Shown here one piece after another: positions 1 through 64,000 of a DNA stretch of 64,000 nucleotides. Positions within the stretch are counted from its first letter, which is position 1. Each line of letters opens with the position of its first letter. The DNA is taken from assembly GCF_041320605.1 (NCBI RefSeq), contig NZ_CP166679.1, positions 4,202,001 through 4,266,000 on the forward strand, read 5' to 3'. The translations under genes and the position numbers were made by a program. This stretch comes from Arenibacter antarcticus (GTDB taxonomy: Bacteria; Bacteroidota; Bacteroidia; Flavobacteriales; Flavobacteriaceae). The notes beneath the pieces are model-generated. The model searched no databases. It worked only from the letters and a program-made list of their open reading frames with translations, and was not told the DNA's origin.

Positions 1-147
1 GACGGTTTGGAAATCTATATTGTTTCCGCCTTTTCCAATACAAAGGACCGTAAACTCGCCAAGGAACATCCTTTGGTAATTGGCTATTTCGACAAACCGA
101 TAAATAAAGGTAGCGTGGATGAAATGTTTGATAGAGCGATTATTTGA
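1..147 (+). CDS. Response regulator, C-terminal fragment (cut by window edge)
   Basis: The frame is open from base 1 to a TGA at 145-147 and gives 48 residues. It reads as the end of a CheY-like receiver: a hydrophobic strand ending in VSAFS, then a loop, then the strand GYFDKPI with the conserved lysine-proline of receiver domains. No output domain follows, so the protein is probably a stand-alone receiver. The start and the phosphoacceptor aspartate lie outside the window. It points toward the convergent LytTR regulator gene, which may belong to the same signalling locus. Confidence 0.75.
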   Translation, partial: DGLEIYIVSAFSNTKDRKLAKEHPLVIGYFDKPINKGSVDEMFDRAII

Positions 148-291
148 CTTTCCAATGAAACCGGTCCTTGGAGAAACAAAAAATACATCAGGACAATTCC
201 CAGGTAATAATAAAGTGTGCAAATAATTTATAAAGTAAACTATCTAAAAAAGGCTTCCAACTAAGCGAGAGTTTAGATTCTCGAATAATTC

Positions 292-984
292 CTAAATATT
301 ATTCAGCGCTTCGACCAATTCTATTTTTTTGGTTCGGCTTAACGGTATCTGTCTTCCCGCAACTTCAACATTCTTGCTATTGAACTTATCGATCTTTTCC
401 AAGTTTACGATATAGGATTTGTGGATCCTTAAGAACTTATTCTCTGGCAACTGTTGTACAATGGATTTCATGGTAGATAGTATGACGATATTGGCTTCAT
501 CCGTCACCAATTTAATATAGTCGCCAAGAGCTTCTATCCATTTTATGTCGTCAAGAACAACTTTTCGCTTTTTGAGGTTGCTTTTCACAACGATATACTC
601 CCCATCTTCGTTCACTTTATTTAGCTGCTCATATTGGGCTACTGCTCTCTTAACTGAGACATTAAAACGAGCTAATGTGAGGGGTTTGTGAAGATAATCC
701 GTTACGTCGTAATCAAAGGCCTTAAAGGCATAATGGGCATTACCGGTTATCAAGATTATTTGTGGACATTTGTCCATAGACTCCAAAAGGTCGAAACCAT
801 TGATAATAGGCATTTCAATATCCAGAAAAATAAGATCTATCCTATTGTTTGCAATACCTTTCCTTGCTTCAATGGCATTGCTGTACTCCGCTACCAGTGC
901 TAGGTTGCTATGATCGTTCACTAACTTAGCCACGGCCATCCGCTGCATAGTCGAATCGTCTACAATTACACTTCTTAATTTCAT
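292..984 (-). CDS. LytTR-family response regulator
   Basis: A 230-residue two-domain transcription factor. The N-terminal receiver shows an acidic pair (D9, D10), a phosphoacceptor D55 in LDIEMP, T80 and K100 in LHKP. The C-terminal part (about 130-228) is a LytTR DNA-binding domain, with KVVLDDIKWIEALGDYIKL and the FLRIHKSYIVN motif. A start 15 codons upstream is possible, but MKLRSVIVDD at 984 begins exactly where receiver domains begin, so I chose it. LytTR regulators are normally phosphorylated by a LytS/YpdA-type kinase; none is visible nearby. Target genes are unknown. Confidence 0.9.
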   Translation of the reverse strand: MKLRSVIVDDSTMQRMAVAKLVNDHSNLALVAEYSNAIEARKGIANNRIDLIFLDIEMPIINGFDLLESMDKCPQIILITGNAHYAFKAFDYDVTDYLHKPLTLARFNVSVKRAVAQYEQLNKVNEDGEYIVVKSNLKKRKVVLDDIKWIEALGDYIKLVTDEANIVILSTMKSIVQQLPENKFLRIHKSYIVNLEKIDKFNSKNVEVAGRQIPLSRTKKIELVEALNNI

Positions 985-1631
985 AATGGCTGATTTGAGG
1001 TAGAAATCATCGACAAAGTAGGTAATCAATATTCTTCACCACATTCCAAGTTGTGAAAGTAGCATTAACTGTTGTGTAGATAGGGATTGTCATGGTTTCA
1101 AAGATTAGGCCAGGTTTATTTCTTTTTATGGTACGTGGAATGTCCGCCGTGGTTGTGATCAGGATACCCTTACCACCGCCTATTGTGTTACCGCTAATTG
1201 TTGTAAATCCAGATATTAAAAACCATATTATTACGTAAAATAACCACCCATAGCCCTAATGAATTATAATTCCAATAAAGGGTAGGCTTACAGGACGAAA
1301 AGCCAGTCCTATAAGGTCCAGAAAAATCCCATTCGACACACCTATTTTCCTTCTGGACCGATTAATTTATGACTCTCATATTGCGTATTCGAAATGCCTT
1401 GCTGTATTAATTTTTTAACACCGTATAAAACCTCCCTATTTTGGCTTATAGTTCAGATAAAAAAATTATTTAAAGATCTAATTCCTTTGATTTATGGTTT
1501 ATGAGAATGATAGTTCGCGCAGATAGAAACGTCCCCAATCGATTGTAATAAGTGTTAATCAAGATTTGTTTTTAGATTACAAAGGATATTTTCTATAAAT
1601 CAGTTCCAAAAAATAAAAAATAAAAAAATTC
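985..1631. other. Intergenic region, no supported gene
   Basis: About 650 bases between the LytTR gene and the TonB-receptor promoter. The minus strand has an open stretch of about 80 codons between roughly 1012 and 1262 without a usable start codon. I do not recognise its product. The rest is A/T-rich with no clear RNA gene. Confidence 0.4.
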
Positions 1632-1662
1632 TTGGCAGAGTAATATCCGGACTCTATATTTG
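1632..1662 (+). promoter_or_regulatory. Bacteroidetes-type promoter of the TonB receptor gene
   Basis: TTG at 1632-1634 and TATATTTG at 1655-1662 are separated by 20 bases. This fits the Bacteroidetes TTG / TAnnTTTG promoter exactly at the -7 element. The receptor start lies about 30 bases downstream. No Fur-type box was identified with certainty. Confidence 0.7.
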
Positions 1663-1694
1663 CATCTATTTTTAATTAATCTAAATAAGAATTG

Positions 1695-4079
1695 ATGAAA
1701 TACATATTTCTATCCGCTACTATACTGATGTCCCTATCCGTATTTTCCCAAGCAAAGCTGCGTGGCAAAGTTACAGACGAATCTAACCTGCCCATTGCCG
1801 GGGCCACCATTTACATTGAGGACCTGAAATTGGGCACCATGACCGATTTTAACGGAGATTATAGATTGGAAGCTATCCCTCAAGGCAGTTACAATTTTAA
1901 TATCCGTATGCTGGGATACCAAAGTCAAACCAAAAACCTCCATCTGGAGACAAATGCCGACCAGGTGTTAAATATCACCCTAAGAGAAGATATCAGCAAT
2001 CTAGACGAGGTGGTGGTTTCCGCAAGTAGGCATTCAGAATACCTCTCCGAGATTCCAGCTTCGGTCACTGTTGTCGGGCAGGTTAAACTGGAAGAGTTTT
2101 CACAGATTACCACTAACATAAGTGATATTCTCGAGTTTACCGTTCCCGGTTTGGCGATTTCTACAGGCACTTTTTCAAATTGGGGACAAACCCTGCGGGG
2201 AAGATCACTTTTGGTAATGATAGATGGCATCCCCCAATCTACCCCTCTTAGAAATGGACAGTTGGGAATAAAATCTGTAAATCCCAACGATATCAGTCGG
2301 GTGGAAGTTATTAAAGGGGCTACTTCTATTTTTGGAAATGGCGGAAATGGTGGTTTTATAAACTACATCACCAAAAACCCAACCTCTGATAAAAAGCTGG
2401 AAGTCACCACCAATGTTTGGGGCACCGCCAACTTAGCAAAAACCAAAGATGCCATGGGTTGGGGAGTATACCAATCCCTAAAAGGAAACCTAAATAAATT
2501 TAGATATTATGTTAGCGGTAGCTTGGAGCAGACTGGCAATAAATACGATGCGGATGGCATTCCACTACTCCCCACCTATGGTTTTGACAATACCGATATC
2601 TACAGTGCCTTTGGGAAATTGGAATACCTTCTTAGCGAAAATCAAAAACTGTCCGTGGGCGGTAATATTTACAAATCTGTCCACGACACCCCGTTTATTC
2701 CAGTGCCTGCCGAGGTACAGGTATTTAACCAAGCTGGAGATTATCAAATAAATGCGGGTTACGGTATAAAAGGTAGTATTTCCGGGGAGGAACCAACGGG
2801 ATCGACCCTTATAAACGGGCAGCTGACCTATAATTTGAACAATATTTTTAACGGTACTACCAATTTTGAGACCGACCTCTATTACCAGAGCACCGAAAAC
2901 ATCTTTTTCTATTCGGACAAATTTGAAGATGGTGGGCAATCGGTCATCAATGCTGAAAAATATGGGTTAAGACCTAATTTTAATACAAAATTAGGCTCCT
3001 ACAGTGCCATTGATGTTTCTTTGACCTATGGACTGGACCTACTAAAAGACAAAACCAATCAGGGTCTTTTGGACGGCAGGCTATGGGTCCCCAATATAGA
3101 GTTGATCAACTGGGCCCCATATGCACAAGCAACCATTAAATTTAATAACCAATGGGTAGTAAAAGGTGGTTTGCGATACGATGATATGAATATGGATATC
3201 GTGGATTACAATACCCTTCCCTATTCTCCCAAAGGAGACGGGAATTACAATCCGTCTGTGGCCGTGGAAGGCGGGAAACTTGCTTTTAACAACCTTGCCT
3301 TTAATCTTGGGGTACGGTTTATAGAGCACCAGGAATTTATTCCCTATATAAGTTATTCTCAAGGTTTTTCCATCGCGGATCTTGGCTCTGTACTACGTTC
3401 TGCGGTTGCGAGCAATATTAACGACATTCAATTAGAACCGGCTGTAACCAATAACTATGAATTCGGTTTTATGTCCAAGTTCCCAAATATTCAGTTGGAA
3501 GCGGTAGGATACTATAGTACATCGAATTTAGGAACAGGAGTGGTCTTTGTAGATGAGATCAACACTTTTGTGCCTTCCAAGCAACCACAGCAAATTTATG
3601 GGGGTGAAATCTCAATAGATGTTACAAGCTTTAACAATAAGTGGCAAATAGGGACCTCCTATTCTTATGTTGAAGGAGTAAAACATCAGGTTGGTGATCC
3701 TAATAATCTTTCTTTTTTAGGGGGCGATGTTATTTCTGCTCCCAAATTGACTGCCTATGTTTCTTGGAAACCTACGGAAAAACTGAATACTTCAGTAAGA
3801 CTAACCAATTTGGGCGATAGAAAGCGATTTGACCCCTTCTTGGATGCTAATGATAATTGGGCCTATAGGCATACCGAATTCCCCGTAAGCGGATACACTT
3901 TGGTAAATCTTTCCATGGCCTATCAATTACAGTCCAATATTTCCGTTTCCCTTGGGATAAATAATTTATTGAACGAATACTACCTACCTGCAAGGTCGCA
4001 ATGGGCCTCCCCATTAACCACCTTTACCGGGGCAGGAGAAGGCACCAATGCCAAGCTGAGCTTACAATACAAGTTTTAA
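1695..4079 (+). CDS. TonB-dependent outer-membrane receptor, probable siderophore type
   Basis: A 794-residue outer-membrane transporter. It has a signal peptide ending near SVFSQA, then an N-terminal CarboxypepD_reg-like domain (about 22-100: GKVTDESNLPIAGATIYIED), then the plug (DEVVVSASR, RVEVIKGATSIFGNGGNGG) and a beta-barrel ending in aromatic LQYKF. The ATG at 1695 is preferred over the TTG one codon earlier. Length and plug match siderophore receptors of Bacteroidetes rather than SusC (which is about 1000 residues). The next gene, 53 bases on, encodes a PepSY membrane protein that often accompanies ferric-siderophore receptors. The substrate is inferred; it cannot be read from the sequence. 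Confidence 0.9.
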   Translation: MKYIFLSATILMSLSVFSQAKLRGKVTDESNLPIAGATIYIEDLKLGTMTDFNGDYRLEAIPQGSYNFNIRMLGYQSQTKNLHLETNADQVLNITLREDISNLDEVVVSASRHSEYLSEIPASVTVVGQVKLEEFSQITTNISDILEFTVPGLAISTGTFSNWGQTLRGRSLLVMIDGIPQSTPLRNGQLGIKSVNPNDISRVEVIKGATSIFGNGGNGGFINYITKNPTSDKKLEVTTNVWGTANLAKTKDAMGWGVYQSLKGNLNKFRYYVSGSLEQTGNKYDADGIPLLPTYGFDNTDIYSAFGKLEYLLSENQKLSVGGNIYKSVHDTPFIPVPAEVQVFNQAGDYQINAGYGIKGSISGEEPTGSTLINGQLTYNLNNIFNGTTNFETDLYYQSTENIFFYSDKFEDGGQSVINAEKYGLRPNFNTKLGSYSAIDVSLTYGLDLLKDKTNQGLLDGRLWVPNIELINWAPYAQATIKFNNQWVVKGGLRYDDMNMDIVDYNTLPYSPKGDGNYNPSVAVEGGKLAFNNLAFNLGVRFIEHQEFIPYISYSQGFSIADLGSVLRSAVASNINDIQLEPAVTNNYEFGFMSKFPNIQLEAVGYYSTSNLGTGVVFVDEINTFVPSKQPQQIYGGEISIDVTSFNNKWQIGTSYSYVEGVKHQVGDPNNLSFLGGDVISAPKLTAYVSWKPTEKLNTSVRLTNLGDRKRFDPFLDANDNWAYRHTEFPVSGYTLVNLSMAYQLQSNISVSLGINNLLNEYYLPARSQWASPLTTFTGAGEGTNAKLSLQYKF

Positions 4080-4132
4080 ATATAAAAGCCCATAATACAG
4101 AAATTGTACTATGGACTTTTACCCAAAAATAA

Positions 4133-5218
4133 TTGAATCAATTGTTACATTTTAATAGGACGATAAAAAACATCCACCTTTGGTTGGGCATAAGCTGCGG
4201 CCTGTTGGCTTCCATTTCAGGGCTAACAGGCTCACTTTATGTCTGGCAACCGGAAATAACCGCGGCACTAAACCCCAAGCTTTTAACGGCAACCCAAATT
4301 GATACTATTTCGGAAGGAACATTGTTGCGGACGGCATCCTTCTTAATGGAAATGCATAAGGATAGTTTAACAAGAATAAATCTGCCCTATAGGGAACAGC
4401 AGACCATTTCATTGATCTATAAAAATGGAGAAACCCATTACCACCATCCACAGACAGCCACCTTTTTAGGTACAAAATCGGCCTCCATTCAATTTTTTGA
4501 AGACCTCTTAAATATTCACCGTACCCTGGCCATCCCAAAAATTGGCAAGTATATAATGGGTGGCAGTTCCATTATTTTTTTATTGTTGATCCTGGGGACT
4601 GGGATCTATATTTGGTGGAAAGCCTATGGGAACAATTTTAAAAAGGGATTTAACATAAAATGGAAAGGAAAGAAATTGAACTACGACTTACACAAAGTAC
4701 TTGGAGTTGGATTTTTTATTCCCTTGGCCATTATTGCCTTTTCGGGAGCCTATTTCACCTATAACAGCTATTACAAAGCTGCCCTGACCCTTCTGGACAG
4801 TTCCAAGTTGGCACAAAACCAAAATACTGTAATACAGCCTAAGTTTACCGAGTTGACAAGGAAACCTGATACAATTTATGCTTTACGGGCCATATATTTT
4901 CCTAAAGAATCCAATGGGGAATTTCACTTTAGATATATCCAGGATCGTTTTATAGAGCCAGGCCTGAGAAGAAGTAAGGAGTTAAAATTAACAGAAACTG
5001 ACGAAGTATCAAGTTTAACTCAATTTCATACGGATCTTACTAGCAATAAGATTGCAGCCCAATTTTATCCGGTCCACACAGGAGAAATCGCCGGTTTTTT
5101 TGGAAGGATACTGGTCTTTATTTCTGGGTTGGTCCCCATAACGCTTTACATAACGGGCTTTAGGATCTATTTTACAAGAAAGGAAAAACAGTTAAAAAGG
5201 CCAAAGTGCAAGAAATAG
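4133..5218 (+). CDS. PepSY-associated transmembrane protein (PiuB/FoxB-like)
   Basis: A 361-residue inner-membrane protein with about four helices: near 18-40 (LWLGISCGLLASISGLTGSLY), 140-162 and 190-212, and a C-terminal one near 322-345. The layout H-x-WLG at the first helix, LNIHRTL before the second, and DLHKVLG before the third matches PepSY_TM proteins. These are thought to reduce ferric siderophores or otherwise help iron release. A stop codon lies directly before the TTG at 4133, so the start is TTG 4133 or TTG 4142; no ATG is available before residue 70. It probably forms an operon with the TonB receptor upstream. Confidence 0.85.
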   Translation: MNQLLHFNRTIKNIHLWLGISCGLLASISGLTGSLYVWQPEITAALNPKLLTATQIDTISEGTLLRTASFLMEMHKDSLTRINLPYREQQTISLIYKNGETHYHHPQTATFLGTKSASIQFFEDLLNIHRTLAIPKIGKYIMGGSSIIFLLLILGTGIYIWWKAYGNNFKKGFNIKWKGKKLNYDLHKVLGVGFFIPLAIIAFSGAYFTYNSYYKAALTLLDSSKLAQNQNTVIQPKFTELTRKPDTIYALRAIYFPKESNGEFHFRYIQDRFIEPGLRRSKELKLTETDEVSSLTQFHTDLTSNKIAAQFYPVHTGEIAGFFGRILVFISGLVPITLYITGFRIYFTRKEKQLKRPKCKK

Positions 5219-5743
5219 ACTATCAACCTAAGGAACCGCCCATATTGATTACTGCTCCTCCTTTCAAAAATCCTTTTCGCTTTCCTGTGAATTCGTGGTA
5301 TATATCTAAGTGCTATGCCTACTTCAGAATAACAATTCATGAACTAATTATAGCATTCCGAAATATCCTCTTTATCAGACCTTACACTATTTAAATACGT
5401 TATCAATTCTTCAATTGATGTCAAATTTAATGCCTCTGGTCGACTAGCTGTGCATTATTTTAAAATATCTTTCAAAATAAATGCAGTATCCATTTTAATA
5501 ACAAAAAAATGCTTCCAGCTCAATATAACGAGGATAGGAATTTAAAACTTTAATTATTAGCGTGACAATTCCTTCCCTTTTCTGGTTCTCTTAAAATAAA
5601 TTTTATTAAATCCAAATACCAACACTAAGGTTTACTTAATCCCAGGTGGCTGTTGCAGTCTTGAAAATATAAATCAGCTGTTTTCATTACACTAAGTTTT
5701 TAGTGTAATGCTATTTTAGAAAGAAACAAAGCTAACAAAAAGT
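5219..5743. other. Intergenic region with an inverted repeat at 5685-5710
   Basis: No convincing gene. Positions 5685-5694 (CATTACACTA) and 5701-5710 (TAGTGTAATG) form a perfect 10-bp hairpin with a 6-base loop. It could end transcription from the plus-strand PepSY gene, although it lies about 470 bases downstream. Confidence 0.5.
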
Positions 5744-5773
5744 AAAACCTCGAAAAAGCATCTTCGAGGTTTT
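5744..5773 (-). terminator. Rho-independent terminator of nrdBA
   Basis: AAAACCTCGAA (5744-5754) and TTCGAGGTTTT (5763-5773) make a perfect 11-bp stem with an 8-base loop, 26 bases downstream of the nrdA stop codon. The A/T ends give a U-run on the minus-strand transcript. Confidence 0.8.
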
Positions 5774-5798
5774 AAAATTAATTTGTTACAAAGCTTAT

Positions 5799-7586
5799 TT
5801 ATGCCTCACAACTTGAACATTCCTTTTTCTGTCTAAATTTTTGGGCTGCATTCATACTATGCTGGTAATACAGCGATTTTAAACCCAGCTTCCATGCCGT
5901 TATATGAATGTTATTAATTTCCTTAACGGGCATATCCGGATGAACTATAATGTTCACAGACTGCCCTTGGTCTATATGATTCTGACGATTGGCTGCTTGG
6001 TAAATAATGTCCAACTGATCAATTTCAGAATAGGTTTTAAATACATCTTTTTCCACTTCTGTTAAGAAATCTAGATGTTGAACAGATCCATCAAATTCAC
6101 GAATACTTCGCCATACTTCCTGGGTGTTTTTTCCTTTCTTTTCTAACAAGTCTTCTAAGAACGAGTTTTTTATTGTTGTTTTAATTTTGGCGATATCTTT
6201 AACATATATATTGGACCAAATAGGCTCAATACCCTGTGAAACTTGACCAAGAATGAAAGCTGATGATGTTGTCGGGGCAATAGCATTTAAAGTTGCGTTC
6301 CGTCTGCCATAGCCCTTAAGTACTTTTGGTTCACCAAATTTATCGGCCAATTCCTTTGAAGCAGCATATGATTTTTGTTGGATAACTTTAAAAATCTCAC
6401 TATTCATACTATAAGCCTCTTGGCTGTTAAATGGCAACATTTTAGATTGTAACAACGAATGCCAACCCAACACTCCCAAGCCTAATGCTCTATTATCCTT
6501 TGCAAAATTATAGGCTCGTTCCATAAAGAGAAATGTTTGGCGATCTTCCCTTTCTTCAGAATCTCTATAAACTTCTAACTTCTGTATAAATTCTGTTATC
6601 ACCGCGTCTAGAAAATACACCATCGTTTCAACAGCATCGGTGTCTTTCCATTTATCATAATGTAATAAATTCACAGAAGATAATACACATACAAATGACC
6701 ATTCATCACTTGATGGCAACATGATTTCTGTACATAAATTACTGGCGTAAATGGTGTGTTTTTCATTGCGATAAACATCGGCTGCAGCATTGTTTGCATT
6801 GTCTTTAAAGAAAATATATGGATATCCCATTTCTCCTCTTCGCTGTAATACTTTGGCCCAAATAGTTCTCTTTTCATTATCACCATCAATCATCTCTTCC
6901 ATCCACTTATTGGTTACTGTAACCCCATGGGTAAGCTCTTGAATGGGATTGCCTTCTGTACCAATTTCCAAGAATTCCATAATATCTGGATGCTCTACAG
7001 GTAAATAAGGTGAAAAACGGCCACGTCTCACAGATCCTTGACTTACCACATCGACCATAGATTCAAAAAGTTGCATTATATGCACAGCTCCTGAAGCTTG
7101 TCCGTTGTTTTTTACTTCGGCTCCACGATGACGAATTTTACCGAAATATCCGGAAGTACCCCCACCAAGTTTAGACATCATACCCACTTCCGCTTGTGTG
7201 TACAATATGTTACCCATATCATCATTTACATGTGACCCGAAACAGCTAATTGGAAGTCCCCTTTTCTTTCCGAAATTAGACCAAACTGGAGATGCCAAAG
7301 AATAAAACCCTTCCGACATATATCCGTAAAATTTATCGGAATACCCAGGTATTTGAAGTATTTCTTCAGCTCTATCTGCAATTTCACGAATGCGCTGTTC
7401 GGCAGTCATTCCATTGTATAAATAGCCTAGGGATAAAAAATTTCGACTGTGTTCGGTTAACCATTCAAAACCAGCACTGGTTTGTTGTTTATTCTTTCCA
7501 AGAGCTTCTTTTTTTGATTTAACAAGTAATTCCTTCTCGTTTAAGTTTTCGATTTCTAGATCTACGGTTGATTTGTTGTTGTTCAT
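5799..7586 (-). CDS. nrdA: Class I ribonucleotide reductase, catalytic subunit without ATP-cone
   Basis: This 595-residue alpha subunit reduces ribonucleoside diphosphates to deoxyribonucleotides. Catalytic residues are visible: C115 in LPISCF, the N282-L-C284-T-E286 site, C299 (FVCVL), the radical-transfer pair Y573-Y574 and the C-terminal shuttle C590-SS-C593. E. coli NrdA is about 760 residues. The missing part is the N-terminal ATP-cone that senses the ATP/dATP ratio, and that domain is instead on the adjacent NrdB. The ATG is 2 bases after the nrdB stop, so the two are co-transcribed and probably translationally coupled. Expression is probably under the cobalamin riboswitch upstream of nrdB. 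Confidence 0.95.
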   Translation of the reverse strand: MNNNKSTVDLEIENLNEKELLVKSKKEALGKNKQQTSAGFEWLTEHSRNFLSLGYLYNGMTAEQRIREIADRAEEILQIPGYSDKFYGYMSEGFYSLASPVWSNFGKKRGLPISCFGSHVNDDMGNILYTQAEVGMMSKLGGGTSGYFGKIRHRGAEVKNNGQASGAVHIMQLFESMVDVVSQGSVRRGRFSPYLPVEHPDIMEFLEIGTEGNPIQELTHGVTVTNKWMEEMIDGDNEKRTIWAKVLQRRGEMGYPYIFFKDNANNAAADVYRNEKHTIYASNLCTEIMLPSSDEWSFVCVLSSVNLLHYDKWKDTDAVETMVYFLDAVITEFIQKLEVYRDSEEREDRQTFLFMERAYNFAKDNRALGLGVLGWHSLLQSKMLPFNSQEAYSMNSEIFKVIQQKSYAASKELADKFGEPKVLKGYGRRNATLNAIAPTTSSAFILGQVSQGIEPIWSNIYVKDIAKIKTTIKNSFLEDLLEKKGKNTQEVWRSIREFDGSVQHLDFLTEVEKDVFKTYSEIDQLDIIYQAANRQNHIDQGQSVNIIVHPDMPVKEINNIHITAWKLGLKSLYYQHSMNAAQKFRQKKECSSCEA

Positions 7587-7588
7587 AT

Positions 7589-8863
7589 TTAAAAAAGGTC
7601 TTCACTTGTTAAACTTTGGGTTCTTTTACTATAATTGATGGAGCGCTTCACGAAAAAATCACCGTGTTTTGTCCCTATAATTTCATCATCAAACCATTCA
7701 GTTTCTGCTAAAAGTGTTTGATCTATTTCAAATATTTTACTTATCCCGATACTCTCAAGGGAGTTGTTAAATCGGTGTTTTATAAATTCGTTAACTAGTT
7801 TTTTGGGCAAGAAATCGAGCTCTCCATCCTCAAAAATCCAATCAACTATCTTACTTTCCGCATCAAAGGCTTCTCTACACATTTCTTGAATCACTACTTG
7901 GTAATCTTCATCAAACCAATCTGGATTTTCAGCTTTTATGATTTTAATAATATCTATACCAAAATCACCATGGATCTGCTCTTCTTTAGAGGTTGCCTCA
8001 ACTACATTAGAGATCCCTTTTAGCATATTTTTATGCTTGTTAAAAGCCATGATAATAAGAAATTGGGAAAAAAGAGATACATGTTCTATGAATAGTGAAA
8101 AGAGCAAAATAGATTCTGAATATTCTTTATTATCGTCACTTCTCGAATTTTTAAGTGCGGTTTCCAAGTACTGAACACGTTTCATGATTACCGGCTTTTT
8201 CTTTAGATTTTTAAACTCTTCGTTTAAACCTAAAACTTCAAGTAAATGTGAATAGGCATCATGGTGCCTCACTTCACTTTCGGCAAATGTTGCACCTACC
8301 GAGCCAATTTCTGGCTTAGGCATTCTATGGTATATATCTCCCCAAAAGCTCTTTACAGCAACTTCTATTTGAGAAATAGCCAACATTGTATTTTTTATGG
8401 CATTACGCTCAACATCTGTGAGCGTTGTTTTAAAATCTTGTATATCGCTTGTAAAGTTAAACTCCGTATGGATCCAATATGAATGTCTAATTGCTGGTAC
8501 ATATTCATAAAGGTCTGGATACTCATAGGGTTTTAAATTGATACGTTTCTCGAAAATATTAGTTTTACGTTTCTTTGTTTGTTCGTTTCTGTATAAAATA
8601 TAGGCTTTTGCTACATCAAAAAAACCACTTTCCATAAGTTTGGTTTCTACTAGATCTTGGACCTCCTCTACCGTTGGTATGTAATCTTCATCCAATTCTT
8701 TTCGCTCCAATAGAAATGTAAAAACATTACTAGAAATGCGTTCGGCATCTTCGTATCCACCGTGTTGAACGGCAGTCATGGCCTTAAGTATGGCGTTGCT
8801 TATCTTTTCTAAATGAAAGGATTCTGTTAAAAAGCCTCTTTTTATAATCGAGGTGATTTTCAT
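7589..8863 (-). CDS. nrdB: Class I ribonucleotide reductase radical subunit with N-terminal ATP-cone
   Basis: A 424-residue beta subunit that generates the radical for NrdA. Residues 1-100 are an ATP-cone (IIKRGFLTESFHLEKISNAI, VQDLVETKLMESG). The remainder is a ferritin-like NrdB. Metal ligands and tyrosine are present: E197, H200 and Y204 in ESEVRHHDAY, then IEHVSL and EEQIHG further on. ATP-cones usually sit on NrdA; transfer to NrdB is documented for Leeuwenhoekiella blandensis, where dATP causes NrdB oligomerisation. The metal content (di-iron or di-manganese class Id) cannot be decided from sequence. First gene of the operon. Confidence 0.95.
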   Translation of the reverse strand: MKITSIIKRGFLTESFHLEKISNAILKAMTAVQHGGYEDAERISSNVFTFLLERKELDEDYIPTVEEVQDLVETKLMESGFFDVAKAYILYRNEQTKKRKTNIFEKRINLKPYEYPDLYEYVPAIRHSYWIHTEFNFTSDIQDFKTTLTDVERNAIKNTMLAISQIEVAVKSFWGDIYHRMPKPEIGSVGATFAESEVRHHDAYSHLLEVLGLNEEFKNLKKKPVIMKRVQYLETALKNSRSDDNKEYSESILLFSLFIEHVSLFSQFLIIMAFNKHKNMLKGISNVVEATSKEEQIHGDFGIDIIKIIKAENPDWFDEDYQVVIQEMCREAFDAESKIVDWIFEDGELDFLPKKLVNEFIKHRFNNSLESIGISKIFEIDQTLLAETEWFDDEIIGTKHGDFFVKRSINYSKRTQSLTSEDLF

Positions 8864-9604
8864 ATTGGTTCTATGTTTAAAATTTAAATCCTGTTAAAAA
8901 ATAAAGGTCTGGCTTTGTTTTTTACGTTTTTGATATCTCCATTTTGGTTTTCCACATGGTTATCAACATTTGAAATCATGATACTGATTAATAGGGCATT
9001 AATAATTATCTAATAAGTATGTCATAATTTTAATTCTGCTTAGAGAAAAGCATTAATAATTTGTGTTTCTGTGGTCTATAATTTTTCTTTTAAAGTAGTT
9101 ACATATAAAGTTTATTTGGGCTTTTTATAAAATTTGACAAGATATTTTTGAGTTTATTCTGAAAGGATGGGTTACGAAATTCCAATTGCATTTTTTGCAT
9201 ACCATCTGCACACAAACAATCGTTTTAATTTTTCATTAATAAAATCCTGTTCAGGCACAATTAATAGTATCAATGTTTTGGTAAATAGTAGATCCTGTTT
9301 TTTAGGTCTTTCACTGATATTTTGTCTGATCAAAATTTCTTACAGGCTTTTATGGAGTTCTTTGTTGCTATCAATACGCGGGTAGGCAAGGTTGTGTATT
9401 TGCATCTTCTTTTAACTTTTAAAATTAATTAATAATTAGTTAAAAGCTCTTTTGCAGAACTTCGCAATACTCTATTTGAAATGGAAATTTAAGAAAGACA
9501 GTTCGTATGCAAAACACAGTTCAATTGTCCTAATTTAGAATTAACTGACTTGTTTAAAAGCATACTTGTCCGACCAAAGCTTCGAATCGCGAAAGCATTG
9601 TCAA
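8864..9604 (-). other. Long untranslated leader between riboswitch and nrdB
   Basis: About 740 A/T-rich bases separate the riboswitch from the nrdB start. I see no tRNA, no convincing ORF on either strand and no clear terminator. If the riboswitch regulates nrdB, this is leader RNA. If it is deletion debris, the riboswitch once served another gene. Confidence 0.5.
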
Positions 9605-9750
9605 TTCGGAATAGGCAGGTCTCCTGACTTGTAACAGTTCTCATCGTCCTTCCCGCTATTGCAGTGGACAATCTTTGATGAAAACTTTTGGTATGCTACT
9701 TACAGTTGCGCGACAGTTCGTGATTTACACACGATTCCCTATATAACTAA
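9605..9750 (-). ncRNA. Cobalamin (AdoCbl-type) riboswitch
   Basis: Read on the minus strand, the region contains in order the conserved blocks of the B12 element. These are GGGAATCGTG near 9738, the core GCGCAACTGTAA near 9705, CCACTG then GCGGGAAGGA near 9650-9670, and the B12 box AGTCAGGAGACCTGCC at about 9613-9629. All blocks, their order and their spacing fit the family. The first gene downstream on this strand is nrdB, 740 bases away. Cobalamin control of B12-independent ribonucleotide reductases is known in other bacteria that also carry the B12-dependent class II enzyme. Confidence 0.93.
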
Positions 9751-9803
9751 AGTTAAGTAAAACCTTTTCCGGTTGATGAAGAATGTAAAGAACTTATAAC
9801 GGA

Positions 9804-9811
9804 CAAATGTA
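9804..9811 (-). promoter_or_regulatory. Candidate -7 element ahead of the riboswitch
   Basis: On the minus strand the bases read TACATTTG, an exact TAnnTTTG match, about 55 bases upstream of the first riboswitch block. A well-spaced TTG upstream is not clear, so this is only a candidate. Confidence 0.4.
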
Positions 9812-9904
9812 GTACAAATTTTACAATAATTGAACTGCAAAAGTGCGGAGTGATAGGTGCACTCCGTCTAATAATTTACGGAGCAATCTTCTATATCATG
9901 GATA

Positions 9905-10140
9905 TTACATATTAATAACCTTTTGTATTTGGATTGCCACCATAGGGTCGTTAATATTGGTCGTGGAAGAAAAGGCGTCTCCACTTCCACTTAAGTGCAT
10001 TGTCCCAAAATTCAGCACCTTTATTTTATTGGAATCATCAACTCCCAATATTTGTTTTTCTGGATGTAATAATTCGTTCTTCACATTATTGTTACATCCA
10101 ATAAATGTGATAATAAATAGTCCAAATAAAATTTCTTCAT
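9905..10140 (-). pseudogene. Remnant of a secreted lipoprotein gene (possibly DUF5694-like)
   Basis: On the minus strand a lipoprotein-like start is out of frame with the body. ATG AAG AA at 10140 is followed, after a one-base slip, by the frame ILFGLFIITFIGCNNN. That gives a signal helix and lipobox cysteine. The body continues with IKVLNFGTMHLSGSGD, a motif like those at the start of DUF5694 proteins, and stops at 9905 after only about 78 residues, far short of a whole domain. Frameshift plus truncation indicates a dead gene. The family call is tentative. Confidence 0.55.
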
Positions 10141-10308
10141 ATGGTTACGATTTCGTCAGTAGTCATCACGACATGTAGGTATAGCTGATTAATTTCGGTT
10201 TAAATTTTAACAGAGCAAGGTAGGTGAATAAATTATTCCCTTCACTTTTTTAGCAAATAAAAATTTTACAGAGTGTTTGACTCTAGATTTTATAATTGGT
10301 TGGTGTTT

Positions 10309-10410
10309 CTAGTCAACGACATCGGATTTGTGAAGATAATCTTCCCTCTCTTTTATAAACCTGTCCTTTGAGTAAATCGGAAGGTAAATTTCCTTAGAAA
10401 CTACTATTGC
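10309..10410 (-). pseudogene. Short coding-like remnant, unidentified
   Basis: A minus-strand stretch of about 34 codons reads AIVVSKEIYLPIYSKDRF and continues to a TAG at 10309. It has the look of a real C-terminus but no start or upstream domain. It lies inside a decaying stretch. I do not recognise the family and the call could be chance. Confidence 0.25.
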
Positions 10411-10689
10411 CACGAGAGACGAATGCCGAGTTGGTGAAGCTATAAATCAGGAGACTTTACGCAATCGGTATATTTTCTTTGACAGTTGATTTAACTGGGA
10501 CCTTAGTTGTTCCTTTTGAATTTATTCATCAGGATGAGGAATATTGGAAATAAATAAATGAGTATCTTGATTAAATTTTAAAAGGATCCTTGAAATTGAA
10601 TATTGTCGACTGCTCATTACAACAATAAAAACGGCGATATGTTTAGCATACTGGAATTTGATAACAATTCAAAAATGATGATATAGGCT

Positions 10690-10836
10690 ATGGATAAATT
10701 CGAAAACACTTATGATGTTATAGTGATAGGGTCCGGAATCTCAGGAGGCTTGACGGCAAAGGAACTTTGCGAAAAGGGTTTAAAGACATTGGTGCTGGAA
10801 AGAGGGAGAGATGTTAAGCACATAAAAGATTACTAA
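10690..10836 (+). pseudogene. GMC oxidoreductase, N-terminal fragment
   Basis: ATG at 10690 opens 48 residues that are the FAD-binding N-terminus of a glucose-methanol-choline oxidoreductase. It shows YDVIVIGSGISGG (Rossmann GxGxxG), then LCEKGLKTLVLERG, the acidic end of the second strand. A stop follows at KHIKDY where intact proteins run on for about 500 residues. The rest of the gene is absent downstream, so this is a deletion remnant. Confidence 0.8.
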
Positions 10837-10937
10837 AGTGAAGCAATCGCATCAACTATAGTCAGGTTCTTATTTCGAAATGGATTTTTAGTAAAAAAGT
10901 TAAATGAAAATTATTTATAAACCCCAAATATACAGTT

Positions 10938-11297
10938 ATGAGAAGATTATTATTAGCAATTCTGTTCGTGGTAGCGACCACAAATATCAATGCGCAAGAG
11001 GCCAAGCCCTCAGAGGTAAAAGTAGGCGATCTACTTGAAATAGGCCGTCCCGATACACCTAGGTACAAACATATCGATTTTCCAAGACCCAATTTCATTA
11101 TCAAAAAGGGCGGAATCGCCAATTTTAAAAGCGTCGAGGGAAACAAAGTGGTGGTAACATCGGTAAAGCAAAAAAAGGACGGTACATTACAGGTGAAAAT
11201 CAAGAGGGCCGATGGTAGAAGGTTCTTTAATAGCCACACAGTAGTATCGGCGGATTTGAAAAGTGCGCTCGAATCCGGTGAGCTAAGTGTATTATAG
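10938..11297 (+). CDS. Small secreted protein of unknown function
   Basis: 119 residues. A signal peptide ends at about TTNINAQ. The mature part has alternating beta strands and basic residues (KVVVTSVKQKKDGTLQVKIKRADGRRFF) suggestive of a small beta-barrel fold. It is intact within an otherwise decayed stretch. I do not recognise a named domain. Codon pattern and signal peptide support it as real; the alternative is a remnant that has kept its frame. Confidence 0.6.
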   Translation: MRRLLLAILFVVATTNINAQEAKPSEVKVGDLLEIGRPDTPRYKHIDFPRPNFIIKKGGIANFKSVEGNKVVVTSVKQKKDGTLQVKIKRADGRRFFNSHTVVSADLKSALESGELSVL

Positions 11298-11855
11298 TTT
11301 AGTTGATGTCATCCGTCCTGTCTCTCATTTTTTGTTTTGCCCAAACCGATTGGTTGGTTAAAGGACACGGTGGATATCTACAATACCAAGAATTATGATG
11401 AAAGCATTCGAGACAAAAAAGTGAACCCATAAAAGAATCAGAAATACCTAGAAAGTTGACTTTGAAGCAGCGAATTCATGCTGGCTTTAATCTTTATCGG
11501 TTTTGAACCGATCGGAAAACGTAGAAGATTTTGACATTTAAAAACATCATAAGACTATATATTTATTGAGTGTCAAGATATGTATGTCAATTTTGCCCAA
11601 CATCTATTTTATAAGTTGATATTCACTGTTTTATCAGAACCAGAACCTTTAGATATTAAGTCGATTCATGTATTCTTTCGTATTTCCTATTGCAAGTCTC
11701 CTTTTTCTTTTCTGGACATGGAAAGGATATAATCTAAGAAAAAAAATCAGCCTTCCGGAATTGCCAAATCAAAATTAAAGGTTATGGAATCGTGGACCAC
11801 AATTAGCCCAAAAGATTTTTTTGGTGCTTTGAGCTTAAAAAAAAACGCCCAAACT
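11298..11855. other. Intergenic debris
   Basis: No supported gene. A 36-codon ORF at 11668-11778 on the plus strand begins MYSFVFPIASLLFLFW and could be a leftover membrane helix. It has no recognisable context and is not called. Confidence 0.4.
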
Positions 11856-12334
11856 TCATTTTAATGCGTCTGAAACACATTTAGGTTTATTTTCGGCTAT
11901 TGCCACAGGAATTTTAAAGGAATCGGTGTTGCCAGTAATCTTTATTTCTACTGTAGTGTTTAACAATAAATCGTGTAATATATCCCCATCGATTTCCCAG
12001 ATTTTAAAAGTATCCTTGGGTATTTCCCAGATTTTAAAAGATCGTGGAAGTCCCTGCTTACACCCCTGACTCCACAGTCAAAGCCCTGTTTGTTAAATAC
12101 TAAGATAGCTTTTTTGAAAATATATTTACCACCAATTTTCTCATAATTGACAGGAATAGGCCCCTTTAATCTATCTATGTCAAAATCACAGCTAAAGGTA
12201 CTGTTATTGGTAGTCCCCGGGATCATCAAGCCACCCCCCGGTACAATAGTAACTACCGTTCGGTTTTGCGAGGAATCCTTGAAATTAAAAGCAAGTAGTA
12301 GAAAAAATGTAGCGATGCACAATACCCTCTTCAC
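11856..12334 (-). pseudogene. Frameshifted secreted protein, YceI-like
   Basis: ATG at 12334 gives a signal peptide and 124 residues up to KSGKSMGIYYTIYC, with a TAA at 11960. The adjacent frame continues without interruption as WEIDGDILHD, then VEIKITGNTDSFKIPVAIAE, ending at a TGA at 11856-11858. Joined, the product would be about 158 residues, with the strand pattern and DLLKSGKYP motif of YceI-like lipid-binding proteins. The break lies next to a 19-bp direct repeat. It sits downstream of, and on the same strand as, a porin and a typical YceI gene. Real mutation and assembly error are both possible. Confidence 0.65.
11992..12040. repeat. Direct repeat of 19 bp, two copies
   Basis: The 19-base sequence starting ATTTCCCAGATTTTAAA occurs at 11992-12010 and again at 12022-12040, offset 30 bases. 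It lies within the frameshifted gene and encodes LKSGK twice. Slippage here may have damaged the gene. Confidence 0.85.
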
Positions 12335-12368
12335 TGTTAGTGTATTTGTGGCTGTTTAACTGCGCTCA

Positions 12369-12408
12369 ATAAAATGCCCGAGCGAAAGTAAACTTTTCCG
12401 CCCGGGCA
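12369..12408 (-). terminator. Terminator of the porin/YceI operon
   Basis: TGCCCG (12375-12380) pairs with CGGGCA (12403-12408), with further imperfect pairing inside. On the minus strand it is followed by TTTTATT. It lies about 40 bases after the porin stop. Confidence 0.7.
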
Positions 12409-12450
12409 AATATATTTAATTTTAAGTCATTTGTAAAGACCCACTATCAT

Positions 12451-13719
12451 TTAGAAACTAATAACCGCTTCTAGCATTAAGCCTTTAAACTCCCCGTCAT
12501 TTAAGATACTTGTTGTTGGAAAATCTTTATATTGTTGGTTTACATATTCTACCTTGGCAAGGATATTTTTCGTCATAAACCATCCTGCTCCCAATTGAAA
12601 TCTTGAGATATCAATATCATCCCCACTCATTTCCTCCGAATTCACCACATTATATCTACCTCCCAAAAATAAATTTTCATCTTGGCCAAATCTGTAGATC
12701 AATTCCCCAGCGTATTGGGTAGCTGTTCTGTTACTGGTTTCAGTAGCTGCTTTTCCACTGGTATGCTCAAAAGTTCCGAAAAACTCTAGTCCCCTATATT
12801 TTACAAATGGGTTGATCATAACTGCAGTTACCTGATTTTTCATGTTAGGGTTATACCTTCCAGACCTGAAACTACTACCGGTGGTAGCGTTTTCATCTGC
12901 CATCACAAAATAGTACCTAGATCCTGTACGGTCTGCGGTATACAAATAGGAATTTGGCACATATCCCGTGGTATAAACAGACCCCATGATCCGATACCTT
13001 AAATCTTCACTGGCCTGTTTGTCATACCCCAATTTCGCCAAGAAAGAGGCTCCACCAGTTGATCCGTCGGTTTTATTAACAGCCTGATTTAATTTACCAT
13101 TGGCAATTCCCAACATACTTATAAATCCATTTTTTCGGAAATATACTTCCCCTCCTACCTCTGTAGTAAAGGCATCCATAATCAAGTTTCCTACAAATGG
13201 ATTGTACATGGCCTGAGCATTGTCCGTTCTTCTAAAATGGGCATCCCCATAGTTATTCTCCATATGCCCCACCTTAATGGTTACATACTGCATAACATTT
13301 TCCATAAACCCCTCACGGATAAAATCTAGCTTGTCTATTTGGAAATACCCTCCCTTAACATAAGGTTCCGGATGGTTCCTTGAGGACAAATAAGTTCTCA
13401 AATGCATTCTTACCCCATCAAACAACGCAACATCCAAATCTAGGTTGGCGGTTGCCAAATTAAAATTGTAACCGATATCCTTAAGGACTACAGCGCCTGA
13501 ATTACTATGGTCTACAGCCTGATATTGTAGGGTAGACGACCCTCCAATTCTTACCTTCACCCCATCGAAAACAGAAACGGTGTCCTTTGGCGCTTCAAAT
13601 ACATTGATCCCACTTTTATCGGGTTGTCTAAAATTATCCAGTTTTCGGTCCTGTGCACTTAAACCAAATCCGGCCATTACTAGTGCTACACAAACAGCTT
13701 TTTTAATTATTGATGTCAT
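12451..13719 (-). CDS. Porin-like outer-membrane beta-barrel protein
   Basis: 422 residues with a signal peptide ending at GLSAQ, then a barrel. Strands alternate with turns, and the sequence ends FKGLMLEAVISF with a terminal phenylalanine typical of Bam substrates. The stretch GVKVRIGGSSTLQYQAVDH followed by long paired strands resembles Bacteroidetes phosphate-selective-porin-like (OprP/DcaP-type) proteins. It is 26 bases downstream of the YceI gene and on the same strand, so probably an operon. The substrate is unknown. Confidence 0.8.
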   Translation of the reverse strand: MTSIIKKAVCVALVMAGFGLSAQDRKLDNFRQPDKSGINVFEAPKDTVSVFDGVKVRIGGSSTLQYQAVDHSNSGAVVLKDIGYNFNLATANLDLDVALFDGVRMHLRTYLSSRNHPEPYVKGGYFQIDKLDFIREGFMENVMQYVTIKVGHMENNYGDAHFRRTDNAQAMYNPFVGNLIMDAFTTEVGGEVYFRKNGFISMLGIANGKLNQAVNKTDGSTGGASFLAKLGYDKQASEDLRYRIMGSVYTTGYVPNSYLYTADRTGSRYYFVMADENATTGSSFRSGRYNPNMKNQVTAVMINPFVKYRGLEFFGTFEHTSGKAATETSNRTATQYAGELIYRFGQDENLFLGGRYNVVNSEEMSGDDIDISRFQLGAGWFMTKNILAKVEYVNQQYKDFPTTSILNDGEFKGLMLEAVISF

Positions 13720-13745
13720 ACTTCTATATTTAATTGATTATAATT

Positions 13746-14330
13746 CTATTTAGTTAAAACGGTATTAAATTTTATGGTGATATCATCACCGGTGGTAATA
13801 GTTCCCAATAGTGCTTTAGGCGGGTCAATTTTGAAATCGGTCATTTTTATCTTCTTTAGTCCGATCAGGGTTATTTTTTCACCAGCTAATGTCATATCCA
13901 AATCCAATGTAATAGCGTTCTTTACACCGGCAATAGTCAGGTCCCCAGAGGTCTTCACCTTGAATTTCCCATTACCGTTCGGTTTCACATCTTTGACTTC
14001 GGATAATTGGAAGACAATTTTTTTATGTGTCTTAGTATCCAATGCCTTGTAGGTATTTCTGTCCATTGAAGACTTACCACTTTTTAAGCTTTCGGAATTT
14101 ACTTCTAGACTTAAATGTTCTATTTTCCCAGTTTCTATATTTTTAAGGATCAACACCCCGGATTGGTCTTCGGCATTGATCTCCCAATCGTGCAAACTGG
14201 AAGTACCTAGCACGAGTAAAGAAGACTCTCCATTTACTAGGTGGTACTTTTGAGCCGTTAGGCTGCTGCCAAAAAGTAAAAACACAAATAAAATTGTAGT
14301 TATAATCTTGCTGAATTTTAATCCAATCAT
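13746..14330 (-). CDS. YceI family periplasmic protein
   Basis: 194 residues. A signal peptide (about 1-26) precedes a lipocalin-like YceI domain: YHLVNGESSLLVLGTSSLHDWEINAE at the front, MDRNTYKALDTKTHKKIVF in the middle, and GDLTIAGVKNAITLDL near the end. YceI proteins bind isoprenoid-type lipids in the periplasm. It is first in a minus-strand set with the porin and the frameshifted YceI-like gene. Confidence 0.9.
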   Translation of the reverse strand: MIGLKFSKIITTILFVFLLFGSSLTAQKYHLVNGESSLLVLGTSSLHDWEINAEDQSGVLILKNIETGKIEHLSLEVNSESLKSGKSSMDRNTYKALDTKTHKKIVFQLSEVKDVKPNGNGKFKVKTSGDLTIAGVKNAITLDLDMTLAGEKITLIGLKKIKMTDFKIDPPKALLGTITTGDDITIKFNTVLTK

Positions 14331-14930
14331 AATAGTATGCTTTAATATTATGAGGTAAATCTCTCGCTAAAAAAATCACGAAAGTATGAGATTTATCATG
14401 GTTAAATAAAAGAGTTATAAGCTAATCAGTCTGGTACGTTTTTCTTTCTTCCCCGAGACGAAGTTACCTTTCCCAACCAGGAAAAGCGGCCTTTTATTTT
14501 AACACTGTCAAGACCATATTCTACGTAGAATTGAAATATCCTATATCTGGATAAAAGAGGGACGAAAATATTTGGAGATAAGATCATGGACCGCCCGTCA
14601 GAAAGGTAATTGGTTGGGCACAGAACGCTTGTATGAGAATAAAAGATATGAAAGTTGCTGATTGAAAGGTCGCCTTTTGTTTCCCATCTCTTTTGCACAC
14701 CTTCTCAACTGAAAATAAATAATTTCTTAGATAGAACCGACTATTCCGAAAGCCTTCGTCCCCTGCCATATTGCCAGTCCTCCGTCAAAGACTTTGCATA
14801 ATCGGACTGCAGAAGCTTTCCGACCTTCGTAGCCATGCTACTATGGCAAAGGAGGCTAGCGGAGGAGGCAAATGGTTACAGGGAGGAGTGGCTAAGCCAA
14901 TGGGGAATTATCAAGATTAAAACGAAAGTA
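14331..14930. other. Intergenic region with a degenerate palindromic repeat
   Basis: No coding sequence supported. Around 14810-14870 short complementary pieces (CCTTCGTAGC, AAGGAGG, CGGAGGAGG) look like a worn copy of the GC-rich palindromic repeats scattered through Bacteroidetes genomes. It marks the left edge of the copper block. Confidence 0.4.
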
Positions 14931-15143
14931 TTAATCTACAGCTTCCGCTTTAAAACCTAATTTTTGCAATGTAGCCTTTACATCTTCTTCTGTAGCACCA
15001 TCGCTTTTTATGGTTAAAATTTTATCCGGATTAACGGTATCCACTTCCCAGCTTTCCACACCATCTTGTTTGTTTAATAAAGGGGTTACTTTTGATACAC
15101 AACCACCACAATTGATATTTGTTTTAAATTTTAATGTTTTCAT
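14931..15143 (-). CDS. Heavy-metal-associated (HMA) domain protein, copper chaperone-like
   Basis: A 70-residue single-domain HMA protein. The metal site is the NCGGC motif near residue 12, and the domain runs to the end (beta-alpha-beta-beta-alpha-beta pattern, LQKLGF before the last strand). It follows the CopA ATPase gene by 23 bases. It probably delivers Cu(I) to CopA, as CopZ does. The missing M before the first Cys (consensus MxCxxC; here INCGGC) is a common variation in Bacteroidetes. Confidence 0.9.
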   Translation of the reverse strand: MKTLKFKTNINCGGCVSKVTPLLNKQDGVESWEVDTVNPDKILTIKSDGATEEDVKATLQKLGFKAEAVD

Positions 15144-15166
15144 TGCATTTGAATTTATAATTAATA

Positions 15167-17425
15167 TTAAAGTTTCACTCGTTTAAGTCTTAAGCTATTT
15201 GCTACTACAGATACGCTACTGAAAGCCATCGCTGCCCCTGCAATCATTGGGTCCAATAAAAAACCATTTATGGGATACAGTACCCCGGCAGCAATAGGAA
15301 TCCCAATGATGTTATAAATGAATGCCCAGAACAAGTTCTGACGAATGCCCAATACGGTTCTTTTTGAAAGTTCCAATGCTTTGGGAATGGATTGTAAATC
15401 CGAGGTTATCAGTGTTATTTTTGCTACATCCATCGCTATGTCCGAGCCTTTACCCATTGCGATACTTACATTGGCCTGCGCCAAAGCGTGAGAATCGTTG
15501 ATACCATCGCCTACCATTGCTACTATCTTTCCTTCTGCTTGTAATTGTTCAACAAAAGCAGCTTTGTCCGAAGGCATTACTTCGCCTTTATAATTTGATA
15601 TTCCCACTTGTTTTGCCACAGCAGATGCAGTTTTATTATTATCTCCTGTAAGCATATATACCTCAATACCTCTTTCTTGAAGAGTAGCTATCGCTTTGTT
15701 TGAAGTTTCTTTTATCTTGTCTGTAATGGCAAGTATCGCTAACACTTGTTTTTCACTACCAAAGAATATTACAGTTTTTGCCTGATCTTCTAGGCTTTCT
15801 GCGGCTTGCATTAGGGATGAATCGATTTGGACATTATTATCGACCATTAATCTATGATTACCCACGTAATATTTTAACCCGTTTTCTGTTTTAGCTTTTA
15901 CACCTTTTCCCGTAATACTTTCGAAGGAAGTAATTTCTGCTGGTTCAACATTTTGCTCTTTCAAATGGTTAACAACCGCTTCCGCTAAAGGATGTTCGGA
16001 TTGTGACTCAACAGCCAAAAGTATTTTTTGGTATTCATTCTCATTTTCGAGTTTTTCTTTCCAAAGTATATCAGTTACCAACGGTTTCCCTTCTGTAATG
16101 GTGCCTGTTTTGTCAAGGATTACCACATTTACTTTATAACCAAGCTCTAAACTTTCAGCATCTTTTATAAGAATATTGTTTTCGGCTCCTTTACCAATGC
16201 CTACCATTATGGCCGTAGGTGTTGCCAATCCCAAAGCACAGGGACATGCAATAACCAATACTGCAACCGAAGTTAATAAGGCGTGGGAAAAAGCATTATC
16301 GCCTCCTACTAACATCCAAACAATGAACGTAATTATGGATATAACTAATACTATAGGCACAAAAATACCAGCAATCTTATCGACAAGCTTTTGGACGGGG
16401 GCCTTACTTCCTTGGGCTTGCTGTACCATTTTGATGATTTGTGACAGCAAGGTTTCGCTTCCTACTTTTTCGGCTACAAACTGAAAGCTCCCTTTTTGGT
16501 TTACCGTACCTGCAAATACTTTTTCATCCTTTGTCTTTTCTACTGGGACCGGCTCTCCTGTAATCATACTTTCATCTACATAAGATCTTCCTTTGGAAAC
16601 TTTCCCGTCCACAGGAATCTTTTCTCCAGGACGTACCAAAATGGTCTGACCTACTTGCACGGATGAAATAGGAATTTCTATTTCTTCCCCATTCTCTATG
16701 ATTTTAAGTGTTTTAGGTTGTAGGCCCATCAGCTTTTTTATGGCCGAAGAGGTATTGGATTTCGCCTTTTCTTCCATTAGCTTCCCCAATGAAATAAAGG
16801 TTATAATTACTGTAGCCGCCTCATAATAAACATGAGGCTCAATACCACGACTCAACCAAAATTCAGGGAAAAAAGTATTAAATAAACTAAACAGGAAAGC
16901 GATTCCGGTACTTAAAGCCACCAATGAATCCATATTTGCTTTACCGTGTTTGGCTTGCTTATAAGCATTGATGAAAAAACTGCGCCCGAACCAAAAAAGA
17001 ATTGGAATGGTCAATACCAATGAAGTCCACTTACCCGGTTCCCATTGCATATAGAACATTCCCACCACAAAAATCGGTAGGGTAAGAATGGCCGACCAGA
17101 TAGTACGCCTTTTTATGTCTTGGTAGTTTTTTTGCTGAAGTTCTCGTTGCACTTCAGTAGGATCCTCTGCATCTATAATAATATCATAACCTACTTCGCG
17201 AAGTGCATTTTGAAGTTGATTGTGGCTTAAAGCCTCGTCGTACTCCACGAGCACAGAACTATTGGCGAAATTTACACTTGCATCAAATACACCTTTTGTG
17301 TGTTTTAACACAGATTCGACGCTAGATGCACAAGATGCGCAGGTCATTCCCGTAACAGGGAATGATTCTTTTATCCCCTGTTTCTTGTTCTTTTCTTTGG
17401 TTTCAAATATGTTAACTGTCTCCAT
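15167..17425 (-). CDS. copA: Cu(I)-translocating P-type ATPase
   Basis: 752 residues. One N-terminal HMA domain with MTCASC (C29, C32). Eight predicted membrane helices. The transport motif CPC is at 394-396 ([13 protein letters not shown]) and the phosphorylation site is D438 in DKTGT. Further signatures are [14 protein letters not shown] for nucleotide binding and GDGINDS. CPC plus the HMA domain specifies cytosolic Cu(I)/Ag(I) export. It is the first gene of a short operon with the HMA chaperone, about 105 bases downstream of an AraC/HMA regulator on the same strand. A 17-bp inverted repeat lies just upstream of its start. Confidence 0.96.
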
Positions 17426-17437
17426 AATCCTATTCTT

Positions 17438-17454
17438 ATTTGTATACTACAAAT
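17438..17454 (-). promoter_or_regulatory. Inverted repeat upstream of copA, possible operator
   Basis: ATTTGTA-TAC-TACAAAT is a perfect inverted repeat with 7-bp arms, ending 13 bases from the copA start codon. Its size and position suit a dimeric repressor or activator, such as the adjacent AraC/HMA regulator. No such binding is known from the sequence alone. Confidence 0.5.
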
Positions 17455-17531
17455 TTCAAGATTAAAGGACTTCAATGTGTTGTGTTATAAGCTGAATGAT
17501 TTGTAGAATTTACCGATCAATCTTTTTGTAG

Positions 17532-18095
17532 CTAAATTTCATCAATAAATTTTCTATTTTTTTCAGTACCTTTTTTAAATTGCGAGGGTGTCATACCTGT
17601 TATCTTTTTAAACTGATTACTTAAATAGGCCACGCTACTATAGTGAAGTTTAAAAGCTATCTGACTCAAGGTTAGTTCGTCATAAACGATGAGTTCTTTT
17701 ACACGTTCAATTTTTTGACTAATGATATATTGTTCAAACGTGATGCTTTCTACAGATGAGAAAAGAGAACTTAAGTATTTATAATCAAGATGTAGCATCT
17801 CACTTATATGGTCCGCCCATTTAATATCCAACTCTTCCGACGAATGATGGACCTTGTCTATGACCAATGTTTTCATTTGTTCAATAAGCTGACTTTTACG
17901 ATCGTCGATTAAACTGAAACCGGATTCCTGAAGTCTTATGGATAATGCGAATTTTTTCTTCAAGGCAAGTGCTGAAGGTAATTCTACTTCTCCCAATTTG
18001 ATAGAAGTATATGGAATCTCCAGTTGTTCCAGAATATTGGATACTGCCGCAATACATCTTGGACAGACCATGTTTTTTATGTATATGGTTATCAT
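17532..18095 (-). CDS. AraC-family regulator with N-terminal HMA-like domain
   Basis: 187 residues. Residues 1-65 look like a small metal-binding domain built on KNMVCPRC (Cys-x-x-Cys), shorter than and diverged from true HMA. Residues 75-187 hold an AraC DNA-binding region: LHYSSVAYLSNQFKKITGMTPSQF is the second helix-turn-helix with the usual signature. The combination suggests a regulator that binds Cu/Ag through CPRC. The gene lies directly upstream of copA on the same strand. A paralogue with the same architecture is at 32052-32633. That metal is the ligand is inference. Confidence 0.85.
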   Translation of the reverse strand: MITIYIKNMVCPRCIAAVSNILEQLEIPYTSIKLGEVELPSALALKKKFALSIRLQESGFSLIDDRKSQLIEQMKTLVIDKVHHSSEELDIKWADHISEMLHLDYKYLSSLFSSVESITFEQYIISQKIERVKELIVYDELTLSQIAFKLHYSSVAYLSNQFKKITGMTPSQFKKGTEKNRKFIDEI

Positions 18096-18177
18096 ATTCC
18101 TCTAATTTCAAAACATTTTAAACACTGCCCTATAAAATGGAAAATAACTACCAGCTATTCCAATAGTTATAAAAATA

Positions 18178-18231
18178 AGCGCCAATACCGCCAAAGTGAT
18201 GATTTCGCAAAATCACTTATAGATTGACGCT
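18178..18231 (-). terminator. Terminator of the cus operon (two nested inverted repeats)
   Basis: Outer arms AGCGCCAAT (18178-18186) and ATTGACGCT (18223-18231) pair with one mismatch. Inner arms AAGTGAT and ATCACTT pair perfectly. T-runs flank both sides, so it may work in both directions. It lies between cusB and the AraC/HMA gene. Confidence 0.6.
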
Positions 18232-18343
18232 TTTTTTCATTTTTATCAACTTTTTATCCTAGTTTTATACATCAACGTTCTCCTTTATAAACCAAGGTTA
18301 CTTATAGTCTTATTCAGATTAATTGATTGATCCATAATTCGTT

Positions 18344-20143
18344 TTAATGTAGCGTTGCTTTTACCTCGCCACATTTTAACATTGCTGCTCCATAATATGG
18401 GTTGCGGATCTCCTTTTCTAAACTTAACCAGTAAGCGCCTTTGTCATCATTAGCCATAGGGCAAAACTCTACGTACACCTCTTGGTCGATCCCAAATAGC
18501 TGCACACTACTTATCATATGGGCAGATAGATGGTTAAAATGTCCTCTTTGCGTTGTTAATTCCGAAGTACTCCCAATGGCATTGGCGGATTTCTTCAGTT
18601 CGTTTTGAATAGTCATCCAATGGTTGTGTGCTTTCTCATCTTTGAGTAGCTTCATATCTACCTTTGCTAAATTTTCTCCAATATTTTTTGCAGCCCTTTG
18701 GGCGTCATTGCCCTTATCACTGACCAATGCATCCTTTAATAGGATATAATCATCAAAAACTTGTTTCAACTGCTTTTTAAACTTATCGGAGACTTGCAGC
18801 CTTTCCTTCATCTCAGAATGATCGGTTATACCCGCATTTTCTCCCGAACTATCTTCCTGCATTCCAAAATGACCTTCGTGGCCTGTTGTTGTTTTACCTC
18901 CTTTGGCATTCATCATGCTCCTTTTGCCCTGTAACTGTGCAGCGGCATCTACTGTAAAGGTCCCATTAGTTACCACTACATCCCCATTTTTAAGCCCTTC
19001 CAGTATCGTATAAGTGTCTCCGTTGGCATCGCCTAATAACACTTCCCTCATCTCGAAAATAGCCTCGTTAGGATCTGTTTTAACATATACTAAAGAGCGC
19101 TCACCAGTCCACATAACCGCTGTTGAGGGTACGGAAATGGTATTCTCGGTTCTTGTTTGTGTGCCTTCGATAATACCTTCAACAAACATTCCTGGTTTAA
19201 AGAGGTCATTCTTATTTTTTAAGACCGCTCTTACGACCACCGTTCGTGTAGCTGAATTTAATAGGGGATCAACAAACGTAACGTTGGCATCAAATACTTC
19301 ATTGCCATAAGCGTTGGTAGTTACTTTGATGTTTTGTCCTTTTTTCAAGGAAGAAAGTTGGTTTTCGTAGGCATCAAATTCTGCCCATACTGTGTTAAGA
19401 TTGGCAATTTTGAATAAGGGTTGTCCTAGCTTTAAATAATCTCCCTCTTCCACCATTTTCTCCGTTACTGTTCCTGATACTGTTGCAAATACAGGAAAGT
19501 TCTCCTGGACTTTTCCAGCAGCTTCTATTGCATTAATTTGCTTTTCCGAAAGTTTCCATAATTTAAGCTTGTTCCTAACAGCCTTGTACAGTTCTGGTTG
19601 CGATTGTTTTAAAGAGGAAGCGGTAAGTAGCTCTTGCTGTGCTGCAACTAATTCTGGGGAATAAATGGTGGCCAAGCGTTGCCCTGTGCCAACACGTTCC
19701 CCTGTAGAATTTACGTATAGTTTTTCAATTCTTCCTGCAAAATAGGTAACCTGTACGGCATTTGTTTCTTCATTGGCTTTTATCTTTCCAGACAATTTAA
19801 GGGAATTCTTTCCCATTTGGCCCTGTCCTACTACCGACGTTTGGATATTGGCCAAAGCCATTGCATTTTCGGTCATTTTAATTTCATTGGCACTAAGACC
19901 ATCTGCACCAGTTTCGGCCGGTATTAAATCCATCCCACAAAGAGGACAATCTCCTGGTTCTGGTTGCATAATCTGTGGGTGCATAGAGCAGGTCCACATT
20001 TGGTTAGAAGCTATTTCTTCTGTATGATCGTGGTTGTCTTTGGAATTTGCAGCCCTATCCGAAGCATCACCCCCAAAAAGGAGATAGCCACCCAACAGCC
20101 CAACAATCAAGGCAACACCTATGTAAATTATATTCTTTTTCAT
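18344..20143 (-). CDS. cusB: RND efflux periplasmic adaptor with heavy-metal-binding and DUF3347 domains
   Basis: 599 residues. It has an N-terminal signal-anchor and a heavy-metal-binding domain at about 48-73 (MWTCSMHPQI and CPLCGMDL). Next comes a CusB-type adaptor with barrel-sandwich and beta-barrel parts (about 110-400). A C-terminal DUF3347 domain (about 460-599) contains FCPM, then WLSLEKEIRNPYYG and MLKCG. CusB bridges the CusA pump and the outer-membrane channel and hands over Cu(I)/Ag(I). The C-terminal domain is shared with two stand-alone proteins in this locus. It is last in a minus-strand run and separated from cusCA by four or more genes, unlike the usual cusCBA order. Confidence 0.93.
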   Translation of the reverse strand: MKKNIIYIGVALIVGLLGGYLLFGGDASDRAANSKDNHDHTEEIASNQMWTCSMHPQIMQPEPGDCPLCGMDLIPAETGADGLSANEIKMTENAMALANIQTSVVGQGQMGKNSLKLSGKIKANEETNAVQVTYFAGRIEKLYVNSTGERVGTGQRLATIYSPELVAAQQELLTASSLKQSQPELYKAVRNKLKLWKLSEKQINAIEAAGKVQENFPVFATVSGTVTEKMVEEGDYLKLGQPLFKIANLNTVWAEFDAYENQLSSLKKGQNIKVTTNAYGNEVFDANVTFVDPLLNSATRTVVVRAVLKNKNDLFKPGMFVEGIIEGTQTRTENTISVPSTAVMWTGERSLVYVKTDPNEAIFEMREVLLGDANGDTYTILEGLKNGDVVVTNGTFTVDAAAQLQGKRSMMNAKGGKTTTGHEGHFGMQEDSSGENAGITDHSEMKERLQVSDKFKKQLKQVFDDYILLKDALVSDKGNDAQRAAKNIGENLAKVDMKLLKDEKAHNHWMTIQNELKKSANAIGSTSELTTQRGHFNHLSAHMISSVQLFGIDQEVYVEFCPMANDDKGAYWLSLEKEIRNPYYGAAMLKCGEVKATLH

Positions 20144-20154
20144 TGTTTGTATAT

Positions 20155-20634
20155 TTATTTGTTATTCTCCAATCGTGTTATCATTGCTTTCATTTCTGTA
20201 ATCTCTTTTTCTTGTGCTTTAATTATATCTTCTGCCAATTTCTTAACTTCTGGATCTTGTATATCAGCTCGTTTACTGGTCAATAAAGCAATTGAGTGAT
20301 GCGGGATCATAGCCTTCATCCAGAGTACATCGCCAATAATTGGGGCCTGGGCCCTAACAAGACTAAATGCACCTGCGAATAAAACAATACTCCCCAAGAC
20401 GATCGAGATATTTTTCTTTTTATTATTATACATATTACGCATCACCAGAAACATTATAATAGCCATTGCAGCGATGCCCAAGCAACTCATATAAAATCGT
20501 GTTAAACTAAAGTAAACATGGTCTAACTCATAGGTATTCAAATACATTGTAATGTACATTGCTACAAAGGATGCCGCCAACATTCCTACGAATTTTGTGT
20601 AGTTATTATTCTTGTGTTGATTTGAATTTCCCAT
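20155..20634 (-). CDS. DUF305 family membrane protein
   Basis: 159 residues. Three membrane helices (about 15-35, 45-65, 75-95) precede a DUF305 segment with the characteristic MIPHHSIAL motif and a helical tail (AEDIIKAQEKEITEMKAM). DUF305 proteins often sit in metal-resistance loci and have a histidine-methionine site thought to bind metal. It ends 11 bases before cusB, so it is co-transcribed. Confidence 0.88.
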   Translation of the reverse strand: MGNSNQHKNNNYTKFVGMLAASFVAMYITMYLNTYELDHVYFSLTRFYMSCLGIAAMAIIMFLVMRNMYNNKKKNISIVLGSIVLFAGAFSLVRAQAPIIGDVLWMKAMIPHHSIALLTSKRADIQDPEVKKLAEDIIKAQEKEITEMKAMITRLENNK

Positions 20635-20770
20635 CTTATGTCGAGTTAAGAATTATTAATTTTCGTTTCTTTTCAATTATTTTTTCAATAGTTGGTAATA
20701 AAGTGTTTAAAAGTAAAAACCACTTAGTAGTGTGTTTGACTTATTTTTATAACCTTATGCCTATTTACCA

Positions 20771-21358
20771 TTATTGTTTTAATTGAAAGTTGAAACTAAC
20801 AAATACTCTTTCCCAAGCTAGTGATATAGCCCCTTCTTTCTCATTAGCCTTAATAATCTTATATTCTAAGTGTTCTATTATTTCACCTGATGTTTTTGGT
20901 ATAGCCTTAAAACGTAAAACATCATCCTTTTCATTGTACTCATCTTTCCCGTGTTGATTCCAATTAGAATTAAAAATAACGGTCCATTCATTCTTTGAAG
21001 GAATAGTGAAAAATCCATATTTACCAGCAGGTAACACTTTATCATCAATAATTAAATCGTTGTTGGTCTCTATCCAGGTAGCCATATGTGCACCAGCTTG
21101 CCACACCTGATCGTAAGCCAACAAACCACCAAATATCATCCTATTTCTCACCCCAGGTGATGAATAGTTGATTTGAATTTGAGTATCACCAATTATAACT
21201 ATTGTTGAAATATGTGGACTCAATACTTTTTGTGGCGACTTGGATATAGTTTCTATTTGTGATTGTTCAGGGATTATTTCGGCTTCTTTTTTTTCTTGTT
21301 TACAGGCGGTGAAAACAAGTGTGTATAACAATAGGCTAAAAGGGATACGTAGTCTCAT
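20771..21358 (-). CDS. DUF2911 lipoprotein
   Basis: 195 residues. A signal peptide ends in the lipobox LVFTAC, so the mature protein is a lipoprotein starting at Cys17. The DUF2911 domain is clear: INYSSPGVRNRMIFGGLLAYDQVW, then AGKYGFFTIP and WTVIFNSNWNQHG. The function of the family is unknown. The gene lies 136 bases upstream of DUF305 on the same strand and may start that transcript. Confidence 0.88.
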   Translation of the reverse strand: MRLRIPFSLLLYTLVFTACKQEKKEAEIIPEQSQIETISKSPQKVLSPHISTIVIIGDTQIQINYSSPGVRNRMIFGGLLAYDQVWQAGAHMATWIETNNDLIIDDKVLPAGKYGFFTIPSKNEWTVIFNSNWNQHGKDEYNEKDDVLRFKAIPKTSGEIIEHLEYKIIKANEKEGAISLAWERVFVSFNFQLKQ

Positions 21359-21428
21359 AAGATTTATTTTTTCTTCCTTTATCTTTATAAAAAGTGTTTT
21401 TAATGATTATTCATTTGTGCCTGACACG

Positions 21429-21468
21429 GGAAGGATTTACCATTAAATGTCAAATTTATTTTCCTTCC
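21429..21468. repeat. Hairpin with GGGAAGGA/TCCTTCCC arms
   Basis: Perfect 8-bp arms separated by 24 bases between the DUF3347 operon and the DUF2911 gene. There is no U-run, so it may be a weak terminator or an mRNA 3' end structure. Confidence 0.4.
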
Positions 21469-21570
21469 CACGACAGGACTTAAAGACTATTCAGACATCT
21501 TAATCATCTTATAACCTTCTTGTTAACTGATAAACCAGAATATTGATAAGACGTCTTAAGGAATAGATAT

Positions 21571-22065
21571 CTATTGAATAGTTTTTTGAACTTTTCCGCA
21601 TTTAAGCATTCCGCTACCATAATAGGGATTTCTAACTTCCATACTTGTACTTAACCAAACACTACCCTTATCATACATTGGGCAAAATTGTTCATACAAA
21701 GTGCTTTTTGTCCCTGTAATGGCTACCATATCAGTAATATCCTTGCTCAAAATCTTAAAGTGCTCCCGTTGATGATCTATGGCACTTTCAGAAATATGCT
21801 CTGCGTGTTCAATAGCATCTTCAAAGATATCGGTTAGTTCTTCTTGTTGTTCCTTTGTATAACTGCTCATTTCAAACGCTTTAAGAGAGGCTACCAGTTT
21901 GGTGCCAGATTGTGCCGCTACTTTAGCGCCATCGCCTACCAAAGCATCTTTTAAACTGAAATAATCACTTAATATAGCTTCTGCTTTAGCATCAACACTC
22001 TGTGCATTGGTAAAAGAAACTACTAACAATAGCATTCCTGCAATACTCATTTTTAAACTTTTCAT
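21571..22065 (-). CDS. DUF3347 periplasmic protein (copper-binding candidate)
   Basis: 164 residues with a signal peptide (cleavage after SFTNAQ). The DUF3347 core is helical ([18 protein letters not shown]), followed by the motif [12 protein letters not shown], then [15 protein letters not shown]. The conserved Cys, Met and His (HREHFKIL) could form a Cu site. It is about half identical by eye to the protein at 22541 and to the C-terminus of the CusB here. Last gene of the minus-strand operon that starts with cusA. Confidence 0.88.
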
Positions 22066-22087
22066 TTTATTAAATTTTAATTAATAA

Positions 22088-22540
22088 TTATAAACTGTCT
22101 TTTAATCGTGTGATCCAAGTGATCATTTCTTCTGCTTCTGCCTTTGAAAACGCCGCATCTTTATGAATTAAAGTGTACGAATATAAAGGCATTTCCCCGC
22201 TTTCTATTTGCTTGATAATTGATCGAAGTTTACTTGATTTTCTTCGGCTTGAAAGCGAATCCCATTCGCTGAAATTAAGATCAGCTTTACCTTCTTTAAT
22301 ATGGTCTTCCAAAATCCAAGCGGCAGGTTGAATCCTATTATACCAAGGGTACTTGGTATTATTACTGTGGCAATCATAGCAAGATACCTGTAACTTCTCC
22401 TTAATAGCTGGCGGAACATTATTAACCAACATAAAATCAGATGAAGGAACAGTATCACTTTGATTGCGTTCTGTGGGAATAAATTGAATTCCCACAAACG
22501 CGACCAATAATACCAATACTATGATCTTTACAATTCTCAT
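22088..22540 (-). CDS. Haem-binding domain protein (c-type cytochrome-like)
   Basis: 150 residues with one N-terminal membrane anchor (about 5-22). A single CYDCH motif (C-x-x-C-H) is in the context SCYDCHSNNTKYPWYNRIQP, which is typical of the Haem_bd family. The haem would be attached covalently in the periplasm. It lies between two DUF3347 genes, 22 bases from one and directly abutting the other. A role in electron transfer to the copper oxidase is plausible but unproven. Confidence 0.88.
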   Translation of the reverse strand: MRIVKIIVLVLLVAFVGIQFIPTERNQSDTVPSSDFMLVNNVPPAIKEKLQVSCYDCHSNNTKYPWYNRIQPAAWILEDHIKEGKADLNFSEWDSLSSRRKSSKLRSIIKQIESGEMPLYSYTLIHKDAAFSKAEAEEMITWITRLKDSL

Positions 22541-23143
22541 TTAATTAATCTCTTTTTGAACCTTGCCACAATTCATCATTTTGCTTCCGTAATAAGGATT
22601 TTTAATTTCCTTGCTCATACTTAACCAAGCACTACCGCTATCGTACATTGGGCAAAACAGCTGGTATACTGTGTTTTCAGATCCTGTAACGGCAACCATA
22701 TCGATTATATCCTTACTCAACATTTTAAAATGCTCACGCTGATGGTCTATATCACTGTCAGAAATATGTTCTGATTGCTCAACAGCATCTTCAATAATAT
22801 CCTTTAAATCTGCTTTTTGTGCATCTGTATAATTTGAAACATCAAGATTTTGAAAACTTTTTGCCATAATTACTCCAAGTTCTTTGGCTTTGGCATTATC
22901 ATCTGCAACCAAAGCATTTTTAAGATTGAAGTAGTCATTTAATACGGTTTCAGAATTACCGCTACCACTCATTACAATCTCCTTTTTATTACCATCGTGA
23001 TGGCCATCACTGTTGTCGTGATTCATTTCTGAATGGTTCCCATCAGTCTTGTTTTGTTCCTTTTTATTATCCTTACAAGATATTGCTGTTAAGGTTATAA
23101 ATGTGAACACAGCTATACTTAATGTTGATTTTAATTTACTCAT
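22541..23143 (-). CDS. DUF3347 lipoprotein (copper-binding candidate)
   Basis: 200 residues from the ATG at 23143. An upstream ATG at 23191 would add 16 residues but bury the signal peptide. The lipobox is TLTAISC. A linker rich in His, Asp and Asn (about 25-55: HSEMNHDNSDGHHDGNK) precedes the DUF3347 domain with FCPMYDSGSAWLSM, then EIKNPYYG. The linker could itself bind copper. It abuts the haem protein gene. Confidence 0.88.
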   Translation of the reverse strand: MSKLKSTLSIAVFTFITLTAISCKDNKKEQNKTDGNHSEMNHDNSDGHHDGNKKEIVMSGSGNSETVLNDYFNLKNALVADDNAKAKELGVIMAKSFQNLDVSNYTDAQKADLKDIIEDAVEQSEHISDSDIDHQREHFKMLSKDIIDMVAVTGSENTVYQLFCPMYDSGSAWLSMSKEIKNPYYGSKMMNCGKVQKEIN

Positions 23144-23190
23144 ATTGTTTTTGATTTTAATTGTTGATATTATTATTATTTTAAGGGCCA

Positions 23191-25608
23191 TTAAAAACGT
23201 GCTGATAGTCCGCCACCTGCTCCAAAACGGTTATCATAACTACCCATAATTGAAAGGTTTTTAGACAAGAAATATTCAATCCCGGTACTCCAGGTTGCTT
23301 CTTCTTTAAAGTTATCTCCTTGTGGTAGCTTGTCTACCCATCCAAAATCCGCTTGATACTCGTACACTCCAAAAACAACAGTTCTCGGAAAAATAGTTAT
23401 CGCACGACTCAAACTAATTTGTGGACGTAGCTTACTATCCATACGCACATCAAGATTAAACAAATAGGGTGTTAAATACCGTATTCCTGCTATAGCAGTT
23501 GTGTTTATTTCGTCCAGACTATCGGCATCTTCGTTTTCAACATTAACACCTCCAAAAACACGTAAATAATCGTGTAGATAGCGTTCATAGGTGAATTCTG
23601 CCTCAATGTTTTCATTCCATCCGTATTCTGCCGAAAACGTAAACTGATTTCTTATATTGGATGTCATTAACGTAGCTCCAGTCATATGCGAAGCAACATC
23701 GACCATTCCCCAAGAATACCATTGATCTGTTTCGTGGATTAATTTTGAAACAGGATATGCTTTCATTCTAATATCCCTTGGCGTATCGTAGCTCATTACT
23801 CTGGCCATACCGCCCATCATATGGTATAGAATATGACAATGAAAAAACCAATCCCCATACTCATCGCCATAAAATTCAATAGTAATTTCCTGCATTGGCG
23901 GGACATTTACCGTATGCTTTAATGGCGAGTATTCCCCATTTTTATTAATAACCCTAAAAAAATGACCGTGTAAATGCATTGGATGGTGCATCATGGTCAG
24001 GTTATTCAATTTGATTCGGGTAACTTGATTTCCCTTTATTTTTATCTTATCGGTTTCAAACAAGGGAACCCCATTCATACTCCATATATACCGATTCATA
24101 TTCCCGGTGAGGTTCAGTAAAATTTCATTTACTGGTGTATCTTTCGCATATGTGGTTTTTACAGGGGACTTCAAATAATCGTAATTATATTCTGAAAACA
24201 TACCTGCTTCGCTAGCAGCCAGGTCCATCCCCTCCATGGTGCTTGGGTCCTTACCATTCATATCCATCATTTTGGATTTTGCAGGTTCTGCCATTCCTGC
24301 CCGTCCAGCATGCGGGTTCATATCACCATTTTCCATTTTAGAATGATCCATATGGGTCATCGTAGAATCCATTGGCGTATCATTTTCCATTACCTCCTTT
24401 TTCATATTAGAATGATCCATCTTCATCGTCCCGTTCATTTCCATCCCTTTCATGTCGTCCATTTTCATCCCATATTCCTCTTTCATTTCAAAACGTTCGT
24501 CCTTGCCCGGTCGAAATTTTAGCGCGTGAGCCCCCATTTTCATCTTCATTTTGGCCATTTCCTGCATCATATGGATTTTGTCAGGTCTCGGAAGAATATC
24601 AGCAGGCAGAATTTCACCATTACCGATGTATGCCATGGCAACCCCTGAGCCATCTTGCACCATTGATCGGAACTCTATTTTACCATTTTCCGGAACGGTA
24701 ATAATAAAATCATAGGTTTCTGCAGTTGCAATAAAGGTTTTGTTTCGTTTTACGGGAACAATGTCAATTCCGTCAGCAGAAACCAATGTTGGTGTTGAAC
24801 CACCAAACGTCAACCAGAATTGTGAAGAGGCAGATCCGTTGATAATTCGTAACCTTACTTTTTCACCTGGATGAAATTCGGGATATTCCGCAATTTCTTT
24901 ACCATTGACCAAAAATGCAGGATAATAGATATCTGCAATGTCGGCACCTTCCATGCGTTGGCGCCAGAAATCGAGTTGTGCGCCAAACGCACCTCGTGCA
25001 ATTACTTTATTTAAAGGTGTAGATGTACCTTTCCTCATTTGGTACCACTCATTGCCCCGCTTAAGGTTTCGTAGCACATCCATTGGTTTTTCATTTGTCC
25101 AGTCGGACAGCATCAATACTAACTCTTTATCATAATCCAATTTTTCTTCTTTTGGATGGATGACAATTGATCCGAAAACTCCACTTTGTTCCTGTAACAT
25201 GGTGTGCGAGTGATACCAATAGGTTCCATTTTGTCTGATTTCAAATTCATATTTAAAAGTAGTTCCGGGCTTTATTGGTGGGGTTGTCAAATACGGAACA
25301 CCATCGTAAAAATTCGGCAAAAGAATTCCGTGCCAATGAACCGAAGTTTCAACGCTCATTTCGTTCTTCACGTAAATAACCGCATATTCGCCTTCAGTAA
25401 ATTCAAGTATTGGCCCCGGGATTGTTCCGTTGACGGTCATCCCCATTACTTCCGTACCCGCTTTGTTTACCATTTCTTCTTTAATCGTCAATGTGTATTC
25501 GTGCACAGGTAAATTGTCCACATTGCCTTCAACAGATTGCGCAAAAAGTGTTGGACAGCCTATTAACAGGAGTAGTATTAAATATTGTATCGCTTTCATG
25601 TTATTCAT
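23191..25608 (-). CDS. Multicopper oxidase fused to a CopB-like outer-membrane barrel
   Basis: 805 residues from the ATG at 25608. A signal peptide ends at TLFAQ. Three cupredoxin domains show all four copper clusters: HWHG, WYHSH, HPMHLHGHFF and HCHILYH. Between domains 2 and 3 lies a Met/His/Asp-rich insert (about 360-470) with repeated MDHS and MKMD. After about residue 625 the sequence changes to a CopB-type barrel (WYSWGMVDVASHMTG, FSAEYGWNENIEAE, ending SARF). This joins the usually separate PcoA/CopA and PcoB/CopB functions. It probably oxidises Cu(I) to Cu(II) in the periplasm. Operon: cusA, cusC, this gene, then the DUF3347 set. Confidence 0.92.
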   Translation of the reverse strand: MNNMKAIQYLILLLLIGCPTLFAQSVEGNVDNLPVHEYTLTIKEEMVNKAGTEVMGMTVNGTIPGPILEFTEGEYAVIYVKNEMSVETSVHWHGILLPNFYDGVPYLTTPPIKPGTTFKYEFEIRQNGTYWYHSHTMLQEQSGVFGSIVIHPKEEKLDYDKELVLMLSDWTNEKPMDVLRNLKRGNEWYQMRKGTSTPLNKVIARGAFGAQLDFWRQRMEGADIADIYYPAFLVNGKEIAEYPEFHPGEKVRLRIINGSASSQFWLTFGGSTPTLVSADGIDIVPVKRNKTFIATAETYDFIITVPENGKIEFRSMVQDGSGVAMAYIGNGEILPADILPRPDKIHMMQEMAKMKMKMGAHALKFRPGKDERFEMKEEYGMKMDDMKGMEMNGTMKMDHSNMKKEVMENDTPMDSTMTHMDHSKMENGDMNPHAGRAGMAEPAKSKMMDMNGKDPSTMEGMDLAASEAGMFSEYNYDYLKSPVKTTYAKDTPVNEILLNLTGNMNRYIWSMNGVPLFETDKIKIKGNQVTRIKLNNLTMMHHPMHLHGHFFRVINKNGEYSPLKHTVNVPPMQEITIEFYGDEYGDWFFHCHILYHMMGGMARVMSYDTPRDIRMKAYPVSKLIHETDQWYSWGMVDVASHMTGATLMTSNIRNQFTFSAEYGWNENIEAEFTYERYLHDYLRVFGGVNVENEDADSLDEINTTAIAGIRYLTPYLFNLDVRMDSKLRPQISLSRAITIFPRTVVFGVYEYQADFGWVDKLPQGDNFKEEATWSTGIEYFLSKNLSIMGSYDNRFGAGGGLSARF

Positions 25609-25659
25609 TTTCTCTATTTTAATAAAAATTCTTTCTTCCAATTACCCCGAATCCTGTTA

Positions 25660-26874
25660 TTATTGATTCGTTAAATAATTGATAAGAGAGGACTGGACGT
25701 AATACAGCTTTACGGTCTCGATCTGTGCCATTTGAAACTTCAATTGCAACTCCTGAACGTCCAGGACGTTATTGAAATTAATAGTTCCCGTTTCATAGTT
25801 CTTGATAAGGATTTCTTCGGCATATTCAGCTTGTTTCAGGTTCTTGTCCTGTGTAGTGAATTTAATCCGCGACTGATTACGTTGAGATATGGCTTTTGAT
25901 AGATCCGCTGTCAGTACATTCAGGAGTTCCTCTTTCTGGGATTGTATCTCTTGCTTTCGCAATTCATTTTGTTTGGTTTGGGATTTATATTTATTGTTAA
26001 AAATGGGGATGGATAAGGAGACCATGGGCATAACCATATCTTTATAGGAACTGGTTATCATAGGGCTATTTTCTTGATTGATATATTGCACCCCAACCCC
26101 TACCATCGGACCACTTTCCTTTTGGTTTAGCAACTCGGCCTGTTCAACCGATTGATAGAGCTTGTTATATTTAAGCAACTCTGGGTTTATAGACAGGCTC
26201 TCGTAGCTAAAGAAATTGTCGTCTTCCGGAATTTCCAGAGTAGAAACCACTGATACCTCTAAATCATATTCCCGATTCATTAAACTGTTCATCGCGGCCT
26301 GTATGCCTTTGTTTTGCTCCATTAAAACATCTTTCTCCTGTTTTAGCTCGTTCTGTCTGATCTGTAATCGCAATACATCCACTGCCGAAGCCTTGCCCAC
26401 TTCCAAGGAGGTGAGTGCAAGGCGTTCATAGGTTTCCAAAAGCGCTATGTTCTTGTCAAGTATTTCCTGCTTGGCTCTTATTTCATAGAGCAGATAATAG
26501 AATTGGGAAACGGAAAGCACAAGCTTTCGCTTGGCAATGGTAACTTCAACAAATTGGGCATCTGCCATTGAGGTGGCATAATTCTTCCTTGCCGATATGG
26601 TTCCAAACCACGGTAGCATTTGCATTACAGATGCATTAAATTGCTCCATAGGCATATCCATTTCAGGAGCTATGGCCATAACCCCGAAATTAAAATCAGT
26701 ATTTGGCAAGCTGTTCACTTCATTTACTTTTTCGGAAGCGATCTGATACAGATAATCAAACTTTTGAATCTCTGGATTATTGGTCAATGCTTCCTCAATA
26801 AGGTTCTCTAGATCTTGTGCCTTTGCGAAAGCTGAAACAAACAACACACAGATTAAAATTATTATACGTTTCAT
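25660..26874 (-). CDS. cusC: TolC-family outer-membrane efflux protein (CusC role)
   Basis: 404 residues. A signal peptide (ends at AFAKAQ) precedes two repeats of the TolC helical coiled-coil (for example LVLSVSQFYYLLYEIRAKQEIL and QKNLKQAEYAEEILIKNYETG). It forms the outer-membrane channel for the CusA/CusB pump. Its start overlaps the cusA stop by 4 bases, indicating translational coupling. The symbol is given for role; the protein is shorter than E. coli CusC (457 aa). Confidence 0.9.
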   Translation of the reverse strand: MKRIIILICVLFVSAFAKAQDLENLIEEALTNNPEIQKFDYLYQIASEKVNEVNSLPNTDFNFGVMAIAPEMDMPMEQFNASVMQMLPWFGTISARKNYATSMADAQFVEVTIAKRKLVLSVSQFYYLLYEIRAKQEILDKNIALLETYERLALTSLEVGKASAVDVLRLQIRQNELKQEKDVLMEQNKGIQAAMNSLMNREYDLEVSVVSTLEIPEDDNFFSYESLSINPELLKYNKLYQSVEQAELLNQKESGPMVGVGVQYINQENSPMITSSYKDMVMPMVSLSIPIFNNKYKSQTKQNELRKQEIQSQKEELLNVLTADLSKAISQRNQSRIKFTTQDKNLKQAEYAEEILIKNYETGTINFNNVLDVQELQLKFQMAQIETVKLYYVQSSLINYLTNQ

Positions 26875-29800
26875 TTTGCTGCGTTTTTAAGTTTAACTTC
26901 GGCTCTCCAGCTATACAATACCGGAACCACAAATAGGGTCATCAATGCTATAAGCATACCTCCAAAACTTGGAATTGCCATAGGAATCATAATATCACTT
27001 CCACGCCCTGTGGACGTTAAAACCGGCAATAGCGCCAATATGGTTGTTGCCGTGGTCATTAAACAAGGACGAATACGTTTTTCTCCAGCCTCAACTACAG
27101 CGGCTCTTATTTCCTGTTTTGTTTCGGGCGTATTTCTATCAAAGGTTTGGGTCAGGTAGGTTGCCATTACCACACCATCATCTGTTGCAATACCGAACAA
27201 AGCAATAAAACCAACCCAAACGGCGACACTTAAATTAATGGTGTGCATTTGAAATAAGTCCCGTAAATTCTCTCCAAAGAAGTTAAAGTTTAGGAACCAG
27301 TCCTGCCCGTAAAACCAGATCATCAAAAATCCTCCTGCAAAGGCAACTGCTATCCCTGTAAAAACCATTAAGGATGTGGCTACCGATCGGAATTGGAAAT
27401 ACAAGATCAAGAAAATGATTGCCAAGGCCAAAGGCACCACAAGCGATAAGGTTTTCTCCGCTCGTAATTGATTTTCATAGGTTCCCGTGAACTGATAGTT
27501 AATCCCTTTAGGCACAATCAGTTCTCCTGAATCGATTTTTCCCTGGATAAGCGCTTGCGCATTCTCCACCACATCTACTTCGGCAAAACCATCAATTTTA
27601 TCAAAAAGAACATACCCCACCAGGAAAGTATCCTCACTCTTTATGACTTGCGGCCCTTGCTCATATCTAATAGTAACAAGCTCACTTAAGGGGACCGGAC
27701 TCCCCTTTTCTACGGGAACATAAATATCCTTCAGATCATTTGGGTTTGCGCGCAATTCCCTTGGATAGCGAACTCGAATACCATAACGCTCCCTACCTTC
27801 TACCGTCTGTGTAAGCACCATTCCTCCAATGGACACTTGTATAACTTGTTGCACCTGCGCTACGGTAATTCCATATCGGGCAAGTCGGTCTCTGTCAATA
27901 TCCAACAACAGATAAGGTTTCCCTACAATACGATCAGCAAAGACCGCTTCATTCTTAACACCTTCCGATTGTTTTAATATGCCCTCCAACTGCAGTCCAA
28001 AGGCTTCTATCTCCTTTAAATCTTGCCCTTTCACCTTAATACCCATAGGAGCCCGCATCCCTGTTTGCAACATCACCAATCGTGTTTCAATAGGTTGTAA
28101 TTTAGGCGCCGAGGTAACCCCGGGAAGCTTTGTGACTCTAACAATTTCCTTCCAAATATCATCTGGGGATTTTATCTCTGGCCGCCAGTTTCTAAAGTAT
28201 TCCCCATCATCATCTGGAATAAGTTGTGCACTGCTCACAGAAAATGGGTCCTTTAATTTAGATGTATCGTAATTAGCATTCTCCTCCCCTATTTCATTAT
28301 TTGGATTTGAAACCAAACTTCCATCCTTGAGAACAAATAATCCATCTTCATTTACTTTAAATCGCTGTCTTTTCCTTTTCTCATTTTGAATGTATTCTGA
28401 TTTGTATTGGATTATGTTTTCATACATCGACAAGGGTGCTGGATCCAGTGCCGATTCCGTACGACCGGATTTACCAACAACTGTTTCAATCTCAGGAAGG
28501 CTAGCAACTGCCATATCCAATTGTTGCAATACCCGTTTGTTTTCTTCAACGCCAGAATGCGGCATGGAAGTCGGCATCAACAGAAAAGAGCCTTCATTCA
28601 GGGATGGCATAAATTCCTTACCGGTATTACGCATAATCAACACACCAAAAATTACTATGGCTGTGGGTACGGAAAGAAATAACAATTTATTGCGCAATGC
28701 CCAATTTAAAATTCGCACATAATAGTTTCTAAAAAGTGTAAACACTCCAAGAAGACCAAAACAGATGAGACCTACGAAAATTAAATTTATAAAGAAGCTT
28801 CGATCTACTCCCAAGGGCCTCCAGTATTCTGCCAATAAAAATATAATGGCAAAGGCAGACACAAATATGTTAACGTCATTGGCACGTTTTGGGGTAATCT
28901 TTTCCTTTAACGATAGGAAGCCTACTACACCAAATGCCACTAATATTAATCCAAGAGGGTATCCAAAAATAACAGCCAACACACCTACGATTATCATTGC
29001 TCCATTAAGCATATAACGAAAGGAAGTCTTTAAGCTGCGCTTTTTAAACAAATAGGCTGCAAACGGGGGTATTAAAAATAAGGCCACGATCAGGGATGCG
29101 GTTAGGGCTGCTGTTTTAGTAAATGCCAACGGCCTAAACAATTTACCTTCTGCACCGATCATGGTAAATACCGGAATGAAACTTATAATAGTGGTCATTA
29201 CCGCTGTCAATATAGCCCCGGAAACTTCAGCGGTTGCATTGTACACAACGGTATTCATGGGTACATCATCGTCGTTTTCATCGATATGCCGCAGCACATT
29301 TTCCGTAAGAATAACACCCACATCAACCATGGTACCAATAGCAATCGCAATACCGGATAGCGCAACAATATTGGCATCTACATTAAACAGTTTCATGGAA
29401 ATAAAAACCATCAATACCGCTACTGGTAAGAGACCGGATATTAACACCGAAGCCCTTAAATTGAATACCATTATAATGATTACGAAAATGGTGATTAAAA
29501 TCTCCAATGATAGTGCCTCGTCCAACGTTCCCAATGTTTCTTGAATGAGTTCTGTTCTGTCATAAAAGGGAACCACGGTAAGCTGGGACGTTCTACCATC
29601 ACTCAAAACTTTAGAAGGTAGGCCTGAACTTAGCTCGTTTATTTTCTCCTTCACGTTGTTAATGACCTCCATTGGGTTGGCACCATAACGCGCGACCACA
29701 ACACCACCTACAACTTCTGCCCCTTCTTTATCTAAAATTCCTCTTCTTGTAGCGGGTCCATGAGAAACTTTTGCAATGTCCTTTAAGCGTATAGAGGTGA

Positions 29801-30620
29801 AATTTTCTGATGTTACCACAGCATTTTCCAGGTCGGCAATGGATTTAACATACCCCAGGCCACGTATCAAATATTCCGCCTGATTAATTTCTATGGTTTG
29901 GGCACCTACATCCTTATTACTTTGTTTAACTGCTTTTACAACATCATCTAATCCGATTTTGTACTGTTTCATCAACTCTGGGTTGACATCCACTTGGTAT
30001 TCCAAAACGTAACCCCCAATAGAGGCCACTTCAGATACACCGCTTGCCGAAGACAGTGCATATTTCACGTAGAAATCTTGGATACTTCTCAATTCATGTA
30101 AATCCCATCCCCCTGTTACGTTTCCGTTTTCATCCCGGCCTTCGAGCGTGTACCAATATATTTGGCCAAGTCCAGTAGCATCCGGTCCTAGTGCCGGATT
30201 CACTGCATCAGGTAGTAGTCCTGCTGGGAGTGAATTTAACTTCTCCAGTATTCGGCTTCGGCTCCAGTAGAATTCGATATCCTCTTCAAAAATGATGTAG
30301 ATACTTGAAAAACCGAACATAGAAGAACTACGTATGGTCTTAACTCCCGGGATTCCTAAAAGCGATGTGGTTAACGGATAGGTAATTTGGTCCTCAATAT
30401 CTTGTGGAGAACGGCCATCCCATTTCGTAAATACAATTTGTTGGTTCTCACCAATATCAGGGATGGCATCTACGGCTACAGGGTTACGTGGCAATGGACC
30501 TGTATTCCATTCAAAAGGCGCATTTATGACTCCCCACCCTACAAACAAAACAAGTAGTAATACGGCAATAAGTTTATTCTCTATGAGAAATTTGATGCTT
30601 TTATTTAGCATTTGAATCAA
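26871..30620 (-). CDS. cusA: Heavy-metal RND efflux pump, CusA family
   Basis: 1249 residues, longer than E. coli CusA (1047) because of extra membrane and linker segments at about 520-640 and 750-820. Signatures: VDAIPDIGENQQIVF near the N-terminus, GTMVDVGVILTENVLRHI with the proton-relay acidic residue in helix 4, and FIALFGIATDDGVVMATYL in the second half. It pumps Cu(I)/Ag(I) out of the periplasm. It is first in a six-gene operon running to 21571. Met triads for metal conduction cannot be placed without alignment. Confidence 0.95.
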   Translation of the reverse strand: MIQMLNKSIKFLIENKLIAVLLLVLFVGWGVINAPFEWNTGPLPRNPVAVDAIPDIGENQQIVFTKWDGRSPQDIEDQITYPLTTSLLGIPGVKTIRSSSMFGFSSIYIIFEEDIEFYWSRSRILEKLNSLPAGLLPDAVNPALGPDATGLGQIYWYTLEGRDENGNVTGGWDLHELRSIQDFYVKYALSSASGVSEVASIGGYVLEYQVDVNPELMKQYKIGLDDVVKAVKQSNKDVGAQTIEINQAEYLIRGLGYVKSIADLENAVVTSENFTSIRLKDIAKVSHGPATRRGILDKEGAEVVGGVVVARYGANPMEVINNVKEKINELSSGLPSKVLSDGRTSQLTVVPFYDRTELIQETLGTLDEALSLEILITIFVIIIMVFNLRASVLISGLLPVAVLMVFISMKLFNVDANIVALSGIAIAIGTMVDVGVILTENVLRHIDENDDDVPMNTVVYNATAEVSGAILTAVMTTIISFIPVFTMIGAEGKLFRPLAFTKTAALTASLIVALFLIPPFAAYLFKKRSLKTSFRYMLNGAMIIVGVLAVIFGYPLGLILVAFGVVGFLSLKEKITPKRANDVNIFVSAFAIIFLLAEYWRPLGVDRSFFINLIFVGLICFGLLGVFTLFRNYYVRILNWALRNKLLFLSVPTAIVIFGVLIMRNTGKEFMPSLNEGSFLLMPTSMPHSGVEENKRVLQQLDMAVASLPEIETVVGKSGRTESALDPAPLSMYENIIQYKSEYIQNEKRKRQRFKVNEDGLFVLKDGSLVSNPNNEIGEENANYDTSKLKDPFSVSSAQLIPDDDGEYFRNWRPEIKSPDDIWKEIVRVTKLPGVTSAPKLQPIETRLVMLQTGMRAPMGIKVKGQDLKEIEAFGLQLEGILKQSEGVKNEAVFADRIVGKPYLLLDIDRDRLARYGITVAQVQQVIQVSIGGMVLTQTVEGRERYGIRVRYPRELRANPNDLKDIYVPVEKGSPVPLSELVTIRYEQGPQVIKSEDTFLVGYVLFDKIDGFAEVDVVENAQALIQGKIDSGELIVPKGINYQFTGTYENQLRAEKTLSLVVPLALAIIFLILYFQFRSVATSLMVFTGIAVAFAGGFLMIWFYGQDWFLNFNFFGENLRDLFQMHTINLSVAVWVGFIALFGIATDDGVVMATYLTQTFDRNTPETKQEIRAAVVEAGEKRIRPCLMTTATTILALLPVLTSTGRGSDIMIPMAIPSFGGMLIALMTLFVVPVLYSWRAEVKLKNAAK

Positions 30621-30756
30621 TTGTTAAACAGTTAAACATTGAATAAGATCCTGATAACATCAGAAAATTAAGGACAACGAAATAAGCCCAAAATGGCAGG
30701 AACCACAGGGCAATTTTTCCAATCCGATTAGTTATCGGACCGGAAACTGTTTAAAA

Positions 30757-31173
30757 TCAAATTAAATACGTCTCGTGAAGCTTTTGTATATCCGTTATCA
30801 GAAACGGAGGTGCATAATCTCTAAATGGAACGATGCTGGTATCCAGACCATCGAAGAGATTTAAATAAGTGTAGATAAAAGCAGTGGCAAATAACTGTTG
30901 GTCTTTATCTAACCTATCAAACGATGTTTTTAAAGTGTCTTGTCCTTCAACAATCACTTCTTCATCACTACAGCAATCTTTTATTGAAATGTCACACTCT
31001 GATGACGGTAATTGCTGATGGACTTCCATGCCACAGGTTTCAACGTGCCCAAATAAGGAGGAATCCACTAAAATACCACCACAGTAATGACTATCAACAG
31101 TAAACGAAACAGTTGACAGTAACACAACAAGTGCTAGACTAAACGATGCTATTTTATGAAAAACCTTTTTCAT
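30757..31173 (-). CDS. HYC_CC_PP family protein
   Basis: 138 residues with a signal peptide. The three motifs that name this Bacteroidetes family are present: HYCGG after SFTVDS, DCC in IKDCCSDEE, and PP in DYAPPFL. Function is unknown. The clustered cysteines and histidine and its place at copper loci suggest metal binding or sensing. It is transcribed away from a related gene at 31458, with about 285 bases between them. Confidence 0.85.
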   Translation of the reverse strand: MKKVFHKIASFSLALVVLLSTVSFTVDSHYCGGILVDSSLFGHVETCGMEVHQQLPSSECDISIKDCCSDEEVIVEGQDTLKTSFDRLDKDQQLFATAFIYTYLNLFDGLDTSIVPFRDYAPPFLITDIQKLHETYLI

Positions 31174-31301
31174 TGGTTACAAATGTATAAAATAATAATG
31201 CCAATAAGTGTATTTAACAGTTCTTTTGGATTTCGGAATATAAATTTATCCAAAGAGATGCCTGCATAATATTAGTAAATAAAATTCTTTTACAATTATT
31301 A

Positions 31302-31323
31302 GAATATGACATTGGTCATATTC
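31302..31323. promoter_or_regulatory. 22-bp inverted repeat in the divergent HYC_CC_PP promoter region, candidate operator
   Basis: GAATATGAC and GTCATATTC are perfect 9-bp arms separated by ATTG. It lies between the two divergent genes. TATATTCG at 31342, near the Bacteroidetes -7 consensus, follows about 19 bases later. This is a fitting operator for a dimer. Confidence 0.6.
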
Positions 31324-31457
31324 TTGCTGCATGCAAACAACTATATTCGTACAATACATTTACCCAAAAATCATAAACGCTTGATAACTATATTCAATTA
31401 TATCACGAAATAAAAAATGATTGAACGTTAAACAAAATTCGTTAAATTCATTATACT

Positions 31458-31880
31458 GTGAAATCAACTTTTACTAGAATAACGACCTTTTTATTAGCAG
31501 TTTTCATACTGTTTTCTACCTTTTCTTTTACGGTAGATATGCACTTTTGCAGTAATAGATTAGTGGACATGGCTATTTTTAGTAGCGCAGAATCCTGTAA
31601 GGACATTGCTCAAAATAAAGATAATACTTCCAAGCAATGCACTTCTATACAAGAAAAAGATTGTTGCGATAATCAGACTTTTGTAAAGGAAGGAGACGAT
31701 ACTTTCAAAAAGTCAAATACTATTATAGGGGTTGAAACTCTTGTATTCTTAAACACCTTTTTTTATTCTCATATCAATCGTTTTGAAGGGTTAGAGGAAG
31801 ACGCAGTTTCATTTCAAGCCTATAGGCCGCCTCTATTATCTTCTGATATAATAATTCTGAACGAGACCTTCTTAATTTGA
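31458..31880 (+). CDS. HYC_CC_PP family protein, diverged
   Basis: 140 residues, starting with GTG at 31458. Signal peptide, then HFCSN in place of HYC, then DCC (EKDCCDNQT) and PP (YRPPLLSSD). The layout matches the divergent gene at 30757, so the two are paralogues. It precedes the second AraC/HMA regulator. Function unknown; a metal role is inferred from context. Confidence 0.82.
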   Translation: MKSTFTRITTFLLAVFILFSTFSFTVDMHFCSNRLVDMAIFSSAESCKDIAQNKDNTSKQCTSIQEKDCCDNQTFVKEGDDTFKKSNTIIGVETLVFLNTFFYSHINRFEGLEEDAVSFQAYRPPLLSSDIIILNETFLI

Positions 31881-31892
31881 ATTTCCATATTG

Positions 31893-32001
31893 CAGGTTAA
31901 ATTTAACCTGTATCGCCTTTATAGCCACTGTTTCACTTCTGGCTAACATATGTTGTACCCTATTCTCAACAACACTACACATCACTAACCCTGCAAGGGT
32001 T
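31893..32001. promoter_or_regulatory. Palindrome and hairpin ahead of the second AraC/HMA gene
   Basis: CAGGTTAAATTTAACCTG at 31893-31910 is a perfect 18-bp palindrome 12 bases after the HYC_CC_PP stop. AACCCT-GCA-AGGGTT follows at 31987-32001, 50 bases before the regulator's start. Either could be an operator for autoregulation or a transcript end. Confidence 0.5.
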
Positions 32002-32051
32002 CTGCATTTTAACACATTGAGTTAGAATTCAATGACAATACAATAAATACT

Positions 32052-32633
32052 ATGAGCAAGCCAAAAGAATTTTGGATTAAGAATATGGTCTGTAATCGCT
32101 GCCTAAAAGTAATTAAGCAAGAACTACAGGAACTTGGGGTGTTGGTACTTTCATTAGAATTGGGAAGATTGTTAGTTGAAGCTCCGAATAAAACAAAAGA
32201 TGAAATTGTGAATATAATAACAACTGTTCTTCACGCAAATGATTTTGAAATAGTTCAGAACGAAAACGATATGCTAGTAGAAAGAATCAAAATTATTCTA
32301 ATAGGAGAATTGCAAGAATTACCCTTGCAGATTAAGGTGAAAACATCTGAGCTATTAGCATCAACTCTTCACAAGGATTACAAGGCTTTAAGTAAATTAT
32401 TTTCTGCTAATGAACAAACAACTATTGAAAAATACTTCATCAAATTGAAGATCGAAAAAGTTAAAGAGCTCATTCAGCTTAAACAATATTCCTTTTCAGA
32501 TATAGGATACTTATTGGACTACAGCAGTGTCAACCATTTGTCCAGGCAATTTAAAGAAGTAATAGGAGTGTGTATGACCGATTATAAAAACACAGAAAAT
32601 TGGAAACGAAATTTTTACGATGAAATTATATAG
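32052..32633 (+). CDS. AraC-family regulator with N-terminal HMA-like domain (second copy)
   Basis: 193 residues with the same architecture as the protein at 17532. It has KNMVCNRC near residues 11-18, a short alpha/beta domain, and an AraC region with LLDYSSVNHLSRQFKEVIG. The linker and target helices differ, so the two probably read different sites. It lies upstream of the long plus-strand operon and probably controls it. Metal sensing through CNRC is inference. Confidence 0.85.
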   Translation: MSKPKEFWIKNMVCNRCLKVIKQELQELGVLVLSLELGRLLVEAPNKTKDEIVNIITTVLHANDFEIVQNENDMLVERIKIILIGELQELPLQIKVKTSELLASTLHKDYKALSKLFSANEQTTIEKYFIKLKIEKVKELIQLKQYSFSDIGYLLDYSSVNHLSRQFKEVIGVCMTDYKNTENWKRNFYDEII

Positions 32634-32707
32634 ATAAAAACGAAAGTTATGCAGATAAGACTTCTGTACAAACAATAATTTTAATGTATTAACAAAAAAT
32701 AAATATT

Positions 32708-33217
32708 ATGAAAACACTAGTAATTATTTTATTAGCAATTGGGCTTTTAAGCTTAAATAGTTGCAAACAAGACACAGACATGCAGGCGATACTCCAAAAT
32801 TCAGAGTCAAGAACAGAACTTTTTGGGGCGATAGCCAGTAACCACATTTACATGACGGAATTCATGGACAACATGCAAGATAACGACCATGCCATGCAGA
32901 TGATACAGGGTAACCAAAAAATGATGGGTAATATGATACAGAGTGGCGGAATGCAAATGATGATGAAAGATAGCATGATGACGAAAAACATGATGCAGTC
33001 CATCATGAAAGATGGAAAGATGATGGGCAATATGATGCAAATGATGCACGACAAGGGCATGATGAGCGAAGACTGTATGGAGTCGTGCAAGAAGATGATG
33101 GGTGACAAAGGAATGGACATGAAAGGAATGGGCATGATCGAAGAAAATGAATTAGATACCAAAGAACTAGGCGAACTCGAATTGAGCAAAAGCCAAAGCC
33201 ATGGGGATCATCATTAG
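32708..33217 (+). CDS. Methionine-rich lipoprotein, probable Cu/Ag-binding
   Basis: 169 residues; the lipobox is LLSLNSC (Cys19). The middle (about 60-150) is extraordinarily rich in Met, Lys, Asp and Gly, with runs such as QMMMKDSMMTKNMMQ and MMGNMMQMMHDKGMM. Methionine clusters of this kind bind Cu(I)/Ag(I) in CusF, PcoC and SilE. Ends in SHGDHH. No fold is predicted apart from helix. First gene of the plus-strand operon. Confidence 0.85.
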   Translation: MKTLVIILLAIGLLSLNSCKQDTDMQAILQNSESRTELFGAIASNHIYMTEFMDNMQDNDHAMQMIQGNQKMMGNMIQSGGMQMMMKDSMMTKNMMQSIMKDGKMMGNMMQMMHDKGMMSEDCMESCKKMMGDKGMDMKGMGMIEENELDTKELGELELSKSQSHGDHH

Positions 33218-33250
33218 AGAAGATAACATTTAACGCTAAAAACAATAATT

Positions 33251-33523
33251 ATGAAAGGTCATTGGATATGGATGCTTATCGGTTGCGGTCTTCCGTTGCT
33301 ATTAATTTTTTTCGCCCCAGCATTGGGCTTCACTGGATATAACGGGCTTTTTGGTTTCATCATATTAATGTTCGTGTTTCATCTATTAATGCCCCACGGA
33401 TCACATGGTGGCCATGGTAGGCATAACAGTAGGGAGGATAATAATAAGCAACACGAACATGGTAAAGAAAAACCGCTGGCAGCAGAAACTAAGGACGAGC
33501 ATGAGGGGCATAGTCACCATTAA
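33251..33523 (+). CDS. DUF2933 membrane protein with His-rich tail
   Basis: 90 residues with two membrane helices (about 8-25 and 31-50) followed by a histidine-rich cytosolic or periplasmic tail (HGSHGGHGRHN, then EHEGHSHH). DUF2933 proteins are small and common in metal loci. The tail is a likely metal ligand. Same operon, 33 bases after the Met-rich gene. Confidence 0.8.
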   Translation: MKGHWIWMLIGCGLPLLLIFFAPALGFTGYNGLFGFIILMFVFHLLMPHGSHGGHGRHNSREDNNKQHEHGKEKPLAAETKDEHEGHSHH

Positions 33524-33532
33524 AATAAAAAA

Positions 33533-33751
33533 ATGACGAAACATACATATAGAATAAACGGAATAAGCTGTGGTGGATGTGTAACACGGGTCAAAAAAAC
33601 CTTGGAAGCACACCCGGACATTGAGAAAGCAGAAATCTTTTTGAACCCTAAAGGCAAGACAATCATCAGTATGAAAGAGAAACTTTCGGTAAAGGAATTA
33701 CAGAAGCAACTCAACCAAATTGAGGGCTATACAATTACAGAGATAATTTAA
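33533..33751 (+). CDS. HMA domain protein (copper chaperone-like)
   Basis: A 72-residue HMA domain with ISCGGC (metal site near residue 12-15), then VKKTLEAHPDIEKAEIFLNP. It is a second chaperone besides that at 14931 and is probably partner to the CopB-type ATPase downstream. Starts 9 bases after the DUF2933 stop. Confidence 0.9.
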   Translation: MTKHTYRINGISCGGCVTRVKKTLEAHPDIEKAEIFLNPKGKTIISMKEKLSVKELQKQLNQIEGYTITEII

Positions 33752-33778
33752 AATAGTAGTAACCTTAAAACAAAGAAT

Positions 33779-33997
33779 ATGTTCTATTACAATGGTTTTT
33801 TTTGGGGAATGCACCTTGTTTGGTGGTCAATTTGGTTAGTACTACTAGGCTGGGTCTTCTTTGCACCTACCAGTACGTCCTCCACTGAAACAAAGGAATA
33901 CGATTCAGTTACAATGCTGAAAATCCGGTTTGCAAAGGGTGAGATTTCCAAGACGGAATATGAGCAATCGAAGAAGCTTTTAAAATCGGAAAAATAA
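33779..33997 (+). CDS. SHOCT-domain small membrane protein (copy 1)
   Basis: 72 residues. One membrane helix (about 10-28: HLVWWSIWLVLLGWVFF) and a C-terminal SHOCT motif (MLKIRFAKGEISKTEYEQSKKLL). SHOCT segments are short oligomerisation motifs of many small proteins. The next gene is a tandem copy. Confidence 0.85.
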   Translation: MFYYNGFFWGMHLVWWSIWLVLLGWVFFAPTSTSSTETKEYDSVTMLKIRFAKGEISKTEYEQSKKLLKSEK

Positions 33998-34035
33998 TTC
34001 ATTAAAAATAAAAAATAATATTTAAAACTAAAACT

Positions 34036-34254
34036 ATGCATTATTTAAGCGATCACTTTGGCGGTATGCACTTTGTATGGTGGATCATTTGGTTCATCTT
34101 CTTAACATGGATATTTTTTGTTCCATATGACATCCCTTACCAAAAATCAAAAAATGAAGACCCGCTCGTAATTCTCAAAAAAAGATTTGCTAAAGGGGAG
34201 ATTACCAAAGAGGAATATGAAGATTCCAAGAAAACCTTAGAATCAATTAATTAA
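34036..34254 (+). CDS. SHOCT-domain small membrane protein (copy 2)
   Basis: 72 residues with the same layout as the gene before it (HFVWWIIWFIFLTWIFF helix; LKKRFAKGEITKEEYEDSKKTL). The shared length, helix and motif show a tandem duplication, now diverged. Thirty-eight bases separate the two. Confidence 0.85.
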   Translation: MHYLSDHFGGMHFVWWIIWFIFLTWIFFVPYDIPYQKSKNEDPLVILKKRFAKGEITKEEYEDSKKTLESIN

Positions 34255-34269
34255 CAAACATTAAAAATC

Positions 34270-34551
34270 ATGAATCGTATCAACGTAAAAAAATTCGGAT
34301 TTGCTTTTGGCCTAACAGGTGCCTTAATTTATCTAGGCTGTATGATTGTAATGACTACAACCGGTCAAGCGGGTACAATATTATTTTTCAACAGCCTATT
34401 ACACGGGTTGGATGCTACCAGTATTATAAGAATGGATGTACCGATATTGGAAGCATTCTTTGGAATTATTCAAACTTTCATCCTAGGGTGGCTTATTGGG
34501 GCTTGTATAGCGGCCTTTTACAACGTACAAATTAAAACCAAAAGAACATGA
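34270..34551 (+). CDS. Small membrane protein of unknown function
   Basis: 93 residues with two helices (about 8-32 and 62-85), the second rich in Gly and Ala (GWLIGACIAAFYN). No known domain recognised. Its stop overlaps the start of the GAPDH gene (ATGA), so the two are translationally coupled. Confidence 0.7.
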   Translation: MNRINVKKFGFAFGLTGALIYLGCMIVMTTTGQAGTILFFNSLLHGLDATSIIRMDVPILEAFFGIIQTFILGWLIGACIAAFYNVQIKTKRT

Positions 34552-35561
34552 AAAATATAGCAATTATAGGATATGGCGTCATTGGAAAAAGGGTGGCCGA
34601 TGCCATTAATCTACAAGACGACATGAAGCTTGAGGGAGTGTGCGATGTCATTAGCGATTGGCGCATACAGAACGCCGTACGAAAAGAGTATAATATTTAT
34701 GCGGCAACCGCCGAAGCTGAAATAGAAATGAATGCTTCCGGTATTTCGGTAAAGGGTAATATGAAGGATCTTTTGGATAAAGTGGACCTTGTGGTCGATT
34801 GTACCCCAAAAAAAATAGCGGCTCAAAATGTAAAAATCTATAAGGAAAAAGGCATCAAATTTATTGTCCAAGGAGGCGAAAAACACGAAACCACTGGTCA
34901 TTCCTTTAGTGCCGAAAATAATTATCAGTCGGCTATAAATATCGATGCTACAAGGGTTGTTTCCTGTAACACCACCTCCATCTTAAGAACATTGACTGCT
35001 TTAAAAAGGGCCGATTTATTGGATTATGCCAGAGGAACACTATTAAGAAGAGCTACAGATCCTTGGGAAAGCCATTTAGGTGGTATTATGAATACGATGG
35101 TTCCCGAAAAAGATATTCCGAGCCATCAAGGTCCTGATGCTAAAAGTGTTGATCCCGATTTAGATGTTATCACTACCGCAATAAAGGTACCTCAGACCTT
35201 AAGCCATATGCACTACTGGAACGTGAAATTGAAAAAACAGGCCACCAAGGAAGAAGTGCTTAATGCTTTTAAAACTTCTACACGGATTAAGTTAATTCAT
35301 TATGACCAAGGTTTGGTTTCCAACAATACTATTAAAGAAATGTTCTTAGATATGGGAAGACCTTGGGGCGATATGTATGAAGTAGCTCTCTGGGAAGATA
35401 TGCTGAAAGTGGTGGGCGATGAGCTTTTTTATGCTTATGTGGTAGATAACCAGGCGATTGTAATCCCAGAGACCATAGATGCCATTCGGGCACTTACCGG
35501 AATAGAAACCGATGCTCATAAGTCTATTTCTAAAACCAATGAAAGTTTAGGAATCCATTAA
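34548..35561 (+). CDS. Type II (archaeal-type) glyceraldehyde-3-phosphate dehydrogenase
   Basis: 337 residues. N-terminal Rossmann domain ([17 protein letters not shown]). The catalytic cysteine is C140 in [15 protein letters not shown] and a helical tail follow. The sequence is of the archaeal type II GAPDH family, not the bacterial GapA type I, with which it shares little. It interconverts glyceraldehyde-3-phosphate and 1,3-bisphosphoglycerate with NAD(P). Its ATG overlaps the stop of a membrane protein in the metal operon. A bacterial organism of this group would normally also have GapA elsewhere, so this is a second, acquired enzyme. Confidence 0.9.
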
Positions 35562-35572
35562 ACGCTATTATT

Positions 35573-36634
35573 TTGAAAACAGATATAAACATTACAGAGT
35601 TATTAGGGGAAAAGGCATCCTATTATATAGATCACGTTTGTGAAAAAATAACGAAAGATGAATTGCATATCCCCAGCAATAACAGTCTTGAGAAAGTATT
35701 TGGCAATAGCAACAGAAATCCGCAAGTACTACGAAGCCTTTCACAATTGTATAACCACGGAAATCTAGGTGGTACCGGCTACTTGAGTATTCTACCCGTA
35801 GACCAAGGTATTGAGCATAGTGCCGCATTGTCCTTCTACAAGAACCCTGATTATTTTGATCCTGAGAATATTATAAAATTAGCCATTGGTGCTGGCTGTA
35901 ACGGGGTGGCATCTACTTTTGGGGTTTTGGGCCTCCATGCCCGTAAATATGCTCATAAAATCCCGTTCATTGTCAAGATAAACCATAATGAACTCCTATC
36001 CTACCCCAATACCTATGACCAAACCTTGTTCGGAAAGGTTAGGGAAGCATGGAACATGGGTGCTGTCGCCATCGGGGCCACAATCTATTTTGGATCCAAG
36101 GAAAGCAAAAGACAGATAATGGAAATCGCGGCGGCATTTGCCGAAGCTCATAGCCTCGGAATGGCAACGATTTTGTGGTGTTACACCCGTAACGAGGCAT
36201 TTAAAACTGCTAAAGAAGATTATCACTCAGCTGCCGATGTAACAGGGCAAGCCAACCACTTGGGGGTTACCATTCAAGCAGATATTATCAAACAGAAACT
36301 GCCAACAAACAATTTCGGATTTAAAAAAATAGGATTTGGAAAATATGATGATGACATGTATGAAACGCTTACCACAGACCATCCCATTGATCTATGCAGG
36401 TTACAGGTAGCCAATTGTTATATGGGAAAAATAGGATTGATCAATTCAGGAGGGGCCTCCAAAGGCGAATCGGATTTGACCGAAGCTGTGACAACTGCGG
36501 TCATCAATAAGCGCGCCGGAGGTTCTGGTCTGATTTTAGGGAGGAAGGCATTTCAAAAACCACTTAGTAAGGGAATAGAATTATTGCAAAGCGTGCAAAA
36601 GGTATATCTGGAAAATAATATTACGGTGGCCTAA
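35573..36634 (+). CDS. Class I fructose-bisphosphate aldolase, archaeal/FbaB type
   Basis: 353 residues, starting at TTG 35573. It is a DhnA/FbaB-family TIM barrel: [11 protein letters not shown] at the phosphate-binding front, [22 protein letters not shown] and LINSGG near the phosphate loop. Class I aldolases use a lysine Schiff base and need no metal, unlike the zinc class II enzyme common in bacteria. Twelve bases after GAPDH, so co-translated. Both act on triose phosphates. Confidence 0.9.
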
Positions 36635-36711
36635 TTATAGGCCAAATTTAAGTTGACAAAAAAGAGCATAACAACTTATTTATAATATAAATAACTCGAA
36701 AACAATACATT

Positions 36712-37542
36712 ATGAAAAATATTCTTGTACCTACGGATTTCTCTGACAATTGTAATAAAGCCGCTGATTTGGGTATTGAAATGGCCAAACTTTACGATGC
36801 GGAAATCCATTTCTTTCACTTAATACACACACCTGTAGACTGGGTGAAATTAGATAAACTGAAGGAAAAAAAGTATCCAGATACCTTGAAACAAATAGGT
36901 GCAGCCAAATCCAAATTGCGAGAATTGGAAAAAAAAGCGGAAAAGCATGGTCTTAAGTGCCAGACTTTTTTGGAGTATAAGGTCGAAATCCGCAATATTT
37001 TAAGACATTCTGGTCATTTCGATCATGATTTTATTATAACTGGGAGTAGTGGCACCAGAGGTATCGTACGCGAACTCCAAGGCAGCAATGTTGAAGAAAT
37101 TGTGAGAAAGGCGGATGTCCCGGTAATTGTGGTCAAGGACCAAGAAATATCCTTTCCTTTCAAAGACATCGTTTTTGTTTCAGATTTTATTCAAGATGTG
37201 AGTGAAGCATTTAAACACGTTATTTCGATCGCTGAAAAATGTGGAGCGCATATCCATTTATTGAGGGTGAATACTCTGGCCGATTTCAACAGTATTGAAC
37301 AAGGTTTAAACCCCATTAGGGAGTTCCTTAAAAAATTCCCTGAGTTGGATAGGTACTCAATGAATGTTTATAATGAGTCTTCCGTAGAAACAGGTATAAA
37401 TAATTTCTTAGACTACAAGAATGCAGATTTGATCGCGATGTGTACTAGTGGACGTACAGGGTTTTTAAGCCTATTCTCAAAAAGTATCGCTGAAGGTGTA
37501 ACCAATCATTCCGAATTACCGGTGATGACCATTAAAGTATAA
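36712..37542 (+). CDS. Universal stress protein, tandem two-domain
   Basis: 276 residues with two Usp domains: 1-140 begins MKNILVPTDFSDNC and ends near VPVIVVKD; 145-276 begins FKDIVFVSDF and ends LPVMTIKV. The ATP-binding glycine motif is partly kept (GSSGTRGI; CTSGRTGF). It follows the aldolase gene by 77 bases. It is likely a stress-responsive ATP-binding protein; the partner is unknown. Confidence 0.88.
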   Translation: MKNILVPTDFSDNCNKAADLGIEMAKLYDAEIHFFHLIHTPVDWVKLDKLKEKKYPDTLKQIGAAKSKLRELEKKAEKHGLKCQTFLEYKVEIRNILRHSGHFDHDFIITGSSGTRGIVRELQGSNVEEIVRKADVPVIVVKDQEISFPFKDIVFVSDFIQDVSEAFKHVISIAEKCGAHIHLLRVNTLADFNSIEQGLNPIREFLKKFPELDRYSMNVYNESSVETGINNFLDYKNADLIAMCTSGRTGFLSLFSKSIAEGVTNHSELPVMTIKV

Positions 37543-37544
37543 TT

Positions 37545-38387
37545 ATGGATAAATCAGTTCTAATACAAAAATATTCCGGTGAGCACCAAGCTTTTGATGT
37601 AAACAAACTCATCAATTCCCTACGCCGCTCACGGGCGGATGAGGATATTGTTCAGGATATAGCCCGTAAGGTTCAAGAGCAGATTGAAGAAGGAATGACC
37701 ACTAAAAAGATCTATCAATTGGCATTCAAGATGCTAAAGGCTAAATCGAGGGTAAGTGCTTCAAAGTACAAGCTCAAAAAAGCCTTGATGGAACTCGGCC
37801 CAACGGGTTTTCCTTTTGAAAAGTTGGTAGGCAAACTATTGGCGCACGAAGGGTTTGCAACAAAGGTTGGTGTTATTGTACAAGGCAATTGTGTGCAGCA
37901 CGAAATAGATGTGATAGCCCTGAAGGATAATGATCATTATATGATTGAATGTAAATACCACAGTCATCAGGGTAGGTTTTGCAATGTAAAAACCCCCCTA
38001 TATATCCAGTCCAGATTTTTGGATGTGGAAAAACAATGGGAGCAAAAAAAAGACCATGAATCTAAACTCCACAAAGGAGGTGTGTACACCAATACGCGGT
38101 TTACCACCGATGCCATACAATATGGCACCTGTGTTGGATTGTTATTGACAAGTTGGGATTACCCAAATGGAAATGGTCTTAAAGAGCGAATAGATAAGTC
38201 TGGCCTACACCCGTTAACTGCTTTAACAACTATGACCAATGCTGAAAAAACTAAGTTGTTAGACCAAGGCATTGTGCTCTGCAAAGAGCTTCACGAAAAC
38301 CCTGCGTTATTGGAGCAGATAGGAATTGATAAAAAAAGACACGAAAAGATTTTAGAAGATTCAGAAGCCCTATGTAAAAGCACTTAA
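37545..38387 (+). CDS. ATP-cone / Mrr-like restriction endonuclease fusion
   Basis: 280 residues. Residues 1-90 are an ATP-cone (LIQKYSGEHQAFDVNKLINSLRRS and KKALMELGPTG). The next part (about 90-165) is a PD-(D/E)xK nuclease of the Mrr type: HEIDVIAL, then MIECKYH. The acidic-x-Lys triad is intact. The C-terminal 100 residues form helices unrelated to a DNA-binding domain I know. ATP-cones bind ATP/dATP, so nucleotide level might gate nuclease activity. Two bases after USP, so co-transcribed. Its substrate, DNA or RNA, is not known. Confidence 0.85.
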   Translation: MDKSVLIQKYSGEHQAFDVNKLINSLRRSRADEDIVQDIARKVQEQIEEGMTTKKIYQLAFKMLKAKSRVSASKYKLKKALMELGPTGFPFEKLVGKLLAHEGFATKVGVIVQGNCVQHEIDVIALKDNDHYMIECKYHSHQGRFCNVKTPLYIQSRFLDVEKQWEQKKDHESKLHKGGVYTNTRFTTDAIQYGTCVGLLLTSWDYPNGNGLKERIDKSGLHPLTALTTMTNAEKTKLLDQGIVLCKELHENPALLEQIGIDKKRHEKILEDSEALCKST

Positions 38388-38429
38388 GGATTATGGTTAT
38401 AAAAGTTTAACAATCTTAAATCAAAACTT

Positions 38430-38684
38430 ATGAAAACAGATAAACCGCAAGAACAGAACAATATAGATCTAGAGCTATTTTACCAGGCATTGGAAGATAA
38501 CCCAGAACTACTGGAAGATGCTTTTGAAACAATACTGGAGATGGTAAACTCCGAACCTAAATCCGCAAAGAAACTGGCCCTTCTTATCAAAGAAGACTTT
38601 CACGATCTGTACAAGGAAATAGCGGAGTTATGTACGTCGGACCAAGACAAAGGGAACACACCTGCCTGCTGCGGGGGACATTAA
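38430..38684 (+). CDS. Small acidic protein with CCGGH tail, unknown
   Basis: 84 residues, acidic helices (YQALEDNPELLEDAFETILEMV) and a final TPACCGGH. The CC-x-x-H end could ligate a metal ion. No family recognised. Same operon as its neighbours, 42 bases after the nuclease. Confidence 0.6.
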   Translation: MKTDKPQEQNNIDLELFYQALEDNPELLEDAFETILEMVNSEPKSAKKLALLIKEDFHDLYKEIAELCTSDQDKGNTPACCGGH

Positions 38685-38838
38685 TATTTGGCAACTGTGA
38701 AAGTGCGAACCCTAAAGCCGGTAAACAGGTGAATAAACACGAGTAATGGTTAAAAGGAAATAGTGATTCGTTATACAAGCAACAATAAGATTTTAGAAGA
38801 TTCCTAAGAATTATTTACAACAAGTTCAAACCAAAAAA

Positions 38839-40215
38839 ATGAAAAACAATAAAATAAGCATCCACTTTTTGGGAGCAGCAGGTACAGTAACAGGCTCAAA
38901 GTATCTAGTGGACACTGGAGATAGAAAGATACTGATAGACTGTGGACTTTTTCAAGGGTTAAAGGAATTACGTCTCAAAAATTGGGAATATCCGCCTGTG
39001 GAAGTTTCAGAAATTGATATGGTACTGCTTACCCACGGCCATTTGGATCATACAGGTTATCTGCCAAGATTGGTGAAATTAGGATTCAAAGGGCATATCT
39101 ACGGTACCAATCCTACTTTGGACATTGCCAAGATCATTTTGAACGATAGTGCAAAAATACAGGAGCAAGATGCTGAACGTGCCAATAAAGAAGGTTATTC
39201 CAAACACAGTCCCGCAGAACCGCTTTACGATTTAAAGGATGTGGAAAAAACCATTCCATGTTTTAAAGGAATCCCCCAATCCCAATGGATTCCTTTGTTT
39301 GATGGTATCAGGGCACGTTTCCAATATAACGGCCATATTTTAGGCGCCACCTACATCGAGTTGGAGGTGCACGGAAAACGCTTTGTCTTTTCAGGAGATA
39401 TTGGCAGGACCAATGATTTATTGCTTTATCCACCCCTGAAACCAAAAAAAGCAGATGTGCTTTTCATTGAATCTACTTATGGAGGAAGGTTTCATCCGGA
39501 TGAAGTGGAAGCCATTCCACGTATTGAAAAATTGGTCAATGAAACCATTAATAGGGGCGGCAGCCTGTTTATCCCAAGTTTTTCAGTAGAACGTGCCCAA
39601 CTAATGATGCTTATCTTCTGGAGATTACTGAAAGAAAAGAAAATTCCAAAAGTCCAGATGATAATGGATAGCCCTATGGGAGCCAATGTACTGGAACTGT
39701 TCCACCACACAAGGGATTGGCATAGGCTGAACGAGAATGAATGTGATGAAATGTGTTCGCACTTTACGGTGGTAAGCAGTTATCGGGAAACAATGGAATT
39801 ACGAACTGATGATAAACCAAAAATAGTGATTGCAGGAAGTGGAATGCTTACCGGAGGAAGAATGCTCAACTATCTTGAAACACAGGCGCAAAACCCTAAC
39901 AACACCTTACTATTCGTGGGTTATCAAGCGGAAGGAACGCGGGGCAGAAAATTGTTGGAGGGCGATAAGGAATTGAAAGTGTACGGAAAATGGGTGCCGT
40001 TCAAAATGCAAATGGCTGAAATTGAAGGTCTATCGGCCCACGCAGACCACGCTGAACTTATGGCTTGGATGAGCAAAATAAAAAATAAACCAGAGAGAAT
40101 TTTTATTGTACACGGTGAGAAAGAAGGTGCGGAAGCCCTGCAAAAAGGAATAGTGGAAACTTATGGTTGGAATGCTGAAATCCCGCAGCTCTACAACATT
40201 GAAGGAATAGAATAG
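38839..40215 (+). CDS. Metallo-beta-lactamase / beta-CASP RNA-processing nuclease
   Basis: 458 residues. MBL active site LTHGHLDHTG (HxHxDH) near residue 72, a second GHILGATYIE, then SGDIGR. The beta-CASP region follows with GSGMLTGG and LFVGYQAEGTRG. The C-terminal RNA-specificity (RMMBL) part contains GLSAHADHAEL and IFIVHGEKEG. This is a CPSF-73/YSH1-like RNase family member, not RNase J. It probably cleaves RNA. Starts 154 bases after the acidic protein, with its own plausible leader. Confidence 0.9.
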   Translation: MKNNKISIHFLGAAGTVTGSKYLVDTGDRKILIDCGLFQGLKELRLKNWEYPPVEVSEIDMVLLTHGHLDHTGYLPRLVKLGFKGHIYGTNPTLDIAKIILNDSAKIQEQDAERANKEGYSKHSPAEPLYDLKDVEKTIPCFKGIPQSQWIPLFDGIRARFQYNGHILGATYIELEVHGKRFVFSGDIGRTNDLLLYPPLKPKKADVLFIESTYGGRFHPDEVEAIPRIEKLVNETINRGGSLFIPSFSVERAQLMMLIFWRLLKEKKIPKVQMIMDSPMGANVLELFHHTRDWHRLNENECDEMCSHFTVVSSYRETMELRTDDKPKIVIAGSGMLTGGRMLNYLETQAQNPNNTLLFVGYQAEGTRGRKLLEGDKELKVYGKWVPFKMQMAEIEGLSAHADHAELMAWMSKIKNKPERIFIVHGEKEGAEALQKGIVETYGWNAEIPQLYNIEGIE

Positions 40216-40244
40216 GTTTTGGAAATCTTGAAAATTGAAACATT

Positions 40245-41747
40245 ATGGAACAACACTCAAACAATCTGAAATACAAGCATCTGGGCATTTATACCCAGAA
40301 CGAAAACGTGGTCTATATGCATAAAGATTGCCACGCCTGTATTTCCGAAGGCTTTGAAGCCCTAACAAGAATAAGGATCTCAAATGCAAGCCATTCTATC
40401 GTGGCAAGCCTAAACGTTATAAATTCTGATATGCTGTTGCCCAACGAAATAGGACTATCCGATGCGGCAGCAAATAAACTGAACATTTCCCAAAATGAGA
40501 CCCTGAATGTTTCACATTTGGAGCCAATTGAATCGTTAAGCCACGTCAGGGCCAAAATTTATAATCAAAAACTCGATTATAATGCTTATAGCCAAATTAT
40601 TACCGATATCGTTGAAGGCGATTATTCCAACATACACCTTTCCGCATTTATAACCGCCTGTGCGGGTGAACGGATGGATATTGATGAAATATCAGCCCTT
40701 ACCAAAGCAATGATCGCTTCGGGGAAGCAACTTAATTGGGACCAAGAAATCGTGGTGGATAAGCATTGTATTGGCGGATTGCCTGGAAATAGGACAACTC
40801 CATTAGTGGTTGCCATTGTTGCCGCTTATGGTCTAACGATGCCCAAAACATCGTCTCGAGCCATCACCTCACCCGCAGGTACCGCAGATACTATGGAAGT
40901 ATTGACCAATGTTACGCTTTCTTTAGAGGAAATAAAGACCGTAGTAGAGAAAGAAGGCGGATGTTTTGTCTGGGGCGGTACAGCTCAATTAAGTCCTGCA
41001 GATGACGTACTTATAAAAATTGAAAAGGCTTTGGATATTGATAGCGAAGGACAGCTCATCGCTTCGGTACTATCTAAAAAAGCAGCGGCAGGATCCACAC
41101 ACGTCGTTATAGATATTCCCGTTGGAGAAACCGCCAAGGTACGCAGTACGGGAATTGCCCAAAAACTAAAAAGCCACCTGGAAACTGTGGGTAACGCAGT
41201 GGGGCTTATTGTGAAAGTCGTGATTACAGATGGTACCCAGCCCGTCGGAAGAGGTATTGGTCCAACATTAGAGGCCATTGATATATTAAAAGTTCTAAAA
41301 AATGAAGGAGATGCGCCAAATGACCTAAAAGAAAGGGCATTGTTTTTGGCTGGGGAACTATTGGAACTTTCTGGAAAAATCGGAAAAGGAAAAGGAACAG
41401 AAACCGCCAAAGAAGTACTTAAATCTGGCAAAGCTTATGAAAAATTTCTCGCCATATGCAAAGCTCAAGGTCGTTTTACACTACCTGTTTTAGCTCCCCA
41501 TAAGGTTGAGATTAAAGCAGATAAGTCAGGCGTTATAAAGAGAATCGATAACAGGAAGATTGCAAAACTCGCCAAGCTTTCGGGTGCACCCCAATCAAAA
41601 TCTGCAGGGATTTTATTAAATGTTCATTTAGGGGAGAAAATTGAAAATAACCAGTTACTATACACTCTATACGCAGAATCCAAAGGTGAACTAAACTATG
41701 CCTTGGATTATAAAAACAACCACAACGACATCATAACCATAATTTAA
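40245..41747 (+). CDS. AMP phosphorylase (thymidine phosphorylase family, archaeal type)
   Basis: 500 residues with an extra N-terminal domain (about 1-80) absent from bacterial DeoA. It has the phosphate/nucleotide signature KHCIGGLPGNRTTPLV and PKTSSRAITSPAGTADTMEVL. Enzymes of this type phosphorolyse AMP (and CMP/UMP) to ribose-1,5-bisphosphate plus base. In archaea they feed the RuBisCO route via R15P isomerase; no isomerase or RuBisCO is visible here. 29 bases after the nuclease, which could supply nucleotides from RNA. Confidence 0.88.
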   Translation: MEQHSNNLKYKHLGIYTQNENVVYMHKDCHACISEGFEALTRIRISNASHSIVASLNVINSDMLLPNEIGLSDAAANKLNISQNETLNVSHLEPIESLSHVRAKIYNQKLDYNAYSQIITDIVEGDYSNIHLSAFITACAGERMDIDEISALTKAMIASGKQLNWDQEIVVDKHCIGGLPGNRTTPLVVAIVAAYGLTMPKTSSRAITSPAGTADTMEVLTNVTLSLEEIKTVVEKEGGCFVWGGTAQLSPADDVLIKIEKALDIDSEGQLIASVLSKKAAAGSTHVVIDIPVGETAKVRSTGIAQKLKSHLETVGNAVGLIVKVVITDGTQPVGRGIGPTLEAIDILKVLKNEGDAPNDLKERALFLAGELLELSGKIGKGKGTETAKEVLKSGKAYEKFLAICKAQGRFTLPVLAPHKVEIKADKSGVIKRIDNRKIAKLAKLSGAPQSKSAGILLNVHLGEKIENNQLLYTLYAESKGELNYALDYKNNHNDIITII

Positions 41748-41757
41748 AAAGTAGACT

Positions 41758-42651
41758 ATGAAAACTATATTATTCAGTCTTCCCGGAAATGAAGAACTCA
41801 CAGAATTACTGGCAATAAAAATGGATGCGGAAATCGGGGAATGCACTATACGTAAATTTCCAGACGGGGAATCCTATACTCGCATCCTTTCCGATGTAAA
41901 AGGTAAATGTGTGGTTATGGTCTGTACCTTACACGAACCTGACAAGAAACTTTTACCACTTTATTTTTTAAGCCATACTGCCAAATCATTGGGAGCTATG
42001 TGTACGTGTTTGGTTGCACCCTATTTGGCATATATGCGTCAGGACAAAGTATTTAATAAAGGGGAAGGAGTAACTTCTGGTTTCTTCGGAAAATTGATTT
42101 CAGGTTTTGCTGACAGCATAACCACTGTTGATCCTCACTTACACAGAATAAGTTCTTTGGATGAAGTCTATCACATTCCCAATAAAGTAATTCACGCTGC
42201 AGATGCCATTTCGGGCTGGATAAAGGAACATATTGAAAACCCAGTACTTATAGGCCCCGATTCCGAAAGCGAACAATGGGTTTCCGAGGTTGCTAAAACT
42301 GCTAAAGCGCCATTTATGATATTGCAAAAAATACGCCACGGTGACCGTGACGTGGAGGTTTCGGTACCGGATGTGGAAAAATACAAAAACGCCACCCCTA
42401 TATTGGTGGATGATATAATTTCCACGGCACAGACAATGATAGAAACTGTAAAGCATTTAAGAAAAATAGGTATGAAACCACCTATATGTGTTGGTATTCA
42501 CGCTGTATTTTCCGGTAATGCTTATCAGGATTTACTAGATTCTGGAGTAGAAAAGATAGTCACTTGCAATACCATTCCTCATCCTTCAAACGGAATTGAT
42601 TTAAGTGACATAATGGCAATGGAAGTTAAGAAATTGATGACCCATATATGA
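41758..42651 (+). CDS. Ribose-phosphate pyrophosphokinase (PRPP synthetase), divergent
   Basis: 297 residues. The PRPP-binding loop VDDIISTAQT is intact, with APYLAYMRQDKVF and TVDPHLHR shared with archaeal-type PRPP synthetases. It makes PRPP and AMP from ribose-5-phosphate and ATP. AMP is the substrate of the neighbouring phosphorylase, so the two could be linked. The genome should have a conventional Prs as well. Overlaps the next gene by 4 bases (ATGA). Confidence 0.88.
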   Translation: MKTILFSLPGNEELTELLAIKMDAEIGECTIRKFPDGESYTRILSDVKGKCVVMVCTLHEPDKKLLPLYFLSHTAKSLGAMCTCLVAPYLAYMRQDKVFNKGEGVTSGFFGKLISGFADSITTVDPHLHRISSLDEVYHIPNKVIHAADAISGWIKEHIENPVLIGPDSESEQWVSEVAKTAKAPFMILQKIRHGDRDVEVSVPDVEKYKNATPILVDDIISTAQTMIETVKHLRKIGMKPPICVGIHAVFSGNAYQDLLDSGVEKIVTCNTIPHPSNGIDLSDIMAMEVKKLMTHI

Positions 42652-43298
42652 GAAAACAAGGAATCTTACTAATTTTTATTTTATTGAGCATCACAATGAA
42701 TGGACAAACTGAAATGCTTATTGGGCAATTGTCCAATAGACTGGTGGTCCGGGAAAATTTTGATGAAGATGGCAATTTTCTGAACAGGCAAGCTTTTAAA
42801 GCGGGAAAGATTAAAGAATCCGATGGATATTATGAAATTGTTGTCGTGACCGAACTCTTTGATGAAAATGGTAACTCAACGGATAAATATAACACGATTT
42901 ACAAATGTAAACCAGATGAATCTAGTATCATGGTAATGGTATTTCCGTTTTTCAACCCAAAATCAAAAGAAACCGAAATCAACACCACCTCTAATAATTT
43001 TAAAGAACTCTATGATTTGGAGAATCTAGAAGACATAGAACTTGAAATGAGCTTTGATTCGGGATTACTGAATTTTTTTGGTTCAAAGAGTGTTATAAAA
43101 ATTTATCACCGAACATTAGAGTCTAGTACAGACAATAATGCCATTAAATCAAAAATCAATATAAAGGCATATGCGTTGGGAATACGTATAAAGCGACTCA
43201 ACTATGCCGTTATCGAAAAACTAAATACTAAGGGCTTATTGACCTTTCAAAAATTCACCGAAGAAGACGGGAGCTATTTTACAATGACCTATAAATAA
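42648..43298 (+). CDS. Secreted protein of unknown function
   Basis: 216 residues with an N-terminal signal sequence (IFILLSITMNGQ). The mature protein has no family I recognise. It is rich in Asp, Asn and beta-strand residues; the middle DLENLEDIELEMSFDSGLLNFFGS is distinctive. Translationally coupled to the PRPP synthetase gene. Confidence 0.65.
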   Translation: MRKQGILLIFILLSITMNGQTEMLIGQLSNRLVVRENFDEDGNFLNRQAFKAGKIKESDGYYEIVVVTELFDENGNSTDKYNTIYKCKPDESSIMVMVFPFFNPKSKETEINTTSNNFKELYDLENLEDIELEMSFDSGLLNFFGSKSVIKIYHRTLESSTDNNAIKSKINIKAYALGIRIKRLNYAVIEKLNTKGLLTFQKFTEEDGSYFTMTYK

Positions 43299-43302
43299 AA
43301 AA

Positions 43303-43597
43303 ATGAAAAATTATGATCCCCTTTCAGAAGCCATAAACAATCTCCAACAAAGAGGATATACTTGTGATTTCAACTTAAAACCTGAATGCTTGGGATTTGC
43401 TTCGATAAAAATAGTGATCCGCCCCGTAGATTTTAAAAGCGGATAATACCTATCGATTTGAAGGAATGAGCAGTACTGATGATAATAGTGTTATATATAC
43501 TATATCTTCAAAAGATGGAATTAGAAGATTTTTGGTAGATGCCCACAGAGTATATGCTGAGAATATCTCGGAAGAAATGCGAAAAGAATTACGTTAA
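43303..43597 (+). pseudogene. Small 'PRPP synthetase-like' protein family, frameshifted
   Basis: ATG at 43303 reads MKNYDPLSEAINNLQQRGYT and then stops at SG* at about 43446. One base later the next frame carries on as DNTYRFEGMSSTDDNSVIYT, ending ISEEMRKELR at a stop at 43597. Together they rebuild a ~97-residue protein of a small Flavobacteriaceae family (often named phosphoribosylpyrophosphate synthetase). An extra A in a run of four (about 43435-43438) explains the break. It is either a real frameshift or a base-call error. Confidence 0.75.
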
Positions 43598-43613
43598 CCC
43601 TTAAATATAAAAT

Positions 43614-45794
43614 ATGGACAATAACAAAGATCACAAAGACAAAAAAATGGACAATACTAAGATGAATCACGATAAGGGTGATCATTTGAAGATGGATCAT
43701 TCAAACCTGCCTGCCGGCAAGGCAGGAATGGACCATTCGAAAATAGAAGACCCAAAATCGGTTGACCATAGTAAGATGGACCACAGTAAAATGGATCATG
43801 GAGGCCATTCTGATCATAATCCAGGACACGGGAAAATGGGGCATGACCATCATGAAATGATGATCGCTGACTTTAGAAAACGGTTTTGGATAACGCTTGT
43901 ACTCACTATCCCTATCCTGATCTTCTCACCGATGATTCAGGGATTTCTCGGGTATGAATTCCTGCTTCCTGGGAACCAGTATATCCTATTTGCACTTTCC
44001 TCGGTGGTCTATTTCTATGGTGGGTGGCCATTTTTAAAAGGAATTTGGTCTGAAGTCAAAGAAGGTGCCCCTGGAATGATGACGCTTATTGCTATGGCCA
44101 TCACAGTCGCTTATGTATATAGTTCAGCAACGGTGTTTGGATTGGAAGGCATGGACTTCTTTTGGGAGCTCGCCACGCTAATAGCTATTATGCTTGTCGG
44201 TCACTGGATAGAAATGAGAAGTGTTTTAGGCGCTTCAAAAGCATTACAACTGCTAGTAAGCATGATGCCAGCCGAAGCACATCGGGTAAAGGGTGGTACC
44301 GTTGAAGTTATTGCACTGGAAGATTTATTAATTGATGACATCATTTTGATTAAGCCAGGAGAGCAAGTACCTGCCGATGGGATTATTGTAGACGGGTCAA
44401 GTTATTTGAACGAATCTATGCTCACCGGAGAATCGAAACCGGTAAAAAAAGAAATGAATGATAAAGTAATTGGAGGTTCGGTAAACGGCAATGGCAGCTT
44501 AAAGGTAAAAGTAGAGCATACGGGAAAAGACAGCTACCTTAACAAGGTTATCACCATGGTAGAGGAAGCCCAAAAGACCAAATCTAAAATGCAAAATCTT
44601 TCCGATAGAGCTGCAAAATGGTTGACTTATATGGCCTTGGCCATTGGTTTCGGAACACTGGCAGTCTGGTTGATTCTTGGGTTTCCATTTGTATATGCAT
44701 TGGAAAGAATGGTTACCGTTATGGTCATTGCTTGTCCTCACGCATTAGGACTAGCCATACCTTTGGTTGTTGCAATTTCTACATCAGTATCTGCACAAAA
44801 CGGATTGTTGATCCGTAATAGGACTGCCTTTGAAGAATCTCGTAAAATATCTGTACTGATTTTTGATAAGACGGGAACCCTTACCAAAGGGGATTTTGGG
44901 GTAACCCGTATTAAATCTGTAGATGAAAAATTTCCGAAAGAGGAAATATTACGGCTTGCTAGTGCATTGGAACAAAGCTCGGAACATCCTATTGCCACAG
45001 GAATCATTAAAAAAGTCAACGAAGATAAAATTACCATCCCAAAGCCTGAAAACTTTAATGCGATTACAGGTAAAGGCGTGGAGGCAAATGTAGAAGGTAA
45101 GCAGGTTAAAGTGGTTAGTCCTGGATATTTAAGGGATGAAAACATTTCCATTCCCGAAGATGCTTATAGTGATGCTGCTGAAACTGTTGTATTTGTTTTA
45201 ATTGACGGACAGCTAGTTGGATATATTGCCCTAGCTGATGAAATAAGACCAGAATCTGCCGAAGCTATAAAAGTATTCAAAAAGAACAACATCAAAGTCT
45301 TTATGGCTACTGGTGATAACGAAAAAACAGCTAAAGCGGTAAGCGATAGTCTTGGTCTGGATGGATACTATGCTGAAGTATTACCGCATCAAAAGGTTGA
45401 ACTAGTAGAAAAATTTCAGAACGAAGGAGAGTTTGTAGCTATGACGGGAGACGGGGTAAACGATGCACCTGCTTTGGCTCAGGCAAACGTTGGTATTGCC
45501 GTAGGTTCTGGTACAGACGTAGCTGCAGAAACAGCAGATATTATTCTCGTAAACAGTAATCCTCAAGATATTTCCAACTTGATTTTATTTGGTAAAGCGA
45601 CCTACAAAAAAATGATTCAGAATCTAATCTGGGCAACAGGATATAACGTTGTAGCTATTCCATTAGCCGCTGGAGTTCTCTATTCTTATGGTTTTGTTTT
45701 AGGTCCAGCAGTGGGAGCTGTTTTAATGAGTTTGAGTACCATCGTAGTTGCTATCAATGCTCAATTATTGAAAAGGAAAATCGGTAAAAAGTAA
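43614..45794 (+). CDS. copB: CopB-type Cu P-type ATPase with His/Met-rich N-terminus
   Basis: 726 residues. Residues 1-85 are packed with His, Met and Asp (KMDHSKMDHGGHSDHN). The transport motif is CPH (374-376, VIACPHALGLAIPLV), typical of CopB pumps, instead of the CPC of CopA. Phosphorylation is at D418 (DKTGTLTKG) and there is TGDGVNDAPA. CopB-type pumps are reported for Cu(II) and Cu(I)/Ag(I) export. It does not have an HMA domain. A seven-residue insert LPAGKAG (32-38) comes from a palindromic repeat. Followed directly by the MFS-PLD gene. Confidence 0.95.
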   Translation: MDNNKDHKDKKMDNTKMNHDKGDHLKMDHSNLPAGKAGMDHSKIEDPKSVDHSKMDHSKMDHGGHSDHNPGHGKMGHDHHEMMIADFRKRFWITLVLTIPILIFSPMIQGFLGYEFLLPGNQYILFALSSVVYFYGGWPFLKGIWSEVKEGAPGMMTLIAMAITVAYVYSSATVFGLEGMDFFWELATLIAIMLVGHWIEMRSVLGASKALQLLVSMMPAEAHRVKGGTVEVIALEDLLIDDIILIKPGEQVPADGIIVDGSSYLNESMLTGESKPVKKEMNDKVIGGSVNGNGSLKVKVEHTGKDSYLNKVITMVEEAQKTKSKMQNLSDRAAKWLTYMALAIGFGTLAVWLILGFPFVYALERMVTVMVIACPHALGLAIPLVVAISTSVSAQNGLLIRNRTAFEESRKISVLIFDKTGTLTKGDFGVTRIKSVDEKFPKEEILRLASALEQSSEHPIATGIIKKVNEDKITIPKPENFNAITGKGVEANVEGKQVKVVSPGYLRDENISIPEDAYSDAAETVVFVLIDGQLVGYIALADEIRPESAEAIKVFKKNNIKVFMATGDNEKTAKAVSDSLGLDGYYAEVLPHQKVELVEKFQNEGEFVAMTGDGVNDAPALAQANVGIAVGSGTDVAAETADIILVNSNPQDISNLILFGKATYKKMIQNLIWATGYNVVAIPLAAGVLYSYGFVLGPAVGAVLMSLSTIVVAINAQLLKRKIGKK
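43706..43726. repeat. Dispersed GC-rich palindrome inside the CopB gene
   Basis: Arms CCTGCC and GGCAGG flank the core TGCCGGCA (with one extra A). It adds LPAGKAG in frame to the Met/His-rich linker. Similar GC-rich palindromes are common in Bacteroidetes genomes. A worn relative gives PHAGRAG in the multicopper oxidase at about 24300. Confidence 0.75.
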
Positions 45795-48251
45795 ATGAAT
45801 AGAAAAGGAAAACTCAACAAGATTTTTTTAGTCTTGTTGAGTTTATTTATTGTGATGCTCGGGTACGGTATTTTATTGCCTACCCTCCCCTACTATACCG
45901 AAAAATTAGCTTTAAAAGGAAATCTGGACACAGATGTAATCAACTTCCATATCGGAATGTTAACCGGTGTTTATCCGCTGTTCCAGCTCTTATTTGTGAT
46001 TGTTTGGGGAAAGCTATCCGATAAATATGGTCGCAAACCCCTAATTGTAATTGGTCTCATCGGGTTTGTAGTGATGAACTTGTTAACGGGTCTGGCCACT
46101 TCCCTCACGATGCTTTATATAGCCCGAATCATAGGGGGTATATTTACATCATCGGTCATTCCGGTCAGCAATGCTTATTTAAGTGATATCACTTCGGAAA
46201 AACGACGGACCAAGATAATGGCCTGGTCAGGGGTAGCAATAAGTTCGGGCCTTATTTTCGGCCCTGTTTTAGGAGGATTGCTATCACAAACCAACTTACA
46301 CTTTAAATACTCTTTTTGGGTGTTTCATTTAGACCGTTTTGCGGTTCCATTTATTTTAGCAGCTCTTTTGGGATTTGTAGTATTACTGATAATCTTAAAA
46401 TGGTTGAAGAATATTAAAATAGAAAGTCCTACTGTCTCAAAGGTGGTTAAATTCAGCTTTTCACTGAGTAAATATTTTATCGTTTTATTGCTTCTATCCT
46501 TTGTGATGCAGTTTGTGGTCACCCTATTTGAGACCGTGTTTTCAATTTATGGGAAGGATGAGTTGGGATTTACAAGCAACCAGGTGGGTATTGGTTTTAT
46601 GCTTTGTGGTTCGGTAATGGCAGTTTTGCAACCTGTGTTCGCAACCTATGGTGAAAGAATACTGACCTCAAAGCAACAGATAACGCTGGGGTTGTTGATA
46701 TCTGGAGTTGCGTTAATTGTGTTTCCTTTCGTAAGCAATGAGCTTTACGTTTATCTTACGATAGTAATTTTCGCGAGTGGGGGCGCCATGGTAACCCCAA
46801 ATCTGCTTTCGGCAGTTTCATTGATCTCCAAGGAAAACACGGGCAGGAATATATCCATACAAAGTTCCACGAATAGTATCGGTCAAATTTTGGGTCCGGT
46901 ATTAGGAACTTGGCTAATTGCAGGTGGTTTTTATTATCCATTTATAATTGCCGGATCAACCGTTTTGGGCGCTATGGGACTGGTTTATTTTTTGAAGCAA
47001 CAAAATAAAGTGATCAATGGGGCTTTATTGGCCAATCAACAAAAAAAAACAGTAGCTATGGATCATAAATCTACAAGTAAAGGACCTAATAAAATGGCAT
47101 TTCAAAATGTTGCCGACAATGTTAAATATGTTGAGTTGGTACATTCGGGAGAAGACTATTTTATGCGGTTAAAAAAATTAATAGATAATGCAGAAGATAT
47201 AATCCATTTACAGACCTATATTTTTGAGAACGATGAAACTGGAAACCGTATAGCCTCCTCTTTAAAAGAAGCCGTACAACGAAATGTTAAGGTATTTGTC
47301 CTATTGGACGCCTACGGTAGTGCAGCATTGCCCGATCGTTTTGTACAGGATTTGGTGCAGCATGGTATTTTTATTCGTTTTTTCTCGCCTTTATTATCGT
47401 TGAACAATTTTTATATCGGCAGACGGATGCACCATAAAATTATAGTCATCGATGAAAAACTAGCTTTGATAGGTGGAATCAATATTGCCGATAAATATCG
47501 CGGAAACTTAGCCTCGGCACCTTGGTTGGACTATGCCGTTCAGTTGAACTGCCCGGCAGCCATGAATCTTCAAAAACTGTGTAGCGATTATTTTTTCAAA
47601 AAAGGAAACTCAAAAAAAATCCCGCCTGTCTTACATTCTGCCGGTACTGCACTTGTTGGTATTTTACAAAATGATTGGCTAAAGCGAAAAACAGAGGTCT
47701 GCGATTCCTATACGAATGCCATACTTCAGGCCGAACAGGAAATAATTATCGTAGGCTCGTATTTTTTACCAGGAAGCAGATTGGTAAAAGCACTGAAAAA
47801 TGCCAGTGAAAGGGGAGTGAAAACAACAGTGATCCTAGCTAGCATTAGCGATGTGCCTTTGGTGCGTAAGGCAACCGAACATCTGTATTCGTATTTTCTA
47901 GGCCATCATATGAGAATCTATGAGTGGAACAAATCCGTAGTGCATGGCAAAGTGGCAATGGTTGATAATAAATGGTCCACTGTAGGCTCATTTAACCTGA
48001 ACAGTCTTAGTTGCTATGGCAGTATTGAAATGAATGTAGAAGTTCACTCTGTCGAATTTGCCGAAAACCTTCGCGCTGACCTTGAAAAGGTTATAAACGA
48101 GTGTACCGAAGTGACATTAGTTGCACTAAAAAAAAGAGAAAATTTAATCAGTAGGTCTTCAAATTGGGTTTCCTATCAAATGGTACGGTCAACCATGTTT
48201 TTTCTTACCTTTCTTCCACATTTAAGGATTTTTAAAAATTACAGGTTTTAA
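45795..48251 (+). CDS. MFS transporter fused to a phospholipase D/cardiolipin synthase domain
   Basis: 818 residues. Residues 1-405 are an MFS transporter of 12 helices (VIVWGKLSDKYGRKPL is the loop 2-3 signature; AYLSDITSEKRRTK). A linker (405-440) leads to a phospholipase D-like half with two HKD sites: HHKIIVIDEKLALIGG near 546-563 and HGKVAMVDNKWSTVGS near 716-733. YFLPGSRLVKALKNASERGV is typical of cardiolipin synthase. The start codon directly follows the CopB stop codon. A lipid transporter coupled to lipid synthesis is one reading. Two genes joined by a deletion is another, but the frame is clean. Confidence 0.88.
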   Translation: MNRKGKLNKIFLVLLSLFIVMLGYGILLPTLPYYTEKLALKGNLDTDVINFHIGMLTGVYPLFQLLFVIVWGKLSDKYGRKPLIVIGLIGFVVMNLLTGLATSLTMLYIARIIGGIFTSSVIPVSNAYLSDITSEKRRTKIMAWSGVAISSGLIFGPVLGGLLSQTNLHFKYSFWVFHLDRFAVPFILAALLGFVVLLIILKWLKNIKIESPTVSKVVKFSFSLSKYFIVLLLLSFVMQFVVTLFETVFSIYGKDELGFTSNQVGIGFMLCGSVMAVLQPVFATYGERILTSKQQITLGLLISGVALIVFPFVSNELYVYLTIVIFASGGAMVTPNLLSAVSLISKENTGRNISIQSSTNSIGQILGPVLGTWLIAGGFYYPFIIAGSTVLGAMGLVYFLKQQNKVINGALLANQQKKTVAMDHKSTSKGPNKMAFQNVADNVKYVELVHSGEDYFMRLKKLIDNAEDIIHLQTYIFENDETGNRIASSLKEAVQRNVKVFVLLDAYGSAALPDRFVQDLVQHGIFIRFFSPLLSLNNFYIGRRMHHKIIVIDEKLALIGGINIADKYRGNLASAPWLDYAVQLNCPAAMNLQKLCSDYFFKKGNSKKIPPVLHSAGTALVGILQNDWLKRKTEVCDSYTNAILQAEQEIIIVGSYFLPGSRLVKALKNASERGVKTTVILASISDVPLVRKATEHLYSYFLGHHMRIYEWNKSVVHGKVAMVDNKWSTVGSFNLNSLSCYGSIEMNVEVHSVEFAENLRADLEKVINECTEVTLVALKKRENLISRSSNWVSYQMVRSTMFFLTFLPHLRIFKNYRF

Positions 48252-48821
48252 GGTGTGGACAAATGGTTAAATATTATGCTGCCATAGTAGAATAATAGTT
48301 GTTTTAGGTAAAATAGGGGATGCCTATTTATTTCCCTTGAGCTACGGAGGTATTATAAGGAGTTATAAAAAATACAAATCTCTTTTAGGAAGGATGAACG
48401 GATATCTTAAATCTATTTCCAAGGAATCCTATATAGAAAAGAAATTCATGACTTATTCCAACCGTGACCTCACGAAGCTGCTCCGACCAACAAATTTATG
48501 AGAATACCCATAGAGATAATCAGTAAAGGATTTAATTATGATTCCCTAAGGATTACGGAAATATTTTACAAAAAAAGTTTTTATAAGATACTTTGGTTAA
48601 GACAAATTAGCTTATTGTTTTTTGAGCCTTTACTCAATGAAAAAATGAAAGGTTAGACACGAATAATTGAAACATGGTCAACTTCCTTGCTATTAGTTAA
48701 GAAATTAATCTACAGTATAATTATACAGAATTTTAGCAGGAAAGTAAAAATTACTGTTTACTTGAAGAATTGCTAATTGGTGTTAAAATGTCAGAACAAG
48801 ACCATGTTAGGAAAAAACTTT
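48252..48821. other. Intergenic region with coding-like scraps
   Basis: Two short overlapping frames on the plus strand look partly coding: about 48300-48501 (no start; SYGGIIRSYKKYK) and 48498-48656 (MRIPIEIISKGFN, 52 codons). I recognise neither and call no gene. The site marks the junction between the metabolic/metal block and the integrase element. Confidence 0.35.
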
Positions 48822-49112
48822 TCAAATAGAATAATCAAACCCTGCGCCTTTGTCCTTTCCCTTACTTTTCCTAGAATTCATTTCTTTGTTGATAAACTCA
48901 TTCCTTTGCTCACCGAGAGTTTTATCTTTAACATTTTCTTGTGTAATTTCCCTATTGTATTCTGCCATACCTGTCTGCATCGTGTGCATACGGCTATTAC
49001 CTAATTCAATGTTTTTAAACATTGGAGACTTTAAATTCAGATCTTTAGCAAGTTCATAGCCGAGATTGAATGCTTCTTTATAGTCCTTATCAACTTTTAG
49101 ATTTTCTTCCAT
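48822..49112 (-). CDS. Small protein of a mobile element, unknown
   Basis: 96 residues, helical and charged (YKEAFNLGYELAKDLNLKSP; NREITQENVKDKTLGEQRNE), with a basic tail. No known domain. It is immediately downstream of an excisionase-like gene and on the same strand as the integrase. Confidence 0.65.
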   Translation of the reverse strand: MEENLKVDKDYKEAFNLGYELAKDLNLKSPMFKNIELGNSRMHTMQTGMAEYNREITQENVKDKTLGEQRNEFINKEMNSRKSKGKDKGAGFDYSI

Positions 49113-49114
49113 AA

Positions 49115-49384
49115 TTAAAAGGTTTCACGGGCATAATTTTCAATATATTCATTGATTGAGTCTCGATCATAAAGGATTATTTTCTTTTGGGGTTGAGAAA
49201 ATCGAATCTTTCCCTCGTCTCTCAATTTTTGTAGGGTTGTAGTGGATTTTATCTTAACTATAGACATTGCCTCTTCTCCATCGATCCATTTAGCAGGCTT
49301 ATCCTTTACTTTCCCCTCTATATGTTCAAGCACCTTATCAAATAAGGCGTAAAAAGCTTCTTCCTGTAGGCAAACGACTTGCAT
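49115..49384 (-). CDS. Helix-turn-helix protein, excisionase/MerR-like
   Basis: 89 residues. A predicted winged HTH of the HTH_17 type (WIDGEEAMSIVKIKSTTTLQ, then DEGKIRFSQPQKKIILYDRDSI). Such proteins are excisionases or accessory regulators next to integrases. It lies 139 bases downstream of the integrase on the same strand. Confidence 0.8.
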   Translation of the reverse strand: MQVVCLQEEAFYALFDKVLEHIEGKVKDKPAKWIDGEEAMSIVKIKSTTTLQKLRDEGKIRFSQPQKKIILYDRDSINEYIENYARETF

Positions 49385-49523
49385 GGTTTCAATTAAATAG
49401 GTTGTTTATATTCTATAATATATAGAATATTTTATCGATTTTCTAAGAACAAAAGACACTAATTTATCTGATTGTAACGCACTTAATTCGTCAGAACACC
49501 ATAATTTAAGATTAAAGCCTGAC

Positions 49524-50735
49524 TCAAAAGTTAATTACCTTTTCCAATGCATCATCCGTTTCTTTATGCATGAAATTTGATTGATAGTTGACCGTGGTGG
49601 TAATAGAAGAATGACGATACAATTTTTGAAGCATTTGAATCGGAATCTTATCTCCTGCTATGTTCCCGAAACTATGCCGGGCAATATGCATGGTTAGTTT
49701 CTTTTCGATGCCCAATTTTTCAGCTACAATTTTCAATCGTCTATTTAAGTTTCTAGTTATTGTCTTTACCCGGATTGTCACTTGCTTATCGTCATTTAAA
49801 TTAGTCCCTTTTAAATAAGGAAAAACCAAATCATTATTATGCTGTTGCACCGAGGTATACTGGTGTAATAATTTTTTTGCCTTCTCAGGTACCGCCAGGG
49901 AGACAATTTTTTTGTTTTTCCCCATCCGATAATAAAGTCTGTCATCTTTAAAATCTGAGCATTTCAGTTTTAAAATATCACCGACCCTTATACCCGCAAA
50001 ATAAAAACTTGCAAGCCATGTATTAACCGCATTATTTTGAGCCACTGTCAGGTCGCTTTCTGTTTCAAGCAATTTGATCTCTTCCGTATTCAATCCAAAT
50101 TTTTCACTTTCAGGAAATTTTATCTGAATTTTTCCTTTACCAAACGGATAGTTCCTATCATCCACATGATATTCTTTTCGTGCTAAATTATAAACTGTTC
50201 TAATTAGCATAAGGTAATTAATAGCTGTTCTGGGAGCTACCTTACGCTCATAAAGTAGATATGCTTCAAACCTCTTTAACAATTTGACATCCAAATCAAC
50301 AAAAGACAATTGCTTACGCCCTAAAAAGGCTTCGAATATATTCAGTCTCTTTTCTTGATTGTAATGTTGATCGAATTTTTTCCGTCTTAAAATGTTTGCC
50401 AGAAATATTTCGCTCGATTTGAAGAAATCATAGTCATCCTCGTTCAAAATCTTTTTTGCAATAGTAGAAACAGATTGTTTATTTTGACTTGATTCTATTT
50501 CTAAAGCTATATCATGAGCTTCGGTAAGCTTTTTTAACAGCATGTTATTAAGTCGCGCGGAATTTGGGTGACACTTTCTTGCCAGCCCTTTAGTTTCATC
50601 CCAATCCTTTTCTAAAATATACTCTCCGGTAAACAAAAACTTTGACTTTCTATTTTTCGTTAATCGCAAAACAATGGGAAATGATTTGTCCTTTTTTTGA
50701 TAATTCTTACGCAATATTATCTTAACAGTGGCCAT
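49524..50735 (-). CDS. Tyrosine recombinase / integrase (first element)
   Basis: 403 residues of the Bacteroidetes integrase type. N-terminal arm-binding region, SAM-like core-binding domain (about 110-200), then the catalytic domain: R in YFAGIRVGDILKLK, H-x-x-R in HIARHSFGN, and Y in TTTVNYQSNF. It inserts and removes an element by site-specific recombination. With the two small genes beyond it, this defines one mobile element, though its far end is not seen. Confidence 0.92.
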   Translation of the reverse strand: MATVKIILRKNYQKKDKSFPIVLRLTKNRKSKFLFTGEYILEKDWDETKGLARKCHPNSARLNNMLLKKLTEAHDIALEIESSQNKQSVSTIAKKILNEDDYDFFKSSEIFLANILRRKKFDQHYNQEKRLNIFEAFLGRKQLSFVDLDVKLLKRFEAYLLYERKVAPRTAINYLMLIRTVYNLARKEYHVDDRNYPFGKGKIQIKFPESEKFGLNTEEIKLLETESDLTVAQNNAVNTWLASFYFAGIRVGDILKLKCSDFKDDRLYYRMGKNKKIVSLAVPEKAKKLLHQYTSVQQHNNDLVFPYLKGTNLNDDKQVTIRVKTITRNLNRRLKIVAEKLGIEKKLTMHIARHSFGNIAGDKIPIQMLQKLYRHSSITTTVNYQSNFMHKETDDALEKVINF

Positions 50736-50771
50736 AACTCATTGTCTTATAATGATAAAGATACAAAATCT

Positions 50772-50793
50772 ATGTACAACATATGTACAACAT
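50772..50793. repeat. Tandem 11-bp repeat upstream of the first integrase
   Basis: ATGTACAACAT occurs twice head to tail, exactly. It lies 37 bases upstream of the integrase start. Likely a regulatory or integrase arm-binding site. Confidence 0.7.
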
Positions 50794-50896
50794 TTGATGT
50801 TTTTATTTGGTTTTACTGCACTTCATGATTTTTCAACAATCTCACAATCAATTGATTATGAGCCATATAAGACCATATCAATACATATCTTTCAAA

Positions 50897-50942
50897 GTTC
50901 ATAACCCGGAGGTCACGAGTTCAACTCTCGTTCTCGCTACAA
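50897..50942 (+). other. Attachment site: 3' half of an initiator tRNA-Met gene
   Basis: From the anticodon CAT at about 50900 the sequence reads as the 3' half of a bacterial initiator tRNA. It has the anticodon-stem CCCGG, the variable GGTC region, the T-arm ACGAG/CTCGT around TTCAACT, and the acceptor 3' strand TCTCGCT plus A. The bases before it do not pair to complete the tRNA. This is the classic scar of integration into a tRNA gene; a full tRNA-fMet would lie at the far end of the element or across an empty site. Confidence 0.8.
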
Positions 50943-50962
50943 TGTGTAAATCACCCAAAATC

Positions 50963-50993
50963 AACGGTTTAGTTCACGCTAAACCGTTTTTTT
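50963..50993 (+). terminator. Terminator hairpin abutting the second integrase start
   Basis: AACGGTTTAG / CTAAACCGTT arms with a 6-base loop, then a run of seven T ending one base before the integrase ATG. It could be the natural end of the tRNA transcript, so integrase translation would need readthrough or a promoter inside. It leaves no room for a Shine-Dalgarno site. Confidence 0.75.
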
Positions 50994-52310
50994 ATGGCTA
51001 TATTTGAAAAACTAATTACGCTTAACAACCAAGTTGAACACGATTTAGATAACGTATTGTCACACAACGATAACTATTCCATACCTAAAATTTACGATGC
51101 AAAGGGAGACCTATCCAAAAGATGGTACGTGTATTTTTCATTTCGCAACACCGAAACCAACAAAATGGAAAGAATTAGTAATATTTATGGTAAAGCTCAT
51201 AAATATAAAACCAAGGAAAATCGCTATGCCATTCTATCTTCTTATCGTATTAACCTATTAAAGCACTTAAAAGAAGGCTACAATCCTTTTGACAGTAACA
51301 GGTCTCTGCACAATTCCGTTAAAGAGCAAAAGAATCCAACCAAAAGTGAAAGTAATTTTATAACTGCTACAAAAGAAGCGGATATCATTGTTTCAAAAGA
51401 CACTCCTGCAGGAACGGCGTTGAAAGATGCCTTTGATTTTAGTCTAAAGCTAAAGAAGCAACAGGTTAGCGAAAGGACGTTCCAGGATTATAAATATAAG
51501 ATGGAATCGTTTTTAAAGTATATCTCTAAACATCACACCGATGTAAAGACCATTGATCAATTGAGCAAAAATGTCACTCAGGACTTTTTAAACAACCTAC
51601 TTCTAAACTCTAGTCCAAGAAATCGGAACAATCATAGGTTGGCGATGGGCAGTGTTATGCAAACCTTGGAGGACAATGACATTATGCCCGTGAACTTTAT
51701 AAAAAAGATTCCCGTCCTAAAATCCACACCACAGCGAAACAAAACCTATACGTTGGACAAGGAAAATAAGATATTCGATTATTTAGAATCTGAAGACCCC
51801 ATCCTCTTACTTTTTATAAAATTCATATCGTATAACTTTCTTCGCCCCATAGAAGTATGTAGAATAAGAATTGGGGATATCAACTTGGAGAATAACACTA
51901 TACAGTTTAAAGCGAAAAACAGCCCTTTAAAAACAAAGATTATTCCTGAAATATTATTGAAAGAGCTACCCGATCTCACAAAAATGGATAAGACTCATTT
52001 TCTCTTTACACCTGATAAAATAGGAGGTGTTTGGGAAACACAGGAAACAAATAAGAGAAATTATTTTTCTAAATGCTTTAAAACAATTGTCAAGGCTAAA
52101 TTTGATTTAGGCGCGGACTATGGACTTTATAGCTTTAGACATACTTATATTACTAAATTATATAGGATGCTGTTAAAAAATGGATCTCCCTTTGAAGCCA
52201 AAAGTAAACTAATGCTCATTACAGGACATACTTCCATGTCGGCGTTGGAAAAATACCTACGTGATATCGATGCCGAATTACCTGAAGATTATTCGCATCT
52301 TTTAGAATAA
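50994..52310 (+). CDS. Tyrosine recombinase / integrase (second element)
   Basis: 438 residues with the integrase catalytic set: R in FLRPIEVCRIR, YSFRHTYI (the box II H is replaced by Y), GHTSMSALEKYL with the nucleophile Y. The core-binding domain is at about 140-240. It lies directly beside the initiator-tRNA att site, as expected for a tRNA-targeting integrase. It is only distantly similar to the integrase at 49524. Confidence 0.92.
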   Translation: MAIFEKLITLNNQVEHDLDNVLSHNDNYSIPKIYDAKGDLSKRWYVYFSFRNTETNKMERISNIYGKAHKYKTKENRYAILSSYRINLLKHLKEGYNPFDSNRSLHNSVKEQKNPTKSESNFITATKEADIIVSKDTPAGTALKDAFDFSLKLKKQQVSERTFQDYKYKMESFLKYISKHHTDVKTIDQLSKNVTQDFLNNLLLNSSPRNRNNHRLAMGSVMQTLEDNDIMPVNFIKKIPVLKSTPQRNKTYTLDKENKIFDYLESEDPILLLFIKFISYNFLRPIEVCRIRIGDINLENNTIQFKAKNSPLKTKIIPEILLKELPDLTKMDKTHFLFTPDKIGGVWETQETNKRNYFSKCFKTIVKAKFDLGADYGLYSFRHTYITKLYRMLLKNGSPFEAKSKLMLITGHTSMSALEKYLRDIDAELPEDYSHLLE

Positions 52311-52359
52311 GGTGATAAATTGAAATAATAATTAACTTGTCAATCTTTTAAAATAGCAC

Positions 52360-53028
52360 ATGGATCTTGAAAAAGTTTTTATCAATTTAAGGAACAACTT
52401 ATATCAGCCTTTACTTTTTTTTATTCCAAAAAGTCTTGTTCCAGAGGAAAAGAAGGATTTGTTGAAAGATCCGAGTTTTTCCAAGTATTTTAATATCCCA
52501 GCGATTATTAAAAGATCTGGGGAATCCTTTGAATTAAAAAATAGTTCCTATCAAATGGAATTTTTAGGCAAACCCGCAATTCTGGATAAAAATATCCTCA
52601 TCCTAACCGAGCAAAAGGCAACAACCCATTTGTTTCAGTTTAATGTCCTGATGGAAAAGTATAGGGTTCAGCTTGATTTCTATACTACAATTACGAGGTG
52701 GATGGCGCAACATTTCACAGAACACTGTGGAGCGGAAGATGATGTTAATTACTATTTTGAATTACAGGATCAATTCTTCCAAAATCACCTTCAGGAGATT
52801 GAGACCAAATTCGGGAAAATAAAAATTGCCCCCCTTAAGCCAGCAGATGTGTTGGAACATATTGAAAATGAACTGGTCCCATTCAAAAAAGAAGAGCCAG
52901 GAAAATCTATTCCTGATTTAGATTCTAAAGTGTCAAAGCCTAAAAAAAAGAAAACAAAACGTCCTGTGATTACAGACGAAGAAGCCTCGAAATACATACT
53001 AAAAACCGTATTCAATATAGAGGATTAG
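52360..53028 (+). CDS. Mobile-element protein of unknown function
   Basis: 222 residues. The front half is mixed alpha/beta with a helix (QFNVLMEKYRVQLDFYTTITRWM). A lysine-rich linker near 190-205 (KPKKKKTKRP) leads to a short tail. No known domain. Fifty bases after the integrase. Confidence 0.6.
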   Translation: MDLEKVFINLRNNLYQPLLFFIPKSLVPEEKKDLLKDPSFSKYFNIPAIIKRSGESFELKNSSYQMEFLGKPAILDKNILILTEQKATTHLFQFNVLMEKYRVQLDFYTTITRWMAQHFTEHCGAEDDVNYYFELQDQFFQNHLQEIETKFGKIKIAPLKPADVLEHIENELVPFKKEEPGKSIPDLDSKVSKPKKKKTKRPVITDEEASKYILKTVFNIED

Positions 53029-53232
53029 TTCAATTCTATATAGAAGAAAAAAGATTAAAAAAAAAGCTCTTTTATACAGCGTATTTTCTTATCTCATCTC
53101 GCCTATAAACTATAGTAGTCTAATCTGAAACACCAAGGATAACTCATTTCCTTTAGCAGCATTTATACAAAAATCTGGATTACCATATGATAATGAGTTA
53201 GTTAAGTACATCTTAGTCCTTAGATAAAAAGG

Positions 53233-53271
53233 AATACCAAGTGTATTACACCTTGTCATACACTTGGTATT
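53233..53271. repeat. 13-bp inverted repeat upstream of 53347
   Basis: AATACCAAGTGTA (53233-53245) and TACACTTGGTATT (53259-53271) are perfect arms around 13 bases. The element GTATTACA occurs three times in 53240-53290. Position 75 bases before a gene suggests an operator or part of an origin. Confidence 0.7.
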
Positions 53272-53346
53272 ACAAACCGTATTACATACCCATTCATTAA
53301 CCTGTATCCTTATATTTGAGGTTAATATCAAAATCTAATACATATA

Positions 53347-54303
53347 ATGGTTTACTTTGGTTGCATTAATGAGAAGGAATTTAATGAATTGTCTAGTGAA
53401 GAACAAAAACACCATGTAATAAAGAAAGGGGTTTTAGAAGAATTAACAATTGATCCATTGGCCAAAAATAGCATTCCAACCAATATAGAAAAGGATGAAT
53501 TCATTAAAGAATTAAGAATATCCAAACATCTGATCAACGAATTTTACGCATATGTACTTAAAGCTTTGAACCCAGATATAGAAAATGCTTCTTTAGATTT
53601 TTACTTTGGTTTTGATAAAAAGATCTATGGTCTTGATTCAAAAGAAAAAAAAATGTTGGCTTTGAAAGCCTTTAAGGATATTGCAAAAGATTATTTATCA
53701 AATGAGATACAGGTCTTTCAACATGAAAAATCTAGCAGAGGGATCAAACATGTAATCCCCCAAAGCATATTGTCCCGGTTATTTGATCAGCAAACTTTGT
53801 TCAAGGAGGAATTAGCGGGAACAGATTTAATAAACCAATATATTTTCGGGAACATGGAGGCATTTAATGCATCCAATATATATGACCAAGAATTAATCGA
53901 TTCCGTAGAGAAGTTTGAATCCAATTTAAAAATATTAGTCAGTCTTAACGACCAGTACGATTTTGAGAAAGATGAATATTTCACTAGAACTGCGATATTA
54001 AAAGAAAAGTTCCTTTCCAAATTCGATATCCTCTTTAAATCCTTTGAAGCGTATTGCTTTGCAGATCAAAAAATACTACAGATTAAGGATCTACATAACG
54101 TTAGAATTGAAGGTCTTTACCAAGCCATGTTGGATGCGGAATTAATAGAACCAAATGCATTAAAATTCAAAGATTTTGTAAATAATGAATACTATTTTTC
54201 AATAACCAAAATTCGTTCTTACTACAGACAAACGAATAAAAGTCATGAAGAAAGGGTTAACACTTATTCTTCGGAATGGTCAAAACTTTCCTTCCCTAAA
54301 TAA
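53347..54303 (+). CDS. Mobile-element protein of unknown function (helical)
   Basis: 318 residues, mostly helical. The C-terminal part (about 255-310: VRIEGLYQAMLDAELIEPN, then YFSITKIRSYYRQTNKSHEERV) resembles the end of regulators such as RteC in Bacteroides conjugative elements, but the match is by eye only. It lies between the inverted repeat and the iterons. It could be a regulator or replication initiator binding them. Confidence 0.55.
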   Translation: MVYFGCINEKEFNELSSEEQKHHVIKKGVLEELTIDPLAKNSIPTNIEKDEFIKELRISKHLINEFYAYVLKALNPDIENASLDFYFGFDKKIYGLDSKEKKMLALKAFKDIAKDYLSNEIQVFQHEKSSRGIKHVIPQSILSRLFDQQTLFKEELAGTDLINQYIFGNMEAFNASNIYDQELIDSVEKFESNLKILVSLNDQYDFEKDEYFTRTAILKEKFLSKFDILFKSFEAYCFADQKILQIKDLHNVRIEGLYQAMLDAELIEPNALKFKDFVNNEYYFSITKIRSYYRQTNKSHEERVNTYSSEWSKLSFPK

Positions 54304-54315
54304 TCCTATTATACC

Positions 54316-54391
54316 TTTTGACATGTTAAGTATCAAATTTGACATGTTGAGCCTATATTTTGACATGTTAAGACCTTATTTGGACATGTAG
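54316..54391. repeat. Four iterons, 21-bp period (candidate origin)
   Basis: The core GACATGT begins at 54320, 54341, 54362 and 54383, that is, exactly every 21 bases, two turns of the helix. Copies 1-3 share TTTGACATGTT(A/G)AG; copy 4 is TTTGGACATGTAG. The spacing suits a plasmid iteron origin or cooperative repressor binding. It lies in a 150-bp gene-free stretch of a replicon-like element. Confidence 0.85.
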
Positions 54392-54453
54392 TTAACTTTC
54401 TAACTTACAGATAATTATAGTTCTTGTGATAATTAATTTTAAATAATTTTATC

Positions 54454-54831
54454 ATGACTAAGAATCAATTATTGTTCGAATTCGACCGCTTGAATAAGCA
54501 GTCTAAAAACAACCTTATCTTGTTGGAAAAGCAAATTTGTCCAACTGAATTTTTTAAACAAGTCCCGTTAACAGAAAGCAGGATTGAAATTTTGAAGCTA
54601 AGGTTAGAGCGTAGTGTAAAGGAGGCGGAATACACCTTAGTATTACTCAATTTCTTGAATAAGGAAACTGAACTTTGGCAACAAGGATTTAACCCCCAAA
54701 ACATTAGAAAAATTGTAAACCTGGAATTGGACCACTCTATAAAAGAGTTGGAATTCAATCTTTATCGGGAAAACATCCAAAACCGGATACTTGCACTTTT
54801 GGCAACACAAGACACTTCATCCATTAAATGA
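54454..54831 (+). CDS. Mobile-element coiled-coil protein, unknown
   Basis: 125 residues of continuous helix (RIEILKLRLERSVKEAEYTL; LELDHSIKELEFNLYREN) and no domain I recognise. Placed between the iterons and the RHH gene. Confidence 0.6.
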   Translation: MTKNQLLFEFDRLNKQSKNNLILLEKQICPTEFFKQVPLTESRIEILKLRLERSVKEAEYTLVLLNFLNKETELWQQGFNPQNIRKIVNLELDHSIKELEFNLYRENIQNRILALLATQDTSSIK

Positions 54832-54986
54832 GATAGAATGCGTAAAGTGCGTCTGTTAAAATGCAACCATTTTAATAGGCTGTAATACGAAAGCCATCAG
54901 GCGGAGATACTTACCAGTTACCATTACTAAATATTAATTAATAGGATACCCCTTTGAATCAGAGGGGAGCCTTTAAATACAAAATA

Positions 54987-55466
54987 ATGAAAAAATGTAT
55001 CCTTAATATCCGTGTAACGGAAGAATTCAGAAACGACCTGGAGTACCGTGTGTCAGAGTCGGAAACAAACCTTTCCGATTATATCAGAAATATCCTTTGG
55101 GATAGTCTATACTACGAGGAAGATGAATATTTTAACCAGGCACATGATGATGATGTTTCATTCTCCAAATCATTTAAATTCACTTTCCTAACCGCTTGGC
55201 TATTTACAAAGTATATGTACCCTGTAGAGCATAACACGAAAAATGTAATACAAGAAATAAAAGCCATTGTGGATGAAGCTATTCAAGACACTACGCTGAG
55301 TAATGCACTTCGGTATGAACTGTCCAAGGTCACCTATGACATCAATCGGTTTTTGAATGAACCCAATTATTTGGACAAACAGTTTCAATTTCCAATTCCC
55401 AACCATCAAGGATCATTCGATTACACCGTACTGTTTAATGAGGTTTGGACTATATACTACAGATAA
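54987..55466 (+). CDS. Ribbon-helix-helix type DNA-binding protein
   Basis: 159 residues from ATG 54987 (a start 11 codons earlier is possible). The N-terminus shows a ribbon strand and two helices (CILNIRVTEEFRNDLEYRV, then SDYIRNILW), typical of CopG/MobC-type RHH proteins. The rest is helical. It may be a copy-number repressor or a mobilisation accessory. The TAA overlaps the next ATG by one base. Confidence 0.7.
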   Translation: MKKCILNIRVTEEFRNDLEYRVSESETNLSDYIRNILWDSLYYEEDEYFNQAHDDDVSFSKSFKFTFLTAWLFTKYMYPVEHNTKNVIQEIKAIVDEAIQDTTLSNALRYELSKVTYDINRFLNEPNYLDKQFQFPIPNHQGSFDYTVLFNEVWTIYYR

Positions 55467-56530
55467 TGAAAGCGAATAATAATATTAAAGCAAAGGAGAG
55501 TTTTGTGGATACAGTAAGAAGTGATATAGATAATCATAAGACCAAATTGAATTCCGGAGGAAAAAGCACTAACTGCTTTGTAGTTAAAAGTGCAGATGAA
55601 TGGATTGAAGAAGCTAAAAAGAGACCAATACCGAATATGCTATTTGATGCCTTTTGGTTTGAAAACGAAATTTGTATTCTTTTTGCGGATACAAATTTAG
55701 GGAAGTCCATATTGGCCATGCAGATAGCAGATAGCATAAGTCGTGGAAAAAGTATTCAAGGCTTTCAACTTGAAACTGGTGCCCAAAAAGTCCTATACTT
55801 TGATTTTGAGCTATCCGACAAGCAATTGGAAAAGCGATATTCCAAAGACTATAAGTATCACTATAATTTCCACCCAAATTTTTTAAGGGCAGAAATAAAT
55901 CCTGAATCGGAGAAGCCCAAGAAATTTAAAACTTTTGAGGACTTCCTATGCGATTCTTTAGAACAATTGGTGCTGAGCTATGGGATGAAAGTCATCATAA
56001 TAGACAATATCACTTTTTTGAGAGATGATAATGAAAAGGCTAAAGATGCTTTGACCTTGATGAAGCATTTAAAGGCATTGGGCAAAACTCACGGGCTTTC
56101 CATATTGGTCTTGGCCCACACCCCAAAAATAAAACCTTTTGATCCTTTGACTAAAAACCATCTTTCGGGAAGTAAAATGCTAATCAACTTTTGTGATAGC
56201 AGTTTTGCCATTGGTAAGAGTTCCACTTTGCCGTCTTTAAGATATTTAAAACAAATTAAGCAACGTAATACAGAGGAAATATTTCATTCGGGCAATGTTG
56301 CTATCTGTGAAATTATCCATGAAAATAGTTTTTTAGGTTTTCATTTTATTGAATGTGATGATGAACAAAACCATCTAAAAACTTTTTCTTCAGATGATGT
56401 AGATGATCGGAACACTATTGTTTTGGGTTTAAAGAAAGAAGGATTGACCAATACAGCTATAGCGAGTCAGATTGGTGTTAGTGAGGGAACAGTAAGGAAT
56501 ATTCTAAAAAACTCGATGGATAATCCATAG
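55466..56530 (+). CDS. RepA-type (AAA_25) hexameric ATPase with C-terminal HTH
   Basis: 354 residues. Walker A ADTNLGKS near residue 66, Walker B VIIIDNITFL, and sensor LVLAHTPK. These are the RecA-fold motifs of RepA helicases found in plasmids and mobile islands. The last 30 residues (EGLTNTAIASQIGVSEGTVRNIL) are a LuxR-like helix-turn-helix. It probably loads or acts as replicative helicase. ATG 55466 overlaps the upstream stop. Confidence 0.85.
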   Translation: MKANNNIKAKESFVDTVRSDIDNHKTKLNSGGKSTNCFVVKSADEWIEEAKKRPIPNMLFDAFWFENEICILFADTNLGKSILAMQIADSISRGKSIQGFQLETGAQKVLYFDFELSDKQLEKRYSKDYKYHYNFHPNFLRAEINPESEKPKKFKTFEDFLCDSLEQLVLSYGMKVIIIDNITFLRDDNEKAKDALTLMKHLKALGKTHGLSILVLAHTPKIKPFDPLTKNHLSGSKMLINFCDSSFAIGKSSTLPSLRYLKQIKQRNTEEIFHSGNVAICEIIHENSFLGFHFIECDDEQNHLKTFSSDDVDDRNTIVLGLKKEGLTNTAIASQIGVSEGTVRNILKNSMDNP

Positions 56531-56555
56531 GGGCAAATATGATCTAGGCAATAAC

Positions 56556-56591
56556 AAAAGTGCTATCTGTAAATAAGCAAGTAGCACTTTT
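56556..56591 (+). terminator. Rho-independent terminator after the RepA-like gene
   Basis: AAAAGTGCTA / TAGCACTTTT, perfect 10-bp arms with a 16-base loop, then further A/T. It lies 26 bases after the stop codon, so the primase-like gene downstream has its own transcript. Confidence 0.8.
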
Positions 56592-56686
56592 AAATAGGCC
56601 GGTAAAAAATGCCCATACAGTAACAATAATCAAGGTACTGACAAACGTATCCAATTACATAGCCTTTTTAAGAACATTAAATAGTA

Positions 56687-56740
56687 ATTCGTAATCCTCG
56701 TAACATTCGTAACGTTACGAATGTTACGAGGATTACGAAT
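56687..56740. repeat. Perfect 54-bp palindrome upstream of the primase-like gene
   Basis: Two 27-base arms are exact reverse complements with no spacer, centred between 56713 and 56714. Each arm is itself built of three 9-mers sharing TCGTAA (left) or TTACGA (right). The right end is 13 bases before the ATG at 56754. Candidate functions are operator, replication or transfer origin, or a recombination substrate. Confidence 0.9.
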
Positions 56741-56753
56741 ATTAATATAAAAT

Positions 56754-57719
56754 ATGATTTATAGATATTCACTTGATAAGTCAAGTAAGAAATTCCGCTG
56801 TCCACACTGTCACAAAATAACATTTGTCCGTTACTTCGACAATGTTGAACAACACTATTTGGAAGAATCCCATGGTAGGTGCGACCGGGAAAGCAAATGC
56901 AGGTATCACAGTATGCCTAACCAACAAACGTTAGTGCCACAAGTTTCAAATTACACACCCCCAGTACCCAGCTATCACAAAAACCAAGAGGTTGTTAATT
57001 ATGGAAGAAATTTCAAGAATAATAATTTTATTCAATATTTAAAAAAACACTTCACTGAAAATGAAATACAAAATGTAATACTTATATATCTGGTAGGGAC
57101 CACAAGACATTGGAACGGTGCTGTAGTTTTTTGGCAAATGGATCATCATTCCAAGGTACATGGTGGTAAAGTGATGTTGTATGACAGTAATACAGGGAAA
57201 AGAGTGAAAAAACCGTACCCTCATATCAATTGGATTCATAAGATTAACAAGGAATCCGATTTTGTATTACAGCAATGTTTATTTGGATTACACTTGATAA
57301 AAGAGTATGACACTGATACCGTAGCCATAGTAGAATCTGAAAAAACGGCTATTATAATGAGTATCCTTATTCCAGAACACCTTTGGATGGCCACTGGCTC
57401 TAAAGCCAACCTAAAGGAAAGACTACTACTCCCTCTTAAGCACCACAACCTAATCCTGTTTCCAGATAAAACGGAATACAAGGCTTGGACAGAGAAAGCG
57501 TTACACCTAGCCGCAAAAGGCTTTAAAATAAGTTGCAGCCGTTTATTGGAGTCTTGTGACCTGGAACAAGGAGACGATTTAGTCGATTTATTCTTGAAAG
57601 TTAAAAATGAACCCCATCTGAATGGACCTCTCTTATCCCCTACCGAAAAGAACCTAAAAAGACTTGCGGAAATAAATCCGATGGTTTGGAACTTGGTGGA
57701 AGAGTTTGGGTTGGTGTGA
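56754..57719 (+). CDS. Zinc-finger/Toprim-like primase protein (DUF6371-like)
   Basis: 321 residues. N-terminal zinc-binding region RCPHCHKITFVRYFD and GRCDRESKCRYH (about 14-48). Toprim-like part: VESEKTAII (acidic-x-x-K), then LFPDKTEY and EQGDDLVDL. These are features of primase-like proteins of Bacteroidetes mobile elements. It follows the RepA-type helicase and the 54-bp palindrome. Part of its 3' end and the region after it are duplicated at 60666. Confidence 0.8.
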   Translation: MIYRYSLDKSSKKFRCPHCHKITFVRYFDNVEQHYLEESHGRCDRESKCRYHSMPNQQTLVPQVSNYTPPVPSYHKNQEVVNYGRNFKNNNFIQYLKKHFTENEIQNVILIYLVGTTRHWNGAVVFWQMDHHSKVHGGKVMLYDSNTGKRVKKPYPHINWIHKINKESDFVLQQCLFGLHLIKEYDTDTVAIVESEKTAIIMSILIPEHLWMATGSKANLKERLLLPLKHHNLILFPDKTEYKAWTEKALHLAAKGFKISCSRLLESCDLEQGDDLVDLFLKVKNEPHLNGPLLSPTEKNLKRLAEINPMVWNLVEEFGLV

Positions 57720-57769
57720 AAACTTAATTATGTGAGGGGTTTCCTTTCGGAAATTGAGATAACATCTTA

Positions 57770-57899
57770 ATTCAGAGCCGGTTTGACAAAAATTAAAATG
57801 CTTTGTTGTCCTTAGTCCTATTAGTCGTAATTAGGGATTCACTATCTTAGAGAGTTAAATGACAAATGAACATATACAATTGTTACCTACAATTTCGAA
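57770..57899 (+). repeat. Cargo-leader repeat, copy A
   Basis: Shares blocks with copies B (60934-61070) and C (62534-62672): GAGCC then ACAAAAATTA, TTCACTATCTTAG (close to a TAnnTTTG promoter) and ATATACAATTGTTACC ending in an ATTGT/ACAAT dyad. It ends at the start codon of the gene at 57900. It may be a promoter plus recombination site. Confidence 0.75.
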
Positions 57900-58499
57900 A
57901 TGAAAGAAGAAAAGTATATTATTGGAATTGCAGTTGGGTACGTCTTGAAAATAATGAAGGCCCATAAAACTGAAGCAAAATTCAGAAAAGAATTTGCAAG
58001 CATTAGACATGGAAACTATCCGAAATTTATTAATTTAGTTAATGGTGATATTCCTGAAATGGGTCTTTATAGACAAGGAGAAGTTGAAGTGAATCCTAAA
58101 CCAAAAACTGAAAATATTGACTTTGTTGGCTTATTCATGGCTGGCCCTTCAATGAAAGTTTTTTATGAAAAATGTGTTACCGAGTATGGTGATTTTGGAG
58201 ATAATGAAATTTCAAATGAATTATATTATCAAATAGGACTCTTTGAAATTACAGTACGAATACATGCAAACAACCATAATAAGATAGAAGAGAATCACGC
58301 ATTTGAAGATATTATTTTTAATCTAGGTCAAAATTTGAAGTTCACGGTTGATGAAATAAATACCCTACAAAAAGGCAGAAAACTATTGAATGTAATTAAA
58401 CACGGGATGAAAAAAAACTATTCTTGGTCTGAAGGAATAAATGATTTCAAAAAAGCACAAATTCTTATGGATGAAAAACAAATAGTTTTAGAATATTAA
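57900..58499 (+). CDS. Cargo protein of unknown function
   Basis: 199 residues, no signal peptide, mixed alpha/beta, acidic; no known family recognised (VGLFMAGPSMKVFYEKCVTEYGDFG is distinctive). Lies between repeat copy A and the repeat at 58508. The low GC compared with the primase gene suggests a different origin. A defence role is possible but not shown. Confidence 0.6.
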   Translation: MKEEKYIIGIAVGYVLKIMKAHKTEAKFRKEFASIRHGNYPKFINLVNGDIPEMGLYRQGEVEVNPKPKTENIDFVGLFMAGPSMKVFYEKCVTEYGDFGDNEISNELYYQIGLFEITVRIHANNHNKIEENHAFEDIIFNLGQNLKFTVDEINTLQKGRKLLNVIKHGMKKNYSWSEGINDFKKAQILMDEKQIVLEY

Positions 58500-58507
58500 A
58501 AGCTGGA

Positions 58508-58631
58508 AAACACCGTATCGTATAATTTATTGCTGGTCCTAGCCTACTTACGAAAATCCTAGCGCATTTTCTATTTGGTTTGTATTTGCTAAATTAGGTG
58601 TTTAAAATACACTACAAACCATATACCAACC
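58508..58631 (+). repeat. Imperfect palindromic repeat after the cargo gene
   Basis: Begins ACACCGTATCGTATAATT and contains the 9-bp arms TGGTTTGTA and TACAAACCA around 58576-58625, with CTAAATTAGGTG in the loop, ending at AACCGTC. It resembles the intergenic cassette-type repeats seen in flavobacterial genomes (from memory, not searched). The IS1182 remnant follows soon after. Confidence 0.6.
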
Positions 58632-58729
58632 GTCAGACTGCGCAACAACCTTCTACTTCTTAATAACTTTGTTGATTACCTATAAAACGCTGGAGTCCAA
58701 AACGTTCTGATATTGATTATCTTAATGGT

Positions 58730-59176
58730 ATGGATTTTATAACAGGTTTTAATAGGAACCAATTGGTATTGATGGATTTCGAATCCTGCCTGAGCCTGGA
58801 TTCCTGGGTACGGATCGATGACATGATCGTAGATATCCTTCCAATGCAGGAGCTGGGGTTCAAGGAGGTCCTTAACACAGAGGGAAGGCCCCCTTATTGC
58901 TCATCCGATCTGCTCAAGCTCTACATCTATGGCTACAAGAACAAAATTCGTTCCTCCCGCCGATTGGAACCTGTCAGCAAAGTGAACCCCGAGGTCATTT
59001 GGCTCTTAAAGGGACTTAAGCCCTCGGAAAGGAAGATCGAATATTTCATAAAGGACAGCGCAGGGTCGTTCAGAAAGGCCTTGAGGTATTTCGTGGTGCT
59101 GCTCCGTGACTGGGAGCTATTAGATGGGGGGCGCATTGTTACTAGATCTTTCAAAGTGGCACAAAACGAAACGTGA
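58730..59176 (+). pseudogene. IS1182-family transposase, N-terminal fragment
   Basis: About 135 residues match the start of IS1182-type transposases: FNRNQLVLMDFESCLSLDSW, then GRPPYCSSDLLKLYIYGY, IRSSRRLE, NPEVIWLLKGL. The frame then runs into a different sequence (GGRIVTRSFKVAQNET) that belongs to an IS21-type end. The catalytic domain is missing. Confidence 0.85.
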
Positions 59177-59243
59177 GAGGAGCCGTTCCCGACCAAAAGT
59201 GGCACAGATTGAACCGATATCAGTGGCACAAAACGAAACGAAG
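59153..59243. mobile_element. Remnant of an IS21-family end (three internal repeats)
   Basis: AGTGGCACAaAacGAAaCg-type units occur at 59153-59173, 59195-59216 and 59221-59243. Multiple short direct repeats are typical of IS21-family ends. No istA/istB follows, so only the end remains, cutting the IS1182 fragment. Confidence 0.6.
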
Positions 59244-59285
59244 TATCCAATTACAACATAGCGATTGCTAAAAATTCTGCTAATT

Positions 59286-59555
59286 ATGATAAAAAACGAA
59301 AGTAAATATTTAGAATGGATTGAAAGAAATGGAGTTGGTAAGAATGATTCTGTTGCTTCTTCAACAAAATCATATATATCCTACTTGAATACAGCTTCTA
59401 AATTAATTGGTGAAGATATTTCCGAAAAAAATCTTTACAATGAAAGCTGTGTTGTTGAAATAGCAAAAAAGCTAAATGGATTGAGAAGTGAAAAATCAAT
59501 TTCAAACTATAAGTCCGCATTAAGACAATACGCTGCAATGGTCCGAAATACGTAA
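59286..59555 (+). CDS. Small SAM-like helical protein, possibly a gene fragment
   Basis: 89 residues from ATG 59286. Five helices (VASSTKSYISYLNTASKLIG, LRSEKSISNYKSALRQYAAM) look like the core-binding domain of tyrosine recombinases or of some restriction enzymes. No catalytic part follows; a group II intron remnant begins 20 bases after the stop. Probably the front of a broken larger gene. Confidence 0.5.
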   Translation: MIKNESKYLEWIERNGVGKNDSVASSTKSYISYLNTASKLIGEDISEKNLYNESCVVEIAKKLNGLRSEKSISNYKSALRQYAAMVRNT

Positions 59556-59575
59556 CGGAATAAAGGCAGTTGCTA

Positions 59576-59690
59576 GTCGAGTAGGTAAAGGAGCGTCTCA
59601 CCCATAGACCACTCTCACCCGCCTTTGGACGGGCAGGGAACCGTACGTGAACCTCTTAATTCATATGGCTCTTGTCATACAGTCGGTAAG
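59576..59690 (-). mobile_element. Group II intron 3' end (domains V-VI), remnant
   Basis: On the minus strand 59671-59638 reads GAGCCATATGAA, then AAGAGGTTCACGTACGGTTC. This is the 34-base domain V of group II introns (GAGCCGTATG ... CACGTACGGTTC). A hairpin that could be domain VI and an end at CTACTCGAC follow. The intron-encoded reverse transcriptase is not seen upstream. Confidence 0.75.
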
Positions 59691-59885
59691 GCTTAAATAG
59701 TTAGCCCAGTTTGTATCCCAATTTTTGTAATTTAATTGTAAAAAGCCTGCATAATTTTAACTTACTATTTATTTTATCGTAAATCCATTTTTTCTCTTAA
59801 TAAATAGTCGTGTTTGTTAAAGAATTCTTTTAGACTAATTCTTCCCAACTCAAGAGCTTTATATTTCTCAAAATGTAAATATTTG

Positions 59886-60374
59886 TTATAAGTACCCTCC
59901 TTTTAAGCCAATTTCAATTCTCTGGGTACTTCCTTCAAGTATGTGCCTAATACTATCTACATAAAACCAATCTGTACCTACCCTAGCCTTTAAAAATGGA
60001 ATTGTAATGTTCTCTCCTAACCTTGGTATAAAAGCAAGCTTATCACATTTAAAGTATCCCCACTGCTCTTCAAAATATCTTAAATCAAATTGCACTTCCA
60101 ACTTAGGGAACCCCAAGCCATACTTTAATTCATTGCCAAATAATTCATTGTATAAATCTATAATAAGCTTGCGAAGTGTATAGGTTTTCAAATTTAGGAT
60201 AAGTTCCATTGATTTAAGTGATGGTATAGGCTCATCAGATTCCACAAAATTTTCAGACATCATGAAAGCAATTAAGGCTTTATATTTTTCTTCGTGACCC
60301 AATAATTTCTTCACTTGGGTTTTAATATATAAAAGGTCTAAGAAAGCACGCTTAACTTGGATATTATTTCTCAT
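59886..60374 (-). CDS. Protein of unknown function
   Basis: 162 residues, no signal peptide or membrane helix. N-terminal helices, then a beta-rich part (KLEVQFDLRYFEEQWGYF). No family recognised. Transcribed against the surrounding cargo; its minus-strand position between intron and primase remnant suggests separate acquisition. Confidence 0.5.
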   Translation of the reverse strand: MRNNIQVKRAFLDLLYIKTQVKKLLGHEEKYKALIAFMMSENFVESDEPIPSLKSMELILNLKTYTLRKLIIDLYNELFGNELKYGLGFPKLEVQFDLRYFEEQWGYFKCDKLAFIPRLGENITIPFLKARVGTDWFYVDSIRHILEGSTQRIEIGLKGGYL

Positions 60375-60665
60375 AATTAGAAGGTATTTTTGAGTTAAAC
60401 TTATTTCCCTATTAATTTACATTTATTGTAATTCATACTTCAAAGCTTCTTGGGTTAATAGTGTTTGCAATTGTCCAAATAAGTAAGATGGATGTTTACT
60501 TATTCCTGATTTTTAACTGACTTGAGAAACATCCGTTTCAGTAAGACCTTCCGGTCTTAATGCAACAATACCTCCAAAGACGGACTCAAAGACAAAATAT
60601 TACAGCCTCTTAAGAGCCATGCTGATGTTACTCCTAGTCAAGACCTAACAGCTACAGGCTCTGAT
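60375..60665. other. Intergenic debris
   Basis: No supported gene; sequence leads into the duplicated primase fragment. Confidence 0.35.
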
Positions 60666-60877
60666 ATGGTCGCAAAAGGCTTTAAAATAAGTTACAGTCG
60701 CTTATTGGAGTCTTGTGACCTAAAAGAGGGAGACGACTTGGTCGATTTATTCTTAAGAGTAAAAATGTACCCTATCTGAATGGATCTCTCTTATCCCCTA
60801 CCGAAAAGAACCTCAAAAGACTTGGGGATATAAATCCAATGGTTTGGAACTTGGTGGAAGAGTTTGGGTTGGTGTGA
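60666..60877 (+). pseudogene. Second copy of the primase 3' end, frameshifted
   Basis: The bases from 60669 closely match 57512-57719, the last third of the primase gene. The product AKGFKISYSRLLESCDL is nearly that of the intact copy (AKGFKISCSRLLESCDL). A missing A shifts the frame after LFLRVKM and gives an early stop. Homology runs on past the stop codon into repeat copy B. This is a scar of duplication or of recombination between related elements. Confidence 0.88.
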
Positions 60878-60933
60878 TGACTCTAATCTGTAACGGTTTC
60901 CGTTCAAAAATTGATGTAACACAATGTTGGTTG

Positions 60934-61070
60934 CCAGTTCAATAAAAATAATGATTAGTTGTAATCACTGTTCCTATTGAATACCATATTGTATTTACTA
61001 TCTTAGGCGGCTAAAAGGAATATGGTCAATAATCATATACAATTGTTGCCAGTAATTTAAAAAACCAACG
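60934..61070 (+). repeat. Cargo-leader repeat, copy B
   Basis: Same blocks as copy A: GTTCAATAAAAATAATG, ATTTACTATCTTAGG and CATATACAATTGTTGCC. Ends 3 bases before the ATPase start. Its upstream flank also matches the region after the intact primase gene. Confidence 0.75.
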
Positions 61071-61072
61071 AG

Positions 61073-62359
61073 ATGAGATTAACTAACCAGGTTTTTGGTG
61101 TTTCAAATGATTTAATAGACACTTATATTGAACGACCAAAAGTTGACAACCTTTTCCTTGAAGGATTGCAAAAAAATAAACATATAATTATTTATGGTGC
61201 ATCCAAACAAGGAAAAACTTCATTAACAAATAAACATTTAAATGAAGATGATTATGTCAAGGTTAATTGCTCTCCTTCCTCTACAACACTTGATATATTT
61301 AATTCAATAGTAAGGCAATTAAATGTTGAAATAATTGAGTCAACTAATATTACAACAACAATTGGTGGAGAATTAAAGACTGGAGTAAAAGCAAGAATAA
61401 AAATTCCATTTTTTGGTGGTGCGGATGCTGAAACCGAGGCTAGTGCTTCAAGTCAAAAAGAAAAGGGATTAACTTATAAGACGATTGATTACAATTTAGC
61501 ATTAGCACAAGATGTATCCGAGTTGCTTAAAGAAGTGAAATTTAATAAAAGAATCATTCTAGAAAACTTTCATTATTTAGAAGAAGATATTCAAAAACAA
61601 CTTTCTATAGACTTAAGAATATTTGAAGATTATAATATTCTTTTTATAATATTAGGAATTTGGAGGGAGAAAAATCGACTTTCCCAATTTAATGGCGATT
61701 TAGTTGACCGAGTAATTGAGGTGCCAGTTGAACCTTGGGAAAAAGGGGATTTAGCTAAAATTACTCAAGAAGGATTGCCATTATTAAACGTTGATTTCAC
61801 TGAAGTATTGGACTATATAATAGATAGCTGCTTTGATAGTGTAGGTGTGTTTCAAGAAATTTGTAAGGAATCATGTTATTCTGCCGGAGTTAACAAAACT
61901 CATCCAAATTTGTTAACTATAAGTAAAGAAAATGTTGATTTGGCAATAGAGAAAAAGTTAAATGATTATGGAAGTAGACATATCAGATGTTTAGAAAGTT
62001 TTGTTGAACAAAAAGCTAAAAGTTCCGATGAAGTGCCTCTTTATATTCCTTACTATTTTACAAAAGTATTGTTAGATGAATCTTTTGAAAATATTACAAT
62101 CGGATTAAAACGGAAATTTATTCAAGAAAAAATAAAAGAGATACACCATCGAGCGGAAAATGTAAGAGCGTCTGATATGGGATATTTTTTGAGAAATCTT
62201 GTTGCAAGCCAAATCAAAAAAAACATTTCTCCTCCAATTTTTGATTATGATATAAGTACTAGTTCAGTCAAAATTATTGATTCAACATTTTACTTTTTTC
62301 TTAAAAATTGTGATAGAGAAGAGGTTATTGAAAATCTAATGATTCCAGAAGGATTATAA
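61073..62359 (+). CDS. P-loop ATPase (AAA/Orc-type), probable defence or island cargo
   Basis: 428 residues. Walker A YGASKQGKTSL near residue 41; Walker B RIILENFHYL; the C-terminus has a winged-helix look (FDYDISTSSVKIIDSTFYF). No effector domain was recognised. Proteins of this shape are common cargo of bacterial mobile elements and can be the ATPase half of anti-phage systems. It follows repeat copy B. Confidence 0.7.
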   Translation: MRLTNQVFGVSNDLIDTYIERPKVDNLFLEGLQKNKHIIIYGASKQGKTSLTNKHLNEDDYVKVNCSPSSTTLDIFNSIVRQLNVEIIESTNITTTIGGELKTGVKARIKIPFFGGADAETEASASSQKEKGLTYKTIDYNLALAQDVSELLKEVKFNKRIILENFHYLEEDIQKQLSIDLRIFEDYNILFIILGIWREKNRLSQFNGDLVDRVIEVPVEPWEKGDLAKITQEGLPLLNVDFTEVLDYIIDSCFDSVGVFQEICKESCYSAGVNKTHPNLLTISKENVDLAIEKKLNDYGSRHIRCLESFVEQKAKSSDEVPLYIPYYFTKVLLDESFENITIGLKRKFIQEKIKEIHHRAENVRASDMGYFLRNLVASQIKKNISPPIFDYDISTSSVKIIDSTFYFFLKNCDREEVIENLMIPEGL

Positions 62360-62412
62360 AAACTACTGGTCAAGCCGTATATAAGCAATATCTGTAAGTT
62401 GAAAAAAAAATA

Positions 62413-62568
62413 TGGAAGAAGAAAATAAAAATTATTTTAATACCAGGAAGTACTCCTGAATTAATTGAAAGTTCAATTGCTCAGTTTAACCAACCTATAG
62501 CCAATCTTTTACAGCATATAGAATACTTTGTTTGGAGCCAATTCAACAAAAATTATGGGGCGATGTAA
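62413..62568 (+). pseudogene. Coding-like fragment without a start
   Basis: An open frame of 51 codons reads IILIPGSTPELIESSIAQ, then IEYFVWSQFNKNY, and ends at TAA 62566. The upstream bases give no start. It overlaps the start of repeat copy C. Probably a cargo remnant, unidentified. Confidence 0.4.
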
Positions 62569-62672
62569 CCAGTTATTCTATAGATTCCTGTAGGGGATTT
62601 ACTATATTAGGTGAATATAAGGGATATGATTTATTGTCATATACAAATTGTTAGCTGCAATTAAACCAACCA
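62534..62672 (+). repeat. Cargo-leader repeat, copy C
   Basis: Shares GAGCCAATTCAACAAAAATT, ATTTACTATATTAGGTG and CATATACAAATTGTTAGC with copies A and B. Ends 7 bases before the gene at 62679. Confidence 0.72.
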
Positions 62673-62678
62673 AAGAAT

Positions 62679-63242
62679 ATGAATAGTAAATCAAAAAAAG
62701 CTGTTAAATCGCTTGAGAATCACCATAAAAAACTCTCGGAAATAAAAACTGTTCAAGAAGGTAATTCTTGGAAGGCTACATTGAAAGATATGCTAAACCA
62801 ATATATTGGTTCAGAATCGTCAATTTCTAAAAGACTTGATGAATTGTATTTTACTCGTAAAGAAACTCAAATACATAACGTGGGAATCGGACATAGTATC
62901 GTTCATGTTTACGATGAATCAAAAAAACAGGATTTTAGTAATCTTATTGAAAACTCAATATCATTCATTAGAGAAAATGGAATTTATCAAAACCCAAACA
63001 GAAAGAATTTTTTAAGTGGATTTAATAATGGAACTATTATTAGCGGGATCGTAGTTGGAACCGGAATAATTTATGGAGCTGGACATTTTTTCGGGAATTT
63101 GGAAAAAGATAGAGAAATCATTAAAATGGAAAGAGAGCTAAATAAACAGAAAGCGACTAACTCGAATCTTGAGAATGATATAAAAACTTTGAGAATTGAA
63201 AATGAACATTTGAAAGTAAAAGATACCACAAAAACGAAATAA
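62679..63242 (+). CDS. Membrane/coiled-coil cargo protein, unknown
   Basis: 187 residues. N-terminal helical domain (about 1-100), one membrane helix near 115-137 (GTIISGIVVGTGIIYGAGHFF), then a coiled-coil tail (EIIKMERELNKQKATNSNLE). No known family. Flanked by repeat copy C and a hairpin with a complementary core. A partner of the upstream ATPase is possible. Confidence 0.6.
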   Translation: MNSKSKKAVKSLENHHKKLSEIKTVQEGNSWKATLKDMLNQYIGSESSISKRLDELYFTRKETQIHNVGIGHSIVHVYDESKKQDFSNLIENSISFIRENGIYQNPNRKNFLSGFNNGTIISGIVVGTGIIYGAGHFFGNLEKDREIIKMERELNKQKATNSNLENDIKTLRIENEHLKVKDTTKTK

Positions 63243-63334
63243 AACAGCAGCTAATAACTAAGAAGCATTCGTGCGGTCGGTACGACTGAGCATGAATGCA
63301 GTGTTGAACTACACCGGGTCGGCGGTCACTTTTC
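63243..63334 (+). repeat. Hairpin after the cargo gene, attC-like
   Basis: CAGCAGCTAATAAC (63245-63258) is complementary in part to the GTTAGCTGCAA of repeat copy C before the gene. GCATTCGTGC (63265-63274) and GCATGAATGC (63290-63299) pair with one G-T. So the gene is bracketed by partly complementary sites, like an integron cassette. No integron integrase is in the window. Confidence 0.5.
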
Positions 63335-63790
63335 ATGACTATGGGGATTGGTAGAACGCAGGCCTATCACAATATAAACATCATAAAGGAAGAATTTGAA
63401 ATATACACGCCGGATTTTGCACAAATTGAAAAGTCGAGAATTCCCTATATAAAACCCTTAAGCTCAAGGAAGCTGGCAAAATATATTGGTTCCTGCCCAA
63501 CTGTTATCAAGGATCTCGATGACCGAAAGTATCTACAAACTCTATTGGATAATATCTCAGAACTACAGGTAATTCAAAAATTGGTACAGATTTTCAAAAC
63601 GATGATTAGAACAGGGCGCGGTAATATAAACCGATGGATCGAATTTATTAAACGTTCAAAATACAAGATGGTAGGATTGACCACTTTTGCTAATGGTTTG
63701 TTAAGGGATATTAAAGCTGTTAAAAACGGGATCCATATGTCTTGGTGGATATACTGGAGCATGCTGACCCCTCTAAAGCCTAATCAATAA
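63335..63790 (+). pseudogene. ISL3-family transposase, fragment broken by an IS21 element
   Basis: About 136 residues match the C-terminal half of ISL3-type transposases: PYIKPLSSRKLAKYI, FKTMIRTGRGNINRWIEF, LTTFANGLLRDIKAVKNGI. Homology stops at HMSW (about 63744), exactly where the IS21-type end repeats begin. The N-terminal zinc-finger part and part of the catalytic core are missing. Confidence 0.85.
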
Positions 63791-63911
63791 GTAACTGCCG
63801 TTCTGGCGGATGCTGACCCCCCTTTGAAAAATAAGATAGCTAGATTTTTAAATTATTCTGGAGCATGTTGACCCCTCTGGATGATTTATTTGGGAGCATG
63901 CTGACCCCCCT
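63756..63911. mobile_element. IS21-family element, left end with four internal repeats
   Basis: GGAGCATG(C/T)TGACCCC-type repeats occur at 63756, 63805, 63860 and 63892. Multiple such repeats are the mark of IS21-family ends. The istA gene begins 57 bases later. The element interrupts the ISL3 transposase and continues beyond the window. Confidence 0.85.
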
Positions 63912-63967
63912 AGCTATTTTCTTTCTGGTTTTGGTTTATTTGATGAATACCATCAAAAAGATAACCA

Positions 63968-64000
63968 ATGGCCGGAAAATCAAAACCAATGAGTCAAGTA
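63968..64000 (+). CDS. istA: IS21-family transposase IstA, first 11 codons (cut by window edge)
   Basis: ATG at 63968 begins MAGKSKPMSQV, the start typical of Bacteroidetes IS21 transposases, immediately after the end repeats. Only 33 bases are in the window. An overlapping frame from ATG 63944 (MNTIKKITNG) is less like the family. Confidence 0.65.
   Translation, partial: MAGKSKPMSQV

Follow-up and report, generated by a model that had tools for sequence, protein, structure and literature searches.

The window, the whole stretch of 64,000 nucleotides of Arenibacter antarcticus DNA that we analysed, contains a single co-directional run of genes on the plus strand at 32052-48251, extending from a regulator through an MFS-PLD ORF. 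A sequence-only reading of this DNA had placed the run at 32708-48251; the run is real, but it starts earlier and so is larger than had been stated. The regulator that heads the array (32052..32633) is an AraC-type HTH protein, with HTH_18 above its cut-off and HTH_AraC below, and it carries an N-terminal MxCxRC motif. This motif, of the MxCxxC type, is invariant in 30/30 regulator sequences and sits in the same protein as the DNA-binding domain. The Pfam HMA domain found no match in the regulator, which gave only HTH matches at E 0.001; by our own reading of the residues the motif is HMA-like, and the protein is a putative Cu(I) sensor. Upstream of it, a sequence scan found the palindrome ATATGAC-N4-GTCATAT (31304..31321), a candidate operator that recurs in 5 related loci, of which two are near-identical; with the window this makes 6/30 distinct upstream regions. 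It was found at 5 sites in 2.76 Mb of related loci, against 0 in 5 Markov-null runs. A search for Bacteroidota-type promoters within the array returned 1 match where 0.94 were expected, and a sigma-70 scan found 68 where 62.1 were expected.

Six small proteins follow the regulator. By eye, the first is a Met-rich protein with a signal-like N terminus (32708..33217; homologues in 28/39 upstream flanks of relatives) and the second a His-rich, probably membrane-bound protein (33251..33523; 33/39); family models gave no match for either. An HMA metallochaperone-like protein (33533..33751; PF00403; 34/39), a SHOCT-like protein whose PF09851 match is below its cut-off (33779..33997), a second SHOCT protein (34036..34254; PF09851; 36/39), and a DUF5676 protein with two TM segments (34270..34551; 36/39) complete the set. 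The last overlaps the start of the GAPDH gene in an ATGA, just as the sequence-only reading had noticed when it described small metal proteins running directly into GAPDH. In our first counts these small metal proteins looked like a rare local addition, because 10 kb flanks cut the array; we rejected that idea, as they are present in most of the 39 loci for which the flanks were extended.

The two glycolytic enzymes that come next score above their model cut-offs. The GAPDH (34548..35561) is of type II, the archaeal type (NF003251, 446.3 against a cut-off of 185; TIGR01546, 334 against 232.9), and alignment to 1cf2 identifies Cys140 as the catalytic residue, kept in 68/68 GAPDH-II sequences. 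The class I fructose-bisphosphate aldolase (35573..36634) scores 631.5 against 327 for NF006707; its alignment to 1ojx is local only, and the position of the Schiff-base lysine is not confidently placed. Elsewhere the genome carries three Gp_dh_C genes, another PRS, and two places that match class II aldolase. We considered whether copper tolerance could be read from composition: the type II GAPDH has 3 Cys, where the three GapA-type copies have 3, 5, and 2, and the PRS-like protein of the array, with 7 Cys and 12 His, compares with 4 Cys and 10 His in the other PRS. These counts do not indicate a reduced number of metal-binding residues relative to the genome's other copies, so composition lends a metal bypass no support.

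Downstream of the aldolase come, in turn, a USP, an ATP-cone nuclease, an 84-amino-acid protein, beta-CASP nuclease, phosphorylase, PRS, a 216-amino-acid protein, copper ATPase, and MFS-PLD; profile matches thus recover every enzyme that the sequence-only reading had named, although not in the order it gave. The universal stress protein (36712..37542; PF00582) has two USP stretches. It is followed by an AF1548-like protein (37545..38387) with an ATP-cone, just under its cut-off, and a PD-(D/E)xK-like nuclease domain; D122, E135, and K137 are invariant in 32/32 sequences, and Foldseek matches the predicted structure to 1y88 (E 7.5e-14). The 84-residue protein (38430..38684), with a CCGGH tail, has a homologue in 66/80 loci. 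The beta-CASP metallo-nuclease (38839..40215) was recognised from a family match and its HGHLDH motif, and its nearest solved sequences are Cas14 and TTHA0252, then CPSF-type proteins; we rejected an identity as type VII CRISPR Cas14, as NF045584 gave 390 against a cut-off of 800.

The phosphorylase (40245..41747), a member of the thymidine phosphorylase family, had been labelled AMP phosphorylase. It misses the curated AMP_phos cut-off (TIGR03327, 498.3 against 535) and exceeds those of the broader NF003338 (689 against 434) and TIGR02645, so we class it only as NMP (AMP)-phosphorylase-like; the label retains some backing from the nearest solved sequences, 4ga5 and 4ga4, which we take to be the archaeal enzyme. 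The PRPP-synthetase-like enzyme (41758..42651) belongs to subfamily NF005537 (391 against 322). The RQD, HxHR, KxR, and DD residues, presumably the catalytic motifs of PRS, are invariant across 109 sequences, the window's included, and a loop that differs from the 1u9y sequence reads GPDxE in 109/109, with a following S in 106/109. By model and motifs the enzyme fits a ribose-phosphate diphosphokinase, whose substrate would be ribose-5-phosphate.

A 216-amino-acid protein with a signal-like N terminus (42648..43298; homologue in 76/80 loci), whose predicted structure gave weak fold matches, precedes a frameshifted remnant of a 97-amino-acid gene (43303..43594) that is open in relatives and whose ORF cluster occurs in 67/80 loci. 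The P1B ATPase (43614..45794; TIGR01511, 620 against 397), found in 76/80 loci, has CPH at residue 374, and its His/Met-rich N terminus holds 14 His and 10 Met within the first 90 residues. We take a CPH motif with a His-rich N terminus to define the CopB type of P1B ATPase, and this protein has both. The run closes with an MFS transporter and a PLD-type domain in one ORF (45795..48251), separate ORFs in some relatives. On the minus strand at 12451..31173 lies a divergent metal block that includes YceI, an HMA-bearing P1B ATPase, an AraC-type HTH protein, CusB-like and CusA proteins, an outer-membrane efflux protein, DUF305, a small exported protein, and a multicopper-oxidase-like protein that scores below its model cut-off. 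Profile matches and the sequence itself place two tyrosine recombinases and, by eye, a small HTH-like protein next to the array at 49115..52310; array genes are also carried on plasmids, and the array is probably mobile.

Gene content and order are conserved well beyond this strain, so that uniqueness to it, which the sequence-only reading had named as a refutation, does not apply. Among 80 homologous loci of many genera, the array being found mostly in Flavobacteriaceae, the order ATP-cone, beta-CASP, phosphorylase, PRS, 216, CPH ATPase is retained in 72/80, and the phosphorylase is followed by PRS as next marker in 79/80. The arrays of nine relatives, drawn from 39 by choosing among loci on the contig's plus strand, form co-directional blocks of 20-33 kb; an opposite-strand ORF of at least 100 amino acids is absent in 8/9 and gaps of more than 250 bases are absent in 7/9. 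The upstream flanks of the 39 relatives contain GAPDH-II in 39, FBA in 38, NDH-2 in 38, DUF5676 in 36, HMA in 34, the regulator in 27, and divergent CusA in 15. In fuller copies NDH-2, PFK, and LDH are present as well, and some loci also have phosphoketolase, acetate kinase, GlgP, or PPK2; the region in the window looks like a shortened copy. We rejected a mutual exclusion between EMP genes (GAPDH-FBA-PFK) and phosphoketolase, as 4/4 extended phosphoketolase loci have both GAPDH-II and FBA. In the literature searched, we found no description of this array among the matches listed.

The linkage to metal genes reaches further than the array. Among the 14 genomes of the window's phylum that carry GAPDH-II, its own genome included, a heavy-metal ATPase lies within 13 kb of it in 12, where ~0.04 per genome would be expected, and the metal linkage of GAPDH-II extends to genomes in which the phosphorylase was not found. 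An annotated heavy-metal or copper ATPase is near GAPDH-II in 7/10 plasmid regions inspected, including regions from Actinomycetota and Deinococcota, where the pairings take other gene orders. The sequence-only reading had proposed a survey near metal genes in unrelated bacteria, and similar sets do recur there. In Pseudomonadota, GAPDH-II occurs in 3/398 genomes, each time with the phosphorylase within 13 kb, one of the three being the centre of the draw, picked for having the array. The recurrence of similar pairings in several bacterial groups suggests that a backup metabolism on which poisoned cells could draw may be part of some metal-resistance islands.

Copper is a documented poison of GAPDH and PRPP synthetase in Staphylococcus aureus; for standard GAPDH the sequence-only reading had held as much. 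S. aureus GapA is inhibited by Cu(I) and likewise by Ag(I) (PMC6350627), and S. aureus Prs is inhibited by Cu(I) in vivo and in vitro (PMC10249872). The idea of a metal-tolerant bypass is plausible but unproven: both enzyme types are duplicated here and the array opens with a possible copper sensor, but composition does not speak for it. The staphylococcal responses point both ways: GapA and the aldolase Fda rose under copper in one medium, Fda was slightly down in a second medium tested, and over-expression of gapA did not raise copper tolerance (PMC6350627). The persistence of the catalytic Cys in GAPDH-II counts against the bypass, as do the phosphorylase score under the AMP_phos cut-off and the absence of a Pfam HMA match in the regulator.

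The explanation we favour, and to which we assign about an even chance, is that the array is a probably mobile set, headed by a putative copper sensor, in which copper pumps are joined to alternative central-metabolism enzymes serving as a backup under Cu(I) stress. For induction, isozyme replacement, and flux, we infer the following course. Cu(I) or Ag(I) bound by the MxCxRC motif of the regulator would switch on transcription of the array, and export of the metal would fall to the CPH ATPase together with the divergent Cus system. Type II GAPDH, class I aldolase, and the PRS-like enzyme would substitute for poisoned GapA, class II aldolase, and Prs, respectively. RNA turnover by the beta-CASP nuclease could supply nucleotides from which the phosphorylase would release ribose-1,5-bisphosphate, to be passed to PRPP or to energy metabolism. 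With NDH-2, PFK, LDH, and in some cases phosphoketolase/acetate kinase or PPK2, fuller copies could form ATP with little respiration. The backup role would probably be strongest when oxygen is scarce, a condition that favours Cu(I). A bolder version, which we consider doubtful, makes the array a transmissible metal-resistance determinant that couples pumps to Cu(I)-proof routes from sugar to ATP and from nucleotide to PRPP, with ribose-1,5-bisphosphate from the phosphorylase converted to PRPP by the GPDxES PRS-like enzyme, bypassing poisoned Prs; a PhnN-dependent route has been proposed as a Prs bypass in E. coli prs suppressors (background in PMC9700705).

Metal tolerance is a plausible purpose of the array, but low-oxygen parallels leave it unestablished as the sole reason. 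The PFK, LDH, phosphoketolase, acetate kinase, and PPK2 of the relatives point at least as much to a respiration-independent energy supply, and their content (PFK, LDH, and USPs, in some with phosphoketolase, acetate kinase, GlgP, or PPK2) would suit a low-oxygen or dormancy module of fermentation, nucleotide recycling, and USPs that merely travels with copper genes and does not take copper as its signal. We regard this as a serious contender, appreciably less probable than the Cu(I)-stress backup. The Bradyrhizobium genes bll3115-bll3117, a trio of like annotation (MBL, PRS, thymidine phosphorylase family), are induced at 0.5% oxygen, with microoxic increases at both transcript and protein level, although they carry no mark as FixK2 targets (PMC6515984). 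A metallo-beta-lactamase-family protein and a phosphate acetyl/butyryl transferase likewise sit with a phosphofructokinase and USPs in the low-oxygen-activated (lxa) locus of Burkholderia (PMC6127331). In Pseudomonadota a P1B ATPase occurs in only 6/45 phosphorylase loci, leaving 39/45 with none in the fetched stretch, and a scan for FNR-like boxes gave 23 sites over these loci, compared with 8 over 40 control stretches (p 0.011 by sites). Counted by loci with any FNR site, however, the difference is 11/45 against 7/40 (p 0.60), and the indication of FNR control there is weak. Plasmid loci have 3 sites where 0.5 are expected, whereas the window has no FNR box and the 80 Bacteroidota-type loci have 4, fewer than the 14.7 expected. 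In the Bacteroidota loci, moreover, the module runs without a break into the metal genes and the CPH ATPase, and GAPDH-II keeps its metal linkage even where the phosphorylase was not found, which also counts against the low-oxygen module.

Two further explanations carry less weight. Mobile elements might have repeatedly captured separate stress-related operons side by side, with no joint function, as the sporadic distribution (the phosphorylase occurs in 4/296 genomes of the window's phylum, its own genome included), adjoining recombinases, plasmid carriage, and modular variation in content would allow; the core order kept in 72/80 loci of many genera, the short gaps, and the pairings of GAPDH-II with metal genes in other orders in Actinomycetota and Deinococcota argue for selection, and we consider such accretion improbable. 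Still further from likely is the scavenging of RNA and nucleotides for carbon, akin to the archaeal NMP shunt and unrelated to stress. The affinity of the phosphorylase to 4ga5/4ga4, the adjoining beta-CASP nuclease, and PRS in 79/80 Bacteroidota-type and 40/45 Pseudomonadota loci fit it, but R15P isomerase and Rubisco are not among the families named in the loci (by family names only, one listing covering 25 of 57), and the pumps and possible metal sensor are foreign to it.

The backup reading touches on how glycolysis and PRPP supply are kept going while Cu(I) poisons GapA and Prs. Should these enzymes prove tolerant, metal resistance would extend to a mobile bypass of metabolic targets, a counterpart of drug-target bypass. 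The repeated occurrence of type II GAPDH beside metal pumps in several phyla would also point to a role in bacteria for an enzyme mostly seen as archaeal.

Known copper and silver islands carry export and detoxification. The array shares with them (Cus, Cop/Pco, and copBL in the staphylococcal ACME, the last mentioned in PMC10249872) a P1B ATPase, a Cus-type RND pump, a multicopper-oxidase-like protein, an HMA protein, and mobile carriage, and it differs in adding central-metabolism isozymes within the same gene run. Compared by annotation, the lxa locus of Burkholderia cenocepacia has in common a metallo-beta-lactamase-family protein, phosphate acetyltransferase, PFK, and USPs in one locus, whereas no copper gene is described there in the part of the report available (PMC6127331). 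Bradyrhizobium bll3115-bll3117, again compared by annotation, share MBL, PRS, and thymidine-phosphorylase-family proteins under consecutive tags, with neither GAPDH-II nor a copper gene listed alongside in the accessible text (PMC6515984). The archaeal NMP shunt, or pentose bisphosphate pathway (PMC9700705), shares the phosphorylase family; the array has a PRS-like partner instead, and R15P isomerase and Rubisco were not noticed nearby. The metal-independent phosphoglycerate mutase variants of S. aureus (PMC6684088) offer a parallel in the replacement of a metal-sensitive glycolytic enzyme; in that case, however, the stress is metal starvation and one enzyme is exchanged, whereas the array would answer metal excess with a whole set of enzymes.

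All genes between 32052 and 48251 lie on the plus strand of a 4.69-Mb, single-contig genome. The array opens at 32052 with an AraC-type regulator, followed by Met-rich, His-rich, HMA, two SHOCT-like and DUF5676 proteins, a type II glyceraldehyde-phosphate dehydrogenase (GAPDH-II) and a class I aldolase. It continues with a USP, a putative ATP-cone nuclease, an 84-aa protein, a beta-CASP nuclease (38839-40215), an NMP-phosphorylase-like enzyme (hereafter the phosphorylase; 40245-41747), a PRPP-synthetase-like enzyme (PRS), a 216-aa protein, a P1B copper ATPase with a CPH motif, and an MFS-PLD protein ending at 48251. The labels Met-rich, His-rich and, for the regulator, HMA-like were read by eye from the sequence; a Pfam search of the regulator matched no HMA domain, and all 30 regulator sequences compared keep the MxCxRC motif without change. 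The sequence-only reading had described small metal proteins running into GAPDH-II through an ATGA overlap at 34548, and that overlap is present; the enzymes it listed are present too, but the USP and beta-CASP genes stand before the phosphorylase and PRS, not after them.

A divergent CusA/CusB/ATPase block lies to the left of the array; to the right, 49115-52310 encodes a small HTH-like protein and a pair of tyrosine recombinases that lie on opposite strands. The interval 30757-31880, which separates the Cus block from the array, encodes two divergent small exported proteins, one matching HYC_CC_PP and the other similar by eye. The palindrome ATATGAY-N4-RTCATAT at 31304-31321, upstream of the regulator, recurs in 6 of 30 arrays (the window and five related loci) and never in a Markov null; it is a candidate operator. 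At the far end, one 818-aa ORF (45795-48251) joins an MFS transporter to a PLD/cardiolipin-synthase-like domain; some relatives carry separate ORFs.

Scanning genome contigs with the phosphorylase yielded 97 relatives, of which 80 loci were retained, the closest nearly all from Flavobacteriaceae, and on that ground the genome is assigned to Bacteroidota. Within 10-kb flanks, PRS occurs in 79 of the 80, the CPH ATPase and beta-CASP gene in 76 each, the ATP-cone protein in 75 and the USP in 72, and the order ATP-cone, beta-CASP, phosphorylase, PRS, 216-aa protein, (PPK2), CPH ATPase holds in 72. LDH (53/80), GAPDH-II and fructose-bisphosphate aldolase (FBA; 40/80 each) and PFK (39/80) were counted in flanks that end at 10 kb. 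Longer upstream DNA was sought for 40 loci, chosen mostly because the array ran past that flank, and obtained for 39, genome G700 being omitted because little contig was left. These 39 hold GAPDH-II (39), FBA (38), NDH-2 (38), DUF5676 (36), HMA (34), His-rich (33), Met-rich (28), regulator (27) and CusA (15) genes. Nine arrays assembled from overlapping stretches span 20-33 kb; eight lack an opposite-strand ORF of at least 100 aa and seven lack a gap above 250 bases. Since NDH-2, PFK and LDH had no match within the window's run, and 43303-43594 is a frameshifted remnant of a conserved 97-aa gene (an ORF of the same cluster in 67 of 80 related loci), the window array is a shortened copy. Allomuricauda profundi carries two arrays on one contig (loci L061 and L071) at differing identity (81% and 77%). 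In two genomes, G002 (locus L143) and G557, the phosphorylase gene has one in-frame stop, through decay or sequence error.

Among the accessory proteins, the ATP-cone protein shows a likeness to AF1548 (1y88; E 7.5e-14, TM 0.54 by query); from this and its invariant D122, E135 and K137, nucleotide sensing coupled to nuclease activity is a possible role. Against a type VII CRISPR Cas14 model with a cut-off of 800 bits, the beta-CASP protein reaches 390, and Cas14 is among the solved sequences closest to it. For the 216-aa protein (model pLDDT 79.7), the best fold match is a Bacteroidota putative lipoprotein (4fvs, TM 0.45), and LolA is a weak one (TM up to 0.34 by query).

Within the window's phylum, 4 of 296 genomes (the window's own counted) carry the phosphorylase, as do 45 of 398 pseudomonadotal genomes (Marinicella pacifica counted) and 162 of 72,556 plasmids. 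The core order also appears in contigs titled Sphingobacteriales (L039), Membranihabitans (Saprospiria, L074) and Marinicella (L044), in a verrucomicrobial MAG (L073), and, from the beta-CASP gene onward because the contig ends, in a Cyclobacterium MAG (L020); assembly contamination is possible in all five. Eight plasmids were read among 60 listed of the 162. Seven carry an annotated copper/heavy-metal ATPase, multicopper oxidase or Cus-type RND pump, the pump being the only such gene on the Criblamydia plasmid, and the Sphingobium plasmid has none annotated. Phosphoketolase is annotated on the Criblamydia, Sphingobium and Legionella fallonii plasmids.

GAPDH-II is tied to metal genes in its own right. 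In the window's phylum it occurs in 14 of 296 genomes, and in 12 the nearest TIGR01525 heavy-metal ATPase over the cut-off lies within 13 kb; one of the others has such an ATPase at 19 kb, and in the last the GAPDH-II gene sits on a short contig. With a mean chance of 0.039 per genome the binomial value is 7e-14, which overstates the case because the 14 genomes belong to five families. Among Pseudomonadota, 3 of 398 genomes carry GAPDH-II (E up to 1e-40), each within 13 kb of the phosphorylase; two of these cases are independent, Marinicella having been the chosen centre of the genome draw. Of 35 GAPDH-II plasmid records, at least 19 are also phosphorylase plasmids (among the 60 listed of 162), against 0.08 expected with all 162 placed at random and plasmid size ignored. 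Ten regions, chosen for diversity, were inspected, and seven have a heavy-metal or copper ATPase annotated in the flank (two Rhodococcus, Corynebacterium, Pseudarthrobacter, Meiothermus, Methylocystis, Hoeflea). The Mycolicibacterium region shows only a multicopper oxidase and the Methylophaga region HMA and DUF5676, both stretches being ended by the record. Phosphoketolase, FBA, PFK or GlgP lies near GAPDH-II in several of the ten. Bradyrhizobium plasmid p1S06B (L248) carries a 33%-identical homologue in a different context, with no metal gene annotated in the flank; it is surrounded by prs, epimerase and aconitase-like genes that may form a biosynthetic cluster. The survey that the sequence-only reading had asked for, of the same gene order near metal genes in unrelated bacteria, comes out positive for metal linkage; the exact order differs outside the Bacteroidota-type loci.

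The array adds a divergent GAPDH, aldolase and PRS to a genome that retains the usual versions. In Staphylococcus aureus, Prs is inhibited by Cu(I) and higher prs expression raises copper tolerance (PMC10249872), and GapA is inhibited by Cu(I) and Ag(I) (PMC6350627). PMC6350627 also reports that under copper GapA and the aldolase Fda rise in one medium, with Fda slightly down in another, and that extra gapA did not raise copper tolerance. NMP phosphorylases yield ribose-1,5-bisphosphate, according to PMC9700705, where conversion of that product to PRPP by PhnN is cited as the proposed suppressor of prs loss in Escherichia coli. We infer that the array would act as a backup, maintaining energy and PRPP supply during Cu(I) exposure and mattering most at low oxygen. 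Composition lends no support to copper resistance of the array's isozymes: GAPDH-II retains the catalytic Cys, and its three cysteines compare with three, five and two in the genome's GapA-type proteins. The PRS-like enzyme contains 7 Cys and 12 His, versus 4 and 10 in the genome's other PRS.

Several observations speak against a purely copper role. From 48 pseudomonadotal places, 45 loci were fetched plus Marinicella; two were left out, one lying at the edge of its contig and the other carrying an in-frame stop. PRS is present in 40 of the 45 and a P1B ATPase with a CPC or CPD motif in 6, several of the fetched stretches being short. PMC6515984 describes three consecutive-tag Bradyrhizobium diazoefficiens genes (MBL, PRS, thymidine phosphorylase family) induced at 0.5% oxygen, and PMC6127331 a Burkholderia lxa locus with a metallo-beta-lactamase-family protein, a phosphate acetyltransferase, PFK and USPs; in both cases the likeness is by annotation. 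A scan for FNR-like boxes weakly supports the same direction.

A limited literature search recognised no description of this array. Its parts belong to known families; what appears new is their combination, together with the conservation and recurrence of that combination. Among known systems, we place the array with the metal-resistance islands, and rate it as a variant of them.
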